The notes under the pieces: generated by a model
What the model was told of the DNA's origin: nothing
Databases searched by the model: none
The model's input: the letters and a program-made list of their open reading frames with translations, nothing else
DNA from: Methylotenera sp.
GTDB lineage: Bacteria > Pseudomonadota > Gammaproteobacteria > Burkholderiales > Methylophilaceae
Length of the DNA: 64,000 nt
Direction: 5' to 3'
Assembly (NCBI GenBank): GCA_030652995.1
Contig: JAUSAG010000040.1
Span: 1 to 64,000, forward strand
Made by a program: the position numbers and the translations under genes
In this document: positions 1 through 64,000 of the stretch, in pieces
How the letters are laid out: each line of letters begins with the position of its first letter
Numbering within the stretch: position 1 is the stretch's first letter

Positions 1-91
1 GATGCAATTGCGTGGCGTCTTAATACGAGACCACGCAAATCGTTAGGGTTCAAATGCCCTGCTGAGTTGTTCACACCAGACGCATTTGATT

Positions 92-265
92 TTAGGCAGC
101 ATCATGCTGCTCTTTTTGCACTTCAACCTTGAAACCGCCCATAATAACGCCGATTATACATTTCTTATTTCAAAGAATGTAGCCGTTCTCTCCAGAATAC
201 GCCCGCAGATTCAGATTAGCTTCCGGCTTAATAATTTCATAAGGGGTTATTGATTTCACTTGCAT
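92..265 (-). pseudogene. small reading frame interrupted by one TGA; possible gene remnant
   Basis: Reading leftward from an ATG at 265, a 31-codon frame (starting MQVKSITPYEIIKPEANL) runs to a TGA at 170-172. The same frame then continues for 25 more sense codons (containing IIGVIMGGFKVEVQKEQ) to a TAA at 92-94. A purine-rich AGGCGAG stretch lies about 10 bases before the ATG. The residue mix on both sides of the TGA looks protein-like, so this could be a decayed small gene, or a real 31-residue peptide followed by chance open frame. No family is recognised. It does not have the Glu/Tyr arrangement of a PqqA peptide. Confidence 0.25.
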
Positions 266-335
266 ATTACTCAACTCGCCTTTCTTCAAATCCTATTTTT
301 ACAGATCACCTTAATTGGCGTAGTTTAGATAATTA

Positions 336-434
336 TTAAGTGGCTCCTTTGACTGAAATACTCAATGTACCGCCGAATAATAGCAATTGGTACACCGCCA
401 CAACTTGCTGTAAAGTAGCTGGGCGGCCAGAGTA
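336..434 (-). other. short open frame without an ATG start (possible decayed coding sequence)
   Basis: Downstream of the beta-propeller gene, a 32-codon stretch between two stops encodes a hydrophobic, protein-like sequence (including QVVAVYQLLLFGG). It has no ATG, only internal GTG codons, and no ribosome-binding site. Together with the interrupted frame at 92-265 it suggests that the 1-469 interval holds degraded coding DNA. The only other thing seen in 1-91 is an inverted repeat, TTGCGTGG (8-15) with CCACGCAA (31-38), which lacks a T-run. Confidence 0.2.
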
Positions 435-469
435 TTAACAAATTTTAAAAGATTGAGGCTGTAAAAAAA

Positions 470-1453
470 TCAGTGAATGACTACGCCCCAAGGTAAATTT
501 CCGACAGGAATGTCGGTAATACGCTTGTTATTAGCAGTATCAATCACAGAAACACTATTGCTACGGCCGTTGGCCACATAGAGTTTTTTTCCATCTGGTG
601 TTAGCGCCATGTTCCATGGACGTTGACCTACAGCGACAGTAGCAATCACTGTGTTGGTCGCAGTGTCAATGACACTCACATTACCATCACCGCCATTACT
701 AATATAAACACGGCGACCATCATGCGAAACTTTCACCCCATTAGAGCGCAATCCAACTGGGATGCGATGCAGAATACCCCAATCACCTACTGAAACCACT
801 TCAACTAAATTAGCCGCTTCATTTGCAATATACGCAAATTTACCATCTGGCGTAAACCCAATGCCACGCGGGTGCTTAGTTGCTTTAATCAAATGAACAG
901 AATTATGCGTTGCAACGTCAAACACATCCACATCTCCACTTGCTTCATTGCTCGCTAACAACCATTGCCCATCAATAGAAAATTCACAATGTTCTGGATT
1001 TTTACCTTGAGTCTTGCTGGTATGCGTCACCTTTAACTTTTTTAAATCAACAAAAGAAACGGCATTCTCCTCTTCCAAGCAAGCCGCAAGTGTAGAACCG
1101 TCTGGCGAAACCGTAATTCCCTCAGGCTCATCACCAACGACAATAAGTCTCTCTTGCTTACCTTTCGCTAAATCCACCACTGCAACTGCATTTTTATCAC
1201 GCACCACTACATAGAGTTTTTTGCCGCGGGGATCCATTGCTACTGCTTGTATTTTTTTACCGAAAGCACCTTTTTTTGGCAAGGTATTTACCACTTTATC
1301 GGTTTCAGTATCAATCACAGAAACTGTGCCATCCTTCTCATTAGGTACGTACGCGTATGGTGCAGCCAAAACTTGGCTGCTAACAGATAAGGTGGCGGCG
1401 AGTAACATTACCGACGATATAACATTTACAGGATTGGTTTTGATTAATTTCAT
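470..1453 (-). CDS. periplasmic YVTN beta-propeller protein of PQQ-linked oxidation
   Basis: A 327-residue secreted beta-propeller. Residues 1 to about 31 form a signal peptide ending ...SSQVLA. The rest is a series of repeats of about 42 residues with motifs such as YVPNEKDGTVSVID, YVANGRSNSVSVID and TPDGKKLYVAN, typical of seven-bladed YVTN propellers. Members of this family are commonly encoded beside PQQ-dependent dehydrogenases; their biochemical role is not established. An upstream TTG (1459) is possible, but the ATG at 1453 has AAGGTG at a suitable distance. The gene is separated from the mxaD-like genes by a strong terminator, so it probably has its own promoter. It resembles the propeller at 3921-4907, implying duplication. 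Confidence 0.85.
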   Translation of the reverse strand: MKLIKTNPVNVISSVMLLAATLSVSSQVLAAPYAYVPNEKDGTVSVIDTETDKVVNTLPKKGAFGKKIQAVAMDPRGKKLYVVVRDKNAVAVVDLAKGKQERLIVVGDEPEGITVSPDGSTLAACLEEENAVSFVDLKKLKVTHTSKTQGKNPEHCEFSIDGQWLLASNEASGDVDVFDVATHNSVHLIKATKHPRGIGFTPDGKFAYIANEAANLVEVVSVGDWGILHRIPVGLRSNGVKVSHDGRRVYISNGGDGNVSVIDTATNTVIATVAVGQRPWNMALTPDGKKLYVANGRSNSVSVIDTANNKRITDIPVGNLPWGVVIH

Positions 1454-1543
1454 AGTCAATGCACCTTAAATTTAAGATTAGTTCCCAAATAAAAATTGGG
1501 CTGATTGAGCAATTTTTAGTAATTCTAATGGGTGACTAAATTT

Positions 1544-1577
1544 GAAAAAAAAACCAGAAGCCACTAAGGCGTCTGGC
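1544..1577 (-). terminator. intrinsic terminator
   Basis: On the minus strand a stem CCAGACGCC / GGCTTCTGG (one mismatch, loop TTAGT) is followed directly by nine Ts. It lies about 110 bases beyond the mxaD-like gene ending at 1686 and would end that operon or the candidate sRNA. Confidence 0.8.
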
Positions 1578-1622
1578 TTAAACACTTTGGAGAGTGATTA
1601 AGTACATCTTAATCACAAGCAG
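1544..1622 (-). ncRNA. candidate small RNA (~79 nt) with its own activated promoter
   Basis: The DNA between the mxaD-like gene and the beta-propeller gene has the layout of a bacterial sRNA. A -10-like TATCTT (1629-1634, minus strand) predicts a start near 1622. A perfect 9-bp hairpin follows (GTGATTAAG at 1594-1602 with CTTAATCAC at 1608-1616, loop 5 nt). Next is a linker with CACTCTCCAAAGTG, which could pair with Shine-Dalgarno sequences. The RNA would end in an intrinsic terminator (1554-1576) with nine Us. The operator GGGATAAATTCCC (1658-1670) is centred at about -42. No open frame of note lies inside. Transcription is inferred. The alternative is a leader and attenuator for the downstream propeller gene. 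Confidence 0.45.
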
Positions 1623-1657
1623 GGGAACAAGATACTTAAGAAATCCTGAAATAATAT

Positions 1658-1670
1658 GGGATAAATTCCC
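1658..1670. promoter_or_regulatory. GGGA-N4-TTCCC operator, copy 1
   Basis: GGGATAAATTCCC, a near-perfect inverted repeat with the same spacing as six other sites in this island. Reading leftward, a -10-like TATCTT lies at 1629-1634, which puts the operator centre near -42 from the predicted start. It sits between the stop of the mxaD-like gene (1686) and the candidate sRNA. Confidence 0.6.
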
Positions 1671-1685
1671 GAAATTTAGTGCACT

Positions 1686-2237
1686 CTAGCTTCCTGCTTC
1701 TAATACTTTGGTCAAACCAACCGCAGCCGCATCATAAAGCTCGTTAATGGCTTTATTCGCTGCTGGGTTATCTGAACCCTCAGGAGCTTCCATCGTGTTG
1801 GCTTTATTGTAAAAACGTGCGGTTAAAGTGACGGTAGATGTTCCTGCCGCTTTGCCTGCTTTTACTTGCGCAACAGTGCGGTAGTTGCTCACGGCAATGG
1901 TGCTATCTTTGCCATCCACCATTTTGTAATCTAGCTTCATGTCGGTATCATTGGCTTCACGTAGTTTTTCTAAAAATGTGGTGCCGTTTTTAAGTGTTAC
2001 CAAACGGTGTGGCAATGTTTTATCCGATTCGGCATCTTTTCTATCCTCCAACTTCACATTGGTCACATCGGGGTGCCATTTGCCAATCGCACCAAAATCT
2101 TTAAGTAGCGCCCATGCTTTTGCTGGCTCGGCTTTTACTTCAAACTCTTTGACCACTTTTTGACCACTTGGGCCGTGTGCGAAGGTTGTTACAGGTAACA
2201 AACATGCCACAGCTAACATTGCTAAAAACTTTTTCAT
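1686..2237 (-). CDS. mxaD: MxaD-like periplasmic SRPBCC protein (copy 1)
   Basis: A 183-residue protein with a signal peptide (MKKFLAMLAVACLLPVTTFA) and one SRPBCC/polyketide-cyclase-like fold. The start of the mature part (HGPSGQKVVKEFEVKAEPAKAW) and the WHP motif (FGAIGKWHPDV) match MxaD proteins. MxaD is encoded in mxa clusters and has been linked to efficient electron transfer between methanol dehydrogenase and its cytochrome. It is the last of three tandem paralogues (with 2269 and 2863), probably co-transcribed from the xoxJ/xoxG side. AGGAA lies eight bases before the ATG. The general family is secure; the exact role beside xoxF is inferred. Confidence 0.82.
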   Translation of the reverse strand: MKKFLAMLAVACLLPVTTFAHGPSGQKVVKEFEVKAEPAKAWALLKDFGAIGKWHPDVTNVKLEDRKDAESDKTLPHRLVTLKNGTTFLEKLREANDTDMKLDYKMVDGKDSTIAVSNYRTVAQVKAGKAAGTSTVTLTARFYNKANTMEAPEGSDNPAANKAINELYDAAAVGLTKVLEAGS

Positions 2238-2268
2238 GCTGGCGATTCCTTTTACTTATTTATTTAAA

Positions 2269-2808
2269 TTACTGCACTTCAATCACTTTCTTCAAATTAG
2301 GCAAACCTGCGTCATACAGACCCTCAACCGCTTTTACAGCCGTTGCGTTGTCCTCACCTGCTTTTGGATTCACATCATTGGCTTTATTGTAAAAGCGGCC
2401 TGTCCAAGTGACTGTTGATTCATCAGCCATAGGGCCAGCTTTGACCGTCATTACCGCACGGTAACCACTCACAGGTAACACGCCTTCTACAATTTTGTAT
2501 TCCAATTTCATTTCTTCATCTGAATTTATAGTTTGCTTTTCTAAAATCGTGCCGCCGCCTTTTAAAGTAAGCAAACGGTGAGGTAATCGCACACCATCTT
2601 GATCAGCCTTAGTTTCAGTTTTGGTGCTTTCTACTGCTGGATGCCATTTGTGAATTGCGCCAAAATCTTTCACCACCGCCCACACCTTGGCCGGCTCAGC
2701 TTTAATGACCACCTCACGAATGACTTTTTGTTGACTAGGGGCGTTTGCGGCACTTACCGATAATGACAATAGTAAGGCTACGGGGAAAAAAATAGGCGAC
2801 CATTTCAT
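2269..2808 (-). CDS. mxaD: MxaD-like periplasmic SRPBCC protein (copy 2)
   Basis: A 179-residue paralogue of the two flanking genes. The signal peptide is MKWSPIFFPVALLLSLSVSA. The mature protein begins NAPSQQKVIREVVIKAEP and carries the FGAIHKWHPAV motif of the MxaD/SRPBCC group. A longer reading from 2841 is open, but the ATG at 2808 is preferred because GGAG precedes it by ten bases and the signal peptide starts there. It lies 31 bases upstream of copy 1 and 54 bases downstream of copy 3. It lacks the HGP or CGP tripeptide found at the mature start of the other copies, having NAP instead. Confidence 0.82.
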   Translation of the reverse strand: MKWSPIFFPVALLLSLSVSAANAPSQQKVIREVVIKAEPAKVWAVVKDFGAIHKWHPAVESTKTETKADQDGVRLPHRLLTLKGGGTILEKQTINSDEEMKLEYKIVEGVLPVSGYRAVMTVKAGPMADESTVTWTGRFYNKANDVNPKAGEDNATAVKAVEGLYDAGLPNLKKVIEVQ

Positions 2809-2862
2809 ATTGTAAAAACTCCATAAAATTGTAAAATTCACTTAACTTCTTAAAAAAAATAC

Positions 2863-3417
2863 TTAATGGCTTGCTTCAATAACTCTTTTTAAATTGAGCA
2901 TACCTACGTCGTACCAGCGCTCTACTGACTCAATCGCAGAGGCATTATCTTGGCCGACTGGCGCTTGCATGGCGTTGGCTTTGTTATTAAAACGCCCGAC
3001 CCACGTCACAATGGTTTCACCTTCAGAGTGGCCGGTCTTCACTGTCAGAGCATCTGAATAGTTACTCGCAGCAATATCACCCTGTATCATCACTACACCC
3101 AACTTCATCTCACCGGCTTGTGTTTCGCGTTGCTTTTGAATAATTGTGCCGCCCTCTTTAAGCTTGAGTGTGCGATAGCTAGTTTCTTTGCCGTCTGAAT
3201 CTGACTTGCGCTCCAGTACAGCTCCAATAACATGGGGATGCCATTTGTGCATAGCACCAAAATCGCTCACGATCGCCCAAACCTGTTCAGGCCCAGCTTT
3301 AATCACAATTTCTTTTGTGACTTTTTGCGGACTAGGGCCACAAGCAATTACGTTTAAAGGTAAGATGATGGCAGCCAATAATATTACTGCCTTCGATGGG
3401 ATGAACTTTTTCATCAT
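2863..3417 (-). CDS. mxaD: MxaD-like SRPBCC protein with probable lipoprotein signal (copy 3)
   Basis: A 184-residue MxaD-type protein. The signal sequence (MMKKFIPSKAVILLAAIILPLNVIAC) ends in VIAC, a lipobox, so unlike its two paralogues this copy may be lipid-anchored. The Cys occupies the place of His in copy 1 (CGPSPQK versus HGPSGQK). The SRPBCC domain has FGAMHKWHPHV. The frame is open back to 3570, but that would overlap the upstream cytochrome gene by 146 bases. Starts at 3417 or 3414, just after that gene's stop (3425), fit an operon. The Shine-Dalgarno sequence is weak, suggesting translational coupling. Confidence 0.8.
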   Translation of the reverse strand: MMKKFIPSKAVILLAAIILPLNVIACGPSPQKVTKEIVIKAGPEQVWAIVSDFGAMHKWHPHVIGAVLERKSDSDGKETSYRTLKLKEGGTIIQKQRETQAGEMKLGVVMIQGDIAASNYSDALTVKTGHSEGETIVTWVGRFNNKANAMQAPVGQDNASAIESVERWYDVGMLNLKRVIEASH

Positions 3418-3424
3418 GAAACAG

Positions 3425-3883
3425 TTACTTCTTACTTGGTGTTTTCTCGGTGAGTACATAAGCAATATAGTCACCTTTTTCTTTTGGCGTACAATCGCTT
3501 CCAACCACTTCGTTACAATGTTTGGTAAATTTCTTTTCCACATTTGCAATTGAACTAAAACGCTTAGCATTTACCGCTGGCGCAAGTGGCTTAATGGACT
3601 TACCTGTCACTATGTGTTTACCGACGTCTGCGGGGTTGGTGGTATGGCAAGATGCACAAGCAATGGCTTTTCCTTGATTTCTGGTATCGCCTTTAAACTG
3701 TATCACCTCACGATTAAAAAAAATCTTACCTTCTTCAGCCGAGGGCTCTGTGTAGCTTGAGTCAGCCGCTTTAGCCGCTGCGGCATATTTGTCAGCAATC
3801 TTCTGTGCTGTTACAGCATCAGCCACGGCACTAGTAGAAGCTGCACCTAATGCAGCCAGCAATATATAGCGAAAAAATTTCAT
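3425..3883 (-). CDS. DUF1924-type periplasmic monohaem cytochrome c
   Basis: A 152-residue secreted protein (signal MKFFRYILLAALGAASTSAVA). It has one haem-binding motif, CASCH, near residue 78 and a C-terminal segment KHCNEVVGSDCTPKEKGDYI, with two further Cys, typical of DUF1924 cytochromes. This family is related to small high-spin-type haem proteins; its function is not established. AAGGAG lies before the ATG. Its place inside the xoxG-propeller-mxaD operon suggests a part in electron transfer or haem-linked sensing during methanol oxidation, but that is inference. Confidence 0.8.
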   Translation of the reverse strand: MKFFRYILLAALGAASTSAVADAVTAQKIADKYAAAAKAADSSYTEPSAEEGKIFFNREVIQFKGDTRNQGKAIACASCHTTNPADVGKHIVTGKSIKPLAPAVNAKRFSSIANVEKKFTKHCNEVVGSDCTPKEKGDYIAYVLTEKTPSKK

Positions 3884-3920
3884 TTAAAACTCCTTAAGTT
3901 ACATTGATAAAATTGTGTTA

Positions 3921-4907
3921 TTAATGAGGATTACCAATAAATTCCCCGAATGCGCGACTTTTTGAGCCTGTAGCGACACTATTAATTTTTTGATTGGTTT
4001 TAGCATCAATGACGTCTATAGCATCATCCATCCAACTGGCAACGTAGATACGATTTTGTTTGGCGTTGTAGCTAATACCTTCTGGAAAACCACTCACAGG
4101 GATTGTTGCAATGACTTTTTGCAATTTAGTATCAATGACCGAAACACTATCTGCGCCTGTATTGGTCACGTAAGCACGCGACCCATCTGGATTAGTGGTT
4201 ACACAATAAGGATGCTCACCTACTTTAATCGTAGCGATGATGACGTCACGGCGCGTATCAATGACTGAAACTGAGTTACCTTCCACATTCACCACGTATA
4301 AATTTCTGCCGTCACCTCCCAATGCCATGCCAAAAGGATGCTTGCCGACAGCGATTTTATTCACTACTTTTAAGTTACGCACATCAATCACGCCCACTTC
4401 ATCACTATCACGATTGGCTACGTACAAACTGGCGCCTTCACGGCTAATCACCATACCTGCTGGCGCTTTACCCATCGCCACTTCTTGATAGGTTTTTCCT
4501 GCGTCAACATCTAGCAACTTATCTGTATCAAACACAAAAATACGATCATGAAACCAATCAGCTACAAATAACTGCGAAGCTGTTTTACTTAAGGTTAGAC
4601 CTACAGGCGCAATTTCCAACTTAACTTCACCAATCGCTTGATTCGTCATCATGTCGATAATTGAAACTGAACGGCTTTCAACATTAGACACATACAAACG
4701 ATTTTGGCTATGATCAATAGCGATGCCGACGGGAGCCTTACCTGTGGGAATCGTGGCCACGACTTGATCAAGTCGCAGATCAACCACCGAAACAGTGTCT
4801 GCGCCTTGATTGGTAATGTAAGCAAATGGCTCAGCCACTACATTAGAACTTAGCAGTATTAAAATAGCCGTTACCGTAAATTTGAGCACTTTATTCCATT
4901 CAGTCAC
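3921..4907 (-). CDS. periplasmic YVTN beta-propeller protein (second copy)
   Basis: A secreted beta-propeller of about 328 residues with repeats such as YITNQGADTVSVVD, YVSNVESRSVSIID, YVANRDSDEVGVID and YVTNTGADSVSVID. It is related to the protein at 470-1453 and to propellers encoded with PQQ-dependent dehydrogenases. The signal peptide includes KFTVTAILILLSSNVVA. No ATG is available. GTG at 4907 has AAGG ten bases upstream and is preferred over GTG at 4937. It lies just downstream of the xoxG-like gene and upstream of the DUF1924 cytochrome, in one operon. Confidence 0.83.
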   Translation of the reverse strand: MTEWNKVLKFTVTAILILLSSNVVAEPFAYITNQGADTVSVVDLRLDQVVATIPTGKAPVGIAIDHSQNRLYVSNVESRSVSIIDMMTNQAIGEVKLEIAPVGLTLSKTASQLFVADWFHDRIFVFDTDKLLDVDAGKTYQEVAMGKAPAGMVISREGASLYVANRDSDEVGVIDVRNLKVVNKIAVGKHPFGMALGGDGRNLYVVNVEGNSVSVIDTRRDVIIATIKVGEHPYCVTTNPDGSRAYVTNTGADSVSVIDTKLQKVIATIPVSGFPEGISYNAKQNRIYVASWMDDAIDVIDAKTNQKINSVATGSKSRAFGEFIGNPH

Positions 4908-4970
4908 TTGAAAAAGACCTTGGTGTTTACGACCCACACCAAAGTGTTATTGCTTATTAACGACCAGCGA

Positions 4971-5663
4971 TTACCATTTAATGTTTTTAGCATCACCACG
5001 GAAATTACCGCGGATAAAGTAAATAATCCGCCACATGTCATCTTCTGTTTTTACAAGTGCGCCTTGTGCAGGCATAGGGCCTACTACATTTTCACGGCCT
5101 TTACGGGTGTAGCCTTGCTTCATCAGCTCATCACTTCCTAGCGCTATTAAACGGAACAATGTATCGTCATCAGCACCATACACCCACGTTTCATTTGAAA
5201 GTGGTGGACACATACCACCACCGCCATTGCCGCCGTGGCAGCCATTACAGCTTACGCCCATGTACTTTTTCTTGCCTGCTTCAACTAAATCGGGGTTCAT
5301 TGTCGTATATGAGTACGGGTTTTTTAATGTGCCTTTAGCGGCCGACATCGCAACATCAATGGGCGATTTATCTGATCCTAAAGCTGGAATCGCAGGTGCT
5401 GTAGATTTTTTCTTTTGTTCGGGTATTTTGAAGCCATCTGCGCCTACAGCTGTTGCGGCAACAGCTTCTGGTGTTACTGGTGCATCAGCAGTAGCCACTA
5501 CAATTTTTTCCGGCATCGCCTTTAGCGTGGTTGTTACCACCTTTTTCACTTCCACCATCACCGCTGGTTTAGGGCTTTCAGCTGCTTTATCTGTGCTAGC
5601 CGCACACACTGTGATGGACAACATACTTAACATGGCAATGATGCCTGTAAATGCAAATTTCAT
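4971..5663 (-). CDS. xoxG: XoxG-like cytochrome c, electron acceptor of methanol dehydrogenase
   Basis: A 230-residue periplasmic cytochrome. The signal peptide is MKFAFTGIIAMLSMLSITVCA. An Ala/Pro/Val/Lys-rich linker of about 70 residues precedes a single cytochrome c domain with CNGCH (residues 139-143), followed by GGNGGGGMC and a likely axial Met in VVGPMPAQG. This matches the methanol-metabolism-related c-type cytochromes encoded near xoxF. The long low-complexity linker is longer than usual. The ATG at 5663 has GAAAGG upstream; a TTG at 5678 is less likely. Its role as electron acceptor for XoxF is inferred from family and position. Confidence 0.8.
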   Translation of the reverse strand: MKFAFTGIIAMLSMLSITVCAASTDKAAESPKPAVMVEVKKVVTTTLKAMPEKIVVATADAPVTPEAVAATAVGADGFKIPEQKKKSTAPAIPALGSDKSPIDVAMSAAKGTLKNPYSYTTMNPDLVEAGKKKYMGVSCNGCHGGNGGGGMCPPLSNETWVYGADDDTLFRLIALGSDELMKQGYTRKGRENVVGPMPAQGALVKTEDDMWRIIYFIRGNFRGDAKNIKW

Positions 5664-5773
5664 TTCAAAGCCTTTCAAAAAATATAACTACAAATAGCAC
5701 GATTAAAATGATCACTAAAATTACCTTGTAACTATCTAAACATTTAACGCTAAGCGATTAGTTTGGTATGACA

Positions 5774-5805
5774 GATTAAATCCTAAAGAAGCGTAGGATT
5801 TAATC
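5774..5805. repeat. 12-bp perfect inverted repeat (hairpin) between xoxJ and xoxG
   Basis: GATTAAATCCTA (5774-5785) and TAGGATTTAATC (5794-5805) are perfectly complementary around an 8-nt loop. There is no T-run on either strand, so termination is doubtful. It begins 18 bases after the xoxJ stop and could stabilise or process the xoxJ-xoxG transcript. Confidence 0.6.
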
Positions 5806-5823
5806 CTGCCCAACATTAACAGT

Positions 5824-7467
5824 CTATTCCACAGGTTTTTCTAACATCGCCGCCGCCTTTTGCGAATCATTGGCTTTGGCTATCTGCAATGCATTTTTGC
5901 CTTCGTCATCTTTCATATCCGCTTTTGCGCCAGCTTTTAATAACAGACTAACAATCATCTCCAAGTCTTTGTGCGCAGCAATCATCAACGGCGTTACGCC
6001 ACCAGAATTCTTTGCGTTTGGGTTGGCTTTATATTGCAATAAAGTTTGCGCCAAAGTTTGGTTATCTTTAGTTACAGCCAGCATTAAGGCATTATATTTA
6101 CCTGCTCCCATCGCAAAGTCCGGCTTAGCATTGTTATCTAGCATCGCCACTGCGGCATTGGCTTTATTGTCATTCACAGCCATTGCCAGCGCGGTTACAC
6201 CGTCTTTATTAGTGAGATTAAAATCTGCCTTGTGTTTGCCCATTAGGCGGAAAATTTTAGGCTCGTTTGATTTAACCGCATACATGGCAGCGGTCCAGCC
6301 GTCGTTATCTTGTGCATTAGGATCAGCTTTATATTCAAGCAAGCCATTAAGCACGCTTAAATCTCCGCTTTTAGCCGCCACCATTAACGGTGTTTGCCCC
6401 TCTGTGTCTTTAGCATCAATTTTGGCACCTCGTTTAAGCAAATACTCAATGCGCGTGTTGTCGCGTGCGATAGTGGCGTTGTGTAATTCCTGCTCTAAGG
6501 TTGAGCCTTGTTTGAGCGCATCATCCACCATGGCTGGCAATATATCGGCATCTGACTGCAATGGAACGTATGCTTTTCTAACAAGAGGCTTATATGCGCC
6601 ATGTGAAGGTAAATCGCCTGAAACTACACAATCTTCACATTTCACTAGCGGCACACCGTATTCATCTAACACTTTTTTAATTTTGTCTTTTTCTTTGAGC
6701 ATCACCGCTTCAATCGCAGCTTTTAGGTCATGTGCATTTTTGCGCATACCAATCGCCAATGAAAATTCCATGGGCGTTCTATCTTCCATCATATTCACTG
6801 GCACTATTTCAATCGGTGCATTTTTCATGGTTTTGTACCAGCCCGCCATTGGCCCCCAAAGCGCAGCTACATCAAGTTTGCCATCTATCATTAACTGCAC
6901 GTCCATGTGCGGTTGACGCTCAGGCTTTAGGTCCGCATCATGCGCAATGGTGCGTACCACAGTGTTATTGCGGTTAATGCCATGCTCTTGCAATACGGTG
7001 CGAATAGCCGAATGCTGAAATACACCCACTTTGTAATCATTCAACAACTTAGGATCATCTAGCGATTTAATGCTGATGCCTTTATCATTTCTGTGCGCCA
7101 ATACAAAGGTACTACGGTAAACAGGCATGGTGGTCATCATGCGATCATCATCGGAAGTCATATCCATCAAAATATCGCACTCGTTGTTATCAAAGGTTTG
7201 TCGCGTTAAGCCGCGCTCTAAATAAGGACGATAAAAATAGCTGGTGCGTGTACCCATGCCTTCGGCAATAATCGTGGCAATTTTGTTTGAAAAACCATCA
7301 CCTTTATCTGATGTAATTGGCATATTGCCAGGATCAGCACAAATACGTAGCGAACCCATTGTTTTGACTGAACTTGGTGTTTGCACCTCACCCGCATTTA
7401 CCGGCAAGGCCAATGCCGCAAGAGAAACGGCTAGTAAAGAGAGTTTTAAAACTGATTGACTGGACAT
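5824..7467 (-). CDS. xoxJ: XoxJ-like periplasmic binding protein fused to ankyrin repeats
   Basis: A 547-residue protein with two parts. After a signal peptide (to about residue 25), residues 37-290 form a family-3 periplasmic substrate-binding domain (begins SLRICADPGNMP) of the quinoprotein-dehydrogenase-associated type that includes XoxJ/MxaJ. A CEDC motif lies at 277-280. Residues about 325-545 hold around six ankyrin repeats (GQTPLMVAAKSGDL, GVTPLMIAAHKDL). XoxJ proteins are normally near 300 residues, so the ankyrin half is an extra module. XoxJ is thought to help activate the dehydrogenase. GGGGTG precedes the ATG. Its stop lies 160 bases from the xoxG start. Confidence 0.85.
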   Translation of the reverse strand: MSSQSVLKLSLLAVSLAALALPVNAGEVQTPSSVKTMGSLRICADPGNMPITSDKGDGFSNKIATIIAEGMGTRTSYFYRPYLERGLTRQTFDNNECDILMDMTSDDDRMMTTMPVYRSTFVLAHRNDKGISIKSLDDPKLLNDYKVGVFQHSAIRTVLQEHGINRNNTVVRTIAHDADLKPERQPHMDVQLMIDGKLDVAALWGPMAGWYKTMKNAPIEIVPVNMMEDRTPMEFSLAIGMRKNAHDLKAAIEAVMLKEKDKIKKVLDEYGVPLVKCEDCVVSGDLPSHGAYKPLVRKAYVPLQSDADILPAMVDDALKQGSTLEQELHNATIARDNTRIEYLLKRGAKIDAKDTEGQTPLMVAAKSGDLSVLNGLLEYKADPNAQDNDGWTAAMYAVKSNEPKIFRLMGKHKADFNLTNKDGVTALAMAVNDNKANAAVAMLDNNAKPDFAMGAGKYNALMLAVTKDNQTLAQTLLQYKANPNAKNSGGVTPLMIAAHKDLEMIVSLLLKAGAKADMKDDEGKNALQIAKANDSQKAAAMLEKPVE

Positions 7468-7505
7468 CTAACACCCCATTTTGTATAAAACATTATTTAT
7501 AAAAT

Positions 7506-7526
7506 ATTGTTCATTTTTTGAACAAT
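7506..7526. promoter_or_regulatory. 8-bp inverted repeat upstream of xoxJ
   Basis: ATTGTTCA (7506-7513) and TGAACAAT (7519-7526) are perfectly complementary with a 5-T loop, 39 bases before the xoxJ start. It could be an operator or a leader hairpin. It does not match the GGGA-N4-TTCC operator, which was not found here. Confidence 0.35.
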
Positions 7527-7598
7527 TAGCAGAAGTTATTGAATTTTAACATCACTTTAAGAACATTTAATTTCTTATAAGTTCAGTTAAATTTAAGG

Positions 7599-7649
7599 GT
7601 TGTATGTAGGATCAACGCCTCATCGCGAAGCGTTGATCCTACTTACAAC
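7599..7649. repeat. 20-bp inverted repeat (REP-like) in the xoxF-xoxJ gap
   Basis: The arm 7599-7618 (containing GTAGGATCAACGC) pairs with 7630-7649 (containing GCGTTGATCCTAC) with one mismatch in 20. The loop is 11 nt. This has the size and symmetry of a repetitive extragenic palindrome. The rest of the 309-base gap holds a smaller palindrome, AAGTGC-TTTA-GCACTT (7655-7670), the xoxF terminator and no gene. Confidence 0.6.
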
Positions 7650-7713
7650 TTTTCAAGTGCTTTAGCACTTAAAAAATCGGAGCGCCTGTGATACATAAAA
7701 ACCTTACGCATAG

Positions 7714-7750
7714 AAAAAGCAGGTGGCGTATAAACGCCACCTGCTTAATT
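7714..7750 (-). terminator. intrinsic terminator of xoxF
   Basis: A perfect 13-bp stem, AAGCAGGTGGCGT (7717-7729) with ACGCCACCTGCTT (7734-7746), loop of four, followed on the minus strand by a run of five Ts. It lies 30 bases after the xoxF stop, so xoxF is probably transcribed alone. Confidence 0.9.
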
Positions 7751-7776
7751 TTTATTACACTCCTAGAACTAACAAA

Positions 7777-9678
7777 TTAGTCTAAACGGAATGTAAACAA
7801 TGTACCGCCTTGAGGAATCTTATCTAAACCCGTCGCTTTGGCCATTGCAGTAGCACCGATTGCGCCGTACTTATCTTCCATATCAAGACCTGCTGTTACT
7901 GGTAAACCAATCCAGCCGCCAATACCTGTCCATACAGACACGTATTGTTTGCCTTTGATTTTGTAAGTGATTGGGTTACCGATGATGCCTGAAGCTAATT
8001 TACGGCTCCACACCACTTTGCCTGAATTACGATCAACTGCGCGGAAATCACCACCCAATGAACCGTAGAATGCCAAGCCGCCATCAGTCACTAACACACC
8101 ACTCCAGTTTGGATATGGATCTGATACTTCCCAGATGGTTTTACCAGTTACTACGTCAAATTTCTTCAACTTACCTGTAACACCTGGTTTTTCAGGGTAC
8201 ATATACACGTTAGCAAACACATAAACGGTACCTTGTTGTGTGTGTGTACGTTCTTGTGGCTCATCTTCCATGCACCAGTTATTGGTTGGTACGTAGAATA
8301 GATTTGGCTCTTTAGGATCAACTGCTGCTGGCTGCTGATCTTTACCACCCATTGCAGATGGACAAGCTTGCGTGTTGACATCGCGTGCAAATGGTGAATG
8401 TTCTTTCACTTTTACAGGACGACCAGTTTTTAAGTCAACTTTTTCAGCCCAGTTTACAGTCACAAATTTGTGAGCGCGCAACAATGTGCCGTCTTTACGA
8501 TTTAATACATAAGCGAAGCCATTACGGTCAAAGTTCACTAATGCATCAACTTTTTTGCCATCAATAGCCAAGTTATCAACCAAGATATTTTCGTTCACAC
8601 CATCGTAATCCCATTGATCAAATGGTGTTTTTTGGTATGCCCAAACCATTTCGCCAGTGTCGATTTTACGTGCCATAATGGTCATAGACCATTTATTGTC
8701 GTGCTTACCTACATTGGTTTTTGGATCCACTTCGTTACATTTTTCATGCGTTAAATCAGCGCCTGTGTTACTGCAACGATAAGATGGAGACCAGTGACCT
8801 GGGTTACCTGTACCTGCGTACATAATGCGTAATTTAGGATCATAAGTGAACCACGCCCAAGGTGCGCCGCCACCGATTTTCCACTCATCACCTGGATATG
8901 TGAAACCAGTGTTTTGACCATATAAACCATAGTGCGGGTTAGCTTTATTAGTATCTGGTGTTAAACAAAGATCTTTATCTGAACCTGTGCTATGACACTT
9001 CCACACTTCTTTACCTGTTTTTAGATCATAAGCCACGGTACGACCACGTGCGGCGAATTCATCACCACCAAAACCAGCCAATACTAAACCTTCAGCGACC
9101 ATTGCCGGGCCTGAATGCGTTTCACCTTTTTCTGGGAATGCATGTTTAGTGACCCAAATCTCTTTACCAGTAGTAGCGTCAAGAGCAATCAAGAAACCAT
9201 CTAATGTGTGGAAAACCACTTTATTATCTGCATAGTTCAAACCGCGGTTGATGGTATCGCAACATGCGCGCGGCACAGCAGATTCATCACGATCAGATTT
9301 TTTGGTGTAGTTCCAGATTTGTTTCGGCTGGTCAGGATTTGATAAATCTAACGCCTGAACAATGTTTGGCCAACCTGAAACCATGTACATCATTGGTTTA
9401 CCGTTGTGCTCAACCACGACTGGCTGACCTTCATGACCGCGCAATGTGCCTGAAGATTGTGACCAGATCATTTGTAAGTTTTTAACGTTTTTTGTATTAA
9501 TGTCTTTTAAAGTACTGTGACGATGCATTGCCAAGTTTTGACCTGGTGCTGCCCACATATTGTGGTCTTTACTGCGTTTGATAATTTCTTCATTTGCTGA
9601 CGCTTGACCGACCATGCCCACCAAGGCAACGGCACTCAAGGCAGTAAACATGGCTTTAAATGTCCAAGTTTGCTTCAT
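7777..9678 (-). CDS. xoxF: lanthanide-dependent PQQ methanol dehydrogenase XoxF
   Basis: A 633-residue periplasmic quinoprotein oxidising methanol to formaldehyde with PQQ and a rare-earth ion. The signal peptide ends GMVGQASA. Visible features are the vicinal Cys pair in RACCDT (139-140), the PQQ-contact region GETHSGPAM, tryptophan-docking repeats such as GKEIW and GKEVW, GTGNPGHW, and FDQWDYDG. In that motif D357 is the catalytic Asp and D359 the extra Asp that marks XoxF; MxaF has Ala there. A Cys-containing insertion at about 301-327 makes it longer than the usual ~600 residues and suggests the clade-4 XoxF of Methylophilaceae. GGAGGAA precedes the ATG. An operator lies 135 bases upstream. 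Confidence 0.95.
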   Translation of the reverse strand: MKQTWTFKAMFTALSAVALVGMVGQASANEEIIKRSKDHNMWAAPGQNLAMHRHSTLKDINTKNVKNLQMIWSQSSGTLRGHEGQPVVVEHNGKPMMYMVSGWPNIVQALDLSNPDQPKQIWNYTKKSDRDESAVPRACCDTINRGLNYADNKVVFHTLDGFLIALDATTGKEIWVTKHAFPEKGETHSGPAMVAEGLVLAGFGGDEFAARGRTVAYDLKTGKEVWKCHSTGSDKDLCLTPDTNKANPHYGLYGQNTGFTYPGDEWKIGGGAPWAWFTYDPKLRIMYAGTGNPGHWSPSYRCSNTGADLTHEKCNEVDPKTNVGKHDNKWSMTIMARKIDTGEMVWAYQKTPFDQWDYDGVNENILVDNLAIDGKKVDALVNFDRNGFAYVLNRKDGTLLRAHKFVTVNWAEKVDLKTGRPVKVKEHSPFARDVNTQACPSAMGGKDQQPAAVDPKEPNLFYVPTNNWCMEDEPQERTHTQQGTVYVFANVYMYPEKPGVTGKLKKFDVVTGKTIWEVSDPYPNWSGVLVTDGGLAFYGSLGGDFRAVDRNSGKVVWSRKLASGIIGNPITYKIKGKQYVSVWTGIGGWIGLPVTAGLDMEDKYGAIGATAMAKATGLDKIPQGGTLFTFRLD

Positions 9679-9812
9679 ACTTCCTCCGTGATTAAAAATT
9701 CAACCCCTAATAAAACTGCTGCAATATGTTACAAATTCTTACAATCACAACATGGGTTGAACTATATGCCCGCTTCATTTTCAGCGATTGAGAATTAGTC
9801 CTTCAATTGATT

Positions 9813-9825
9813 GGGATATTTTCCT
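9813..9825. promoter_or_regulatory. GGGA-N4-TTCCT operator, copy 2 (xoxF side)
   Basis: GGGATATTTTCCT lies in the 428-base divergent region between xoxF and the sensor-kinase gene, 135 bases before the xoxF ATG. The leader would be long. A TATAGT hexamer lies between the site and xoxF. The region otherwise holds copy 3 of the operator and no gene. Confidence 0.55.
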
Positions 9826-10054
9826 GCCTGCTACGGGAGTGCAATACTGAAGAGTAAAGCGACATTATTAATGTGAGCCGATAACATCTTTCGACTACAT
9901 TTGAAGTCTGTTTTAATCAACAGGCGAGCATAACCGCAACCTGAGCACCTATTGATTAGCAAAACTATAATACTTGTATAGCGAGCTTCATATAGAGATT
10001 TTCCTGCGCATTCGCTGAGTACTTAACGATAGGTTGCATCAGAGAGGCTGTTTC

Positions 10055-10067
10055 GGGAATTATTCCT
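10055..10067. promoter_or_regulatory. GGGA-N4-TTCCT operator, copy 3 (kinase side)
   Basis: GGGAATTATTCCT lies 40 bases before the annotated start of the sensor-kinase gene. If it acts at about -41, as at the other copies, transcription would begin near 10102. That suggests autoregulation and that translation may start downstream of 10107. Confidence 0.55.
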
Positions 10068-10106
10068 ATACTTAACCGTGAGTACCCCCATTGTGCAGAA
10101 ACGGAT

Positions 10107-11108
10107 ATGGAGACAATCTTGCGGTGTTCCCTTTATCATAATGTTGCAATGCCTACTCAAACTAACCAACCCCATCAAACCAAGCATACAAACTCTCAAA
10201 AACGCTATTGGCGTAGCATTGCACTTGATTTAGCCTGCGTTCCTGCTGCTTTTGTTTGCACCTACGCCTTGTCGAGCTACTTTAACTTTTCTGAGCACTA
10301 CTATGTTTGGGCGAGACAGTATGAGGACAACTTAGATATAGATGAGCTACTACCCGCGTTGTTGGCAAGCTTGGTATCTTTGTTGTGGTTTGCTAAACGA
10401 CGCATCAATGAATCAAAGATTTTGATTAAGAAAAATCACGCATTATTACATCGCGTACTTGAAGTGCAAGAAGATGAGCGTAAACGCATTGCGCGCGATT
10501 TACATGATGATTTAGGGCAGTATCTCAGTGCAATTAAAGCGCAGGCGGCAAGTTTGCTGGTCGATGCTAACAGCTCTGCAGAGGCGCAACTTACCGCCAA
10601 AAGCATTACATCCAGCGCAAACCATGCCTATCAAGCCACCCACAATTTAATATGCGCACTACGCCCGGTAGCTTTAGATGACCTTGGATTATCTGCCGCA
10701 TTAGAGAACTTTATTGACACATGGCGACAGATAAACTCGGTGACGATACAAACTGAGACCATTAGCCAAGTAAACTATCAGCTACATATTCACGGTGATA
10801 TTGATCGCTATCACGAAACCGTTAACATTACCGTGTTCAGAATCGTACAAGAAGCACTGACCAATATTGCCAAACATGCCCACGCGAAAACGGTGCTGAT
10901 TGACATTGAAAGTAAAGCGAATTATTTAACTATAGCGATTACTGACGATGGCGTGGGCTTTGATATGTCCAAGAAAAATTCTGGCTATGGCTTGCTTGGG
11001 ATAGCAGAGCGCGTTGAAGCGCTGACTGGCAACATGGAAATAAATAGCCACACCGATGCAACCCTTGCTAATACCGGTACAAAAATTAACATTCAAATAA
11101 AGGTTTAA
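10107..11108 (+). CDS. NarX/MoxY-type sensor histidine kinase
   Basis: A 333-residue kinase with two predicted membrane segments (about 38-58 and 80-97), a short loop between them and no recognisable extra sensor domain. The HisKA_3 motif ERKRIARDLHDDLGQYL has the phospho-accepting H133, and the HATPase domain has TDDGVGFD and GYGLLGI. It overlaps nothing and is five bases upstream of its response regulator. It is transcribed divergently from xoxF, so it probably controls methanol oxidation, possibly in response to methanol, formaldehyde or lanthanides. No start has a clear Shine-Dalgarno sequence. ATG 10107, TTG 10119 (GGAG upstream) and ATG 10149 are all possible. Confidence 0.85.
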   Translation: METILRCSLYHNVAMPTQTNQPHQTKHTNSQKRYWRSIALDLACVPAAFVCTYALSSYFNFSEHYYVWARQYEDNLDIDELLPALLASLVSLLWFAKRRINESKILIKKNHALLHRVLEVQEDERKRIARDLHDDLGQYLSAIKAQAASLLVDANSSAEAQLTAKSITSSANHAYQATHNLICALRPVALDDLGLSAALENFIDTWRQINSVTIQTETISQVNYQLHIHGDIDRYHETVNITVFRIVQEALTNIAKHAHAKTVLIDIESKANYLTIAITDDGVGFDMSKKNSGYGLLGIAERVEALTGNMEINSHTDATLANTGTKINIQIKV

Positions 11109-11113
11109 ACCTC

Positions 11114-11749
11114 ATGAAAACAGCCGTTAAAGTTTATTTGGTTGATGACCATGCCGTGGTACGTGAAGGCTACAAACACCTGCTTGAAAAAGCCAACATC
11201 AAGGTGGTTGCAGAAGCAATGACTGGTGAAGAAGCCTATAAAAATTATGATGGGATCAAGCCTGATATTGTCATCATGGATTTATCCATGCCTGGGATGG
11301 GCGGCATGGAAACCATTAAAAAATTAGTAGCTAAAGACAAGCACGCTAAAATACTCGCGTTTAGCATGCATGATGAAGTGGTTTACTGCACACGCGTCAT
11401 GCAAGCAGGCGCAAGTGGCTACGTCACTAAATCAAGCGCCCCTAACGTGTTAGTGGAAGCTGTGTTTGCGATTGCCGCAAACAAAAAGTATATCAGCCAC
11501 GACCTTGCCCACAAAATAGCCACTCAACGCCGAAAACCAGACTCCGCCTTAGATCACTTAACACCACGGGAATTTGAAGTATTTAGATTACTCGCAAAAG
11601 GGCTGTCGCTAGAAGAAGTAGCCAATACCCTCAACCTGAATTACAAAACCATTGCCAACCACCAAACACATCTTTTACAAAAGTTGCATGTAGAAAATCG
11701 CTCTCAATTAGTACTGGCGGCAATTAAGCTCAATATCCTGGAAGTTTAA
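11114..11749 (+). CDS. NarL/LuxR-family response regulator
   Basis: A 211-residue regulator. The receiver domain (about 5-120) has the acidic pair D11-D12, phosphorylation site D56 in IVIMDLSMPG, and the conserved Lys in VTKSSA. The LuxR-type helix-turn-helix follows at about 146-205 (LTPREFEVFRLLAKGLSLEEVANTL). It is coupled to the kinase five bases upstream. Family members bind short inverted repeats, so it is a good candidate to bind the GGGA-N4-YTCC sites of this island. It shares a similar layout with the regulator at 21208-21846. Confidence 0.9.
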   Translation: MKTAVKVYLVDDHAVVREGYKHLLEKANIKVVAEAMTGEEAYKNYDGIKPDIVIMDLSMPGMGGMETIKKLVAKDKHAKILAFSMHDEVVYCTRVMQAGASGYVTKSSAPNVLVEAVFAIAANKKYISHDLAHKIATQRRKPDSALDHLTPREFEVFRLLAKGLSLEEVANTLNLNYKTIANHQTHLLQKLHVENRSQLVLAAIKLNILEV

Positions 11750-11754
11750 AGTAA

Positions 11755-11793
11755 TAAAAAAGCGAGCCTAACCTTGTAAAGGTAGGGCTCGCT
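11755..11793 (-). terminator. intrinsic terminator for the TonB receptor gene
   Basis: AGCGAGCC (11761-11768) pairs with GGCTCGCT (11786-11793), with inner pairing ACCTT/AAGGT. On the minus strand it is followed by six Ts. It ends leftward transcription from the receptor gene and may also serve the convergent regulator gene. Confidence 0.8.
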
Positions 11794-11845
11794 GCAGAGA
11801 TGTAGCCTATTTAAAGGCTTGGCTTCTGGCGGACAGATGTAACGG

Positions 11846-14050
11846 CTAGAAGTCGTAACGAATACCACCAAATATTTGTCGTTCACGCCCTGCAAACATG
11901 CCATCACGCCTGCTTACTAAGTACTCTTTATCAGCTAAATTATGGGCGCTGAGGAAATAGGTTGCCTTTGAGCCTACTGGTTTGAAATTAACCGATGCAT
12001 TTAAGAGTGTGTAGGCTGGAATGTTGCCTGATAAACCAGTTAAGTTGCCTGCAGCTAGTGCGCGCGCGAAGGCATCAGGCTGTTGCTCGCTGACATAATC
12101 CACACCAAATCGCGCATCAAGGCCAATGGGGTGTTGATAACCTATGTTTAATGAGGCTAAATGACGCGGTGCGTAAGGGAGACGACCTCCATCGGTAATG
12201 CCATCGCCGTTCAAACCTGGTTTTGGTCCATCTTTTTTAAACTCTGCATTAAATAAGTTAGTGTATGACCCCATCAGATACACATTGTGTGAGGTGTCAT
12301 AAATCGTACCAAAATCAACACGGCCAGCAAGTTCAACACCGGTTTGCTCAGACTCCCCGCCATTAAAGAAACTACCATTAGCCTCAACGACAATGTCGTC
12401 AAATGCAGTATGGAACAAAGTGGATTCAAAACTGATGCCTTTGAAATATTTAGAACGTACTCCAATTTCCCAGTTAGTGCTGGTCTCTGGTTTAACTTTA
12501 CTGACGACTGCGTTATTAGCTCCAGTCGCAAAAATATCACGGTCTGGGCGTGGCGGCGCAAACCCTTTATGCACCCCTGCAAACACCGTGGTGTTTTGGA
12601 TGCCATTCCATGCCACACCAAAGCCAGGCAAGACTTCTGTTTGATTGTTAGTTAAATTAGATGCCGCATTATTTTGCGGTTGACCTTCGGCACGTTTTAC
12701 ATCGGTTTTTATGGTCAAGTCTTCCACGCGCACGCCAGGGGTAAGCGCCCAATTGCCAATATTGAAAGTATTTTGTGCGTAGTAGGATTTTGCTTCCACT
12801 TCAATGTCAACTAACTCACGATGTCCCGTGCCGCCATTCACCCCAAAAAAACTCTCAGCATAACTTTGGCTTTGGAATCTTGGATCCGCACCGCGAAATT
12901 GGTTTCGTTCAATATCTTCTTTATGGTATCTAAACCCAACCACGGCATCACTTTTAATACCAAACAAATTATGTTGGAAATCCAAGCGTGGCTCGACACC
13001 CCAGTAGGTATACTCACGCGGTCTCCAACGTCCGCCACATTGTTCAGCGTTAGCTTCCGTGGCGACACCCAGGCCTTCACAACGGTCCATGACTGAACGA
13101 CCACCCAAGGTACCAGAATCATTAATCTGCCTAAAAGATGCGCGCTCGGTATCCACATAGTAGGCTTGCGTTGAAAGTTTTGTGGTGTCGTCGATTTGGA
13201 AAATATGTTGCAACTGTGCTGATTGTCGCTTATGTTTAAACACGTCGTTTTTGCCTGTAGGTGCTTGGAATCTATCTTCGTTATATTCCACCACGCCCAA
13301 ACCAGTCTCTGTTACATGTGAGTCTTCTTCGTAATGCCCTACTTTTGCTATCAATGTTTGTCTATCTGTCAGGTTAAGCTGGCCTTTGATGGTAAATTCT
13401 TGCATATCAAAATCATGATTATCGCGAACACCATCACCTTTATTTTGCAAAGCATCAATCATAATGCCACCGCGCTCACCGCCATAACCAACATTTGCAT
13501 GTAAGCCGGTGAAATCGTTATTCCCTGCCATAGCTTGTACGCTGCCGGCAAAACCATCTTTAGGTACAGGTTTGGTCACAAAGTTAATCATGCCCCCGAT
13601 AGTTTGTGGCCCGTATAAAATTTGGCCTGACCCTTTGACTACTTCTATACGTTGTAAACGCTGCAATGGCGTTGAGAAATGTGCCGCTGGGTCGCCATAA
13701 GGCGCTAGAAATAATGGCACACCGTCTTCCATCAAAAGCGTTCTTGAAGAACGACGAGGATCTAAACCTCGCACACCAATATTTAACCCCAAACTCATAG
13801 AATCTTCGCCAGTGACAATATGCACACCAGGTACAGTATTTAGCGCTTCTTTAATTGAGAAAGGTCTTCTAGCCTCTAGCTCTTTTTCATCAACCACTGA
13901 AAATGAACCAGGAACAGACTCTAACTTATCAGGCAAAATTCCGGTTACAGTCACAGCTTTCAATTCAATCGACTGCGGATCTGCTGCATAAGCTAACTGT
14001 GCAAACACTAGTGGCAATAGTGACGCTATTACTCGTTTTTTGAACCTCAT
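11846..14050 (-). CDS. TonB-dependent outer-membrane receptor, candidate lanthanide-uptake receptor
   Basis: A 734-residue receptor of the FecA/siderophore type. It has a signal peptide (ends QLAYA), a TonB-box region (SIELKAVTVTG), a plug domain (about 40-165, with LNIGVRGLDPRRSSRTLLMEDGV and YGPQTIGGMINFVT), and a 22-strand-type barrel ending GGIRYDF with a terminal Phe. Two Cys (in DRCEG and EQCGG) lie in a probable outer loop. The gene sits between the xox regulator genes and mxaRSACKL and carries the island operator 87 bases upstream. Uptake of a lanthanide-metallophore complex is therefore a plausible role, but the substrate cannot be read from the sequence. Confidence 0.85.
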   Translation of the reverse strand: MRFKKRVIASLLPLVFAQLAYAADPQSIELKAVTVTGILPDKLESVPGSFSVVDEKELEARRPFSIKEALNTVPGVHIVTGEDSMSLGLNIGVRGLDPRRSSRTLLMEDGVPLFLAPYGDPAAHFSTPLQRLQRIEVVKGSGQILYGPQTIGGMINFVTKPVPKDGFAGSVQAMAGNNDFTGLHANVGYGGERGGIMIDALQNKGDGVRDNHDFDMQEFTIKGQLNLTDRQTLIAKVGHYEEDSHVTETGLGVVEYNEDRFQAPTGKNDVFKHKRQSAQLQHIFQIDDTTKLSTQAYYVDTERASFRQINDSGTLGGRSVMDRCEGLGVATEANAEQCGGRWRPREYTYWGVEPRLDFQHNLFGIKSDAVVGFRYHKEDIERNQFRGADPRFQSQSYAESFFGVNGGTGHRELVDIEVEAKSYYAQNTFNIGNWALTPGVRVEDLTIKTDVKRAEGQPQNNAASNLTNNQTEVLPGFGVAWNGIQNTTVFAGVHKGFAPPRPDRDIFATGANNAVVSKVKPETSTNWEIGVRSKYFKGISFESTLFHTAFDDIVVEANGSFFNGGESEQTGVELAGRVDFGTIYDTSHNVYLMGSYTNLFNAEFKKDGPKPGLNGDGITDGGRLPYAPRHLASLNIGYQHPIGLDARFGVDYVSEQQPDAFARALAAGNLTGLSGNIPAYTLLNASVNFKPVGSKATYFLSAHNLADKEYLVSRRDGMFAGRERQIFGGIRYDF

Positions 14051-14136
14051 GACTATCCTTACTTTTATAGTGATAAAGTAAAAATTATCAAGCCAATTAA
14101 AAATCAGGCCTATGCCACAAGTTCACTTTCTGCTAT

Positions 14137-14149
14137 GGGACAAACTCCC
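14137..14149. promoter_or_regulatory. GGGA-N4-CTCCC operator, copy 4 (TonB receptor)
   Basis: GGGACAAACTCCC lies 87 bases upstream of the TonB receptor ATG, between it and the end of mxaL. A weak -10-like CATAGG (14109-14114) would put the site near -41. Confidence 0.6.
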
Positions 14150-14160
14150 GTATTTTCACG

Positions 14161-15198
14161 CTACTTGGCTAGCGTTTTTAAATTGAATGGAAACCTGAAT
14201 TTAGCAAAGTACTTGCTTGTAAAAAAGGTTCTAATGATCGGGAAAAACCAACCAATGGCAACCAGCACCACTGCAACCAAACTAAATATCCAGCGAGCGT
14301 CGCGCTCAGCTAACGCTTGTTTTTGGTAGTCACTATTTTTAAGTGCATTCACAGCGTCCATTGGCGTGTTGATGCGTACTAATTCAAATCCAGAAGCTTG
14401 TGATAACGCTTGCATGAATACTTTATTGAACGATGAAGTATGCTCTGTGACTTCATCCAGCATACCATCTGGGGCTATTTCTCCCGGCGCTAAGGCACGT
14501 ACAGTGGGCAGTAAATTAGGGTGATTGCCTTCTAGCACCGCATCTTCACGCGTCCAATAACCAATAACTTCATCTTTTTGGTTGAGTTTGGGAATAGGTT
14601 GCAGGGCATCACCGCCCACACCTAATAATACGCCTTTAATTTTGCCTCTTAATTTGGCTAACTCCGTCACGATGGGCGCAGAACGTTGCGGCATTTCATC
14701 GCCATCCGTAATCAGCACTAAATTAAGCCGGCGCTTTTCAGCTTCAATAATAGAGGCCGTCAGCACGTTGGTAACCCATGAATCTCCTATCCAGCGCATG
14801 CGTCTATCTAGCCCTGAAACAACTTGCTCGATGGCAGGAAAGTGTCGGCAAACTTCCAATGGCTCAAACAACACGACAGATTCATCACCAGCAAACAGTC
14901 CGACAGAAACACGTGAGCCACAAGGCAAGCTAGCCATACCTTCGCGCACAGCTAACTTAGCCAGCGTGAGACGGTCGGTTTGTGGTTTTGGGTAATCGAC
15001 ATCGCGCACGTTCATGCTCTCACTAACATCAATGACAAATAGCGTATCTTGCACCACGCTTTTTAATCGCATTTGCGGCTCAAACCAAACAGGCAACAAA
15101 GCCAAACCCGCCAATATGTAAAATATCGCGCCATTTTGAATAGCGTGGCGTAGATGAACGCGAAAATGTCCCCACCAGTGCTTTAAGTTATGGTGCAT
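14161..15198 (-). CDS. mxaL: MxaL, von Willebrand factor A protein for methanol dehydrogenase maturation
   Basis: A 345-residue protein with an N-terminal membrane segment (about 27-45), a vWA domain with a MIDAS-like motif FVIDVSESMNVRD, and a C-terminal membrane segment (IFSLVAVVLVAIGWFF). The domain faces the periplasm. MxaL works with MxaA, C, K, R and S in assembly and metal loading of methanol dehydrogenase. It is last in the mxaRSACKL order, which fixes its identity. ATG at 15198 with GAGTGA upstream is preferred over GTG 15207. It is separated from mxaK by a repeat-like hairpin. Confidence 0.88.
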   Translation of the reverse strand: MHHNLKHWWGHFRVHLRHAIQNGAIFYILAGLALLPVWFEPQMRLKSVVQDTLFVIDVSESMNVRDVDYPKPQTDRLTLAKLAVREGMASLPCGSRVSVGLFAGDESVVLFEPLEVCRHFPAIEQVVSGLDRRMRWIGDSWVTNVLTASIIEAEKRRLNLVLITDGDEMPQRSAPIVTELAKLRGKIKGVLLGVGGDALQPIPKLNQKDEVIGYWTREDAVLEGNHPNLLPTVRALAPGEIAPDGMLDEVTEHTSSFNKVFMQALSQASGFELVRINTPMDAVNALKNSDYQKQALAERDARWIFSLVAVVLVAIGWFFPIIRTFFTSKYFAKFRFPFNLKTLAK

Positions 15199-15234
15199 AA
15201 GAATCACTCATAAAATTTAAGCTACTAAGAGAGG

Positions 15235-15322
15235 CAAGGCGCGAGTGAAAAATGACGGCGCGGCATATATTCAATATGTAAGGCGTCATTTTTAACTTGC
15301 AACGCCATAAGGCGACGTAGAT
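15235..15322. repeat. REP-like palindrome between mxaL and mxaK
   Basis: AAAAATGACG (15248-15257) and CGTCATTTTT (15284-15293) form inverted arms around CATATATTCAATATG, itself partly palindromic. Outer GGCAAGG and CTTGC parts extend the symmetry. The 135-base gap is otherwise empty. The form suggests a dispersed extragenic palindrome. Confidence 0.5.
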
Positions 15323-15333
15323 TGGATTTTTGT

Positions 15334-15936
15334 TCACGGCAATCCCCTGCGCGTATTATCTTTCATCAGTGCCGAGCCATTTTGCTGATAAGGCTGCAAA
15401 CCAATCGTACCATCAGGTGTATTTTCATAGCCTTCATTGCGCTTTTCCGGGCTTAGTCTATCAATCAGCTCTAAGTTGTAGCGCGCATCGTACATGTCTG
15501 GATTAATTCGCAATGCGCCTTTATACGCTTCTCTCGCCAGCAACACTCGCTCTACCGCGCGTCGATGCGATCCGCCTTTTTCTATATTTGATGAAGCAAT
15601 AGCCGCCTCAAAATGCACATTGCCAATCGCATACTTCGCTCGGGCGCGTAGCGCGGGATCCTGTGTGACTTCTGCAATGTTGAAAGCTTTTAAAGCCTCT
15701 ATAGGCTTATTTTTGCTAGCAAGCAAATATCCGACGCTGTAAGCATGTAGATACTCACTATTATTCAGCGGCTGTTTTAATAGCGTTTTGTTGTCATACG
15801 CAATGTTAAGTTGATGTGCCTTCCACCAACAACTAAATTGGTATCCAGCCGCTAACAATAGCAGTACCGACAGCACCAACAATGTGCGTGGTAGGTTGTC
15901 GAGTAATTGCTGACGTATTTTATGTCGTATTTTCAT
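15334..15936 (-). CDS. mxaK: MxaK, membrane-anchored accessory protein
   Basis: A 200-residue protein with one N-terminal membrane segment (LPRTLLVLSVLLLLAAGYQF) and a periplasmic helical domain resembling tetratricopeptide repeats (YLLASKNKPIEALKAFNIAE and AREAYKGALRINPDMYDARYNLELID). It lies between mxaC and mxaL, as in other mxa operons. MxaK is needed for methanol dehydrogenase maturation in known methylotrophs; its precise action is unclear. AGGAAAA precedes the ATG. Confidence 0.85.
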   Translation of the reverse strand: MKIRHKIRQQLLDNLPRTLLVLSVLLLLAAGYQFSCWWKAHQLNIAYDNKTLLKQPLNNSEYLHAYSVGYLLASKNKPIEALKAFNIAEVTQDPALRARAKYAIGNVHFEAAIASSNIEKGGSHRRAVERVLLAREAYKGALRINPDMYDARYNLELIDRLSPEKRNEGYENTPDGTIGLQPYQQNGSALMKDNTRRGLP

Positions 15937-16022
15937 GCTTTTTTCCTACTTATTTTCATTCTTCATCACTCGCCATTTCCGCGTAAGCGATAATAACGGC
16001 TAAGATATTTACAACTACACAA

Positions 16023-17045
16023 CTACGCCTTCCAAGCTTTAATCTCAATCTGCTTCAACCAAAACAAAGCACCCAACAGCAACATAGTCATCAGGTAAAA
16101 ATAAACGGCATAATCTTTGCGAGGTAAACGGTATTCATAGCGGGTGGGTTTATTGGTTGCACGTTCTATTTCTGCCACGGCATGCTGCAGACCCTCCTCA
16201 CTGTTTACTTCAAACGCTTGATATGGAATCTCAAGCGCTTCAAAGAGACGGTTCATCGCAACATTTTGGTCCATTTCTATTTTTTGCATTTCAGCATTCG
16301 TGACAATTTCGTTATCACCCGCAATCACGCTATTTAAAATATTTTTCTCTACGCCTGCATGCACATACACCCATATCAATTTTGCGCGATATTGCTTAAA
16401 TAACTGTTTAAGGATGACTCTATCTTCCCCCTCAATCACCGCGTCACCATCTGATACCAGCATAATTAAACGTGTCGCTGTAAATGGTCTGCCATTAAAA
16501 TAATCCAACCCCATCGCCAATGCACGATTTAGCGCGGTAAAGCCAGAGCTGTTAGCTTCCGCGCTTTGCAATGCCGCCTTGGCTAGCTCACGGTCGGCCG
16601 AAAGCGGTGCAACTCGTATCGGCGCCGCATTAAATGCTACAACGCCAAATGTATCAGCGGGACGTTGATCCATAAACTTGAGTAATACCTTACGTGAAGC
16701 CTCAATTTTGCTGATAGGTTTAGCATTGACACTTTGATCATTATTTTGTAAATTTTCAGACATACTGCCGCTACGATCTAATACAACGACAATCTCGGCA
16801 CCCTCGCCGACTCGCGTCACCGTGCCACCTTCAGTAAATGGTGCGGCAGCGGCAATAATTAAGCAAATGAGGGTAAGCATTGCCAGCGCACGCACACCCC
16901 AACGCAAGTAATCAGATAAAAAATCCTTAGGCCAATCTTCTAGCCCCGGAAAGCTAAATTGCTTTACGCCATAAGAAATCAACGGCAATAAGGCTAAGGG
17001 TAGCAACCATAGTAACTCTGGTTTAAAAAAATGTAGCGCGTTCAT
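16023..17045 (-). CDS. mxaC: MxaC, von Willebrand factor A membrane protein
   Basis: A 340-residue protein with a BatA-like layout: N-terminal membrane segments (about 12-27 and 50-72), a vWA domain with a full MIDAS start VVLDRSGSMSEN, and a C-terminal membrane segment (YFYLMTMLLLGALFWL). It is thought to act with MxaL and the MoxR ATPase in calcium or lanthanide insertion or folding of the dehydrogenase. The mxaA stop is followed at once by GTG-ATG; ATG 17045 is used, implying translational coupling to mxaA. Confidence 0.88.
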   Translation of the reverse strand: MNALHFFKPELLWLLPLALLPLISYGVKQFSFPGLEDWPKDFLSDYLRWGVRALAMLTLICLIIAAAAPFTEGGTVTRVGEGAEIVVVLDRSGSMSENLQNNDQSVNAKPISKIEASRKVLLKFMDQRPADTFGVVAFNAAPIRVAPLSADRELAKAALQSAEANSSGFTALNRALAMGLDYFNGRPFTATRLIMLVSDGDAVIEGEDRVILKQLFKQYRAKLIWVYVHAGVEKNILNSVIAGDNEIVTNAEMQKIEMDQNVAMNRLFEALEIPYQAFEVNSEEGLQHAVAEIERATNKPTRYEYRLPRKDYAVYFYLMTMLLLGALFWLKQIEIKAWKA

Positions 17046-17048
17046 CAC

Positions 17049-18110
17049 TTAAACTTTTACTGCACGATTTAAGGTTGCAGCAGGCTTTTGACGCACATTC
17101 TTATTGGCTTGCCTGCGTGATAACCGCTCAGCCATCGCAGCACGGTTAATCCAACGTAAAGTGTCAGGAACAGAAATATTGCTAGCGTTGGCGTTAGCAT
17201 TTTTCTCATAAAATATTTGCCATGAAGCATTAAAAAACTGCGTAATCGCGGGTTTTTCTGCCCTCAAATATGGGCTATTATCAAACAGATTAGCCAAAAT
17301 ATTCGGGTATAAACTCTGCCCGGCAGCGCGGGCTAATCCTGCATGAATAGTGCGTAAGTTTTCCGCTGTAAATACTTGTCCTATGTTTTGCTGGCGTAAC
17401 TTTTGCGGCCTTAACTGGCGTGCCAATTGTGTTATTGGTCCAGGATTACGCGGTAACCATGAAATTTTATCTTGTAACCAAAACCAAACCACACCGCACA
17501 GCAAGCTTAAACCCAAACAGGTGATGGCGAACGTAAGCGGGATGCGTTCATTGAAACGTAAAGGCGGTGCGTGTGGGCGGTGCGTATTATCTGTAATCGT
17601 GGGTGGCAGCACGGGAGATAAATTAAAACCTTGTGCAGGTATCGTAATAGCCAAAGGTTTGCCTAGCGACTTATTATTGACAGTCTTTGCTGTGTCGTCT
17701 TTCGTTGACTCACCTTTAGTAATTTCTGTAGGTGGAATGGTTTGCAGTTGTATCGCAGGTATTTTGATTGTTTGCGCATGTTCTACGGTACCAAATATCT
17801 GCCAAGTAAAATCGATACTGATTTTACTTCCACCATCGGCATTTTTGGCTTCCACCATCGCCACATTGCGTAAATCCAACCAATTGTTCACAGGGCCTTT
17901 TAGCGGCACACTGTTTGGGTCAAACACCAAGCCTTTTGCTAAATTAAACTCTGCATGCATGGCAATCATATCGCCAAGCGTATAACCATTATCGCGCATG
18001 GTGACTTTGACTTTTGGACCGGTTACGGCTGGCGTTGCAACGGTAGCTCCAGCGAATACGGTTTGCAAGAAAAGCGGCAAACACAGTAGCAATACAACTC
18101 TTATTTTCAT
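17049..18110 (-). CDS. mxaA: MxaA, methanol dehydrogenase maturation protein
   Basis: A 353-residue membrane protein. It has a signal peptide (ending TVFAGA), a periplasmic beta-rich domain to about residue 190, a membrane segment (FAITCLGLSLLCGVVWFWL), and a cytoplasmic tail ending in basic residues. Sequence and operon position match MxaA, implicated in metal insertion into methanol dehydrogenase. Its ATG shares one base with the mxaS stop (TAATG), indicating coupling. Confidence 0.85.
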   Translation of the reverse strand: MKIRVVLLLCLPLFLQTVFAGATVATPAVTGPKVKVTMRDNGYTLGDMIAMHAEFNLAKGLVFDPNSVPLKGPVNNWLDLRNVAMVEAKNADGGSKISIDFTWQIFGTVEHAQTIKIPAIQLQTIPPTEITKGESTKDDTAKTVNNKSLGKPLAITIPAQGFNLSPVLPPTITDNTHRPHAPPLRFNERIPLTFAITCLGLSLLCGVVWFWLQDKISWLPRNPGPITQLARQLRPQKLRQQNIGQVFTAENLRTIHAGLARAAGQSLYPNILANLFDNSPYLRAEKPAITQFFNASWQIFYEKNANANASNISVPDTLRWINRAAMAERLSRRQANKNVRQKPAATLNRAVKV

Positions 18111-18964
18111 TACGCACTACGCTCCATAAAATATTTAGTCAGAAGTGCCGCACTAAACTCCCCCTTTACCACGAAGGGTTTGCCACCATACTTGCGGCAA
18201 GCCTCTTCAACATTATTTACATGTTGCGCGCGTAGGTTTTTCATCTGTTTTTGTAAACCAGCCCGCATCCATACAAACTGCCCTGCCCCTGTTTCAACAT
18301 CACGCAAAATAGCAATGCCGCTTTTAGGCAGCTCGTCTATTTCTGCAGGGTCTTGCAGCATCACTGGCACGACATCGTGGTGGCTGAGTTTTTTTAATAA
18401 TAATTTTAGTTTGCCCGCTGACCAGCGAAAATCTGATACGACAAATACCAAACAACGCTTTTGTGGCAAGTAAGGCACAACCGAAAATAAACCATCTGCA
18501 TGCTTACCTTGCGGTTTAATTTTTGCAAAATGATGATTTACCCACAACCACGCACCACGGTTAGCTTTGGGAGGCAACATACATTGTTTATTGATATTCT
18601 CACCCGCTGCAAACAAACCGAATGCATCGCCTGAACGATAGGCTGATAAAGCCAGTTGTGAAGCGATCTCTTGCGCCACATGCAGTCGATTTACTTTGCC
18701 GACATAACCCATAGAAGCCGAGGTATCCACCAAAACAATCACTTTCAATGCAGAATTTAGATTGAAGTCACGTACCCAAACGTTTTCAAATGGGTCACGC
18801 AAACTAGCGCGTAAATCCAATCGTCGCGGGTCTGGATGGTCTCGTAGTAGCACGACAGAACGGAGTTGATCGCCAATGCCGGCAACAATGCCACGGCTGG
18901 CACCAGGCTGATGCCCTGATGGCCGCCAACGGACGTGATAATGAATTAAAGGTTGTTGTGCCAT
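18110..18964 (-). CDS. mxaS: MxaS, DUF58-family protein
   Basis: A 284-residue cytoplasmic DUF58 protein. The family signature ends in a vWA-like VIVLVDTSASMGY, with an N-terminal RWRPSGHQPGASRG stretch and a C-terminal helical region. DUF58 proteins pair with MoxR-type AAA+ ATPases, and here mxaR lies 24 bases upstream. It belongs to the mxaRSACKL module that matures methanol dehydrogenase; it is probably a link between the ATPase and the membrane vWA proteins (inference). Confidence 0.87.
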   Translation of the reverse strand: MAQQPLIHYHVRWRPSGHQPGASRGIVAGIGDQLRSVVLLRDHPDPRRLDLRASLRDPFENVWVRDFNLNSALKVIVLVDTSASMGYVGKVNRLHVAQEIASQLALSAYRSGDAFGLFAAGENINKQCMLPPKANRGAWLWVNHHFAKIKPQGKHADGLFSVVPYLPQKRCLVFVVSDFRWSAGKLKLLLKKLSHHDVVPVMLQDPAEIDELPKSGIAILRDVETGAGQFVWMRAGLQKQMKNLRAQHVNNVEEACRKYGGKPFVVKGEFSAALLTKYFMERSA

Positions 18965-18988
18965 AATTTAGCGCGATGCAATGTTAGA

Positions 18989-20005
18989 TTACGGTGTAGG
19001 TACGCTATGTAAAATTGCCTGCGTATAAGCCTTAGCCAACCAGCTACGTTGCAACTCATAAATCGGCGTAAAAAACACCCGATGCGCCACCACTTGGTGA
19101 AACACCGCCGCTACATCTTGTGGTGCAAGTTCCAAACGTCCATCTAACCAGGCAGATACCTTAGCGGCACGTACTAGCATGCTCGTACCGCGCGGGCCCA
19201 TGCCGGCAATCATCAGCTCATCCATCTCCACATCAGGTAGCTGGATGCCGTAATCTTGCGGTCTATGCGTTGCTTTGCGTAAATGCTCTACAAAATCTTG
19301 CACTGCATCACCTGCCGTTACTGAATTTTGTATCACGGGTGCAAATGGCGTAAGCGCATCAAAGCCTACATTGCCTGCGGTGACTTGTTCTATCAGCTTA
19401 TCAGTATCGTGAAAACGCGAATCAAATGTTAGCGCTTTATGCACGCTACTATCGTTAGCGGGGTTAATTTCCAACTCCATTAAAAAACGGTCACGTGCTG
19501 CGCCCGGCAGTTCGAATGTTTCTTCTTTCTCCACCGCATTACGATCAGCAAATACCAGTAAATGCGGAAAGTAATACTCACGGTTAAACGCAGTAATACT
19601 GCGCTCAGCCATCACTCGCAATAACAAAGAATGTACTTGTGGCCGGGCGCGGTTAATCTCGTTAAAAAAGAATACAGATAGATTCTCGCCTTGCGCTAAA
19701 ACTGGTCCGGGATCCACACGTGGCTTGCCGTCTTGGTCAATATATGTGTGATAAATCAAATCTTGCGGCATTAAATCAATCGTGCCTTCAATGCGCTGAT
19801 AACCACCACCTAAACCACGTGCCGCCGCGCGTAACAACGTAGTTTTACCTACACCAACATTACCTTCAAGCAACACATGTCCACGTGCAAAAATCGCAAT
19901 TACTAAAGATCTGATTGCAGGCGTTAAGCCAATGACTGTGCTATTTAACTCTTTTTCATACGTTAATGCGCGATTGCGCCAATCCTCAAGCATGATTTCC
20001 GACAT
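18989..20005 (-). CDS. mxaR: MxaR, MoxR-family AAA+ ATPase
   Basis: A 338-residue AAA+ ATPase. Walker A is GNVGVGKT (48-55), Walker B is VFFFNEINRA, and the MoxR C-terminal lid follows. MoxR ATPases act as chaperones for metal insertion or complex assembly, here of the PQQ methanol dehydrogenase. It is the first gene of the mxaRSACKL operon. Its upstream gap carries two copies of the GGGA-N4-YTCC operator, so the whole operon is probably under the same control as xoxF. Confidence 0.92.
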   Translation of the reverse strand: MSEIMLEDWRNRALTYEKELNSTVIGLTPAIRSLVIAIFARGHVLLEGNVGVGKTTLLRAAARGLGGGYQRIEGTIDLMPQDLIYHTYIDQDGKPRVDPGPVLAQGENLSVFFFNEINRARPQVHSLLLRVMAERSITAFNREYYFPHLLVFADRNAVEKEETFELPGAARDRFLMELEINPANDSSVHKALTFDSRFHDTDKLIEQVTAGNVGFDALTPFAPVIQNSVTAGDAVQDFVEHLRKATHRPQDYGIQLPDVEMDELMIAGMGPRGTSMLVRAAKVSAWLDGRLELAPQDVAAVFHQVVAHRVFFTPIYELQRSWLAKAYTQAILHSVPTP

Positions 20006-20096
20006 AGTAGCCCCTGAAATTTTCTAGCCGTATTTTTATTACGATGCTAAATTTATTAAATGGCTCTATTACACGCTAAAGGCTGATTTTAATTTA

Positions 20097-20109
20097 GGGA
20101 GAAACTCCC
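20097..20109. promoter_or_regulatory. GGGA-N4-CTCCC operator, copy 5 (mxaR promoter)
   Basis: GGGAGAAACTCCC lies 92 bases before the mxaR ATG. A -10-like TAATAG (20066-20071, minus strand) would place it near -44. The 354-base gap (20006-20359) also holds copy 6 and a terminator; no gene was seen. Confidence 0.65.
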
Positions 20110-20214
20110 GATTTACACTAGGATATTGGCTACGAATAGTAAGCCAGTTTTATGATTTACGATGGTCCAACCACTAATGATTGCGCATATCCAATTTACA
20201 CGGCTTGTTAACTT

Positions 20215-20227
20215 GGGGGAAATTCCT
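20215..20227. promoter_or_regulatory. GGGG-N4-TTCCT operator variant, copy 6
   Basis: GGGGGAAATTCCT keeps the spacing of the other sites but has G for A at position 4. It is 118 bases upstream of copy 5, centre to centre. It may be a second, weaker site for mxaR. No convincing -10 element was found near it. Confidence 0.4.
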
Positions 20228-20317
20228 AGTAAATTGGTGACGCATTCCCTTACCGAAATTTTAACCAGTAGCTAAAATTACAACCAGTTAATCTCCAAAG
20301 TTAACTAGCAATACATT

Positions 20318-20352
20318 TAAAAGCCACGCGAAGCAATTTGCGTGGCTATTTT
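20318..20352. terminator. intrinsic terminator after the Sel1 gene
   Basis: AGCCACGC (20322-20329) pairs with GCGTGGCT (20340-20347). On the minus strand four Ts follow; on the plus strand ATTTTTT follows. It lies just beyond the Sel1 stop at 20360. Confidence 0.7.
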
Positions 20353-20359
20353 TTACAAC

Positions 20360-21184
20360 CTAATGTGGGGCTGGTTTAGTTTCAGTAGGTAACTTAGCAT
20401 GCCAGTTACTAGCCGCCAACTTTGCCGCAGCAATATCTTCAGCTTTCATGGTTTTAGCCATTGCATCCCGTGCTTGGGCAGCGCCTACGTGATCTTGCTT
20501 GGCGGCTAGATCTAACCACATATAGGCTTCTTTAGTATCTTTTTTAACGGCTATTCCATCACGATACAATAAACCCATTTCATATTCTGCTTTGTGATGG
20601 CCTTGCTCGGCAGATTTACGAATCCAGCTTTCTGCTATATTCACATCTTTTTTAACACCGTCACCATCTAAATAGTTTTTACCTAATGCCAACTGTGCTT
20701 TGTAATGATTTTGCTCAGCGGCTTTACGATACCAGTGATTAGCCGACTTAGCATCCGCCTTAACGCCACGCCCCACTGTATAAAGCCTGCCCAGCGCAAA
20801 TTGCGACAAAATATGGTCTTGCTTGGCCGCTTTTTCAAACCATTTAAATGATTCCGCATCGTCTTGCTTTACACCCTGCGCTTGCGCGTACATGACACCT
20901 AAGTTGTATTGCGCATCCTGATGCCCTTGTGCACCTGCTTTTTTGTACCACTCTGAGGCCTGTGCGTAGTCTTGTTTGACGCCTTGCCCTTCGTCATACA
21001 TCATGCCCAGAATATGTTGTGACTGCTTATCGCCTTTATCAGCCAAAGGTTTAAATTCTTTAAGCGCCGTTGCAAAATCACGTGCCATAAAAGCGGCTTT
21101 GCCTTCATCAAATCCTGCTAAGCTTTCACATGAAGCAAACGCCATAAATGCAACCAGCATACTGTTAAGTAATTGTTTTTTCAT
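20360..21184 (-). CDS. secreted Sel1-repeat protein
   Basis: A 274-residue protein with a signal peptide (MKKQLLNSMLVAFMAFASCESLA) and about six Sel1-like repeats of 36 residues (ILGMMYDEGQGVKQDYAQASEWYKKA, LGVMYAQAQGVKQDDAE). Such repeats mediate protein contacts. It starts 23 bases after the response-regulator gene and is probably co-transcribed with the kinase pair. The periplasmic kinase sensor part could be its partner, but this is inference. Confidence 0.85.
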   Translation of the reverse strand: MKKQLLNSMLVAFMAFASCESLAGFDEGKAAFMARDFATALKEFKPLADKGDKQSQHILGMMYDEGQGVKQDYAQASEWYKKAGAQGHQDAQYNLGVMYAQAQGVKQDDAESFKWFEKAAKQDHILSQFALGRLYTVGRGVKADAKSANHWYRKAAEQNHYKAQLALGKNYLDGDGVKKDVNIAESWIRKSAEQGHHKAEYEMGLLYRDGIAVKKDTKEAYMWLDLAAKQDHVGAAQARDAMAKTMKAEDIAAAKLAASNWHAKLPTETKPAPH

Positions 21185-21207
21185 AATTTTCCTTTGTTAA
21201 AATTTGA

Positions 21208-21846
21208 TTACCCTTCAACTAAACCATGACGTATTGCGAAACGCACCATGTCTATAGGGCTCGTTACGCCTAGTTTCTGTTTAATCATAGTGTAATAATT
21301 GGCAACGGTTTTTTGGCTGATTTTAAGCATTTCAGCCACTTCTTCCACCTTCTTACCTTCTGCCAACAATCTAAATACCTCAAACTCTCTGCCTGAAAGT
21401 TGATGAATCGGATCATCTTGCCCCGATAGTGTTTCCAGTGCTATTTTTTGCGCGATTCCTGCACTTAAAAAGGTTTTTCCATTGGCGACTTCTAACACTG
21501 CGCTTGTTAAGTCTTCCGTTGCGCTCGTTTTGCTGACATAGCCTTTTACCCCAGACTTGATGGCTTGAGAGGCAAACGATGCGGTTTCATGCATGGAGAA
21601 AATAACAATTTTAGCCGCTGGATAGCGCTTAATAATTCGCCGGGCAGACTCTAGGCCTCCCATGCCGGGCATGGAAATATCCATCACGACGATATCTGGC
21701 TTTAACTCTCCATAACTCTGATATGCCTGCTCACCTGAATCAGCTTCTGCAATCACTTCTACGCGTTTATTAAGCTCCAACAAGCGTCGTAAACCTGATC
21801 TAACGACGGCGTGATCATCGACCAACATCAACTTAATCGTGATCAT
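21208..21846 (-). CDS. NarL/LuxR-family response regulator (MoxX-like)
   Basis: A 212-residue regulator with receiver domain (D10-D11, phospho-site D56 in IVVMDISMPG, Lys in YVSKTSA) and a C-terminal LuxR helix-turn-helix (LSGREFEVFRLLAEGKKVEEVAEML). Its ATG overlaps the kinase stop by one base (TAATG). Paracoccus uses a similar pair, MoxX and MoxY, for methanol oxidation. It is a second candidate binder of the island operator. Confidence 0.88.
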   Translation of the reverse strand: MITIKLMLVDDHAVVRSGLRRLLELNKRVEVIAEADSGEQAYQSYGELKPDIVVMDISMPGMGGLESARRIIKRYPAAKIVIFSMHETASFASQAIKSGVKGYVSKTSATEDLTSAVLEVANGKTFLSAGIAQKIALETLSGQDDPIHQLSGREFEVFRLLAEGKKVEEVAEMLKISQKTVANYYTMIKQKLGVTSPIDMVRFAIRHGLVEG

Positions 21847-23252
21847 TAAGTAACACTTTTCGCAACAATTGCTTGTTTAGGCAATTTAACCATTATTCTA
21901 GTCCCTTGATTTATCATGTCTTGATTTTGTCCATCATGGTTTAAAGGGGTTGGACTTCTGGATGACTCAATGCTCATCTCACCCATCAAACCTTGAATAC
22001 GCTCTTTCATACCTGCCAGCCCAAAACCTTCCGCAGTAACCGTTGGATCGAAACCTACGCCGTCATCTTCAATATGCAGAATAATAAATTTTTCATCTTG
22101 CTTCATGCTAATGGACACTCGACGGGCATTGGCATGCTTAGCAATATTGGTTAAACACTCCTGCACCACACGGTATGCAGTAATAGAGACCGCTTCATCA
22201 ATAACACCCACATTACTTACAATATTATGAATAATATTGACGTTTCTACATCGCTGACGCCAATGGTGAATTAGTTCGCCTAAAGCCAGACCCAAGCCGA
22301 GCTCATCCAAAGCACGCGGTCGTAAACGCTGTAAAATTTCATGCACCATGTCCATCATTTGGCGCGTAACACTGCTAATGGCTTGTGCACTTTCTTTAGC
22401 AAGAGATAATTTCTTACCGTTCAAAATCGCGCTAGCATCCACATGAATAGCCGTTAAATACTGTCCAATTTCATCATGGATATCACGCGCCAAGCTTTTA
22501 CGTTCATCTTCTTGCAATCGAATGATTTGTTGCGTTAATCGGTGGTTATTTTGTGTGCTACTTTGCAAAGCACCCGCCATGGCATTAAATTTTTGACCAA
22601 TTCCCTTCAATTCAACCTGCTTAAAATCTGGCAACCTGCTGTTGAACTGACCCTGCTCCATTTGCGTTAAAGCCTCTAAAATTTTACCGACAGGCATAAA
22701 TGTATATTTCACTGCAAAATAAACCAGCACATTGATCAACACAAAAAATATTGAGGCTAAACTAAGCAACCCAATAGTGTCATTCCATACTTCGGCTATC
22801 TCGTAACTTGGGTCAGGCGTCACCACCAACTCCCCCATATAACGCCCGCTCAATATGATATTTCTCGTTTGCGCCTGCATTCCGGCACCCGATAAACTCA
22901 TTGCATTTGCAAACCAAGCCGGTGGTGAATTTTGGTCTGTTTTTTGCTGTTTATTGCGGTTAGTTTCACGCAAATTACCGTTAATATCATAAAATTCTAT
23001 TTTCAAGTGTCTGATATTACCCAAATTTTTCAACCTAAAAATTGAAGCTTCCTCCGTGTTGTTAATCCAACCAAAATCAGAGCTGTAATGCAATATCTCT
23101 GCATCCAATAAATGTAATGCCAAATTAGAGGTAGAAGTAACTTCCGCACGAACGTCTTCACTTGCATTTTTTACGACAAATACCGCACTTACGCTTAACA
23201 ATAGCAATAGCAAGCCGGTAATGATCAAATTTAATTTAAGCTGAAGACTCAT
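21846..23252 (-). CDS. MoxY-like sensor histidine kinase with HAMP domain
   Basis: A 468-residue kinase. A membrane segment at 9-27 is followed by a periplasmic domain of about 130 residues, a second membrane segment (about 158-182), HAMP (about 183-235), a HisKA_3 motif EDERKSLARDIHDEIGQYL with H259, and an HATPase domain (IEDDGVGFDP, GFGLAGMKERI). Unlike the kinase at 10107 it has a real periplasmic sensor region. Its promoter carries the operator with a good -10, suggesting autoregulation. Confidence 0.9.
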   Translation of the reverse strand: MSLQLKLNLIITGLLLLLLSVSAVFVVKNASEDVRAEVTSTSNLALHLLDAEILHYSSDFGWINNTEEASIFRLKNLGNIRHLKIEFYDINGNLRETNRNKQQKTDQNSPPAWFANAMSLSGAGMQAQTRNIILSGRYMGELVVTPDPSYEIAEVWNDTIGLLSLASIFFVLINVLVYFAVKYTFMPVGKILEALTQMEQGQFNSRLPDFKQVELKGIGQKFNAMAGALQSSTQNNHRLTQQIIRLQEDERKSLARDIHDEIGQYLTAIHVDASAILNGKKLSLAKESAQAISSVTRQMMDMVHEILQRLRPRALDELGLGLALGELIHHWRQRCRNVNIIHNIVSNVGVIDEAVSITAYRVVQECLTNIAKHANARRVSISMKQDEKFIILHIEDDGVGFDPTVTAEGFGLAGMKERIQGLMGEMSIESSRSPTPLNHDGQNQDMINQGTRIMVKLPKQAIVAKSVT

Positions 23253-23281
23253 ATGAACTTATTTTTTAATGACTTAGGCAT

Positions 23282-23321
23282 AGTATAGATTTTGATTGCT
23301 TTCATCACGGGAAAAACTCCC
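23282..23321 (-). promoter_or_regulatory. kinase promoter with GGGA-N4-CTCCC operator, copy 7
   Basis: GGGAAAAACTCCC (23309-23321) is followed, reading leftward, by a good -10 hexamer TATACT (23282-23287). The predicted start near 23275 places the operator centre at about -40. No -35 consensus is visible; the operator overlaps where it should be, as expected for an activator-dependent promoter. Confidence 0.65.
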
Positions 23322-23419
23322 GATTATACCTACTCTACTTGCCTTCGTTTGGTGACGATGTCACCCATTCGATAAACCAATAACTAGAGGTTCCACATGA
23401 TTTCAGGTTAAAATTAGCC

Positions 23420-25534
23420 ATGCCACACACTCACTATCTAACCGCTTTAAATTGCTACCGAAATGGTCAGTTATCACAGGCTGAATCAGGCTTTCAACAA
23501 ACGATTGCCTTGCAAGCCAACCATGCTGATGCATATCACATGCTGGGCATTATTTGCTATCAAACCAATCGTGCGGCAGATGCGGTGCGCTACATTCAAC
23601 AAGCATTAGCCATTAGCCCGCGTAATGTAGATTATTTAAACAATTGCGGGCTGGCGTTACGCGCTAATAATGAGCTAGAAGCTGCCATCAAAAGCTTTCA
23701 ACAAGCGGTGTTGCTGCAACCTAAAGATTTAGATGTGCAACTTAACTTAGGCAACACGCTACTTGCAGTTGACCGTTTTGAAGAGGCCGCAGGCTACTAT
23801 CGCCGTGTACTGCGTGCCATGCCTAAAAAAGAGGATGTCCGTGAGGCGCTTTGTCATTGTTTAACATCGTTGGGTAATCAAGCGCATTCCCTTGGCAACT
23901 TCACACAGGCCGAGGCCAGCTTTAAAGAGGCATTACAGTTTAATCCGCAAGATGCCGCATTGCTTTACAACTTAGGTAATGCACAACGCGAGCTAGGTAG
24001 GCCAACTGAGGCGGCTAAACAATACTTAAATGCGATTCAAATTAACCCCATTGATGCAGATACTTACAATAATTTAGGTAACGTACAACGTGAATTAGGG
24101 CAATTGGATTTAGCGATTGAAAGCTACCAAAAAGCGTTACAACTGAACCCGCAACTGCATCACGCCAAAGTGCATCTTGTGCATCAAAAACAGCACATTT
24201 GCGATTGGCAAAGTTTAGATAACGATATTGCTGAAATTTGCCACTGGGTAACAACCCAACCCAGCGCACAGATTTCACCGTTTGCATTTTTAGCGATGCC
24301 CAGCACCACGGCAGAACAACAGAAAATATGCGCAAATAACTGGGTAGAAAATCGCTACGCTGGGCTGATGCAACATCGTCAACAACTTGGTTTTACGCAT
24401 AGCAAACAAACCACTCAGAAGAAATTAAAGCTGGGCTATTTATCTGCAGATTTCAGGCTGCACCCGCTCGCCTTTTTAATCAGCGAACTCATTGAGTTAC
24501 ATGATAGAACCCAATTTGAAATCATTGGGTTTTCTTATGGCGTGAATGACAAAACCAGTGCCAGAGCAAGGTTAGAACAAGCCTTTGACCAATTTTATGA
24601 TATTCGGCAACTTTCAGAGATTGAAGCCGCAAAAAAAATATATGCCTGCGATATTGATATATTGATAGATTTAACCGGCTTCACACAGACTAGCCGCAGT
24701 GGCATTGGCGCCCTGCGACCAGCGCCCATTAATGTGAGCTGGCTGGGCTTTCCTGGCACCATGGGTGCTTTTGATGACGAGCCGCTTTTCGATTACCTCT
24801 TAACCGATAGCTTTATTAGCCCGCCGGAATCAGCGCAACACTATGCTGAACAATTAGCGATTTTGCCGCACAGCTACCAACCCAATGACCGCAAGCGCCC
24901 CATCGCTAAAACGCCTACACGCAAAGATTGCAACTTACCTGAAGGCGCCTTTGTCTTTTGTTGTTTTAACCAAACTTTCAAAATAACCCCTGATGTATTT
25001 TCAGTTTGGATGCGCATACTAAACGCCGTTCCAAGTAGCGTACTTTGGCTACTTGATTGCAACATTTGGGCAAAGCAAAATTTAATGCGCGAAGCCGTCG
25101 CCCTTGGCGTTGCATCTGAGCGCCTCATTTTTGCACCACGTGTTGCCATTGCCGAGCATCTCGCACGCCATGCGCATGCTGACTTATTTTTGGACACACT
25201 ACCCTACAATGCACACACTACCTGTAGCGATGCTTTGTGGATGGGCGTTCCAGTGCTGACCTGTGTGGGTGAATCTTTTGCCGCACGCGTGGCAGGTAGC
25301 TTAATAAGCGCCGCAGGCTTACCCGAGTTAATGACTTACACCTTGCAAGCTTATGAAAAAAAAGCGCTTCAGCTTGCGAACAATCCCGCCATGATTACTG
25401 CCATAAAACAAAAATTACTGGCTGAGAAAATGACCTCTGCATTATTTGATACCAATAACTTTACGCAGTCACTAGAAGCGGTTTATCAAGCCCTTTGGCA
25501 GCAGTCACTCAACCAACACATGATGCAACCATAG
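23420..25534 (+). CDS. TPR protein with O-GlcNAc-transferase-like (GT41) domain
   Basis: A 704-residue protein. Residues 1 to about 250 are tetratricopeptide repeats (AYHMLGIICYQTNRAADAVRYIQQAL, TYNNLGNVQRELGQLDLAIESYQKAL). Residues about 330-690 match the catalytic half of O-GlcNAc transferases (KLGYLSADFRLHPLAFLI, VSWLGFPGTMG, VFCCFNQTFKITPDVF, DTLPYNAHTTCSDALWMGVPVLT). Bacterial members glycosylate proteins or sugars; the substrate is unknown. It has no signal peptide and stands alone between the kinase and leuS. Confidence 0.85.
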   Translation: MPHTHYLTALNCYRNGQLSQAESGFQQTIALQANHADAYHMLGIICYQTNRAADAVRYIQQALAISPRNVDYLNNCGLALRANNELEAAIKSFQQAVLLQPKDLDVQLNLGNTLLAVDRFEEAAGYYRRVLRAMPKKEDVREALCHCLTSLGNQAHSLGNFTQAEASFKEALQFNPQDAALLYNLGNAQRELGRPTEAAKQYLNAIQINPIDADTYNNLGNVQRELGQLDLAIESYQKALQLNPQLHHAKVHLVHQKQHICDWQSLDNDIAEICHWVTTQPSAQISPFAFLAMPSTTAEQQKICANNWVENRYAGLMQHRQQLGFTHSKQTTQKKLKLGYLSADFRLHPLAFLISELIELHDRTQFEIIGFSYGVNDKTSARARLEQAFDQFYDIRQLSEIEAAKKIYACDIDILIDLTGFTQTSRSGIGALRPAPINVSWLGFPGTMGAFDDEPLFDYLLTDSFISPPESAQHYAEQLAILPHSYQPNDRKRPIAKTPTRKDCNLPEGAFVFCCFNQTFKITPDVFSVWMRILNAVPSSVLWLLDCNIWAKQNLMREAVALGVASERLIFAPRVAIAEHLARHAHADLFLDTLPYNAHTTCSDALWMGVPVLTCVGESFAARVAGSLISAAGLPELMTYTLQAYEKKALQLANNPAMITAIKQKLLAEKMTSALFDTNNFTQSLEAVYQALWQQSLNQHMMQP

Positions 25535-25632
25535 CTACTACTCACGGCTCTTCCTGCACTTTTGATTTAAAATAAAAAACCAAGGTTTATCCCCTATCAC
25601 GCAACACCACAACAAACCGCTCCGCTTCACGG

Positions 25633-25638
25633 TATAAT
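25633..25638 (+). promoter_or_regulatory. -10 element upstream of leuS
   Basis: A consensus TATAAT lies 38 bases before the leuS ATG. No good -35 element was seen at 17 bases. Confidence 0.5.
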
Positions 25639-25672
25639 TTAGCTATTCAGTTAAATTCTAAGAAATAGTTAA

Positions 25673-28174
<2,502 letters not shown>

Positions 28175-28178
28175 GTCT

Positions 28179-28697
28179 ATGAAAGAAACCACCATGCACA
28201 AAACCATCATGCGCCGTATCAGTTTATTTGTATTGTTCACACTGGTTCTTTCTGCCTGCGGGGGGTTTCAACTGCGTGGCATGACTGAGCTCTCATTCAA
28301 AACCTTGTATATTCAAGGGGCCCCACTCAGTATCTCGCGCGATCTGAAACAGTCACTCAAAACCAATGGCGTGCAAGTTGCAGAAAATGTCGAGAGTGCA
28401 GAGCTGTTATTGGAGTTGGTGAACGAGACCTATGAAAAACGCATTTTGTCATTAAGTGGCGGTGGTTTGGTACGCGAGTTTGAGCTGAATTATCGGGTGA
28501 ACTTTAGAACACGCGAGCCAGCCAATCCGATATGGAGCAAAGTACAAACCGTGCAGGCACGTCGTGATTTTTCATATAACGACAATGCATTACTCGGGAA
28601 AGCTGATGAGGAATCAAGGCTAAACGCAGATATGCGCCAGGACGCTGTGCGCGAAGTTTTACGCCGTTTAACCGCGATTAAGCCATCAGCCAAATAA
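28179..28697 (+). CDS. lptE: LPS-assembly lipoprotein LptE
   Basis: A 172-residue lipoprotein (lipobox LSAC) with the LptE pattern GFQLRGMTELSFKTLYIQG. LptE plugs and supports LptD in LPS transport to the outer membrane. It starts five bases after the leuS stop. ATG 28179 is chosen; ATG 28194 is also possible. The gene order leuS-lptE-holA supports the call. Confidence 0.9.
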   Translation: MKETTMHKTIMRRISLFVLFTLVLSACGGFQLRGMTELSFKTLYIQGAPLSISRDLKQSLKTNGVQVAENVESAELLLELVNETYEKRILSLSGGGLVREFELNYRVNFRTREPANPIWSKVQTVQARRDFSYNDNALLGKADEESRLNADMRQDAVREVLRRLTAIKPSAK

Positions 28698-28703
28698 TTC
28701 ACC

Positions 28704-29717
28704 ATGCGCTTAGCTCAAGCTCAACTCGAAACGCACCTCAAGCAAGGTTTGCAACCGCTTTACGTATTAGTAGGTGATGAACCGCTCGCGCAACGCGAAT
28801 GTTTAGATGCGATTCGTGCGGCCGCGCGCACTCAAGGTTTTGATGAGCGTAACAGTTTAACCGTAGAGCGCAATTTTAACTGGCAGCAAATTCAGAGCTT
28901 CGGCCAGTCTATTTCGCTTTTTTCAAGCCGTCGTTTATTAGAAATTAACATTCCCAATGGCAAGCCAGGCATCGAAGGCAGTAAAGCACTGCAAGCGTTA
29001 GCGGCAAAAGCAATGCCAGATACCACGGTTGTGATTATCTTGCCAACCTTAGAGCGAGACGCTAAAAACAGCACATGGTTTGCAGCCTTAGACACCAAAT
29101 CGCAGACAATCCCCCTTAACGAAATTGATGCAGCCAACTTACCCAAATGGATTGCCAACCGGCTCGCCCAGCAAGGCCAGCATACAAGCGTGCAAACACT
29201 AGCGTTTTTAGCACATCAGGTAGAGGGCAACCTGCTGGCAGCCAATCAAGAAGTTCAGAAATTAGGGTTACTCTATCCGCAAGGTGAACTAAGCGACACC
29301 ACCGTGCGCGAGGCCGTGCTTAATGTATCGCGCTACGATGCGTTTCAGTTAGGTGAAGCCGTACTCGCGGGCGATGCCGAGCGCACCGTGCGTATTTTGC
29401 AAGGCTTGCAAGATGAAGGCGAAAATGCAGTAGCAGTAATGAACCCGCTGCTGTGGGTATTACGACCTTTACTACGTATTAAGCAAGCAGAAATGCGCGG
29501 TGAAAACCTGACTAGCGCCATGACCAGTGCGCGTATTTATGGTGACAAACAGGCTTTAGTTAAACGTGCCTTGGCACGCCTTAGTCTGCGCCAATTAGAA
29601 GCCACGCTGCAAAAATTGGCAGATATTGATAAAACTGCCAAAGGCGTCATGTTGGGCGATGCTTGGCTGGAGATTTCACGGCTTTGTTTCGGCTTAGCTA
29701 AAGTACGCGGGCGGTAA
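28704..29717 (+). CDS. holA: DNA polymerase III delta subunit
   Basis: A 337-residue clamp-loader subunit with the HolA N-terminus (LETHLKQGLQPLYVLVGDEPLAQRECLDAIR) and the C-terminal alpha-helical collar region. It opens the beta clamp during loading. It lies six bases after lptE, in the same transcript. Confidence 0.93.
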   Translation: MRLAQAQLETHLKQGLQPLYVLVGDEPLAQRECLDAIRAAARTQGFDERNSLTVERNFNWQQIQSFGQSISLFSSRRLLEINIPNGKPGIEGSKALQALAAKAMPDTTVVIILPTLERDAKNSTWFAALDTKSQTIPLNEIDAANLPKWIANRLAQQGQHTSVQTLAFLAHQVEGNLLAANQEVQKLGLLYPQGELSDTTVREAVLNVSRYDAFQLGEAVLAGDAERTVRILQGLQDEGENAVAVMNPLLWVLRPLLRIKQAEMRGENLTSAMTSARIYGDKQALVKRALARLSLRQLEATLQKLADIDKTAKGVMLGDAWLEISRLCFGLAKVRGR

Positions 29718-29730
29718 GCTTATAATCTCT

Positions 29731-29884
29731 TCTCCCTTTTAGAGAGAAGGCTAGCAGCCTGTCTGACTTAAAGTAAATCGGCTGCAAATTCGCTTCGATT
29801 CTTCAAGTAAGACAGGTTGCTAGGATGAGGGTAAAATTTAAGACTAGTCGTAATGTTTCACCCATCACCTTAAAAAGGGAGAGT
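29731..29884. repeat. imperfect inverted repeat, MITE/REP-like, between holA and proA
   Basis: The inner arms 29751-29769 (CTAGCAGCCTGTCTGACTT) and 29805-29823 (AAGTAAGACAGGTTGCTAG) pair with two mismatches in 19. The outer parts TCTCCCTTTT and AAAAAGGGAGA are also inverted. This suggests a small palindromic element of about 150 bases. No gene lies in the 209-base gap. Confidence 0.55.
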
Positions 29885-29915
29885 GCTTAAGCAAGCATCA
29901 CTCTCACGAAAAAAG

Positions 29916-29921
29916 TATAAT
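29916..29921 (+). promoter_or_regulatory. -10 element abutting the proA start
   Basis: A consensus TATAAT ends five bases before the proA ATG. If used, the transcript would start at or within the first codon (see findings). Confidence 0.4.
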
Positions 29922-29926
29922 GCGCT

Positions 29927-31183
29927 ATGGACATTAAAAATTACATGCAACAAATGGGTATTGAGGCACGCAAAGCCTCTCGCTTGATGGCGAGCGCTGA
30001 AACTAACCAAAAAAATATCGCGCTACATGCGATTGCTGCGGCAATCTTGCGTGAAAAAGCCGCGCTACTTACTGCAAACAAGCTGGATTTAGACGCTGCA
30101 CGCGCTAACGGTCTAGATGCGGCGATGTTAGACCGGCTCACCTTGACTGAAAAGTCGATTAACGGCATGGCAGAAGGTCTGACACAAATTGCCAGCCTTG
30201 CTGACCCAATTGGTGAGATGAGCAATTTCAAATATCGCCCAAGCGGCATTCAAATCGGGCAAATGCGCGTGCCGTTAGGTGTCATTGGTATCATTTATGA
30301 AGCGCGCCCAAACGTAACAGTTGACGCTGCCGGCTTGTGCATCAAGTCTGGCAACGCTGCGATTTTGCGCGGTGGAAGTGAAGCGATACATTGCAATCAG
30401 GCACTGGCAAAACTGGTACATGAAGGCTTACAAAAAGCAGGCTTACCAACTACAGCCGTTCAAGTGGTAGAAACCACAGACCGCGCCGCGGTAGGTGAAC
30501 TGATTACCATGAAACAATACGTAGATGTGATTGTGCCACGCGGCGGTAAGGGGCTGATTGAGCGTATTTCTAACGACGCACGCATTCCTGTCATTAAGCA
30601 TCTGGATGGCAATTGCCATGTCTATGTAGATAATGATGCAGATTTTGATAAAGCATTACGTATTGTAGAAAACAGCAAAACGCAGCGGCTCGGCACTTGC
30701 AACACGGCGGAATCGCTACTGGTTGCGCGCTCCGTTGTTGCTACCATGCTACCTAAACTTGCCGACATGCTCACCACACACGGCATTGAAATTCGTGGCT
30801 GTGCGGAAACTTGTCTCTTGGTGAAACAAGCAAAACCAGCGACTGAAGAAGATTATTACACTGAGTATTTAGCGGCGATAATTTCCTGCAAAGTAGTCAG
30901 TGGTTTAGATGAAGCAATTGCACACATCAACCAACACTCATCGCAACATACCGAGGCAATTGTGACGGAAAACTACACTAAGGCGCGCAGATTCTTGCGT
31001 GAAGTAGATTCCAGCAGCGTGATGGTGAATGCATCCACACGTTTTGCCGATGGCTTTGAATATGGCTTGGGTGCTGAAATCGGCATTTCGACTGACAAAC
31101 TGCACGCGCGCGGCCCAGTCGGTTTAGAAGGCTTAACCTCGCTTAAATATGTGGTATTGGGCGATGGGCACGTGCGTGCTTAA
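29927..31183 (+). CDS. proA: gamma-glutamyl phosphate reductase (proline synthesis)
   Basis: A 418-residue NADPH-dependent enzyme of proline synthesis. It contains [30 protein letters not shown] and the catalytic Cys region [13 protein letters not shown]. Length is as expected. It is followed closely by nadD. The first ATG lacks a Shine-Dalgarno sequence; ATG 29945, six codons in, is an alternative. Confidence 0.96.
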
Positions 31184-31199
31184 CTAATCGGACGCAAGT

Positions 31200-31868
31200 T
31201 TGAAAGTTATCGGAAATCCCACCATTCAAACACCTGCAATCGGCATTTTTGGCGGCACGTTTAACCCGATTCATTTCGGGCATTTACGCATGGCGCAAGA
31301 GCTTGCCGATGCCTTAAATTTTGATGAAGTCCGTTTTATTCCAGCAGCCAATCCGCCGCACAAAAACTCCCTATCAATCAGCGCAGAACATCGTGCAGCG
31401 ATGGTGCACTTAAGTATTCAAAATAACACTAACTTTAGCTTTGATGACCGTGAATTGCACAGAGCCGGTGCGTCTTACACCATAGACACATTACTAAGCC
31501 TGCGTGAAGAACTTGGCATGAAAGCTAGCATTACGCTATTGATGGGTAGTGACGCTTTCACTAAGTTTGATACATGGCACCGCTGGCAAGAAATCATCCA
31601 GCTTTGCCATATTGCACTGGTACAAAGACCTCAAACTGAAGCGAATAAGCTGCCAAATATTTTAGAAACCTTTTTGCATAACCACTACACCGAACATAGT
31701 GATGATTTGCATACCACGCCAGCAGGGTTTGTCACCATGCGCCAAGTCACGGCACTGGATATTTCATCTACGGCGATTCGTGAGGCATTTAAGCACGGCC
31801 ATTCTGCGCGCTACCTAATGCCAGATAGTGTGATTGAATACATTCACGCACATAAACTCTACAAGTAG
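31200..31868 (+). CDS. nadD: nicotinate-nucleotide adenylyltransferase
   Basis: A 222-residue enzyme of NAD synthesis with the nucleotidyltransferase motif GIFGGTFNPIHFGHLRMA and a C-terminal ISSTAIREAF (usual ISSTxIR). It appears to start at TTG 31200; no better start precedes the conserved motif. It follows proA by 16 bases, a usual betaproteobacterial order. Confidence 0.93.
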   Translation: MKVIGNPTIQTPAIGIFGGTFNPIHFGHLRMAQELADALNFDEVRFIPAANPPHKNSLSISAEHRAAMVHLSIQNNTNFSFDDRELHRAGASYTIDTLLSLREELGMKASITLLMGSDAFTKFDTWHRWQEIIQLCHIALVQRPQTEANKLPNILETFLHNHYTEHSDDLHTTPAGFVTMRQVTALDISSTAIREAFKHGHSARYLMPDSVIEYIHAHKLYK

Positions 31869-31972
31869 CAAATATTTAGTCAGCGTTTTACATCAAAAAC
31901 TATTAGCGCACCCACACTTTTGCGCTATGCTTTTACTTCGTTTTTCAACATCGAACAGTCGAGTGCATCATC

Positions 31973-33553
31973 ATGCAACATAAACTATGCCTAAACATAG
32001 GTAAAAAATTATCAGTCATTTTGTTAGTCGCCCTTACGCTGTTACCCAGCGCATGTGGTACCAATCCTGTGACTAAAAAACGTGAATTTCAGCTGGTTTC
32101 CGAGGCTCAGGAAATATCAATTGGCCAGAAAAATTACTCGCCGACGCGCCAGTCTCAAGGCGGCGATTACATACTCGACCCTGAGCTTACGGCTTATGTT
32201 AAAAGTGTGGGTGACAAGCTAGCAGCAGTGTCAGACCGTAAGCTTCCGTATGAGTTTGCGGTGATCAATGACTCTGTACCCAACGCCTGGGCAATGCCGG
32301 GCGGAAAAATCGCCTTTAACCGTGGCCTGCTTTATGAACTCAATAGTGAGGCTGAATTAGCCGCTGTCATGGGGCATGAAATGGTGCATGCTGCCGCTCG
32401 CCATGGCGCGCAAGGCATGGAGCGCGGTATATTTTTACAAGGGGCGATGATTGCCGTTGGCATTGGCGCACAAAATACCGACTATGCCAATTTAATTGTC
32501 GGTGGTGCGCAAGTGGGGGCGCAACTGGTGAATAGTAAATACGGCCGTGATGCTGAGAGTGAGTCTGATTTATACGGCATGCAATACATGAAAAAAGCGG
32601 GTTACGACCCAGCAGCAGCAGTAACATTACAAGAAACCTTTGTGAAATTAAGTGCCGATCGTAAAAGTAACTTCATTGAGGGTTTATTTGCTAGCCACCC
32701 GCCTTCTCAAGCGCGTGTTGATGCAAACAAAGTGACACTCGCCCAAGTGGGTGCCGGTGGCGACTGGGGTAAAGAAGTCTATGCGCAGAAAACCGCCAAA
32801 CTTAGATCGACGCAAGCTGCGTACAAAGCCTATGATGAAGGCGTAAAAGCCTTGGCAGCAAAAGACACCGTTAAGGCAACCGCCTTAGCCAAACAAGCTA
32901 TCGCCGGTGAACCGCGTGAGGCGCGCTTTCAAGAGCTGCTAGGCGATATCGCTTTAACGCAAAAAAAACCACAGGAGGCATTAGCGTTTTACGATAAAGC
33001 CATCAAACTGCAGTCAGACTATTTTAAACCTCATATCCAAAGCGGCATTGCGCTTTTTAACATGGGTAAAAAAACTGAAGCCGAGCCCTACCTAAAACGC
33101 GCCAATGAACTGCTCCCAACCGCACCTGGACATGCGTTACTTGGTCAACTGGCTGAAGATCGTGGTCAAACCGATGTGGCACTACAACATTACCAAGTTG
33201 CAGCCAGCTCAAATTCAGATATCGGTAAAGATGCAATAGCACGTGCTGTACGTATTGATTTGCCGCGCAACCCAGCCAAATATATTCAAGCGGCGCCACA
33301 AGCGGACAGTGCAGGAAACTTATACGCAGTGGTGCAAAATAATACTAGCGTCCCCATAGATCGCGTACAAGTGCATGTGGTGAAATATGACGCCAAAACT
33401 GGTCGTGCCATTGGTCAAAGTCAGGCGCTGATGATAAAAGGCAGTATAGCGTCAGGCAAACGCAATCAAGTAGCCGTCGGTGTGCAGATTAAAACGCCGA
33501 ATGACGTCAATCTTTACAAAGTTGTAATTGATGCAGCTGAACTGGCGCAATAA
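31973..33553 (+). CDS. M48-family metallopeptidase lipoprotein with TPR repeats
   Basis: A 526-residue lipoprotein (lipobox in LLPSAC, Cys28). The zinc-peptidase motif HEMVH is at 135-139, with a downstream acidic ligand in AESESDLYG. Residues about 280-420 are TPR-like, and the C-terminal 100 residues form an extra beta domain. It resembles BepA/LoiP-type envelope quality-control proteases but is longer. It is transcribed alone. Confidence 0.88.
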   Translation: MQHKLCLNIGKKLSVILLVALTLLPSACGTNPVTKKREFQLVSEAQEISIGQKNYSPTRQSQGGDYILDPELTAYVKSVGDKLAAVSDRKLPYEFAVINDSVPNAWAMPGGKIAFNRGLLYELNSEAELAAVMGHEMVHAAARHGAQGMERGIFLQGAMIAVGIGAQNTDYANLIVGGAQVGAQLVNSKYGRDAESESDLYGMQYMKKAGYDPAAAVTLQETFVKLSADRKSNFIEGLFASHPPSQARVDANKVTLAQVGAGGDWGKEVYAQKTAKLRSTQAAYKAYDEGVKALAAKDTVKATALAKQAIAGEPREARFQELLGDIALTQKKPQEALAFYDKAIKLQSDYFKPHIQSGIALFNMGKKTEAEPYLKRANELLPTAPGHALLGQLAEDRGQTDVALQHYQVAASSNSDIGKDAIARAVRIDLPRNPAKYIQAAPQADSAGNLYAVVQNNTSVPIDRVQVHVVKYDAKTGRAIGQSQALMIKGSIASGKRNQVAVGVQIKTPNDVNLYKVVIDAAELAQ

Positions 33554-33681
33554 CCCCACTACAGCCTAATCCCCCCAAATACCGACATTATTTAAATGAT
33601 TAGCCATAACCCAGATTTTCAGTAGCAGACTAGTGTGAAAGATAAAGGCCGTTTAAATTTTCATGCAAGTGGGCACTATAC

Positions 33682-33709
33682 AAAAAAACACGCCTTAAGC
33701 GTGTTTTTT
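33682..33709. terminator. bidirectional intrinsic terminator
   Basis: ACACGC (33688-33693) pairs with GCGTGT (33699-33704), flanked by seven As and six Ts, so it can stop transcription from both sides. It lies between the converging M48 and small-lipoprotein genes. Confidence 0.8.
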
Positions 33710-33746
33710 ATTCAAACCAGCCACATAAGTAGCTTAGCTACATTAA

Positions 33747-34016
33747 TTACTCAGCAGCGGCTTCAACTTCAACTGGCGCTGCAGCAGCTTCAGCTTGCGC
33801 AGCTAACGTTGCCGGATCAATAGTGATGCCAGGTACGCGCTCTTCTGCAGTTGGCTCATAGCCACCTGCAACCGGCGCGGCTTCAACTGGTGCGGTTTCA
33901 ACTGGTGTAGCAACAGGTGCTTCTTCTACAGGTGTAGCAACTTCTTTTTCACCGCAACCAACCATCAACAAACTTGCAACCCCTAACACTAATAAAGAAC
34001 GTAATAAAGATGACAT
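33747..34016 (-). CDS. small Ala/Pro/Val/Glu-rich lipoprotein
   Basis: An 89-residue lipoprotein (lipobox MVGC). The mature part is low-complexity, with repeats of the type EEAPVATPVETAPVEAAPVA and an Ala/Glu tail. No enzyme domain is visible. A strong Fur-box-like sequence lies 26 bases upstream, so it may be iron-regulated. The function is unknown; a periplasm-spanning or wall-linking role is possible. Confidence 0.7.
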   Translation of the reverse strand: MSSLLRSLLVLGVASLLMVGCGEKEVATPVEEAPVATPVETAPVEAAPVAGGYEPTAEERVPGITIDPATLAAQAEAAAAPVEVEAAAE

Positions 34017-34041
34017 TGTATTTCCCTTTTCATTAATTAAA

Positions 34042-34060
34042 AAAAATGATAACCATTATT
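34042..34060. promoter_or_regulatory. Fur-box-like sequence
   Basis: AAAAATGATAACCATTATT agrees with the Fur consensus GATAATGATWATCATTATC at 15 of 19 positions. It lies 26 bases before the start of the small lipoprotein. The rest of the gap 34017-34258 shows no gene. Confidence 0.55.
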
Positions 34061-34258
34061 TTACATTCAATGGCTTATGCAAAAAATTATTATGATATTC
34101 TAACTTAACTTTAATTATCCGCAACCATATTCCGTCCATTTGCAAAACTTAACCGCCAATTTTGTCAACAAAACAATTCCAATAATGGCAGATAGTTAAC
34201 CAGATTCTCTAAAAGCCAGCCCTAAACCAGCAAAAAAAAATGTACGTGCTACGCGTTT

Positions 34259-34678
34259 TTACTCACCAATCAGGTGAAAGATAACCCTGCGCTTACTATT
34301 TACATGGCGATGCTCATACAAAAATACACCCTGCCATTGCCCCAATGTAGCGTTTCCGTTTATAAGTGGTATTGATAAATGCGTTTGGGTCAGTGCTGTG
34401 CGCACATGTGCAGGCATATCATCAGGGCCTTCAACCGTGTGAATAAATAGCGGGTCGCCATCTGGGATTAAACGATTAAAAAATGACTCTAAATCTACCA
34501 GAACATCATGATCATAATTCTCGTTTATTAGTAAACTGGCTGAAGTATGCTGAATATACAAGGTGATTAGCCCTGTTCGCAATCCGCTACTATTAACCCA
34601 AGCAATAAGCTCAGGTGTAATGTCATAAAGTTTTCGACCATGCGTACTCACGCTTATTTGATGTGTTTTTTGTTGCAT
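34259..34678 (-). CDS. YjbQ (UPF0047) family protein
   Basis: A 139-residue protein of the YjbQ family, whose members have been reported to have thiamine-phosphate synthase side activity. Typical signatures are GLITLYIQHTSASLLINENYD, EGPDDMPAHVRTAL and LGQWQGVFLYEHR. It forms a single-gene unit. Confidence 0.88.
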   Translation of the reverse strand: MQQKTHQISVSTHGRKLYDITPELIAWVNSSGLRTGLITLYIQHTSASLLINENYDHDVLVDLESFFNRLIPDGDPLFIHTVEGPDDMPAHVRTALTQTHLSIPLINGNATLGQWQGVFLYEHRHVNSKRRVIFHLIGE

Positions 34679-35044
34679 TTATTTTCCAAAACTGCCGATA
34701 TTACCTTTATAACATAGGGTATCAGTATTCTGTGACTGATTATGGATTTTGTCACTACTACGCAAAAATAACCTCTATGATTAATTTGAAAAACTTCTCA
34801 GAGAGTAGGCTGCCATAGTCACATCCTACCAATACATGTAACCAAAAGTGAAACCAAAATGTTGTAGACGTGGGGCAAATCGGCCGCTTAGTGTTGGCAG
34901 TTTCAATCACCGAAATTAAGTTTTAACATGATTTCAGTAGAATTCGCTAATAAGTTATACCTCAGCAATCATATTGGAGCATAATTAACCTCAATTTCAG
35001 TTCTTTATAGTTGCAGTGCATATTGCTGTAATGGGAGATATAAC
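34679..35044. other. intergenic region without a recognised gene
   Basis: This 366-base gap separates two divergent genes. No open frame, hairpin terminator or known operator was seen. A Shine-Dalgarno GGGAG lies near its right end, before the GTG start at 35045. Confidence 0.5.
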
Positions 35045-37396
35045 GTGTACGACACCCTATCAAAGGGCATTCATGGCCCATTTCATCAGCTACGCGTAGA
35101 TGCTGAGACTCGCGCTCCAAAAAAGCTGACAACTGCAACAGTTGACACTGAAAAAGACGAGCTTCTGTATGAACTGGAAGTTCACCAACTTGAGCTGGAA
35201 ATGCAGAATAATGAGCTACAGCTCGCTCATTATGCCCTAGAAGAATCTCGCAACGTCTATCTTAATCTGTTTGAGTTTGCGCCTATTGGTTACCTAACGA
35301 TCAATGCTAAGGGGCTAATTACTGAGGCTAATTTACCTGCTGCATCATTACTGGACGTTTCACGTAAAAAGTTGTTGTTAAGTCCATTTGTTAACTACAT
35401 GTCATCGGCAAGGGTTAACCATACTTATTTGACAATGTTTCGTTTGAACAAACCGAATGAGCGGCAAAACTACGACATAGAAATCAAACGTACAAATGGC
35501 ACATTACTCAATGTGGAAGTGCATGCGGTACAGATGGAGTCAAAAGATGGAAATCTAACATGGCATGTTGCACTGTTAGATTTTACTGAGAAAAAAAAGG
35601 CGCAAGATGCACTCCTAGCAGAGAAAGAAAACCGTGAAGCTGAACTAGTCATTGCCAATAAAGAGCTGGTCTTTCAAAACAGTGAGAAAGAAAATCGTGC
35701 CGCTGAACTAGTCATTGCAAATAAAGAGCTTAGCATCGCCGCCATAGCCTTTGAATCTCAAGAAGGCATGGCAGTCACCAATGCAAATAACGTCATACTT
35801 CGTGTCAATCACGCCTTCACTAAAATTACGGGCTATAGTGCAGAAGAAGCCATCGGGCAGACACCACGATTACTTAGTTCAGGTAGGCAAGACGAAGCCT
35901 TCTACATATCCATGTGGCAATGCATCAACAGCACTGGAGCATGGGAAGGTGAAATCTGGAATCGCCATAAGAGTGGTAAAGTTTATCCAGAACACCTCAC
36001 TATTACGGCAGTTACAGATACTAACGATATCGTTACTAATTACGTAGCAACGCTTACCGACATCACTATGCACAAAGCGGCTTCAGATGAAATTAATAAT
36101 TTAGCTTTTTACGACACGCTGACTCAGTTACCTAACCGCCGCCTATTGCTAGACAGGCTTAATCAAGGACTAGCAGTTAGCGTACGGAGTGGTCAGCGTG
36201 GTGCGCTACTTTTTCTTGACTTAGACCACTTCAAAATCCTGAATGACACCCTCGGGCATGGTGTGGGTGACTTACTATTACAACAAGTGGCGACTCGCTT
36301 AACTGCCTGTGTAAGAGAGGGCGACACTGTAGCTCGCTTAGGCGGTGATGAGTTTGTTGTGTTATTAGTAGGCTTAAGCGAACAAGGTATTGAAGCCGCG
36401 GCTCAAACCAAAAACGTTGCTGAAAAAATCCTTACCTCACTCACTCAATCCTATCAGCTCAACACGCACACCTATCGTAGCACACCCAGCATCGGCGCCA
36501 CATTATTCAAAGGACAAGAACAAGCGACAGATGAATTGTTAAAGCAGGCCGATATTGCCATGTATCAATCCAAATCAGAAGGACGCAACACCCTGCGTTT
36601 CTTTGACCCAATGATGCAAGAAGTCATTACGGCACGTGCCGACATAGAAAATGAACTACGCACAGCGATTAACCAGCATCAATTCCAGTTGTATTACCAA
36701 ATACAAGTAGGTAATACGGGGCAAGCATTCGGGGCTGAGGCTTTAATTCGCTGGAAACATCCAGAGCGTGGCATGATTTTGCCATCTAATTTCATTCCTT
36801 TAGCCGAAGAAACGGGATTGATTTTACCTATTGGGCAATGGGTTCTAGAGGCTGCCTGCGCTCAAATTAAAACATGGCAACAAAATCCTCTAACCCAAGA
36901 CCTTGTGCTCGCTGTCAATGTAAGTGCAAAGCAATTTCATCAAGTGGACTTTGTGGAACAAGTCAAAGCCGCTCTGCTACAACATGAGACTAACCCTGCA
37001 CGACTTAAGCTAGAACTGACCGAAAGTATGCTGGTGAATAACATCAACGACATCATCACTAAAATAAACATGCTAAGCGAAATAGGTATTCTTTTCTCAT
37101 TAGATGACTTTGGTACGGGTTATTCCTCATTGCAATATTTAAAGAAATTACCGCATAATCAATTAAAGATAGACCAATCATTTGTGCGTGATATCGTGAC
37201 GGATGCCAGCGACAGAGTAATTGTAAGCACTATCATCACCATGGCGCATAGCTTGGGCATCAACGTGATTGCGGAAGGTGTAGAAACGGCAGAGCAAAGG
37301 CAATACCTATTAAATGAAGGCTGTACAAATTATCAAGGGTATTTGTTTAGCAAACCAGTGTCGATTGATGAATTTGAGGCTTTGCTGAGGATTTGA
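35045..37396 (+). CDS. PAS-PAS-GGDEF-EAL cyclic-di-GMP signalling protein
   Basis: A 783-residue cytoplasmic protein. Two PAS domains (about 72-185 and 225-345) precede GGDEF (about 350-510) and EAL (about 520-780) domains. GGDEF is intact (RLGGDEFVVLL), with an inhibitory-site RxxD (REGD) five residues before it. The EAL motif is GAEALIRWKH, and DDFGTGYSS and ENELR-type residues remain, so both synthesis and breakdown are possible. A repeated stretch (ENREAELVIANKEL / ENRAAELVIANKEL) links the PAS domains. It starts at GTG. The 3' end carries a 19-bp tandem duplication that alters the last residues. Confidence 0.92.
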   Translation: MYDTLSKGIHGPFHQLRVDAETRAPKKLTTATVDTEKDELLYELEVHQLELEMQNNELQLAHYALEESRNVYLNLFEFAPIGYLTINAKGLITEANLPAASLLDVSRKKLLLSPFVNYMSSARVNHTYLTMFRLNKPNERQNYDIEIKRTNGTLLNVEVHAVQMESKDGNLTWHVALLDFTEKKKAQDALLAEKENREAELVIANKELVFQNSEKENRAAELVIANKELSIAAIAFESQEGMAVTNANNVILRVNHAFTKITGYSAEEAIGQTPRLLSSGRQDEAFYISMWQCINSTGAWEGEIWNRHKSGKVYPEHLTITAVTDTNDIVTNYVATLTDITMHKAASDEINNLAFYDTLTQLPNRRLLLDRLNQGLAVSVRSGQRGALLFLDLDHFKILNDTLGHGVGDLLLQQVATRLTACVREGDTVARLGGDEFVVLLVGLSEQGIEAAAQTKNVAEKILTSLTQSYQLNTHTYRSTPSIGATLFKGQEQATDELLKQADIAMYQSKSEGRNTLRFFDPMMQEVITARADIENELRTAINQHQFQLYYQIQVGNTGQAFGAEALIRWKHPERGMILPSNFIPLAEETGLILPIGQWVLEAACAQIKTWQQNPLTQDLVLAVNVSAKQFHQVDFVEQVKAALLQHETNPARLKLELTESMLVNNINDIITKINMLSEIGILFSLDDFGTGYSSLQYLKKLPHNQLKIDQSFVRDIVTDASDRVIVSTIITMAHSLGINVIAEGVETAEQRQYLLNEGCTNYQGYLFSKPVSIDEFEALLRI

Positions 37397-37410
37397 GGCT
37401 TTGCTGAGGA
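37373..37410. repeat. 19-bp perfect tandem duplication
   Basis: TTTGAGGCTTTGCTGAGGA occurs twice in a row (37373-37391 and 37392-37410). It overlaps the stop codon of the GGDEF-EAL gene. Confidence 0.9.
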
Positions 37411-37654
37411 GAAGTTGATTCGTAGTCAAAGGTCTACTAATTGGATGTTGTAACCACACAATATTAGCAGGCTAAAAATGACTGGTTATGACTGAGAGCC
37501 TGCTTCGTCTTTACAAATTATTTGCAACAAAGTAGCCACTCAAAAATTAAAACTGGGAAATCAACTTAATCTAAAATTGTTTAATTCAGTTATTTTAGAT
37601 TAAATGTTATTGGTGTCGCTTTACTTTAATGGCATAAAAAAGAGTTGATTTAGA

Positions 37655-38209
37655 CTACCAGCAACCCCACGGTCTTGCATACCCGAAGCCAAAGTGAGGT
37701 CCGAATCTTGAACCATAAGCCCCGTATCCATAAGGATAAAAACCATAATAGCTTCGACAAAAAGGGTCATAAAAACGTTGCTGTTGTAATAACTGCTGAC
37801 GCTTTAGCTTTTCTAGCGCGTCGCGCTTTTCTTTCTCACGGTTATTGATTTCATCTGCAATGCTGTTTCTTAATGCAAGTTCGCGACTTGTATGCATATA
37901 ATCCAATATCTTTGGATCAACGCCCTGCTGACTTAATGCAATAGTTTGGCTAGGCGTTAAATCATATAAAGAATTACTGGTTTTTATTTTTTCAATGATT
38001 TGGTCAGCGCTGTTACCTGCTTGGCTTAATTTAACCACATCGTCCAAACTTAATGTAGCCACCGGTACGGGCATGATTCGCGCCAATTCAGCTTCAGAAA
38101 TACGATCTATTTGTGGCGGCTTCATATTTTGTTGCTGGCTTGATGTTGCGCACCCGGACAGTACCAATAAAAAACATAATCCTAACAAATAAAGGCTTTC
38201 ACGCATCAT
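37655..38209 (-). CDS. unknown lipoprotein with Gly/Tyr/Phe-rich tail
   Basis: A 184-residue lipoprotein (lipobox LSGC). The middle has two helical segments (LSLDDVVKLSQAGNSADQIIEKIK and LTPSQTIALSQQGVDPKILDYM) resembling short repeats found in surface lipoproteins. A charged helix and a Gly/Tyr/Phe-rich tail (FYPYGYGAYGSRFGPHFGFG) follow. No family is recognised. AAGGAA precedes the two adjacent ATGs. Confidence 0.7.
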   Translation of the reverse strand: MMRESLYLLGLCFLLVLSGCATSSQQQNMKPPQIDRISEAELARIMPVPVATLSLDDVVKLSQAGNSADQIIEKIKTSNSLYDLTPSQTIALSQQGVDPKILDYMHTSRELALRNSIADEINNREKEKRDALEKLKRQQLLQQQRFYDPFCRSYYGFYPYGYGAYGSRFGPHFGFGYARPWGCW

Positions 38210-38309
38210 TCAATTCCTTTTAAGATCAACCACAGCAAATGAGTATAAGGCTGCAACCTTGCTAATTCACTAAAGGCTTCAAGCACAAAATCACAGTTTC
38301 GTCATTATC

Positions 38310-38443
38310 TCCACCCTTCGACTAGCTCAGGGGACTGAGGAAATGACGAACAATGTTAGCTCTGATAAACCCAGATTTTCCATTAGGCGATTTTATATCT
38401 ACTTGAATGTTAACTTGCCAAGTCCTAATGGAAAATCCGAGTT
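38310..38443. repeat. REP-like inverted repeats between the lipoprotein gene and clpB
   Basis: 38368-38387 (AACCCAGATTTTCCATTAGG) and 38424-38443 (CCTAATGGAAAATCCGAGTT) pair with two mismatches in 20. The 13-mer AACCCAGATTTTC also occurs at 33608-33620. Just before, CCCTTCGACTAGCTCAGG resembles a dispersed repeat common in proteobacteria. Confidence 0.5.
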
Positions 38444-38495
38444 AAAGTTTAAGTCGCGCAAGTATCTTTAACCGCTTTTAAAGCACGCTATAAAA

Positions 38496-41090
38496 TCATG
38501 AGGCATTACTTTTTGAAAATACCAACTTACCCGCCTTCACATCCACTTTGATGGTATCTTTAGTTACAAAGTTCCCTGCTAAAATTTCACGCGCTAATGG
38601 GTTTTCAATCTCACTCTGTATCGCACGCTTAAGAGGGCGCGCACCATACACTGGGTCAAAGCCGGCATTGGCAATTTCTGTAATGGCAGCCTCTGTCAGC
38701 TCTAATTGCATATCCATTGCACTTAAACGTTTAGCCAAAGTCTGCAACTGAATCGCCGCAATCGATTTAATGTTAGCTTCCCCAAGCGCATGAAACACCA
38801 CCACTTCATCAATACGGTTGACAAATTCAGGTCTGAAATGCGTTTTCACCTCACCCATTACGGCTAACTTCACCACTTGGTAATCTTGGTCAGCCATACT
38901 CTGTATCATCTGACTACCTAAATTGGACGTCATGATAATCACGGTGTTTTTAAAATCGACAGTACGGCCTTGACCATCGGTCAGGCGACCATCATCCAGC
39001 ACTTGTAGCAGCACATTAAACACATCAGGGTGCGCTTTTTCCACTTCATCCAGCAAGATCACGCTGTAAGGCTTGCGGCGCACCGCTTCCGTCAGCGTAC
39101 CGCCTTCTTCATAACCCACATAGCCAGGAGGCGCGCCTATCATACGTGCTACTGAGTGCTTCTCCATAAATTCACTCATGTCGATACGAATCAAGTGATC
39201 TTCAGAATCAAATAAAAAGTTAGCTAATGATTTACATAGTTCGGTTTTACCCACGCCGGTTGGCCCTAGGAATAGAAAGCTACCATAAGGGCGACCAGGA
39301 TCACCTAAACCTGAGCGCGAACGCCGAATCGCATCCGACACCAAGCGCACAGCTTCATCTTGCCCGACCACGCGCTCATGCAATTTAGCCTCCATGGTTA
39401 GCAGTTTTTCACGTTCACCCGTCATCATTTTGCTCACAGGAATGCCCGTGGCACGGCTCACCACTTCAGCAATTTCATCTGCGCCTACTTCAGTACGCAA
39501 CATCTTATTTTTAGATACTGTAGCGGTTTCTTCAGAGCTGGCCGCTTGCTTCAACTGTGTCTCAAGTTGCGGTAGTTTGCCATATTGCAGCTCCGAGACT
39601 TTCTGCCACTCGCCTTTACGCGTGGCTTCTTCCATCTCAAATTTAACTTTCTCTATCGCTTCTTTAATGTGTGCAGAGCCTTGCACTTGCGCTTTTTCAG
39701 CTTTCCAAATTTCTTCCAGATCAGCGTATTCTTTTTCAAGCTTGATAATCTCCTCTTCAATCAGCTCAAAACGTTTTCTACTGCCTTCGTCTTTTTCGCG
39801 GCGTACCGCTTCACGCTCAATTTTTAGCTGAATTAAACGGCGTTCTAATTTATCCATCACCTCAGGTTTAGAGTCAATTTCCATCTTGATACGGCTTGCC
39901 GCTTCATCGATCAAATCAATCGCTTTATCTGGTAAAAAACGGTCAGTAATATAACGATGTGAAAGCTCTGCCGCTGCCACAATGGCAGGGTCGGTAATCT
40001 CCACGCCGTGATGCAACTCATATTTTTCTTGCAACCCGCGCAAAATAGCAATAGTCGCCTCCACCGTTGGCTCATCGACCAACACTTTTTGAAAGCGGCG
40101 CTCTAATGCTGCATCTTTTTCAATATATTTTCGGTATTCATCTAAAGTGGTTGCACCCACACAATGCAACTCACCACGCGCCAAAGCAGGTTTAAGCATG
40201 TTGCCGGCATCCATCGCACCTTCGGCTTTACCTGCGCCCACCATGGTATGAATTTCATCAATAAACACGATAGTTTGACCTTCATCCTGCGCCAATTCTT
40301 TTAACACAGATTTTAGCCGCTCTTCAAAATCACCACGATATTTAGCACCTGCAAGCAAAGCCGCCATATCCAAAGACAACACCTTTTTACCTTTGAGTGA
40401 ATCTGGCACTTCGCCGTTAACAATACGTTGCGCCAATCCTTCTACAATCGCGGTTTTACCCACGCCAGGTTCACCAATCAATACCGGGTTATTTTTAGTA
40501 CGGCGTCCTAGTATTTGAATAGCGCGGCGAATCTCATCATCACGCCCGATCACCGGGTCTAACTTGCCTAATCTGGCGCGTTCAGTTAAATCAACCGTGT
40601 ACTTTTTGAGCGCCTCACGATTAGATTCAGCATCAGATTCATTCACCTGCTCACCGCCACGCACGGCATCAACCGCCTGCTCCAAAGCCGTTTTAGATAA
40701 ACCATGCGTCTTGAGCAATTTACCTGTCGGACCTTTATCGTCGGCCAAGGCCAACAAAAACATCTCGCTGGCAATAAACCCATCACCACGCTTTAACGCT
40801 AGCTTATCTGTCACGTTAAGCAGGTTGTTAAGGTCACGCGACAGCGAAACCTCGCCAGAACCAGCCGATGATTTTGGTAACTGTTCAATCGCATGCGTTA
40901 GTCCGGTTTTAAGTGGCGCTAAATGCACACCGGCATGCGCCAATAACGAGCTGGTTCCACCATCATCCTGATTGAGCAACGCTGACAATAAATGCAAAGC
41001 CTCTATCGTGGGGCAATCGCTCGCCACTGCCAGACTTTGTGCATCATTGAGTGCTTGTTGAAATTTAGTCGTTAATTTATCAAAGCGCAT
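38496..41090 (-). CDS. clpB: ATP-dependent disaggregase ClpB
   Basis: An 864-residue Hsp100 chaperone with an N-terminal Clp repeat domain, first AAA+ module ([19 protein letters not shown]), a long coiled-coil middle domain (about 400-530), and a second AAA+ module ([18 protein letters not shown]). It resolves protein aggregates with DnaK. Length is normal. A sigma-32 promoter precedes it. Confidence 0.97.
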
Positions 41091-41127
41091 GTTTCACTCC
41101 TGTGTAAATAAGGTTAACCTAAAAGTT

Positions 41128-41155
41128 AGATGGGGCTTAATCCCTGTTTTTCAAT
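41128..41155 (-). promoter_or_regulatory. sigma-32 heat-shock promoter of clpB
   Basis: On the minus strand ATTGAAA (41149-41155), a 13-base spacer and CCCCATCT (41128-41135) match the RpoH consensus CTTGAAA-N11-15-CCCCATNT. It sits 38 bases before the clpB ATG. Confidence 0.8.
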
Positions 41156-41242
41156 ATATAATTACACTTCATAAATCGTATTAAAAGCCTCTTTCCTAGA
41201 TTTGGCCGCCCCCATCATCAACACCTTGCATGGAGAAAGTTT

Positions 41243-43600
41243 TTGCTAACCAACACCCTCATTGATGAAGATATTTCACCAAACCCAGCCTGGTCCATTT
41301 TAGATACTGAAGATCAATGGGAAGCGTTTAGCCAGCCATTTGAGCATGACGCCTCAAAATTACTAGTGCAATCCAACTTATTACTAGATGGCCTGCGTTG
41401 CGCTGCTTGTTCCGGCATTATTGAGCAAGGTTTGCAGTCGTCTCCCGGTGTAGTCAGTGCGCGCGTGAGTATGTCTAAAAGACGTGCAGTTGTAGTGTGG
41501 TCACCTGCAATCACGTTGCCCTCAAAAATCCTCGCTACAATTCAATCCTTGGGTTATAGCGCCAGCCCGGCATCGATGCTGATAAGCGACCAGGAATCGC
41601 TCAAAAAACAACGCGCCGCATTTTGGCGTTGGATGGTCGCAGGTTTCTGCATGATGCAAGTAATGATGTATGCAAGCCCGACGTACTTTACAGAACCAGG
41701 TGAAATTTCACCTGATATTCTGTATTTACTTAATTGGGCATCTTGGCTATTGAGCCTGCCTGTGTTGTTATTTTCCAGCAACACTTTTTTTAGCAATGCC
41801 TTTCGTGATTTAAAACAACAACAAATTAGCATGGATTTGCCAGTCGCACTGGGCATCATCATCATATTTATTGTGAGCTCAGCCGCAACTTTTGAACCTA
41901 ACAGTTGGTGGGGGCATACTGTCTATTTTGATTCACTGACCATGTTTGTATTCTTTTTACTGTCGGCCCGTTTAATTGAAGTCAAACTGCATCGCAAAAC
42001 CTTAGGTGCACTAGAGAATCTGGTCAGCCGCATCCCAGAAAACACTGAGCGTGAAAATGCAGATGGTACTTTTACGCGCGTACTTAATTCGCAGCTTAAA
42101 ATTGGTGACACAGTTCGCGTCAACATTGGCGAGGCCTTTCCTGCCGATGGCACACTGATTTCCGGTAGCACCAGCGTTGATGAATCGCTACTCACAGGAG
42201 AATCAACCCCCATTACAAAAAACCTGCACGACAACGTAATTGCTGGTAGCTATAACCTGCGGCAATCGGTGACGATGACGCTTGAAACTATTGGGGAATC
42301 TACTAAATACGGCCAAATTGTCAATCTGATTAACCAAGCTGCCATTGAAAAACCTAGGCTGTCGCAATTGGCAGATCGTGTTGCGCGACCATTTTTACTG
42401 TTTGTGATATTGAGCGCAGCGCTGGCTGCTGCATTGTTGTGGGAAGTCGATCGTGGGCGCGCGCTAATGACAGCCGCTGCCGTGCTTATCGTCACCTGCC
42501 CATGTGCGCTGGCTTTAGCCACCCCCGCCGCCATGCTGTCTAGTGCCAGCGCCTTTGTTAAGCGCGGCATTTTAATCAAACGATTACAAGCCATTGAAAA
42601 CATTGCTAATATAGACACTGTCATTTTTGATAAGACCGGCACGCTAACTGACGACCACATTCAAATTAAGGCGATTCAACACAAAGAAGGTCTATCAGAA
42701 CCAATGGCACTAGCATTGGCCGGTGCAATTGCCAAACACTCTTTACACCCTATTTCACGTGCATTATTCAACGCCAGTAAAAACAATCCGCAACTGGCTA
42801 TTGAACTGGACAACATTCAAGAAGTGGTCGGGGCTGGGATTCGCGCCTCTATTAAAAACTTAACGACCAATGCCCTACTCAACGACCCCAACCCAGTTAA
42901 TGGAGAGTTGAAATTAGGCGCGGCACAATTTTGTGGTGCTATTGAAATAAATCAGCATAATCAGCAAGTATTTTTAGCCGATGCCAATGGCTGGTTAGCC
43001 ACATTCACACTACAAGAAGCTATTAAACAGCAAGCCGCACTCACCATACAATTGCTAAAAAAAGCCAACCTCGATATTGAACTTTTATCAGGGGATAAAT
43101 CTGACGCTGTTGAAAATACCGCAAAAGAAATTGGCATTTCACACTATCAATCAGCCTGTAGCCCACATGACAAACTGTTACGCTTGCAAACACTCAAAGC
43201 GCAACACAAAAAAGTGCTAATGGTGGGAGATGGCCTTAATGATGGTCCAATTTTAGCCAGTGCGCATGTTTCAATCGCCATGGGTAAAGGGGTGCCATTA
43301 ACGCAGGCCCATGCTGATTATGTTTTTCTAAATGGTGACATTAGTCAGATTCCATACCTGATTCACCACGCACAACACACCATGCAAATCATTAAACAAA
43401 ATATTGCATGGGCGATTGCTTACAACCTTATCAGCATCCCTCTCGCGTTTTCCGGTGTGTTATCTGCTTGGTTAGCGGGGCTAGGCATGGCGGTCAGCTC
43501 ACTGATTGTGGTCGCAAACGCCTTGCGCTTAACCAAATTTTCAACCAGTATGACGACAACGCCCAGCGCAACAACTAAAGACCTATCCCCAACGGTCTAA
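41243..43600 (+). CDS. ccoI: CcoI, copper-exporting P-type ATPase for cbb3 oxidase assembly
   Basis: A 785-residue P1B-type ATPase supplying copper for cytochrome oxidase assembly. It has a short N-terminal heavy-metal domain (GLRCAACSG), the membrane CPC motif (TCPCALALATPAA), the phosphorylation motif DKTGTLT and the hinge VGDGLNDGP. It starts at TTG 41243, which has GGAG seven bases upstream; the nearby ATG is out of frame. ccoS follows by 15 bases. Confidence 0.9.
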   Translation: MLTNTLIDEDISPNPAWSILDTEDQWEAFSQPFEHDASKLLVQSNLLLDGLRCAACSGIIEQGLQSSPGVVSARVSMSKRRAVVVWSPAITLPSKILATIQSLGYSASPASMLISDQESLKKQRAAFWRWMVAGFCMMQVMMYASPTYFTEPGEISPDILYLLNWASWLLSLPVLLFSSNTFFSNAFRDLKQQQISMDLPVALGIIIIFIVSSAATFEPNSWWGHTVYFDSLTMFVFFLLSARLIEVKLHRKTLGALENLVSRIPENTERENADGTFTRVLNSQLKIGDTVRVNIGEAFPADGTLISGSTSVDESLLTGESTPITKNLHDNVIAGSYNLRQSVTMTLETIGESTKYGQIVNLINQAAIEKPRLSQLADRVARPFLLFVILSAALAAALLWEVDRGRALMTAAAVLIVTCPCALALATPAAMLSSASAFVKRGILIKRLQAIENIANIDTVIFDKTGTLTDDHIQIKAIQHKEGLSEPMALALAGAIAKHSLHPISRALFNASKNNPQLAIELDNIQEVVGAGIRASIKNLTTNALLNDPNPVNGELKLGAAQFCGAIEINQHNQQVFLADANGWLATFTLQEAIKQQAALTIQLLKKANLDIELLSGDKSDAVENTAKEIGISHYQSACSPHDKLLRLQTLKAQHKKVLMVGDGLNDGPILASAHVSIAMGKGVPLTQAHADYVFLNGDISQIPYLIHHAQHTMQIIKQNIAWAIAYNLISIPLAFSGVLSAWLAGLGMAVSSLIVVANALRLTKFSTSMTTTPSATTKDLSPTV

Positions 43601-43615
43601 GCGAAAGGATTTATC

Positions 43616-43753
43616 ATGGACATACTATTTATACTCATTCCACTCTCCGTCGTGATGGCACTTATCGTGCTCGGTGGTCTTTGGTGGGCAGTTTATCGCG
43701 GTCAATTTGAAGACATTGAAGATGAAGGTAAGCGCATTTTAGAAGACGATTAA
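43616..43753 (+). CDS. ccoS: CcoS, cbb3 oxidase assembly protein
   Basis: A 45-residue membrane peptide with one segment (LFILIPLSVVMALIVLGGLWWAV) and an acidic tail (QFEDIEDEGKRILEDD), the hallmark of CcoS. It follows ccoI, its usual partner. AAAGGA precedes the ATG. CcoS is needed for cofactor insertion into cbb3 oxidase. Confidence 0.93.
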   Translation: MDILFILIPLSVVMALIVLGGLWWAVYRGQFEDIEDEGKRILEDD

Positions 43754-44216
43754 ATTTATCCTGCACTCTCAATTAAGCACTCAATCCATTTTATGAAATA
43801 CACCCCGTGTAACCAAGCTTGACGTTACTTATGGAGCGTCATTACAAATCAACTTAAAGCTTGCTAATCCAGTGGGCATGTTAACAGCGACGCACTTGTC
43901 AACATCAGCGGTCATCTAAAATGACGGCCACGCCACGTCTGGAGCAGACGGATAGCCTACCCCTAACTCAGCCTTAACCGACCCCACCAACAGGAATGCC
44001 TGAAGTCGATGCAAATAAAGGCTATGACTGTTGCTATTCAATATCAAAAATCACAATTTTGCCTTACCAAATGTAACCATAAATTTCAAAATTGTTACAA
44101 CAATGTAACTTTATGCTTGAATCAATAATTACTTTGTGTTACTTTTTGATCTGCGTCAAAGTGTCACACCAAAAAAAGTAATAGGCAGGTCAACCGTATT
44201 AAATTGCGAGTGATAT
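43754..44216. other. 463-base intergenic region before the cox operon
   Basis: No gene was seen. It contains a GGTCAT-CTAAA-ATGAC hairpin near 43912 and, close to the right end, an FNR-like box (separate entry). It presumably holds the promoter of the cox operon. Confidence 0.5.
44146..44159. promoter_or_regulatory. FNR/ANR-like box
   Basis: TTGATCTGCGTCAA matches the consensus TTGAT-N4-ATCAA with one mismatch. It is 58 bases before the first gene of the aa3 operon, where it could repress that operon when oxygen is low. Confidence 0.45.
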
Positions 44217-44681
44217 ATGGCACTCTATACTTTAGGCTACAAAACGATCGCTAAGCCAAGCAACTCCCTGCCAATTAAAGGATTTGTATGGCTTTTTACC
44301 AGCATCGTCTTGATTTTGGCAGTTATTGCCATCGGCATGTCGCAGATTGGTGCTTGGTTTGTATTACCTTTTGCCGGGCTTGAGGTATTGGCGTTTGCAG
44401 TTGCGTTTTACCATGTACATGTTCACTACAATGACTACGAAAGTATTTCATTAGAAGGTGACAATGTTGTTATTGAAAAACATTTTAATAAAAGTATAGA
44501 TAGAGTTACCTTTCAACGCTACTGGGTCAAAGTAACGTTGCGTAACACGCAAGATGGATCAGTCGGCCTGTTTATAGGTTCACATGGCAAGCAAGTGGAA
44601 TTTGGCAAACGTTTTATGGATGATATGCAACGCATTGAACTCGCAAAACAACTCAAGGTACAGTTAGCTAAGTTTGAATAA
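44217..44681 (+). CDS. DUF2244 membrane protein
   Basis: A 154-residue protein with two membrane segments (about 20-63) and a C-terminal soluble domain (VVIEKHFNKSIDRVTFQRYWVKVTL). DUF2244 proteins are often encoded beside cytochrome oxidase genes; their function is unknown. Here it heads the coxBA-ctaG-coxC operon. Confidence 0.82.
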   Translation: MALYTLGYKTIAKPSNSLPIKGFVWLFTSIVLILAVIAIGMSQIGAWFVLPFAGLEVLAFAVAFYHVHVHYNDYESISLEGDNVVIEKHFNKSIDRVTFQRYWVKVTLRNTQDGSVGLFIGSHGKQVEFGKRFMDDMQRIELAKQLKVQLAKFE

Positions 44682-44727
44682 TTTGGCTAATAATTAACTT
44701 GGTTTTAATTATTAATTTGGAGCGTGT

Positions 44728-45900
44728 ATGTTAATGCAAGGACTTAAAAAAATTGGCGCTATCTTGCTTTTATCAATGGTAAGTGTGGCTGCATATGCTG
44801 ATTACAGCTGGAACTTTCCTGAACCAGTAACGCCGATGGCCTTAGACACGCTACACGTCCATAATAAATTTATGCTGATTACGATGGCGATTTTTGTCGT
44901 CGTGCTTGCCATCATGATTTACTCTATTTTTGCACATCGAAAAAGCAAAGGTTTTAAACCTGTAACTGATAAAGCCCCATCTACTGCAATAGAAATTTTC
45001 TGGACCTTGATTCCATTTGCCATCCTGCTGTTGATTGACTTCGTAATTATGGGCATTCCTGCCTACCGCAGCATCATTATGATGGAAGACACGCGTAACG
45101 GCTCTGAAATGGTGATCAAAGTTACTGGTTCACAATGGCGCTGGCAGTACGAATACATGAGCGGTGATGCAGAAGGCATTAAGTTTGTCAGTAATTTAAC
45201 AACCAATACTAAGCAAATGTATAACGAAGAAGAAAAAAGCCAAAACTACCTATTAGAGGTAGATAACCCATTGGTATTACCAGTAGATACTAAAGTACGC
45301 GTGCTAATGACAGCCACAGATGTATTGCACAACTGGTGGGTACCGCAGTTTGGCGCCTCACGCTTAGCTGTACCAGGCTTTATCCGTGAAACATGGGTAC
45401 AGGTGACAAAGCCTGGTATTTACCGCGGGCAGTGTAAAGAGCTTTGCGGCAAAGGTCATGGCTACATGCCTGTGGTTGTTCATGCCGTCTCTAAAGAAGA
45501 ATACAAAACATGGGTGCTTGCAAAAAAAGACGAAGCTGCTCAAGCTGACGCTGGCGCTGACCAAGAATGGACAAAAGAAGACCTGATGGCTAAAGGTAAA
45601 GAAGTTTATGAGAAAAACTGTGCAGTTTGTCACCAAGTGACAGGCGCTGGCTTACCTCCGGCATTCCCAGCCTTGACTGGCGGCAAAATTACCACTGCAC
45701 CAATTTTCGGTGCAGATGGTAAATATTTACCTGATAGCCATTTGGATCGCATTCTCAATGGTAAAAACATAATGCCTGCGTGGAAAGCCTTATTAAATGA
45801 TACTGAAATCGCCGCTGTTACCAGTTATGAGCGCAATGCACTAGGCAATAGCGTGGGCGATCTGGTACAACCCTCACAAGTAAAAGCTGCACGTCAATAG
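44728..45900 (+). CDS. coxB: cytochrome c oxidase subunit II with fused haem c domain
   Basis: A 390-residue subunit: signal peptide, two membrane helices, the CuA domain with CKELCGKGHGYM, and an extra C-terminal cytochrome c domain (CAVCH) with LNGKNIMPAW, as in caa3-type oxidases. It accepts electrons from cytochrome c. GGAG lies six bases before the ATG. Confidence 0.96.
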   Translation: MLMQGLKKIGAILLLSMVSVAAYADYSWNFPEPVTPMALDTLHVHNKFMLITMAIFVVVLAIMIYSIFAHRKSKGFKPVTDKAPSTAIEIFWTLIPFAILLLIDFVIMGIPAYRSIIMMEDTRNGSEMVIKVTGSQWRWQYEYMSGDAEGIKFVSNLTTNTKQMYNEEEKSQNYLLEVDNPLVLPVDTKVRVLMTATDVLHNWWVPQFGASRLAVPGFIRETWVQVTKPGIYRGQCKELCGKGHGYMPVVVHAVSKEEYKTWVLAKKDEAAQADAGADQEWTKEDLMAKGKEVYEKNCAVCHQVTGAGLPPAFPALTGGKITTAPIFGADGKYLPDSHLDRILNGKNIMPAWKALLNDTEIAAVTSYERNALGNSVGDLVQPSQVKAARQ

Positions 45901-45926
45901 TTAAAGTTTAGGCACAGGAGATAGTA

Positions 45927-47519
45927 ATGAGTACAACAACGGTAGCACATCACGACGAACATGCTGACCACCCAACAGGTATTATGCGTTGGCTGACAAC
46001 CACAAACCATAAAGATATTGGTACGATGTACCTGACCTTTTCGCTCATCATGTTTTTGGTGGGTGGCAGTATGATCTTAGGCATTCGCGCCGAGTTATTT
46101 CAGCCTGGACTTCAACTGATGAACCCTGATTTTTTTAACCAGCTCATCGGTGTGCACGCTTTAATTATGATTTTTGCAGCACTGATGCCTGCTGCAACTG
46201 GCTTTGCCAATTGGATGATTCCATTGCAAATTGGCGCCCCAGACATGGCACTACCGCGCTTGAACAACTGGGGATTCTGGTTGTTACCGCCTTCAGCTAT
46301 TTTATTAACGTTACCATTTATATTGGCGCTATTTGGCATAGGTGATGGCGCCTTGGCGACTGGCTGGACGTTTTACCCACCACTTTCAATACAAGGTGGC
46401 TTTGGCGTTGACTTTGCAATCTTTGCAGTACATTTACTCGGCATCTCCTCTGTACTAGGCTCTATCAACATTATCGTTACCCTGTATAACATGCGCGCAC
46501 CTGGTATGACTTTAATGAAAATGCCACTATTTGCGTGGGGTTGGCTGATTACTGCATTTTTATTGATTGCAACCATTCCGGTATTAGCCGGCGCGGTCAC
46601 TATGTTGCTCACAGACCGTCATTTTGGCACGCACTTCTTTGATGCAGCTGGTGGTGGCGACCCAGTCATGTTCCAACATTTATTTTGGTTCTTTGGTCAC
46701 CCTGAAGTCTATATTTTATTGTTGCCGGTTTGGGGCTTTATCCCACAAATTTTACAGACATTTTCACGTAAGCCGGTTTATGGTTACAAAGCGCAAGTTT
46801 ATTCATTCTGGGCAATTGGAGCCTTGGCGGTAGTGGTTTGGGCGCATCACTTCTTTACTGCAGGCCTGCCTGTACCTGCACTGCTCTACTTCATGTACAG
46901 CACTATGGCAATCTCTTTACCACTTGCTGTTTTATTTTTCTGTTGGATCAAAACCATGTGGAAAGGCTCTATGAGTTTTGAAACACCTATGCTGTTTACA
47001 GTAGGCTGGATCATCCTATTCGGCATTGGCGGTTTAACCGGTTTGGTATTAGCTGACGTTGCTGCGGATGCCCAATATCACAACAGTTACTTTGTAGTGG
47101 CACACTTCCATTACACATTATTTGCCGGTGGCATCATGGGGATTATGGCGGGCGTTTACTATTGGTTACCAAAAATGACCGGGCACATGTATAACGAGAA
47201 GCTAGGTAAAACACACTTCTGGCTGACTGCAATTTCATTTAACATGACCTTTATTCCACAGTTTTTCTTAGGTCTTGCTGGCATGCCACGTCGTATCCCT
47301 GACTACGCATTACAGTTTGCTGAGTTCAATATGATTTCATCGATATCAGCGTTTGTTTTAGGCTTATCTCAGCTACTTTTTGTTTACATCATCATTACTT
47401 GTGTGCGTGGCGGTAAAAAAGCAACCGATCAGGTATGGGAAGGTGCCGAAGGTTTGGAATGGACATTATCCTCACCGCCTCCTTATCATAGCTTTGCAGA
47501 ACAACCGGTTATCAAGTAG
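45927..47519 (+). CDS. coxA: cytochrome c oxidase subunit I
   Basis: A 530-residue, 12-helix haem-copper oxidase subunit with WLTTTNHKDIGTMYL, the CuB/Tyr motif HPEVYILLLPVWG, and HHFFTAGLP and VAHFHYTLF carrying metal-ligand His. It reduces oxygen and pumps protons. AGGAG precedes the ATG; 26 bases after coxB. Confidence 0.97.
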   Translation: MSTTTVAHHDEHADHPTGIMRWLTTTNHKDIGTMYLTFSLIMFLVGGSMILGIRAELFQPGLQLMNPDFFNQLIGVHALIMIFAALMPAATGFANWMIPLQIGAPDMALPRLNNWGFWLLPPSAILLTLPFILALFGIGDGALATGWTFYPPLSIQGGFGVDFAIFAVHLLGISSVLGSINIIVTLYNMRAPGMTLMKMPLFAWGWLITAFLLIATIPVLAGAVTMLLTDRHFGTHFFDAAGGGDPVMFQHLFWFFGHPEVYILLLPVWGFIPQILQTFSRKPVYGYKAQVYSFWAIGALAVVVWAHHFFTAGLPVPALLYFMYSTMAISLPLAVLFFCWIKTMWKGSMSFETPMLFTVGWIILFGIGGLTGLVLADVAADAQYHNSYFVVAHFHYTLFAGGIMGIMAGVYYWLPKMTGHMYNEKLGKTHFWLTAISFNMTFIPQFFLGLAGMPRRIPDYALQFAEFNMISSISAFVLGLSQLLFVYIIITCVRGGKKATDQVWEGAEGLEWTLSSPPPYHSFAEQPVIK

Positions 47520-47593
47520 CTTGAAAAGTTAAATTTGAAATGAAGGCTTGTTCATTTGAATGAGCCTTTGACACAACATGGGAAAAATCCTGT

Positions 47594-47695
47594 ATGCAAA
47601 AACCAGGCTCAAAAAGAAATAAAATCGTCGCCTTAATTTTAGGCGTGATTGCTTTGGCATGGTATGTAGCTTCCATGTTTACGCTATGGAAATAA
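47594..47695 (+). CDS. small membrane peptide of the cox operon
   Basis: A 33-residue peptide (MQKPGSKRNKIVALILGVIA...) with one membrane segment and basic N-terminus. Such short cytochrome-oxidase-associated proteins sit between coxA and ctaG in many betaproteobacteria. It overlaps the ctaG start by ten bases, suggesting coupling. Confidence 0.75.
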   Translation: MQKPGSKRNKIVALILGVIALAWYVASMFTLWK

Positions 47696-48252
47696 AAGCT
47701 GAAGATAACGGCGCTAGCCCAGATCAACAAAGAAAATTAGCCAATAAAAAGCTAGGCTTCAAGTTGCTCTGGATTGTTGCGGGGTCAATTGCCTTTTCGA
47801 TTGCACTGGTGCCTTTATACGATGTACTTTGCACTTTAACCGGACTCAATGGTAAAACAAAAACGACGGCATCGGTGATTTCAAACACAAAAGTGGATGA
47901 GTCGAGATGGGTGACAGTGCAATTCACGTCTAATGTAATGCCTGGTCTAGGATGGAATTTTCATCCGAAACAAAGCAGTATTAGATTGCACCCTGGGAAA
48001 ATACAAACGGTGTTATTTGAGGCTAAAAATATTACGAGCCAAGTAGTAGCAGGACAAGCAGTTCCAAGTGTTTCACCTGGGGTTGCCTCTATTTACTTTA
48101 AAAAAATAGAATGCTTCTGTTTTGTACGTCAAGAGTTACAACCTGGAGAGACTAAACTCATGCCACTCAGGTTTTTTGTAAGTACTGATTTGCCCAGTGA
48201 TGTCAGTGAAATGACCTTGTCGTATGCGTTTTTTAGTGCAGACAAACAATAA
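47686..48252 (+). CDS. ctaG: copper chaperone CtaG (Cox11)
   Basis: A 188-residue protein with one N-terminal membrane helix and a periplasmic copper-binding domain containing CFCF (FKKIECFCFVRQEL). It delivers copper to the CuB site of subunit I. ATG 47686 is chosen because the family begins near there; a longer frame reaches 47659. Confidence 0.93.
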   Translation: MEIKAEDNGASPDQQRKLANKKLGFKLLWIVAGSIAFSIALVPLYDVLCTLTGLNGKTKTTASVISNTKVDESRWVTVQFTSNVMPGLGWNFHPKQSSIRLHPGKIQTVLFEAKNITSQVVAGQAVPSVSPGVASIYFKKIECFCFVRQELQPGETKLMPLRFFVSTDLPSDVSEMTLSYAFFSADKQ

Positions 48253-48365
48253 AAAATTAGGTTAATTTTTTAGATGTAATGCAAGTAAAGTGTGGCAAGC
48301 AGGCGTCACTCAACCGCAGATGAGTTGAAGTAGATTAGTTAAACATAATGCAATAGGAGCTATGC

Positions 48366-49271
48366 ATGGAAACACATTCAAGTAATCATTATTATGTTCC
48401 TCACGGGAGCTTATACCCTGTTGTCATTTCGGCAGGTCTATTAAGCCTTGCCTCAGGTTTTATTTTTAGCGTCGCTACCGACACCAACAAAGATTTGGCT
48501 TATCTGCAAACCCCCGGTAAGTGGATGATGTACATTGGAGCGGCCCTTATTCTGCTTATGACTTTTAAGTGGCTAGGTGCGGTGGTGACCGAAAGCGTGA
48601 CGGGTCAGTACAAAAAGTGGGAGGATCAATCCTTCCGCATCGGCATGATTGTATTTATCTGTTCTGAGCTCGCATTTTTTGCCGCCTTCTTTGGCGCACT
48701 ATTTTATATGCGCATTATTTCCGTGCCAGATTTAGCTGCATTTGACCCATTATTTACACCTTATAAAGACTTCTTAGGCACTTGGCCCTCCGCTGGCCCT
48801 GGTGGCGTTGTACTTGGCAAAGAGTACTCCCCTAGCACACTTAACCCGATGGGTGCGTGGGGCTTGCCAGCCATCAACACGGCATTATTGCTGTCATCAG
48901 GCGCCACCATCACTTGGGCGCATTGGGGTTTATTGAAAGACAATCGCAAGCAATTGATTATAGGGCTATTTCTTACTGTCGCATTAGGTACTGCATTTAT
49001 GGTTTTACAAGCGCTCGAGTATCACGAAGCCTATACAGAGATGGGCTTAACACTGGGAAGTGGTGCTTACGGTGCAACTTTCTTTATGTTAACGGGCTTT
49101 CACGGCTTTCACGTCACCTTGGGGACAATCATGCTGATTGTCATTTTGCTACGTTCAATGAAAGGCCATTTCACTGCCAAGAGTCATTTTGGCTTTGAAG
49201 GCGTCGCCTGGTACTGGCACTTTGTAGATGTGGTGTGGTTAGGTCTGTTTATATTTGTGTACTGGCTGTAA
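48366..49271 (+). CDS. coxC: cytochrome c oxidase subunit III
   Basis: A 301-residue, seven-helix subunit with FICSELAFFAAFFGALF, FFMLTGFHGFHVTLG and the C-terminal WYWHFVDVVWLGLFIFVYWL. It stabilises the oxidase core. AGGAG precedes the ATG; a terminator follows. Confidence 0.95.
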   Translation: METHSSNHYYVPHGSLYPVVISAGLLSLASGFIFSVATDTNKDLAYLQTPGKWMMYIGAALILLMTFKWLGAVVTESVTGQYKKWEDQSFRIGMIVFICSELAFFAAFFGALFYMRIISVPDLAAFDPLFTPYKDFLGTWPSAGPGGVVLGKEYSPSTLNPMGAWGLPAINTALLLSSGATITWAHWGLLKDNRKQLIIGLFLTVALGTAFMVLQALEYHEAYTEMGLTLGSGAYGATFFMLTGFHGFHVTLGTIMLIVILLRSMKGHFTAKSHFGFEGVAWYWHFVDVVWLGLFIFVYWL

Positions 49272-49281
49272 TTGTATTTAT

Positions 49282-49315
49282 AAAAAAGGGCGATGCTCAC
49301 GCACCGCCTTTTTTT
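49282..49315. terminator. bidirectional terminator between coxC and the DUF2909 gene
   Basis: AAAAAAGG and CCTTTTTT flank a GC-rich imperfect stem (GCGATGC / GCACCGC). It ends both converging transcripts. Confidence 0.75.
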
Positions 49316-49382
49316 GTTTGAACCGTGTGGCTATGCCATCAAATAAATAATAGCAATGCAGTTTATGGCTTTTAAAAAGTCT

Positions 49383-49586
49383 TTAGACTTTTGACTGGCC
49401 AATTAAACCAAAGTAGTAACCTACTAATAGCAATAAAAACAATGTAATTGAAAGACCAATACGGATAGTCAACGCCTTAACTGTGCGCTCACCGCCGTCT
49501 TTATCTTTCGCTAAAAAATATAATGCAGAAAACAAGCTACCTACAATGGCAAACAGCACGATTACAATAGCAATTTTAATTAACAT
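49383..49586 (-). CDS. DUF2909 twin-helix membrane protein
   Basis: A 67-residue protein with two membrane helices separated by KDKDGGERTVKALTIR, the pattern of DUF2909. It is regularly encoded opposite the cox genes in betaproteobacteria. The function is unknown. Confidence 0.85.
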   Translation of the reverse strand: MLIKIAIVIVLFAIVGSLFSALYFLAKDKDGGERTVKALTIRIGLSITLFLLLLVGYYFGLIGQSKV

Positions 49587-49628
49587 GTCGAGGCCTTATT
49601 TTTATAGATACGGCATTATGCGTTGCAT

Positions 49629-50375
49629 ATGATACAAAAGCAATTTGGCTTAACTAACTACGTATTTAGACCCTCGTGGCTAGGGGCACTCATATTGATT
49701 ATTTGTGTGCCATTGTTTATTAAACTTGGGTTTTGGCAATACAACAAAGCCACGTTAAAACAAGAAATTCAATCTAATTATGAAGTTGCAGTAAGCGCTG
49801 ATGCACTTGACCTGCCGAGTCAGATCGATAACTTCAATGCCTGGCAATATAAAAAAATTAAATTAAATGGCACCTACAACACGCAATATCAAATACTGCT
49901 CGACAATCAGGTAGAAAATAACAAAGCTGGGTTTCACGTACTCACGCCATTAAAGTTAGCAGGTAGAAACGACCACATCCTCATCAACAGAGGCTGGGTA
50001 GAGGGTGGTGCCGAACATGACAACATACCCGACATTGCTACGCCAAATGAGCCGGTCGAAGTGGTTGGTCAAATTTCCATCCCTAGTAAAAAGATTTTTA
50101 CTTTGGAAAGCGATGCAGAAAAAACGGTTTGGAATAAAGTGTGGCAGCACATGGATATGCAACGCTACCAAAAAAGTGTCTCTATCACAGTATTGCCGGT
50201 GGTGATTAAACTTGATGCAAAAAGTAATGCTGGCGGCTTTGTCCGTAACTGGCAAATACCAGCGAGTAGAATTACTACCAATATAGGCTATGCTTACCAA
50301 TGGTTTGGCTTTGCATTTGCCAGCATCATGATTTATTTATTCACCAGCATTAAAAAAGTTTCAGGCAATCAATAA
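49629..50375 (+). CDS. SURF1-family oxidase assembly protein
   Basis: A 248-residue protein with N- and C-terminal membrane helices and the SURF1 signatures LGFWQYNKA, LLDNQVENNKAGFHVLTPL, ILINRGWV and the terminal YAYQWFGFAFASIMIYLF. It assists haem a insertion into subunit I. ATG 49629 is preferred over TTG 49623. Confidence 0.92.
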   Translation: MIQKQFGLTNYVFRPSWLGALILIICVPLFIKLGFWQYNKATLKQEIQSNYEVAVSADALDLPSQIDNFNAWQYKKIKLNGTYNTQYQILLDNQVENNKAGFHVLTPLKLAGRNDHILINRGWVEGGAEHDNIPDIATPNEPVEVVGQISIPSKKIFTLESDAEKTVWNKVWQHMDMQRYQKSVSITVLPVVIKLDAKSNAGGFVRNWQIPASRITTNIGYAYQWFGFAFASIMIYLFTSIKKVSGNQ

Positions 50376-50395
50376 AACATAGGCAATTTAAAAAC

Positions 50396-51010
50396 ATGCA
50401 AAACGAAACAGAAAACTACGAATATCTTGATCGACAACGCAGAGGGCGGTTAGTCTTCCTTAGCATGCTGATATTTTTTGTAACGCCTATCGTGGCCGTT
50501 ATCGCTATGTATAAGCTGGATTGGAAACCTAAAGGCGAGAGCATTGGTGAACTGGTCACCCCGGCGAAGCTCCTCACCATGGATAAATCCATCCTAACGA
50601 GCGAAGGAAATTTTGCGCCAGCAAATCTATGGAAAGAAAAATGGAGCATGGTTTATGTGACGGCAACTTGTGCGGATGCTTGCAAAAGCAAACTGCACAC
50701 CATGCGTCAATTGCACGTTTCTTTGTACAAAGAAATACCGCGTATGCAGCGCGTACTCATCACTACATCCAGCAATGTTGCTGAGTTCAAACAAATCTAT
50801 CCAGATATGCTGATATTGAATCAACCTACGGTTGAAATCAGCGCATTTGGCAATCAATTCAACATCAAAAACGAGCAGTCTATTAGTGCTAACAGAATTT
50901 ATTTAGTTGATCCGCTGGGGCACTTAATGATGAGTTACACGCCAACGACTGACCCAGCACTCATTCGTAAAGATATTACGCGCCTCATGAAGTATTCTTG
51001 GGCCGGCTGA
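50396..51010 (+). CDS. Sco-like thioredoxin-fold membrane protein
   Basis: A 204-residue protein with one N-terminal membrane helix and a thioredoxin-like periplasmic domain. It carries CADAC, a CxxxC pair in the position of the copper-binding motif of Sco proteins, and YLVDPLGHLMMSY. It probably helps reduce or metallate the CuA centre. It lies between SURF1 and ctaA, its usual place. Confidence 0.75.
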   Translation: MQNETENYEYLDRQRRGRLVFLSMLIFFVTPIVAVIAMYKLDWKPKGESIGELVTPAKLLTMDKSILTSEGNFAPANLWKEKWSMVYVTATCADACKSKLHTMRQLHVSLYKEIPRMQRVLITTSSNVAEFKQIYPDMLILNQPTVEISAFGNQFNIKNEQSISANRIYLVDPLGHLMMSYTPTTDPALIRKDITRLMKYSWAG

Positions 51011-51012
51011 TC

Positions 51013-52023
51013 ATGAAGCACGTTTTTTTTAAACGCTTGTCTTTATTTGCAACGGCGCTCGCGCTATGCGTCATCGTACTTGGCGCTTATGTTCGCTTAT
51101 CCGATGCCGGGCTTGGCTGTCCAGATTGGCCGGGCTGTTATGGAACACTAAGCGTCCCTCAAAGTGAAGTGGCGATTCAAAAAGCACAAACTGTATTTCC
51201 AGGTAGCACCATTGATTCAGGTAAAGCCTGGAAGGAAATGGCGCATCGCTATTTAGCAGGCACTTTGGGCTTGGTCATCCTCGCAATATTTATATCTGGC
51301 TGGCGTCTTAAATCAAACATTAAAGTACACCCCTTGCTACCAACAGCTTTGCTTGTTATCGTTGGCTTTCAGGCCATGCTAGGCATGTGGACAGTCACCC
51401 TATTACTAAAGCCTGCCATTGTCAGCGCGCACCTCATTGGTGGCATGACAACGTTAGCATTGCTCACCTGGATTACCCATCGCCATTGGGCAAGAACTAT
51501 TGTCAACAGTACAATTTCACCCGCACTAAAATTGGCTATACGTGGCGCTTTGCTGATTTTGCTTGGACAAATTTTTCTAGGTGGCTGGACCAGCACTAAT
51601 TACGCAGCACTTGCCTGCACTGACTTTCCAACATGTCACGGTGCCTGGGTGCCTGAGATGGACTTCAAAGATGCGTTTCATTTGGTACGCGAGCTTGGGC
51701 AAAGTGCTAATGGCGGCAATTTAACACTACCCGCATTAGTGGCTATTCAGTGGACACACCGCGTCGGCGCACTTATTACGTTTATCTATTTAGCTGTTTT
51801 GGCATTAAAAACAATCAACATCCATCACTTTAGAAGCATAGGATTAATGCTCTTTGCCACTTTATTGGTACAAGTGTGCATCGGCATAGCAAATTTAGTG
51901 CTGCAACTACCGTTAACGCTCGCCGTATTACATAACCTAGGTGCAGCTTTGCTGGTAATCATCACCGTAATACTTAACTCAAAAGTAACGAGCACAAAAT
52001 ATGACCACTCAAAAATACACTAA
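51013..52023 (+). CDS. ctaA: haem A synthase (CtaA/Cox15)
   Basis: A 336-residue, eight-helix enzyme converting haem O to haem A, with [45 protein letters not shown] and [15 protein letters not shown] 51013 follows the previous stop by two bases. Confidence 0.95.
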
Positions 52024-52033
52024 TGAGGCACCT

Positions 52034-52933
52034 ATGCGCATCATCATAACCAACCAGATCAAAAACTTGATGCACCAATTCAAGATTTTCTTTCCGCTGT
52101 GTAAACCGCGTGTAACTTCCTTAATCGTGTTTACCGCACTCATCGGCATGTTCTTAGCAACACCAAACATGGTGCCTTTGCCACTTTTGCTAGCCACTAC
52201 CATTGGCATTGCATTTGCGTCCGGCGCTGCAGCTGCATTTAACTGCCTGATTGAGCATAAAATTGATGCCGTGATGGCGCGTACCCGCGCACGTCCGCTG
52301 CCTACGGGGCAAGTTTCATCCATGGAAACCATGATATTCGCCACATTACTGGGTTTAACTGGGCTGACAATTTTATACATTTACGTCAACCCGCTTACCA
52401 TGTGGCTCACGCTCGCTACTTTTGTCGGATATGCCGTGATTTACACCGTGTTTCTTAAACCAGCAACACCGATGAATATCGTTATTGGAGGCGCATCGGG
52501 TGCAATGCCGCCTATTTTGGGTTGGGCCGCCATGACTAATACCGTTTCACCAGAGTCGCTCATCATGTTTTTAATCATTTTCGCTTGGACACCACCCCAC
52601 TTCTGGGCGCTGGCGCTGTATCGCCGAGAAGAGTACGCTAAAGTTGGCATGCCCATGTTGCCCGTCACCCACGGTGAAGCATTTACGTTGCTACATATAT
52701 TGCTCTACACCATCATCCTCATCGTGGTTTCACTTATGCCTTACGGACTTGGCATGAGCGGTATGATTTATCTAGTATCCGTGATCATACTAGATGCTAT
52801 TTTTCTGGCTTATGTCATTACACTTTATAAAAAATACTCTGATGATCTGGCGAAGCGTACCTTCAGATACTCAATTATCTATTTAACGCTGTTGTTTGCG
52901 GCTTTGCTGGTTGACCATTATTGGTTGATGTGA
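52034..52933 (+). CDS. ctaB: protohaem IX farnesyltransferase (haem O synthase)
   Basis: A 299-residue UbiA-family enzyme that farnesylates haem B. It has [42 protein letters not shown] and [30 protein letters not shown] 52034 has GAGG upstream; ATG 52001 would overlap ctaA by 23 bases and is an alternative. Confidence 0.95.
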
Positions 52934-53043
52934 TTGGGGATAATTATCTGCTCAAGGTGCGGCATTAAATTTTTGCCGCACCAATAGGCAACCATCACTC
53001 AATCAATCGTTAATATAAGAAAAAGTGATATTCAAATCTACGG

Positions 53044-53058
53044 CTCAATAATATTGAG
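53044..53058. repeat. 15-bp palindrome upstream of ccoN
   Basis: CTCAATAATATTGAG, a 7-bp inverted repeat around one base. It shares the core TCAATA/TATTGA with the larger palindrome at 53109. Confidence 0.7.
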
Positions 53059-53108
53059 AGACTAAACACCTCCCCTACCTGCAACATCCACATCACTAAG
53101 TAAAAGTT

Positions 53109-53136
53109 GCATTGGCTCAATATATTGAGCCAATGC
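53109..53136. repeat. 28-bp perfect palindrome upstream of ccoN
   Basis: GCATTGGCTCAATA is followed directly by its exact reverse complement. It has no loop and no T-run, so it looks more like an operator or cruciform than a terminator. A related TAATATTGA lies at 53161-53169. Confidence 0.85.
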
Positions 53137-53290
53137 AATATATTACATTGTATAATTGCATAATATTGACGCATCCACTCGATGCGAGGGCAGTATTCAG
53201 TACAAAACACGCCAGTTAAGATTTTGTCGGAACAAACAAAAATTACCCCTAATGATCAATTTTCTTTAGTTTTATTTAAGGACCGAAGTG

Positions 53291-54724
53291 ATGAGTAACA
53301 ATAATGTAGAAACGTTTTACGACGACTACGTCATCAGAAAGTTTACTGTGATGGCAGTGGTTTGGGGTGTGGTTGGCATGCTGGTCGGCGTGTTAATTGC
53401 CGCACAGCTTGCTTTTCCAGCACTTAATTTTGATCTAGCATGGTTTAGTTTTGGTCGTTTACGCCCGCTACATACCAATGCCGTAATTTTTGCTTTTGGT
53501 GGTAGCGCCTTATTTGCCACGTCTTACTACGTCGTACAACGCACTAGCCAAGTGAGGCTGGCGTTTCCGCTGTTAGCGCGGTACACATTCTGGGGCTATC
53601 AAGCTGTCATTCTAGCCGCCGCAATCAGTTTGCCGTTGGGTTACACCCAAGGTAAAGAATACGCTGAACTTGAGTGGCCAATTGACTTGTTGCTATTAGT
53701 AGTTTGGGTGATGTACGCTTTTGTGTTTTTTGGCACCATCGCTAACAGAAAAATCAAACATATTTACGTTGCCAACTGGTTTTATGGCGCGTTTATTATC
53801 GTGGTAGCGCTACTTCACATTGTAAACAGTGCAGCCATTCCATCTGAGTGGTTTAGGTCATATTCTGCCTATTCTGGCGTGCAAGATGCCATGATCCAAT
53901 GGTGGTATGGTCATAATGCGGTTGGCTTCTTCTTAACCGCCGCGTTCTTAGGCATGATGTACTACTTTGTGCCAAAACAGGCGCAACGTCCGGTGTACTC
54001 ATATCGCTTATCTATCGTGCACTTCTGGGGCTTGATCTTCACCTACATGTGGGCAGGCTCACATCATTTACACTACACTGCTTTGCCTGACTGGACACAA
54101 TCAGTCGGCATGGTGTTATCACTGATCCTGCTAGCGCCAAGCTGGGGCGGCATGATCAACGGCATGATGACCATGTCTGGCGCATGGCACAAACTGCGCG
54201 ATGATCCAATTTTACGCTTCATGATCGTGTCACTTTCATTCTACGGTATGAGTACGTTTGAAGGTCCAATGATGGCGATTAAAACTGTAAATGCGCTATC
54301 GCACTACACAGACTGGACTGTAGGCCATGTTCACTCAGGCGCATTAGGTTGGGTAGGCTTTATCTCAATGGGTTCTTTATACTTTTTAACACCACGCTTG
54401 TGGGGCCTGAAGCAAATGTACAGCACAAAAGCTATTGAGTTGCACTTCTGGTTAGCAACCATTGGCGTCGTGTTATATATCACTGCCATGTGGATTTCTG
54501 GCGTAACTGCTGGTTTAATGTGGCGTGCTATTAACGAAGATGGCACACTCACCTACACCTTTGTTGAATCTGTTAAAGCGATGCATCCTTTCTACGTCAT
54601 CCGTATGATAGGTGGCTTAATGTACGTAAGTGGCATGATTATCATGCTGTGGAACGTCATTAAAACCGTACAAATGGGTCAAGCAACACCCGCTAAAATT
54701 CCAGCTGTTGTAGCACATGCTTAA
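53291..54724 (+). CDS. ccoN: cbb3-type cytochrome oxidase subunit I
   Basis: A 477-residue catalytic subunit with 12 or more helices. Haem and CuB ligand regions include [50 protein letters not shown] and [17 protein letters not shown]. It is a high-affinity oxygen reductase. AAGGA lies before ATG 53291; a GTG one codon earlier is also open. Confidence 0.97.
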
Positions 54725-54735
54725 GGATCATAAAA

Positions 54736-55362
54736 ATGGCAAATAATGAGAAAAAAGGATTTACGCACGAGAAGATTGAAACCAACAGCTTCTTGATGAT
54801 CGTGTTGATTTTAGTAGTGGTTTCGTTTGGTGGTTTGGTTGAAATCGTGCCGTTGTTTTTTCAAAAATCAACAACGCAACCTATTGAAGGTTTAAAACCC
54901 TACACCGCATTGCAGCAAGCGGGGCGTGATATTTATCTGCGTGAAGGCTGCTACAACTGCCATTCACAAATGATCCGCCCATTTAAAGCTGAAACCTTGC
55001 GTTATGGACACTACTCAGTGGCTGGTGAATCAGTGTTTGATCATCCATTTCAATGGGGTAGCAAGCGTACCGGACCCGATTTAGCACGTGTTGGCGAACG
55101 CTACAGCGACGAATGGCACCGTATTCACCTAATTAACCCACGTGATTTAGTGCCGGAATCTGTGATGCCTGGTTATCCATGGCTAGAAAAAAATCTGGTA
55201 AATGCTGAAAAAATGCCAGCTCACTTACGTGCATTAAAAATCGCAGGTGTGCCATATACAGATGAAGAAATCAAAAATGCGGCCAATGATGTTTATGGCA
55301 AAACCGAAATGGAAGCAATGATTGCTTATTTACAAGTGCTGGGTACAGCACTTAAACAGTAA
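54736..55362 (+). CDS. ccoO: cbb3 oxidase monohaem subunit II
   Basis: A 208-residue membrane-anchored cytochrome c with [11 protein letters not shown], axial Met in [11 protein letters not shown], and one N-terminal helix. It passes electrons from CcoP to CcoN. It is 11 bases after ccoN. Confidence 0.96.
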
Positions 55363-55371
55363 TCGCACAAT

Positions 55372-55515
55372 ATGGATATTACTGATTTACGTAGCATAGC
55401 AACCGTTGCCGCTTTGGTGACCTTTGTCGGCATTTGGGTGTGGGCATGGTCTGGGCGGCATAAAAAAGATTTTGATGAAGCGGCAAGATTGCCACTTGAG
55501 GGAGATGAAGAATGA
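55372..55515 (+). CDS. ccoQ: cbb3 oxidase small subunit CcoQ
   Basis: A 47-residue peptide with one membrane helix (TVAALVTFVGIWVWAW) and a charged tail (KKDFDEAARLPLEGDEE), the CcoQ/FixQ pattern. Its stop overlaps the ccoP start (ATGA). Confidence 0.93.
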   Translation: MDITDLRSIATVAALVTFVGIWVWAWSGRHKKDFDEAARLPLEGDEE

Positions 55516-56423
55516 GTGATTTTACAAGCAGTTTTTGGCCGATTTTCATTTCAGCCATTGTCATTGGCGGTATTATTTTCTGTTTGGTCGTATTGTTTGT
55601 TACCAGCAAATCACACGATCCTCGCCATACAGGCCAATCAACAGGCCACGTGTATGATGAAGATATTGTGGAAATGAACAACCCAATGCCTAGATGGTGG
55701 ATGTGGATGTTTATTATCACCTGTATATTTGGCGTAGCTTATCTATTCCTCTACCCAGGTTTAGGGACTTATAAGGGTGCTTTCGGCTGGACTCAAGTTA
55801 ATCAGTATGAGAAAGAGATCAAAGAGTCTAACGATCGCATAGCACCAATCTACGCCGCTTTTACGGCCATGAAAGCTGAAGATGTTGCCCAGGATGCCAA
55901 GGCAATGGCCATTGGCGAACGTTTATTTATGAACAATTGCTCACAATGTCATGGATCAGATGCACATGGCAGTCGCGGCTTTCCTAACTTAACGGATAAC
56001 GACTGGCTATATGGTGGCGCGCCGGAAGCCATAGTAGAATCCATTACCAACGGTCGCCACGGTATGATGCCGCCAATGGCTGCCGCGGTAGGTGGCCCAG
56101 ATGATGTTAAAGATGTCGCTCAATATGTATTAAGTTTATCTAATAGTGAACATGATGTTAATCGTGCGGCTCTGGGTAAAGATAAATTTACTTCATGTGC
56201 AGCCTGTCATGGTGCTGATGGCAAGGGTAATCAGGCTATTGGTGCACCAAATCTAACTGATGATATTTGGCTACATGGCGCAGGCGAAGCTGCCATTATT
56301 GACCGTATTAACAACGGTAAAAGCAATCAAATGCCAGCGCAGGGAACGCGTTTAACACCTGAGCAGATTCATGTATTAGCGGCTTATGTTTGGCGCTTTT
56401 CAAATTCAACTGCGGCTCAATAA
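55512..56423 (+). CDS. ccoP: cbb3 oxidase dihaem subunit III
   Basis: A 303-residue protein with two N-terminal membrane helices and two cytochrome c domains (CSQCHG and CAACHG), each with a PNLTD motif. It is the electron entry point of the oxidase. The start overlaps ccoQ by four bases. Confidence 0.97.
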   Translation: MSDFTSSFWPIFISAIVIGGIIFCLVVLFVTSKSHDPRHTGQSTGHVYDEDIVEMNNPMPRWWMWMFIITCIFGVAYLFLYPGLGTYKGAFGWTQVNQYEKEIKESNDRIAPIYAAFTAMKAEDVAQDAKAMAIGERLFMNNCSQCHGSDAHGSRGFPNLTDNDWLYGGAPEAIVESITNGRHGMMPPMAAAVGGPDDVKDVAQYVLSLSNSEHDVNRAALGKDKFTSCAACHGADGKGNQAIGAPNLTDDIWLHGAGEAAIIDRINNGKSNQMPAQGTRLTPEQIHVLAAYVWRFSNSTAAQ

Positions 56424-56494
56424 ATAGCCCATTATTTAATTGATTGCTGATGTGAAACTTTAATGCAGATTGAATAATCTCACTGTCACTTGAG

Positions 56495-56527
56495 GCCCGA
56501 TATTTTGCACATGTAAAAATATCGGGC
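56495..56527. repeat. 12-bp hairpin between ccoP and ccoG
   Basis: GCCCGATATTTT (56495-56506) and AAAATATCGGGC (56516-56527) pair perfectly around nine bases. No T-run follows, so it may be a processing or stabilising hairpin rather than a full terminator. Confidence 0.65.
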
Positions 56528-56570
56528 ATTGTCTATTTGTGCGTCACCATTATGCAAGGTCTTAAAACAA

Positions 56571-58007
56571 GTGCCTAATCAGAAACAAAAGTCGAAAAAA
56601 GTCATTCCTATTATCAGTGACACTTCAACCGTAAAATCGGTATCACTCTACGAAGCGCATCAAAAAATATACCCTCGCAACATCTCTGGTTTTTACAAAA
56701 ACTGGCGCTGGGCCATGATTTGGATGACACAAATTGTGTTCTATGGTGTGCCATGGCTACAATGGGGCGAGCGCCAAGCTGTATTACTCGACATCAGCAC
56801 GCATCGATTCTATATTTTCGGCTTGGTGCTTTATCCGCAGGATTTAATTTATCTTGTCATCATTTTAATTATCGCAGCATTAGCTCTTTTCTTGTTCACT
56901 GCAGTTGCGGGCAGGCTCTGGTGCGGCTTCACCTGCCCACAATCAGTTTATACAGAAATATTTTTATGGATTGAACGCAAAATTGAGGGCGACCGCGCCG
57001 CGCGTATGCGTTTAGATAACATGAAATTTGGGTTAAAAAAGTTCTACAAAAAATGGCTTAAACATTTGGCCTGGATTAGCTTCTCAATGTTGACTGGCTT
57101 TACTTTCTTAGGTTACTTCACCCCGATTCGCGACCTCATTCACAATATTTCACTATTAAATTTAAGCCCATGGGAAACTTTCTGGATCTGCTTTTATGGG
57201 TTTGCCACCTATGGCAATGCAGGCTTTTTGCGTGAGCAAATCTGCAAACACATGTGTCCGTATGCGCGCTTTCAAAGTGCTATGTTTGATAACGACACCC
57301 TCATCGTTACTTATGATGAAGAGCGTGGGGAGCCTCGCAGTGGACGCTCACGTAAAGTCGATGCCAAACAATCAGGGTTAGGTGACTGCATTGATTGTAG
57401 CTTTTGTGTACAAGTCTGCCCAACAGGCATTGATATTCGTAACGGTTTGCAGTACGAATGCATTAGTTGCGGGTTATGCGTGGATGCCTGCAACAGCATA
57501 ATGGATAAAATGGAATACCCGCGTGGATTAATCCGTTTTTCAACGCAAAACGCCCTAACCCAGCACTGGACGCAACATCAAGTGATCAGAAAGATATTAC
57601 GTCCGCGTGTCCTTATTTATAGTGGGTTATTATTATTCATGAGTGCTGGTCTTGTATACTCACTGGCTACCCAGGTAGCATTCAAGGTTGATGTTATTCG
57701 TGATCGCGGCGTGATGTCCCGCTTAATCGCTGGTGGTAAAGTTGAAAACGTATATCGACTGCAAATTACCAATGCCACAGAGAAACAGGAAACCTATCGT
57801 ATTTCGATAGAAGGCATTAAAGGCTTATCCATAGCATCGGATAAGGAGTTTACCGTGAACCCTGCTGAGTCTAGAATGGTTGCAGTGAGCCTGCAAATTG
57901 AAGACGGCTCAATCAAGAGTGGCTCACATCCCATTGAGTTTGAAATTGAGGCTGCCAGCACCAATGCAGAGATCTCTGAGAAATCAATTTTTTATATGTC
58001 ACGCTAA
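56571..58007 (+). CDS. ccoG: CcoG (FixG) ferredoxin-like oxidase accessory protein
   Basis: A 478-residue membrane iron-sulphur protein with about five helices, LWCGFTCPQSVYTEIFLWIER, two 4Fe-4S motifs (CIDCSFCVQVCPTG and CISCGLCVDACNS) and a C-terminal Ig-like domain. It is linked to copper reduction for cbb3 assembly. GTG 56571 with AAGG upstream is preferred over TTG 56529. Confidence 0.93.
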   Translation: MPNQKQKSKKVIPIISDTSTVKSVSLYEAHQKIYPRNISGFYKNWRWAMIWMTQIVFYGVPWLQWGERQAVLLDISTHRFYIFGLVLYPQDLIYLVIILIIAALALFLFTAVAGRLWCGFTCPQSVYTEIFLWIERKIEGDRAARMRLDNMKFGLKKFYKKWLKHLAWISFSMLTGFTFLGYFTPIRDLIHNISLLNLSPWETFWICFYGFATYGNAGFLREQICKHMCPYARFQSAMFDNDTLIVTYDEERGEPRSGRSRKVDAKQSGLGDCIDCSFCVQVCPTGIDIRNGLQYECISCGLCVDACNSIMDKMEYPRGLIRFSTQNALTQHWTQHQVIRKILRPRVLIYSGLLLFMSAGLVYSLATQVAFKVDVIRDRGVMSRLIAGGKVENVYRLQITNATEKQETYRISIEGIKGLSIASDKEFTVNPAESRMVAVSLQIEDGSIKSGSHPIEFEIEAASTNAEISEKSIFYMSR

Positions 58008-58017
58008 AGGTTAAATC

Positions 58018-58278
58018 ATGGCAAACAATCAAGCCCCCAATCAAAAACCTAAGTGGTGGAAATCTGGCTACGCATGGCTAGTTTTTACTGGTCCTGCAGT
58101 AGTCGTTGTTGCCAGCTTAACCACTGTATACATTGCTGTAAACGGTCAAGACCCAGTACTAGCCCATGAAGAAAATTCAGGCAATTACACCAAGTCATTG
58201 ACGGTGGATCAAAAAAACTCACTGGAACCTGCCGGGCGCGCACGTAATCATGCGGCCACGGGTGTGAATAAACAATAA
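58018..58278 (+). CDS. short CcoH/FixH-like membrane protein
   Basis: An 86-residue protein with one membrane helix (YAWLVFTGPAVVVVASLTTVYIA) and a short periplasmic tail. Position after ccoG and the PKWWKSGYAWLVFTGP start match the anchor of FixH-like proteins, but the usual periplasmic domain (about 100 residues) is missing. It may be a short natural version. Confidence 0.65.
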   Translation: MANNQAPNQKPKWWKSGYAWLVFTGPAVVVVASLTTVYIAVNGQDPVLAHEENSGNYTKSLTVDQKNSLEPAGRARNHAATGVNKQ

Positions 58279-58280
58279 AC

Positions 58281-58940
58281 ATGCAATCTGCGCTCACCTA
58301 CAGTGCCCTTATCATGGGCTTGGCTGGCGGCCCTCACTGCGTAGCTATGTGCGGTGCGGCTTGCACAGCATTAACGCAATCACCCCAGCAACCTTACGGC
58401 ATCTACCTTTATCACCTAGGGCGCCTGTGTGGCTATGCCACGCTGGGAGCAATTGCTACTTTCGCCATACAAAGCATTGCCTGGGTTTCAAGTTACAGTG
58501 CAGTGCTACACCCGCTTTGGACATTTTTTCATGTGTTAATCTTTTTCTGGGGTATTTTGCTACTAGTTTTAGCCCGCCAACCGATTTGGGTTGACCGCGC
58601 CGGGCGCAACATTTGGGGGCATGTAAAAAAACTCAGCGTAAAGCAAGGTGGCCACTTTTATATCGGCATGTTATGGGCGCTAATGCCATGCGGTTTGTTA
58701 TATTCCGCGTTGATTATTGCATCATTTAATGGCAACCCACTTGATGGCGCCATCAGCATGGCTGCTTTTGCAGTGGGTTCCAGCGCCTCTTTATTCTTAG
58801 CGCCTTGGCTATGGCTTAAACTCAAAACAAAAGCAGTAGAACCCTACGGCATGCGCTTAGCAGGCTTACTACTCAGTGGCGCTAGCGCATGGGCAATTTG
58901 GATGGATCTAACGCATAACACTAAAGTGTGGTGCAATTAG
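58281..58940 (+). CDS. TauE/SafE-family membrane protein (cbb3-associated)
   Basis: A 219-residue, six-helix protein with the conserved N-terminal GLAGGPHCVAMCGAAC and MLWALMPCGLLYSALIIAS. Members next to ccoGHIS genes are implicated in copper handling for oxidase assembly. It starts two bases after the previous stop and ends nine bases from a converging gene. Confidence 0.82.
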   Translation: MQSALTYSALIMGLAGGPHCVAMCGAACTALTQSPQQPYGIYLYHLGRLCGYATLGAIATFAIQSIAWVSSYSAVLHPLWTFFHVLIFFWGILLLVLARQPIWVDRAGRNIWGHVKKLSVKQGGHFYIGMLWALMPCGLLYSALIIASFNGNPLDGAISMAAFAVGSSASLFLAPWLWLKLKTKAVEPYGMRLAGLLLSGASAWAIWMDLTHNTKVWCN

Positions 58941-58949
58941 TCAGTCTTT

Positions 58950-59630
58950 TTACCAAATGAATAATGGCACAAATCCCGTTGCATCATCCCAAATTAAATA
59001 TGGCTTTTGTTCTTTAACAACTAACTGTAAATTACTCAGTTTACTTAGTGCTCTGTTGCCAGAGATCTTTGCAACTAACTTAGCCTCTTGCCAAGTACGA
59101 CCTTCATCATCAGAGAACACCGCAAATAAGCTCGCATCTTCCTCATCAGGCGCTTGCCAAACAATCCATACATGATGCTCCCAACTAAGAATCACCGGCG
59201 GTCCTGCTAACTGAGCATTTTTGCTAAGCTTTTTGGTGGGAGAAGATACCCATGCCTCACCATCCATACGTGCATAGCTCAGAGTAGAGCTACCCGCTAC
59301 AACCCAAGCCAAATGCCAACCCCAATCGCCACCACGCGCTAATGCCAAAGACTGATAGTGACAGTTAGATGTTGCAGATCCTCCAAAAGTCACTCGCCTG
59401 ATGTCTAAAGGCGAGCCCTCATGAGGCAAAGCCATGGCTAGATCATACACACCACCATCAAACAATTGTTGCCATAATACTGCGACAACTACATTTCCAT
59501 CTTGAGCTTGGGCAATCGAGCACAACGAGGTTGGCTGCGAGTAAACTGACTCACCTGCCATGGCATTACTTGTAAATAATAACGCACAGAGCAAAGTGCT
59601 ATATGCAAATGGTTGGCGTATCGTCATCAT
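58950..59630 (-). CDS. secreted BNR/Asp-box protein (sialidase-like fold)
   Basis: A 226-residue protein with signal peptide (ending TSNAMA) and one Asp-box (SDDEGRTW), indicating a small beta-propeller-like fold. The catalytic residues of sialidases are not evident. It is the last gene of the TonB cassette and is related in style to the lipoprotein at 61550. The function is unknown. Confidence 0.7.
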   Translation of the reverse strand: MMTIRQPFAYSTLLCALLFTSNAMAGESVYSQPTSLCSIAQAQDGNVVVAVLWQQLFDGGVYDLAMALPHEGSPLDIRRVTFGGSATSNCHYQSLALARGGDWGWHLAWVVAGSSTLSYARMDGEAWVSSPTKKLSKNAQLAGPPVILSWEHHVWIVWQAPDEEDASLFAVFSDDEGRTWQEAKLVAKISGNRALSKLSNLQLVVKEQKPYLIWDDATGFVPLFIW

Positions 59631-59708
59631 AGTAGTTACAGAACCAATAGCGAATATATCGAAATTAAATAATTGCCGAAGTCAATCAACCTACGTACGC
59701 CACTAAGT

Positions 59709-60125
59709 TTAGTTACTCGCTGGCTCCGTCACAAACCCAATACGCACCAATCCAGTTTTTGCAGCCTCCGACATCACCTGCGCCACTTTTTCGTAATGCA
59801 CTAATCTATCTGCCCGAATATGTAGTTCTGGCTGTGGGTCTTTTTTAGCTTCCAGTGCAAAACGTGTAGCCAAGGCTTCTTTTGGTATAAACTCACCATT
59901 CCAATATAGGCTGCCATCTTCACGAACTGCAAACTCAATGTGTTCAGGCTTGGTAATATTGGGGTTACTTGAAGCTTTAGGTAAATCAATTTTGACAGAA
60001 TGCGTAAGCAATGGCGCGGTAATGATAAATATCACTAACAGCACCAGCATGACATCTACCAATGGCACCACGTTAATTTCTGCCTTCACATGATGTTGCT
60101 GTGGATTAAAGCTGCCGAAACTCAT
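59709..60125 (-). CDS. exbD: ExbD, TonB-system energy transducer
   Basis: A 138-residue protein with one membrane helix containing the conserved Asp (VPLVDVMLVLLVIFIITAPLL) and a periplasmic domain. It works with ExbB to energise TonB. Its ATG overlaps the exbB stop by four bases. Confidence 0.93.
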   Translation of the reverse strand: MSFGSFNPQQHHVKAEINVVPLVDVMLVLLVIFIITAPLLTHSVKIDLPKASSNPNITKPEHIEFAVREDGSLYWNGEFIPKEALATRFALEAKKDPQPELHIRADRLVHYEKVAQVMSEAAKTGLVRIGFVTEPASN

Positions 60126-60835
60126 GACGCACTTCCAGACGTTTTATTAGATTCATCAGGGGCATTACCCACCGTCAACAGTACAAACAAATCATGCGCA
60201 AAGGCATCAAGTTTAGCCAGCCACATACGGTTACGACGATTAAAAGCGTTATATGCAAACACTGCAGGAATCGCCACAGCCAAACCGATTGCAGTCATAA
60301 TCAGTGCCTCACCTACTGGGCCCGCCACCTTATCTAGCGTGCCTTGACCTGAAATTCCAATATTTACCAACGCATGATAAATTGCCCATACCGTGCCAAA
60401 CAAGCCAATATAAGGCGAGGCAGATCCTGCTGACGCAAGTACAGTTAAACCATTCTCACAGCGTGCAGATTCTTGATCGATGCCATTGCGAATAGCACGT
60501 GTCATAAACTCGGATATACCGCCAACTGCCACTAGTTTTTGCACGTCATATCCACTGGCATGACGGGTTGCCGCCAAACCTTCTGCCGCGAGTATTGCAA
60601 AAGCATTATCCGGCTTATTTTTCTTCAAGCCTGTATTTAAGTCATCAATAGAAGGATGTTGCCAAAGTTTATCCAGAAATACCTTAGCGCGCCTTGCTTC
60701 TAGCCAATTAGCCAGACCTTTGGTAAAAATCAAATACCAAGTGGCTATTGAAAGAATCAGCAAAAAAACTAATACCACTTTTCCTACCGTATCAATCTGC
60801 GCAACAAAATGCGTAACACCTAAATCATGTGACAT
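60122..60835 (-). CDS. exbB: ExbB, TonB-system proton channel
   Basis: A 237-residue MotA/TolQ/ExbB protein with three helices and the conserved SASPYIGLFGTVWAIYHALV and GPVGEALIMTAIGLAVAIPAVFAYN regions. It lies 22 bases after tonB. Confidence 0.93.
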   Translation of the reverse strand: MSHDLGVTHFVAQIDTVGKVVLVFLLILSIATWYLIFTKGLANWLEARRAKVFLDKLWQHPSIDDLNTGLKKNKPDNAFAILAAEGLAATRHASGYDVQKLVAVGGISEFMTRAIRNGIDQESARCENGLTVLASAGSASPYIGLFGTVWAIYHALVNIGISGQGTLDKVAGPVGEALIMTAIGLAVAIPAVFAYNAFNRRNRMWLAKLDAFAHDLFVLLTVGNAPDESNKTSGSAS

Positions 60836-60857
60836 TTAAACCACCTCTAAAGTTACA

Positions 60858-61538
60858 TCAATTTAAAATAAAATCAAATGGTTGCATCGCAATTGCGCGT
60901 ACCGCTTTGCCATTGCGCATGGCTGCATCACACTGCCAAGTTTTAACTGCAGCTAACCCTGCCTCATCAAGCCGCTTATGACCAGAACTCTCCTTAATTT
61001 TTACGGTAGTAATCTGGCCTGTTTCATCCAATTCTACACGCAACACCACTCGCCCATGTTCACCAGTGCGGCGTGATGCAGCAGGGTAATTTGGCGGCGT
61101 GCGTTGCGGGCAAGCCAGTGATAACTCTGAAGATAACATAACGGCACCAGTTGGTTTAACTGGCGCCTCAGTTACAGGTTCTGCCGCAGGCGGAGCCTCA
61201 ATCACAGGTTCTGACGGAGGTGCTGGCGCCACATGGTCTGTCACCTGCGTGACTGGTGTTTCCGCCACTAACACTGGAACTGTTTCTGGACGCAGAATTG
61301 GCTTCTCTTTAACCAACGTTACTTTTTTCGGTGGCGGCGGTTTGGGTGGCTCTGGCGGAGGAGGTTCTTCTTTTTTAAGCGGTGGATTGATTAAGTTAAC
61401 AAACAAAGTCACCGCCTCTTGCGGCTGCGGAATGAGCTTGTAGCTCATGGCTGCGTATAACAACGCACCGTGAAGTGCAATTACAAGAAACAAACCAGCC
61501 AGTTTGTCTAAACCTATTCGATCTAAAATATTACCCAT
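60858..61538 (-). CDS. tonB: TonB protein
   Basis: A 226-residue protein: an N-terminal membrane helix, a proline-rich stretch (KKEEPPPPEPPKPPPPKK), and a C-terminal TonB domain (PPNYPAASRRTGEHGRVVLRV). It transfers energy to outer-membrane receptors and probably serves the receptor in this cassette. Confidence 0.93.
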   Translation of the reverse strand: MGNILDRIGLDKLAGLFLVIALHGALLYAAMSYKLIPQPQEAVTLFVNLINPPLKKEEPPPPEPPKPPPPKKVTLVKEKPILRPETVPVLVAETPVTQVTDHVAPAPPSEPVIEAPPAAEPVTEAPVKPTGAVMLSSELSLACPQRTPPNYPAASRRTGEHGRVVLRVELDETGQITTVKIKESSGHKRLDEAGLAAVKTWQCDAAMRNGKAVRAIAMQPFDFILN

Positions 61539-61549
61539 TCAAATTATAT

Positions 61550-62902
61550 TCAGTGAGGTCGTTCACAAATGGTTGGAATAAAAGGTAGAGTGCTTTGTGC
61601 AAAAAAAATAGGTTTTAAAACAGCTGTTGATTGTAAACTATTCCAGTCAACTAATGCTGTACGTACGCCATGCGTTGGTGCAACGTCAGTCCAAGCCAAC
61701 ACAAGACCTTTATCAGTTGAAATCATCTGGGGCACGCCAGTATCACGCCCTGGGCTTATATCAATTACACGCTTTATAACACCGAGCGACCCATCTACAT
61801 CAATTTTACGAAGCGCCAAACTGGATTTTTTTGTGACAGCATCTGCTACAGTCATCCATGAAATAGCTACTGTCTTACCATCTTGCCAGACTAGGCCAAT
61901 TCTACCAAGCGGAGCAACATCATCAACTTCAATCGGCTTTCCAAAACTTTTTCCACCATCATTAGAAAAAGCAACACGTACACGAGGCCTATCTCCCTCA
62001 GCACTGAACCAAGCAGCTACAACTTGCATGCCGCGTGCTGCAATTGCAGGCCCGTTGACTGGGCATCCCTCAATTTTCCAGCCTTCTGCACCTAAAGGCA
62101 TGGGTGATGACCATTTGCCATTTTGCAAAAGTGAAACACGATTATCACGAATTTCTGCATCTGTACGTCCTCTCCATGCAACTACAGGGCCTGCAGATGT
62201 CACCGTCACAGATGTCCAGCAGCAAGTACAAGTGTTATTATCTATAACTTGCTCGTTATCCATACTGCCATCACGGTGTATACGCGTATAACGCAGGTTA
62301 AAATTGCCGGATTTTTCAGGGTGCTTTGCAATGTCTGTTTTTTTGACATAATCACGGCCATCTAGCCAAACAATGCCTGCGTCACCTTCTACAGGAAATA
62401 TTGTTGCAAAACCATGTTCAGCCGCCGTACCATCATTGTGTGGGTGCCCAATCTCTCGCCAAGTTAACCCGGCATCATTTGAAATAGCTAGCGCAATATC
62501 GTAATCAAAAGTTTTGCCCCCCTGTTGTTTAACTAACCAGTGAGCCACCCAAAATTGATTATCAATCGCGACTACTGAAGGATAGTCTGCCCAATTTAAA
62601 AACCAATTTTCACCTTGCGCAACCTCACCTTGTTTAATCCAGCGTCCCTTATGCAATACAGCAAACTTCAACACATGACCTTCATTTTTAGGCTCGACCC
62701 AACTCATTAGCACATCACCATTCGGCAATGTGCGTAAACGTGGCAATCTACTCCCAACGGTTTTGGTGGCTTGGACAGATTGCTGCTTCAATTCAATGCC
62801 GCTGTTAGACTCGTTATTTTTAAACCCGTCGCTACAAGACAAGCCTGCGAAACAAATCAATGTAATAAAAAATTGATTTATCATGTGCTTTGGAACGCTC
62901 AT
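61550..62902 (-). CDS. BNR/Asp-box lipoprotein with a Cys cluster
   Basis: A 450-residue protein with a lipobox-like GLSC (signal from MINQFFITLICFAGLSC) and repeated Asp-boxes (SNDAGLTW, SNDGGKSF), giving a six-bladed sialidase-like propeller. A central NTCTCCWTS motif and a later EGCPVNGP are unusual and could bind metal. The ATG overlaps the receptor stop (ATGA), so it probably functions with the TonB receptor. No substrate is known. Confidence 0.75.
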   Translation of the reverse strand: MSVPKHMINQFFITLICFAGLSCSDGFKNNESNSGIELKQQSVQATKTVGSRLPRLRTLPNGDVLMSWVEPKNEGHVLKFAVLHKGRWIKQGEVAQGENWFLNWADYPSVVAIDNQFWVAHWLVKQQGGKTFDYDIALAISNDAGLTWREIGHPHNDGTAAEHGFATIFPVEGDAGIVWLDGRDYVKKTDIAKHPEKSGNFNLRYTRIHRDGSMDNEQVIDNNTCTCCWTSVTVTSAGPVVAWRGRTDAEIRDNRVSLLQNGKWSSPMPLGAEGWKIEGCPVNGPAIAARGMQVVAAWFSAEGDRPRVRVAFSNDGGKSFGKPIEVDDVAPLGRIGLVWQDGKTVAISWMTVADAVTKKSSLALRKIDVDGSLGVIKRVIDISPGRDTGVPQMISTDKGLVLAWTDVAPTHGVRTALVDWNSLQSTAVLKPIFFAQSTLPFIPTICERPH

Positions 62903-64000
62903 TTAAACTTGGCGTTCCACGAGATCTCCGCCGTACGTGGCTCACCCAGCATAAACTGATTGGCACTATTGTAAGATCTATCAGCATAAAGCTTATCGGT
63001 TAAATTTCGTACAGACAACATTAACTCACCTTTACCAAGTTTATAGCCAAGTAATGCATCAAAAGTAGTATAGCTATCCATAAATTTAGTAGGCGTGTTC
63101 GCATTATCACCGCTGCGTTCATCTACAAAATGTGAAGCAAGACTAATTCGCCAATCACTATTTGGACGATAAGTAAGCCAAATATTAGCAGTTTTTTCTG
63201 GCACATCTGGTGGCAAATTGCCTGCACGTGAAACCGAAACCGCTGAAAGACCTACACCTACTTGTTCATAAAACTTATCAAACTCAGCTTTCAGTACAGA
63301 AACATTGCCCTCAATAGTCCATTTTTCTGTAGGGCGTAACGCACCAGAAAACTCAATACCACGAGAACTTTGTTCACCAATTTGAATGCTTTGCGCAGGA
63401 TTATTTGGGTCACGTGTCAACACATCAGTACGGTTAATATCAAACAAGGCAACGGTTACCTCTCCCAAACCATTTGGCAGACTGCCTTTTAAGCCAATTT
63501 CTTTCTGCTTAGCGCGACCTAACCTAAAGTTCTTTTGTGCAAAAGTCAGCGTTACTAACTGTGAGGCTGGTTCTAGCGCGTTTGCCCATTGACCATACAC
63601 GCTTAAGCTGGGCAAAATATCGTATACCGCGCCTACGCGATATGAGTTACCTGAGAAACCTTGATTGAACGATGAGGGGTTTGTTGAACTTGCTGTACGT
63701 AGATTATCTGAGTCTAAATCAATCTTATCGTGCCTTGCTGAAAGTGATAATTTAAGTTTCTCGGTTAAATTCAAATAATCTTCAAGAAAAAAGGCTTTTT
63801 GTACGATTTCAGTTTTTCTGAAGGGCAGATAAGGTGCAGTAGTTTTAAATATACCTGATACTGGATTAACAAAATCCACTATATCTTCAGCTCCTAACGG
63901 TGAATTACTGGTACGTTTGTGATTGTTCCGTGCAATATCAAAGCCTGCTAGCACCCTATTTCGCATACTTCCCAATTGATGGTCTAAACTAAACTCGGTT
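62899..64000 (-). CDS. TonB-dependent receptor, C-terminal part (5' end outside window)
   Basis: At least 366 residues of a beta-barrel receptor are visible, reading to the window edge with no stop. Conserved barrel pieces include RVGAVYDILPSLSVYGQWANALEPA, QKEIGLKGSLPNGLGEV, GIEFSGALRPTEKWTIEGNVS and a terminal EISWNAKFK. The plug lies beyond 64000. It is the first visible gene of the cassette with the BNR lipoprotein, tonB, exbB and exbD. Confidence 0.9.
   Translation of the reverse strand, partial: TEFSLDHQLGSMRNRVLAGFDIARNNHKRTSNSPLGAEDIVDFVNPVSGIFKTTAPYLPFRKTEIVQKAFFLEDYLNLTEKLKLSLSARHDKIDLDSDNLRTASSTNPSSFNQGFSGNSYRVGAVYDILPSLSVYGQWANALEPASQLVTLTFAQKNFRLGRAKQKEIGLKGSLPNGLGEVTVALFDINRTDVLTRDPNNPAQSIQIGEQSSRGIEFSGALRPTEKWTIEGNVSVLKAEFDKFYEQVGVGLSAVSVSRAGNLPPDVPEKTANIWLTYRPNSDWRISLASHFVDERSGDNANTPTKFMDSYTTFDALLGYKLGKGELMLSVRNLTDKLYADRSYNSANQFMLGEPRTAEISWNAKFK

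Follow-up and report, generated by a model that had tools for sequence, protein, structure and literature searches.

An inverted repeat, GGGA-N5-TCC(C/T), that recurs in a 22-kb island carrying xoxF1 and mxa genes is probably the operator recognised by the response regulator MxaB. In this reading, which we hold with moderate confidence, MxaY and MxaB would activate a regulon and repress xoxF4, the genome's other methanol dehydrogenase gene, via a small RNA (small RNA 1). The motif, its conservation, the 5-bp spacing and two promoter layouts were obtained by sequence comparison, and from there we infer the regulatory effects. The window is the whole stretch of Methylotenera sp. DNA that was analysed (64,000 nucleotides). 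The labels xoxF1 and xoxF4 and the mxa gene names derive from similarity, position and recall. The putative operators and associated genes are as follows.

23309..23321, - strand: operator of mxaY-mxaB, GGGAGTTTTTCCC on this strand; centre about -42, -10 TATACT/TACTAT within 23280-23287
21846..23252, - strand: mxaY, sensor kinase with LapD/MoxY periplasmic domain, HAMP and HisKA_3; named by domain and position
21208..21846, - strand: mxaB, NarL/LuxR-type response regulator, favoured operator binder; named by position
20097..20109, - strand: predicted operator of mxaR; centre about -42, -10 TGTAAT at 20068-20073 (weak -10 peak); read on the + strand, third half-site AGGA at 20120-20123
20215..20227, + strand: operator of small RNA 1, GGGG-N5-TCCT; centre about -65; relatives have GGGA forms there
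20237..20249, + strand: degenerate second operator copy, GTGA-N5-TCCC, about -42 of small RNA 1
20285..20354, + strand: small RNA 1 candidate, about 70 nt, with predicted start; terminator and a hairpin with a CUCC loop, preceded by -10 TAAAAT (20273-20278)
14137..14149, - strand: operator in front of the TonB-dependent receptor gene, centred at about -65; third half-site GTGA at 14123-14126, -10 GATAAT at 14084-14089
11846..14050, - strand: TonB-dependent receptor gene
10055..10067, + strand: probable operator of a second kinase-regulator pair; third half-site GTGA at 10078-10081
10107..11749, + strand: second sensor kinase (10107-11108) and NarL-type regulator (11114-11749)
9813..9825, - strand: operator of xoxF1, AGGAAAATATCCC on this strand; centre about -65, third half-site AGGA at 9799-9802, -10 TATAGT at 9761-9766
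7777..9678, - strand: methanol dehydrogenase, XoxF1-type; closest solved structure 7o6z, which we take to be a XoxF1 enzyme
5795..5807, - strand: operator AGGATTAAATCCT upstream of a cytochrome c gene (4971-5678); third half-site AGGA at 5781-5784
1658..1670, - strand: operator in front of small RNA 2, centred at about -65; third half-site AGGA at 1644-1647
1546..1599, - strand: small RNA 2 candidate with predicted start; CUCC motif and terminator

A DYD aspartate pair at the metal site marks the lanthanide-type methanol dehydrogenases (XoxF). The XoxF1-type protein contains WDYDGVNE, and this motif together with the similarity to its best PDB match, 7o6z, assigns it to XoxF. A search of the genome for PQQ enzymes found only three genes, none resembling MxaF.

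The motif is symmetric when written as GGGA-N5-TCC(C/T); its half-site is TCGGGA and its 5-bp spacer is AT-rich. The sequence-only reading had listed seven repeats; all seven coordinates hold and the repeats are real, whereas the form it gave them, GGGA-N4-YTCC(C/T), gives way to GGGA-N5-TCC(C/T). It had also reported no copies in the other gaps and had missed AGGATTAAATCCT upstream of the cytochrome c gene, a site with no clear -10 at the expected column in this one sequence. In the window GGGANNNNYTCCY gave eight matches at six distinct places (1658, 9813, 10055, 14137, 20097 and 23309), whereas 100 shuffles averaged 0.44 and reached 3 at most; site 20215 is one step from this strict form. 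The looser form GGRANNNNYTCC was less striking (8 in the window against a shuffle mean of 3.0, with 2 of 100 shuffles reaching 8). Genome-wide, the strict form was not enriched, its 13 sites being at the background level of the reversed control (12); a strict site in contig C31, inside what is presumably uvrB, was discarded. Four of the 13 are intergenic in the island, where simple arithmetic predicts about 0.1. What is unusual about the strict sites is only their clustering and intergenic position, not their genome-wide number. An extended pattern was found at six places in 2.66 Mb, all inside the island (control, 2), four of which had served to set the pattern.

The positions of these sites are conserved in relatives. 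Around 40 mxaY orthologues a spacer of 5 occurred 62 times and any other spacer 0-6 times, and 57 of the 62 spacer-5 sites were intergenic. A site precedes mxaY in 32 of the 40 (one of the eight orthologues without a site, L103, has a 4-bp spacer), tonB in 10/10, the propeller gene in 11/12, xoxF in 8/11 among the 40 mxaY neighbourhoods and mxaR in 4/12; none was found around these orthologues upstream of mxaB, sel1 or mxaL/K/C/A/S. Ten of 13 xoxF1 loci have a site and three do not, and the second kinase gene is preceded by one in all five relatives, three of them at only 34-36% identity. Among named genomes, 47 of the 80 loci returned were examined and 17 had a site: 17 of the 21 loci L216-L236, the other four having none, and 0 of 26 further loci. 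In Methylophaga the mxaY site is present at three of five loci and absent from two.

Motif hits at background frequency genome-wide had been named in advance as grounds for rejecting the motif. As a count they are at background (13 versus 12), whereas conservation at orthologous promoters is strong, and for that reason we consider the genome-background test too crude. The equality with the control, and the marginal enrichment of the looser form in the window, are what would be expected of a common short palindrome clustered by chance, but the spacer specificity and the conservation of position over 40 genomes make this explanation next to impossible.

Enrichment at other methanol genes, proposed earlier as a check, was limited, with a site at xoxF4 in 2/30 genomes and at MxaF-type genes in 6/14 loci. 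A site does precede xoxF4 here (C33:32553), but since the relaxed site occurs in only those two of the 30 genomes we treat it as chance or species-specific. MxaF-type promoters were likewise not retained as targets, the relaxed site being too sporadic (6 of the 16 loci L167-L182, all six belonging to the 14 loci that carry the DFAG motif), and two or more of these six sites share their gap with a kinase gene.

The promoters appear to follow two layouts, with the palindrome centred either at about -42 or at about -65 plus a degenerate second copy at -42. The first is seen at mxaY and, more weakly, at mxaR; the second at the xoxF1, tonB and small-RNA promoters, where the degenerate copy lies 22-23 bp downstream. 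A third half-site at N9/N10 is present in 28/37 class-2 sites versus 2/33 mxaY sites. For mxaY the -10 score is highest at column 37, for xoxF, tonB, the propeller gene and RNA 1 at columns 59-61 (for RNA 1 at column 59, 0.96, with a near rival at column 75, 0.82), and the peaks of the kinase and mxaR promoters are weak. A class II arrangement, with a site at about -41.5, a -10 and no -35, is found at mxaY only, relative to a predicted start, and there the palindrome itself occupies the -35 place. The xoxF1, tonB and RNA promoters do not have it as such, their strong site being at about -65. Class II spacing had been suggested for 1658, 14137, 20097 and 23309; it stands for 23309 and 20097, both at -42, but not for 1658 and 14137, as the comparison of relatives puts 1658, 9813, 14137 and 20215 closer to -65.

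A MxaY-type kinase and a NarL-type regulator are encoded together in the island, and MxaB carries a GerE-type DNA-binding domain that is well conserved across 15 aligned MxaB sequences (no NCBIfam equivalog scored above its cut-off among the 25 matches listed). MxaB is the likeliest binder of the operator. It is favoured because the sites persist in four genomes (G069, G112, G051 and G014; loci L110, L112, L113 and L115) without a second-pair kinase match beyond MxaY, the sole kinase match at E <= 1e-38. The two NarL-type regulators of the island had been put forward as candidates of equal standing; the regulator type fits, but the equal standing does not. We consider it unlikely that the second regulator (11114-11749) binds the operator, alone or sharing sites with MxaB, in which case the -42-only and -65/-42 layouts would mark two regulators. 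The second pair is located among the sites and has one of its own, and the recognition helix of the second regulator is similar to MxaB's, with K179, T180 and N183 invariant in the alignment. However, matches to the pair's kinase extend into the N-terminal third in about 6 of 120 genomes, with a weaker one in G107, while operator sites persist without it. Since this search was made with the kinase as its query, a second regulator that has no partner kinase or is more distantly related may have escaped it. The second kinase-regulator pair is itself probably a target.

Site 20215 had been assigned to mxaR but instead faces the putative small RNA 1 on the + strand, whose intergenic gap combines a promoter-like operator site with an intrinsic terminator. 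Seventeen nucleotides of RNA 1 (20288-20304) are a perfect complement of the ribosome-binding site of xoxF4. This complement was equalled in 0/300 shuffles and is the longest match outside the RNA gene itself within 499,584 strand-bases of the genome, and xoxF4 ranks first of 70 start regions by duplex energy with RNA 1. The terminator shows compensatory changes in 6 of 10 pairs, and the CUCC-loop stem has 6-9 bp. A model search for RNA 1 found no strong member beyond the building set, and Rfam gave no match at gathering score in the window, the best for the RNA 1 region being STnc450 on the other strand (22.7 bits versus a cut-off of 37). Small RNA 2 was rejected as a xoxF4 binder: it has a 10-nt match, but xoxF4 is only rank 20/70 by duplex. 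Its hairpin is not better than shuffles, and its region's best Rfam match reaches 19.6 bits against a cut-off of 115.

When 32 operator-driven RNAs were compared with the xoxF4 start of their own genome, the match was 10-17 nt in 17, 9 nt in two and 7 nt in 13, a group to which seven RNAs of g19 and five of g10 belong. Control starts taken from these regions matched by 6-11 nt, and swapped genera gave a class mean match of 12.3 or more. Co-variation is partial, CUCCAAAG RNAs occurring with CUUUGGAG leaders and CUCCAUAG RNAs with CUAUGGAG leaders. Four genomes without an RNA 1 match (G040, G027, G096 and G102) keep the same xoxF4 leader, so the RNA cannot be the only influence on that leader. 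Beyond the RNA 1 family, CUCC hairpins mostly did no better than shuffles. Pairing of g19 RNAs with a second copy of xoxF4 (9 nt in six loci compared) or with mxaF (10 nt in two loci) was not used, nor were duplex energies computed over the full length in different genomes, which proved too noisy.

These RNAs could be genuine products of the operator and yet carry the CUCC loop as an anti-Shine-Dalgarno element of general use, directed at different or numerous targets, the xoxF4 match being partly coincidence. CUCC pairs with any GGAG, the 7-nt matches make up 13 of the 32 RNAs, and other starts in the genome carry TTTGGAG: a target search gave 44 matches versus 23 for the control, of which few were translated and only xoxF4 and C9:81669 were followed, the latter start matching RNA 1 by 12 nt. 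Against this, a 17-nt match at a methanol dehydrogenase's ribosome-binding site far exceeds CUCC pairing, and matches of 16-17 nt recur in 4/7 g1 genomes, with 12 nt in the other three. We regard the general element as possible but doubtful.

We prefer a specific switch. When MxaY is active, phosphorylated MxaB would raise the mxaY-mxaB operon as well as the XoxF1 system and the TonB receptor. Because the degenerate copy sits at -42, 22-23 bp from the -65 palindrome, two MxaB dimers in tandem would recruit polymerase at such promoters. MxaB would also switch on RNA 1, whose hairpin loop and flanks may pair with the xoxF4 ribosome-binding site; in blocking xoxF4 translation, the RNA would provide the switch between dehydrogenases with its repressing arm. 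On the wider proposal for Methylophilaceae our judgement is evenly balanced: MxaB-fired RNAs may pair with the xoxF4 ribosome-binding site as an RNA arm that arose or was retuned several times. Under this proposal CUCCAAAG loops would face CUUUGGAG leaders, CUCCAUAG RNAs would face CUAUGGAG leaders, and still others would be directed at the start codon of xoxF4. With the operator defined, candidate direct targets can be listed, the TonB receptor among them, and from the 17-nt match one would expect the two methanol dehydrogenases to be switched specifically at the RNA level. In surveyed metatranscriptomes more than half of the xoxF found was clade 4, so control of xoxF4 would carry ecological weight (PMC12482762).

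Among known systems, NarL-family operators are inverted heptamers (7-2-7) with half-site centres 9 bp apart. The half-sites here are also inverted with centres 9 bp apart, but the TCGGGA half-site, the AT-rich 5-bp spacer and the tandem -65/-42 layout differ. PedR2 of Pseudomonas putida is LuxR-type, and we know of no RNA in the PedS2/PedR2 system. PedS2/PedR2 is likewise a two-component control of PQQ alcohol dehydrogenases, by lanthanides; in the text examined the terms motif, binding site, palindrom and consensus are absent (PMC6115532). RNA 1 resembles MicA, a trans-acting small RNA reported to cover the start region of ompA (PMC2956633), in being short, intergenic and complementary to a start region; their sequences were compared via Rfam only. 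The statement in the sequence-only reading that it knew of no described motif of this form for XoxF regulation agrees with the literature searched: titles and abstract starts yielded no such motif, no small RNA acting on xoxF and no operator for MxaB, some queries being so broad that this is weak evidence.

The closest parallel is Methylomicrobium buryatense, where MxaY increases the transcripts of mxaF and mxaB and decreases those of xoxF (PMC5018670). The kinase and regulator types are the same as here, autoregulation fits the mxaY site, and the opposite effects on two dehydrogenases, one activated and the other repressed, are in line with the proposed RNA arm. The dehydrogenases differ (MxaFI and XoxF there, XoxF1 and XoxF4 here), and those data are transcript levels whereas our model acts on translation. 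The portion of that paper examined mentions neither an operator nor an RNA and leaves the repression of xoxF by MxaY/MxaB unexplained; if the model is true, the RNA arm may be the missing step in the choice between two methanol dehydrogenases.

Seven copies of a short inverted repeat, written GGGA-N4-YTCC(C/T), had been read from the sequence alone in the xox/mxa island; its symmetric form is GGGA-N5-TCC(C/T), and all were recovered at 1658, 9813, 10055, 14137, 20097, 20215 and 23309, the one at 20215 as a one-step variant. GGGANNNNYTCCY had eight matches at six distinct places in the window (0.44 expected), and a looser pattern was only marginal. Genome-wide, the strict palindrome GGGA-N5-TCCC occurred 13 times versus 12 for its reversed control; this count is at background, with 4 of the 13 sites within the island. 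By ORF calling, eight of the 13 are intergenic, i.e., the four in the island, one upstream of xoxF4 (the other methanol dehydrogenase gene of this genome, on another contig), and three elsewhere. An extended pattern, RGGA-N5-TCCY-N10-RKGA, had six genomic matches, every one within the island (two for the control); it was set from four of these, and the new ones are two (5781-5807, and 20097 read on the + strand). The other intergenic gaps had been reported free of operators, but one at 5795-5807, upstream of a cytochrome c gene (4971-5678), had been overlooked.

The sensor kinase gene mxaY had an orthologue match at E ≤ 1e-40 in 101 of 120 family genomes, and regions of up to 20 kb were fetched around 40 among the best (782,109 bases in total). 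GGGA-Nk-TCCC was found there 62 times at k = 5, one to six times at each other k from 0 to 12, and the control AGGG-N5-CCCT seven times; such counts are not independent events, because the relatives share descent. The spacer-5 sites were mostly intergenic (57 of 62); of the remaining five, two belong to mxaY genes whose ORF had been called with an over-long start. A relaxed form, sought up to 350 bp upstream of genes in these 40 regions, preceded mxaY in 32 of 40 cases, tonB in 10 of 10, the second-type kinase in 5 of 5, the propeller gene in 11 of 12 (two of them at only 27% identity), xoxF in 8 of 11, mxaR in 4 of 12, and a yncE-like gene in 1 of 12; none was found upstream of mxaB, sel1, mxaL, K, C, A or S. 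All three xoxF genes without a site encode other PQQ enzymes (25–39% identity), as do two of the eight positives (about 40%). A control with a 4-bp spacer matched upstream of one mxaY and one propeller gene. Of 13 xoxF1 loci examined separately (86–97% identity), 10 had a site within 400 bp. The operator is thus conserved at orthologous promoters, including those of mxaY, tonB and xoxF1.

Among named genomes, 47 of 80 returned loci were scanned for the mxaY site. It was present in 17 of 21 loci (L216–L236), including Methylotenera, Methylophilus, Methylovorus, Novimethylophilus, and three Methylophaga MAGs with the form AGGA-N5-TCCT, and in none of the other 26, including two further Methylophaga loci. 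Strict operators lie upstream of ~1230–1260-aa ORFs in two genomes without the mxaY site (L116:8584 and L118:11119); by eye, the L116 ORF resembles a TonB-type receptor.

Transcription starts were inferred from -10-like hexamers alone, with columns counted from the first G of the operator. TATAAT-like hexamers at mxaY sites peaked at column 37 (mean score, 2.63; runner-up, -1.32), which would place the palindrome centre near -42, and mxaR sites peaked weakly at the same column (-0.65). Because the peaks fall at columns 59–61 for xoxF (60, 3.27; next -0.91), the propeller gene (60, 1.67), tonB (61, 0.34), the predicted small RNA behind 20215 (RNA 1; 59, 0.96, with a close rival at 75, 0.82) and the kinase (60, weak at -0.36), the palindrome would lie near -65 in these promoters. 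The class II-like spacing suggested earlier is therefore retained for mxaY, and weakly for mxaR, but not for tonB. The kinase start at 10107 follows the operator start by just 52 bp; under the -65 layout, a later start codon is likely. A third half-site, RKGA, 9 or 10 bp past TCCY, was present in 28 of 37 sites of the -65 layout, 2 of 33 mxaY sites, and none of seven mxaR sites (one in a wider set). Since it shares the position of the first GGGA of the mxaY operator, we interpret it as the putative upstream half-site of a second, degenerate operator at -42. TCYY at N5 after this half-site was found in 3/3 RNA 1, 5/11 tonB, and 5/6 xoxF promoters having it, and in 0/10 propeller-gene and 0/7 kinase promoters.

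Both mxaB, encoding a NarL-type regulator, and mxaY adjoin operator sites. The presence of the second kinase–regulator pair was judged using the kinase (10107-11108) as the query; matches reaching its N-terminal third occurred in about 6 of 120 genomes. G107 had a weaker match, and distant neighbours turned up in the genera g10, g16 and g17. In four genomes (G069, G112, G051 and G014), MxaY itself is the only match at E ≤ 1e-38, yet operators with the -65 layout persist there at xoxF1, tonB or the propeller gene. For this reason MxaB is the simplest candidate binder, and the second of the two regulators originally put forward is less favoured.

Several sites face an intergenic terminator and no gene. 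The site at 20215 had been wrongly assigned to mxaR, as it reads on the + strand into a predicted ~70-nt RNA with a CUCC hairpin and a terminator. The candidate RNAs are:

20285-20354, + strand, RNA 1, after the site at 20215
1599-1546, - strand, RNA 2, after the site at 1658

Relatives have the same predicted RNA 1 after the same operator, with compensatory change in 6 of 10 terminator pairs. The CUCC loop sits on a 6–9 bp stem (0–66 of 1000 shuffles equally good; g1, g22 and G048/G057 members), and CTCCA lies at a distance of exactly 78 bases from the start of the site in eight cases among 235 oriented sites (0.15 expected). Rfam gave no match at gathering score. An RNA 1 covariance model had strong matches in 9 of 120 genomes, once each and all already part of the model, plus six weak ones. 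The mxaR operator read on the + strand (20097-20123) also fits the extended form, and L092 and L217 have a similar site upstream of RNA 1 with a common ATGGTCCAA stretch, so there may be a second, longer transcript.

A start search with TTTGGAG gave 44 matches versus 23 for the control, with xoxF4 among them; of 60 family genomes, 51 had an xoxF4 match. RNA 1 is complementary over 17 nt (20288-20304) to the xoxF4 ribosome-binding site TTAACTTTGGAGATTAA, its longest match in the 499,584 strand-bases of this genome scanned, the RNA gene aside (next, 15 and 14 nt), and by duplex energy xoxF4 comes out top among 70 start regions. A second start region of this genome (C9:81669, L314), upstream of a small protein MVERVSATPAA..., has a 12-nt complement to RNA 1 (TTTGGAGATTAA).

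The longest match of 32 operator-driven RNAs to an xoxF4 start of the same genome was 10–17 nt in 17, 9 nt in two and 7 nt in 13, compared with 6–11 nt for control starts from these regions. Five of five g10 RNAs divergent from mxaY, which contain CUCCAUAG, match CUAUGGAG leaders over 11 nt, and nine of nine g1 and g22 RNAs, which contain CUCCAAA(G), match CUUUGGAG leaders over 12–17 nt. In a swap table both classes favoured their own leader type, not strictly (g22 RNAs on g1 leaders, 14.0), and g19 RNAs gave 7.0 on their own leaders versus 12.3 on those of g1. Genomes without an RNA 1 match (e.g., G040, G027, G096 and G102) have the same xoxF4 leaders. Given these uneven lengths, the swap table and the shared leaders, the predicted pairing is graded by genus: the case is strong in g1 and g22, suggestive in g10 and g3, and unsupported in most g19 genomes. 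CCTTAGT occurs shortly upstream of the ribosome-binding site in most xoxF4 leaders (L186–L215 and L341–L390), RNA 1-less genomes included, and its complement ACTAAGG in 4 of 5 g10 RNAs situated between mxaB and the regulator.

XoxF1 and XoxF4 both have the DYD aspartates, which we take to be a lanthanide mark. The xoxF1 gene (7777-9678) adjoins mxaRSACKL-type genes, and its relatives at 86–97% identity were confined to 13 other genomes among 120 searched, from four genera; its horizontal spread is possible. No MxaF-like gene was returned by a search of this genome. In M. buryatense, MxaY is active without lanthanum, and it increases mxaF and mxaB transcripts and decreases those of xoxF (PMC5018670). 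If MxaYB acts here as in M. buryatense, with the same signal direction, we infer that it would raise expression of its own operon, of XoxF1 and accessory genes, and of the receptor, and would silence XoxF4 via the RNA.
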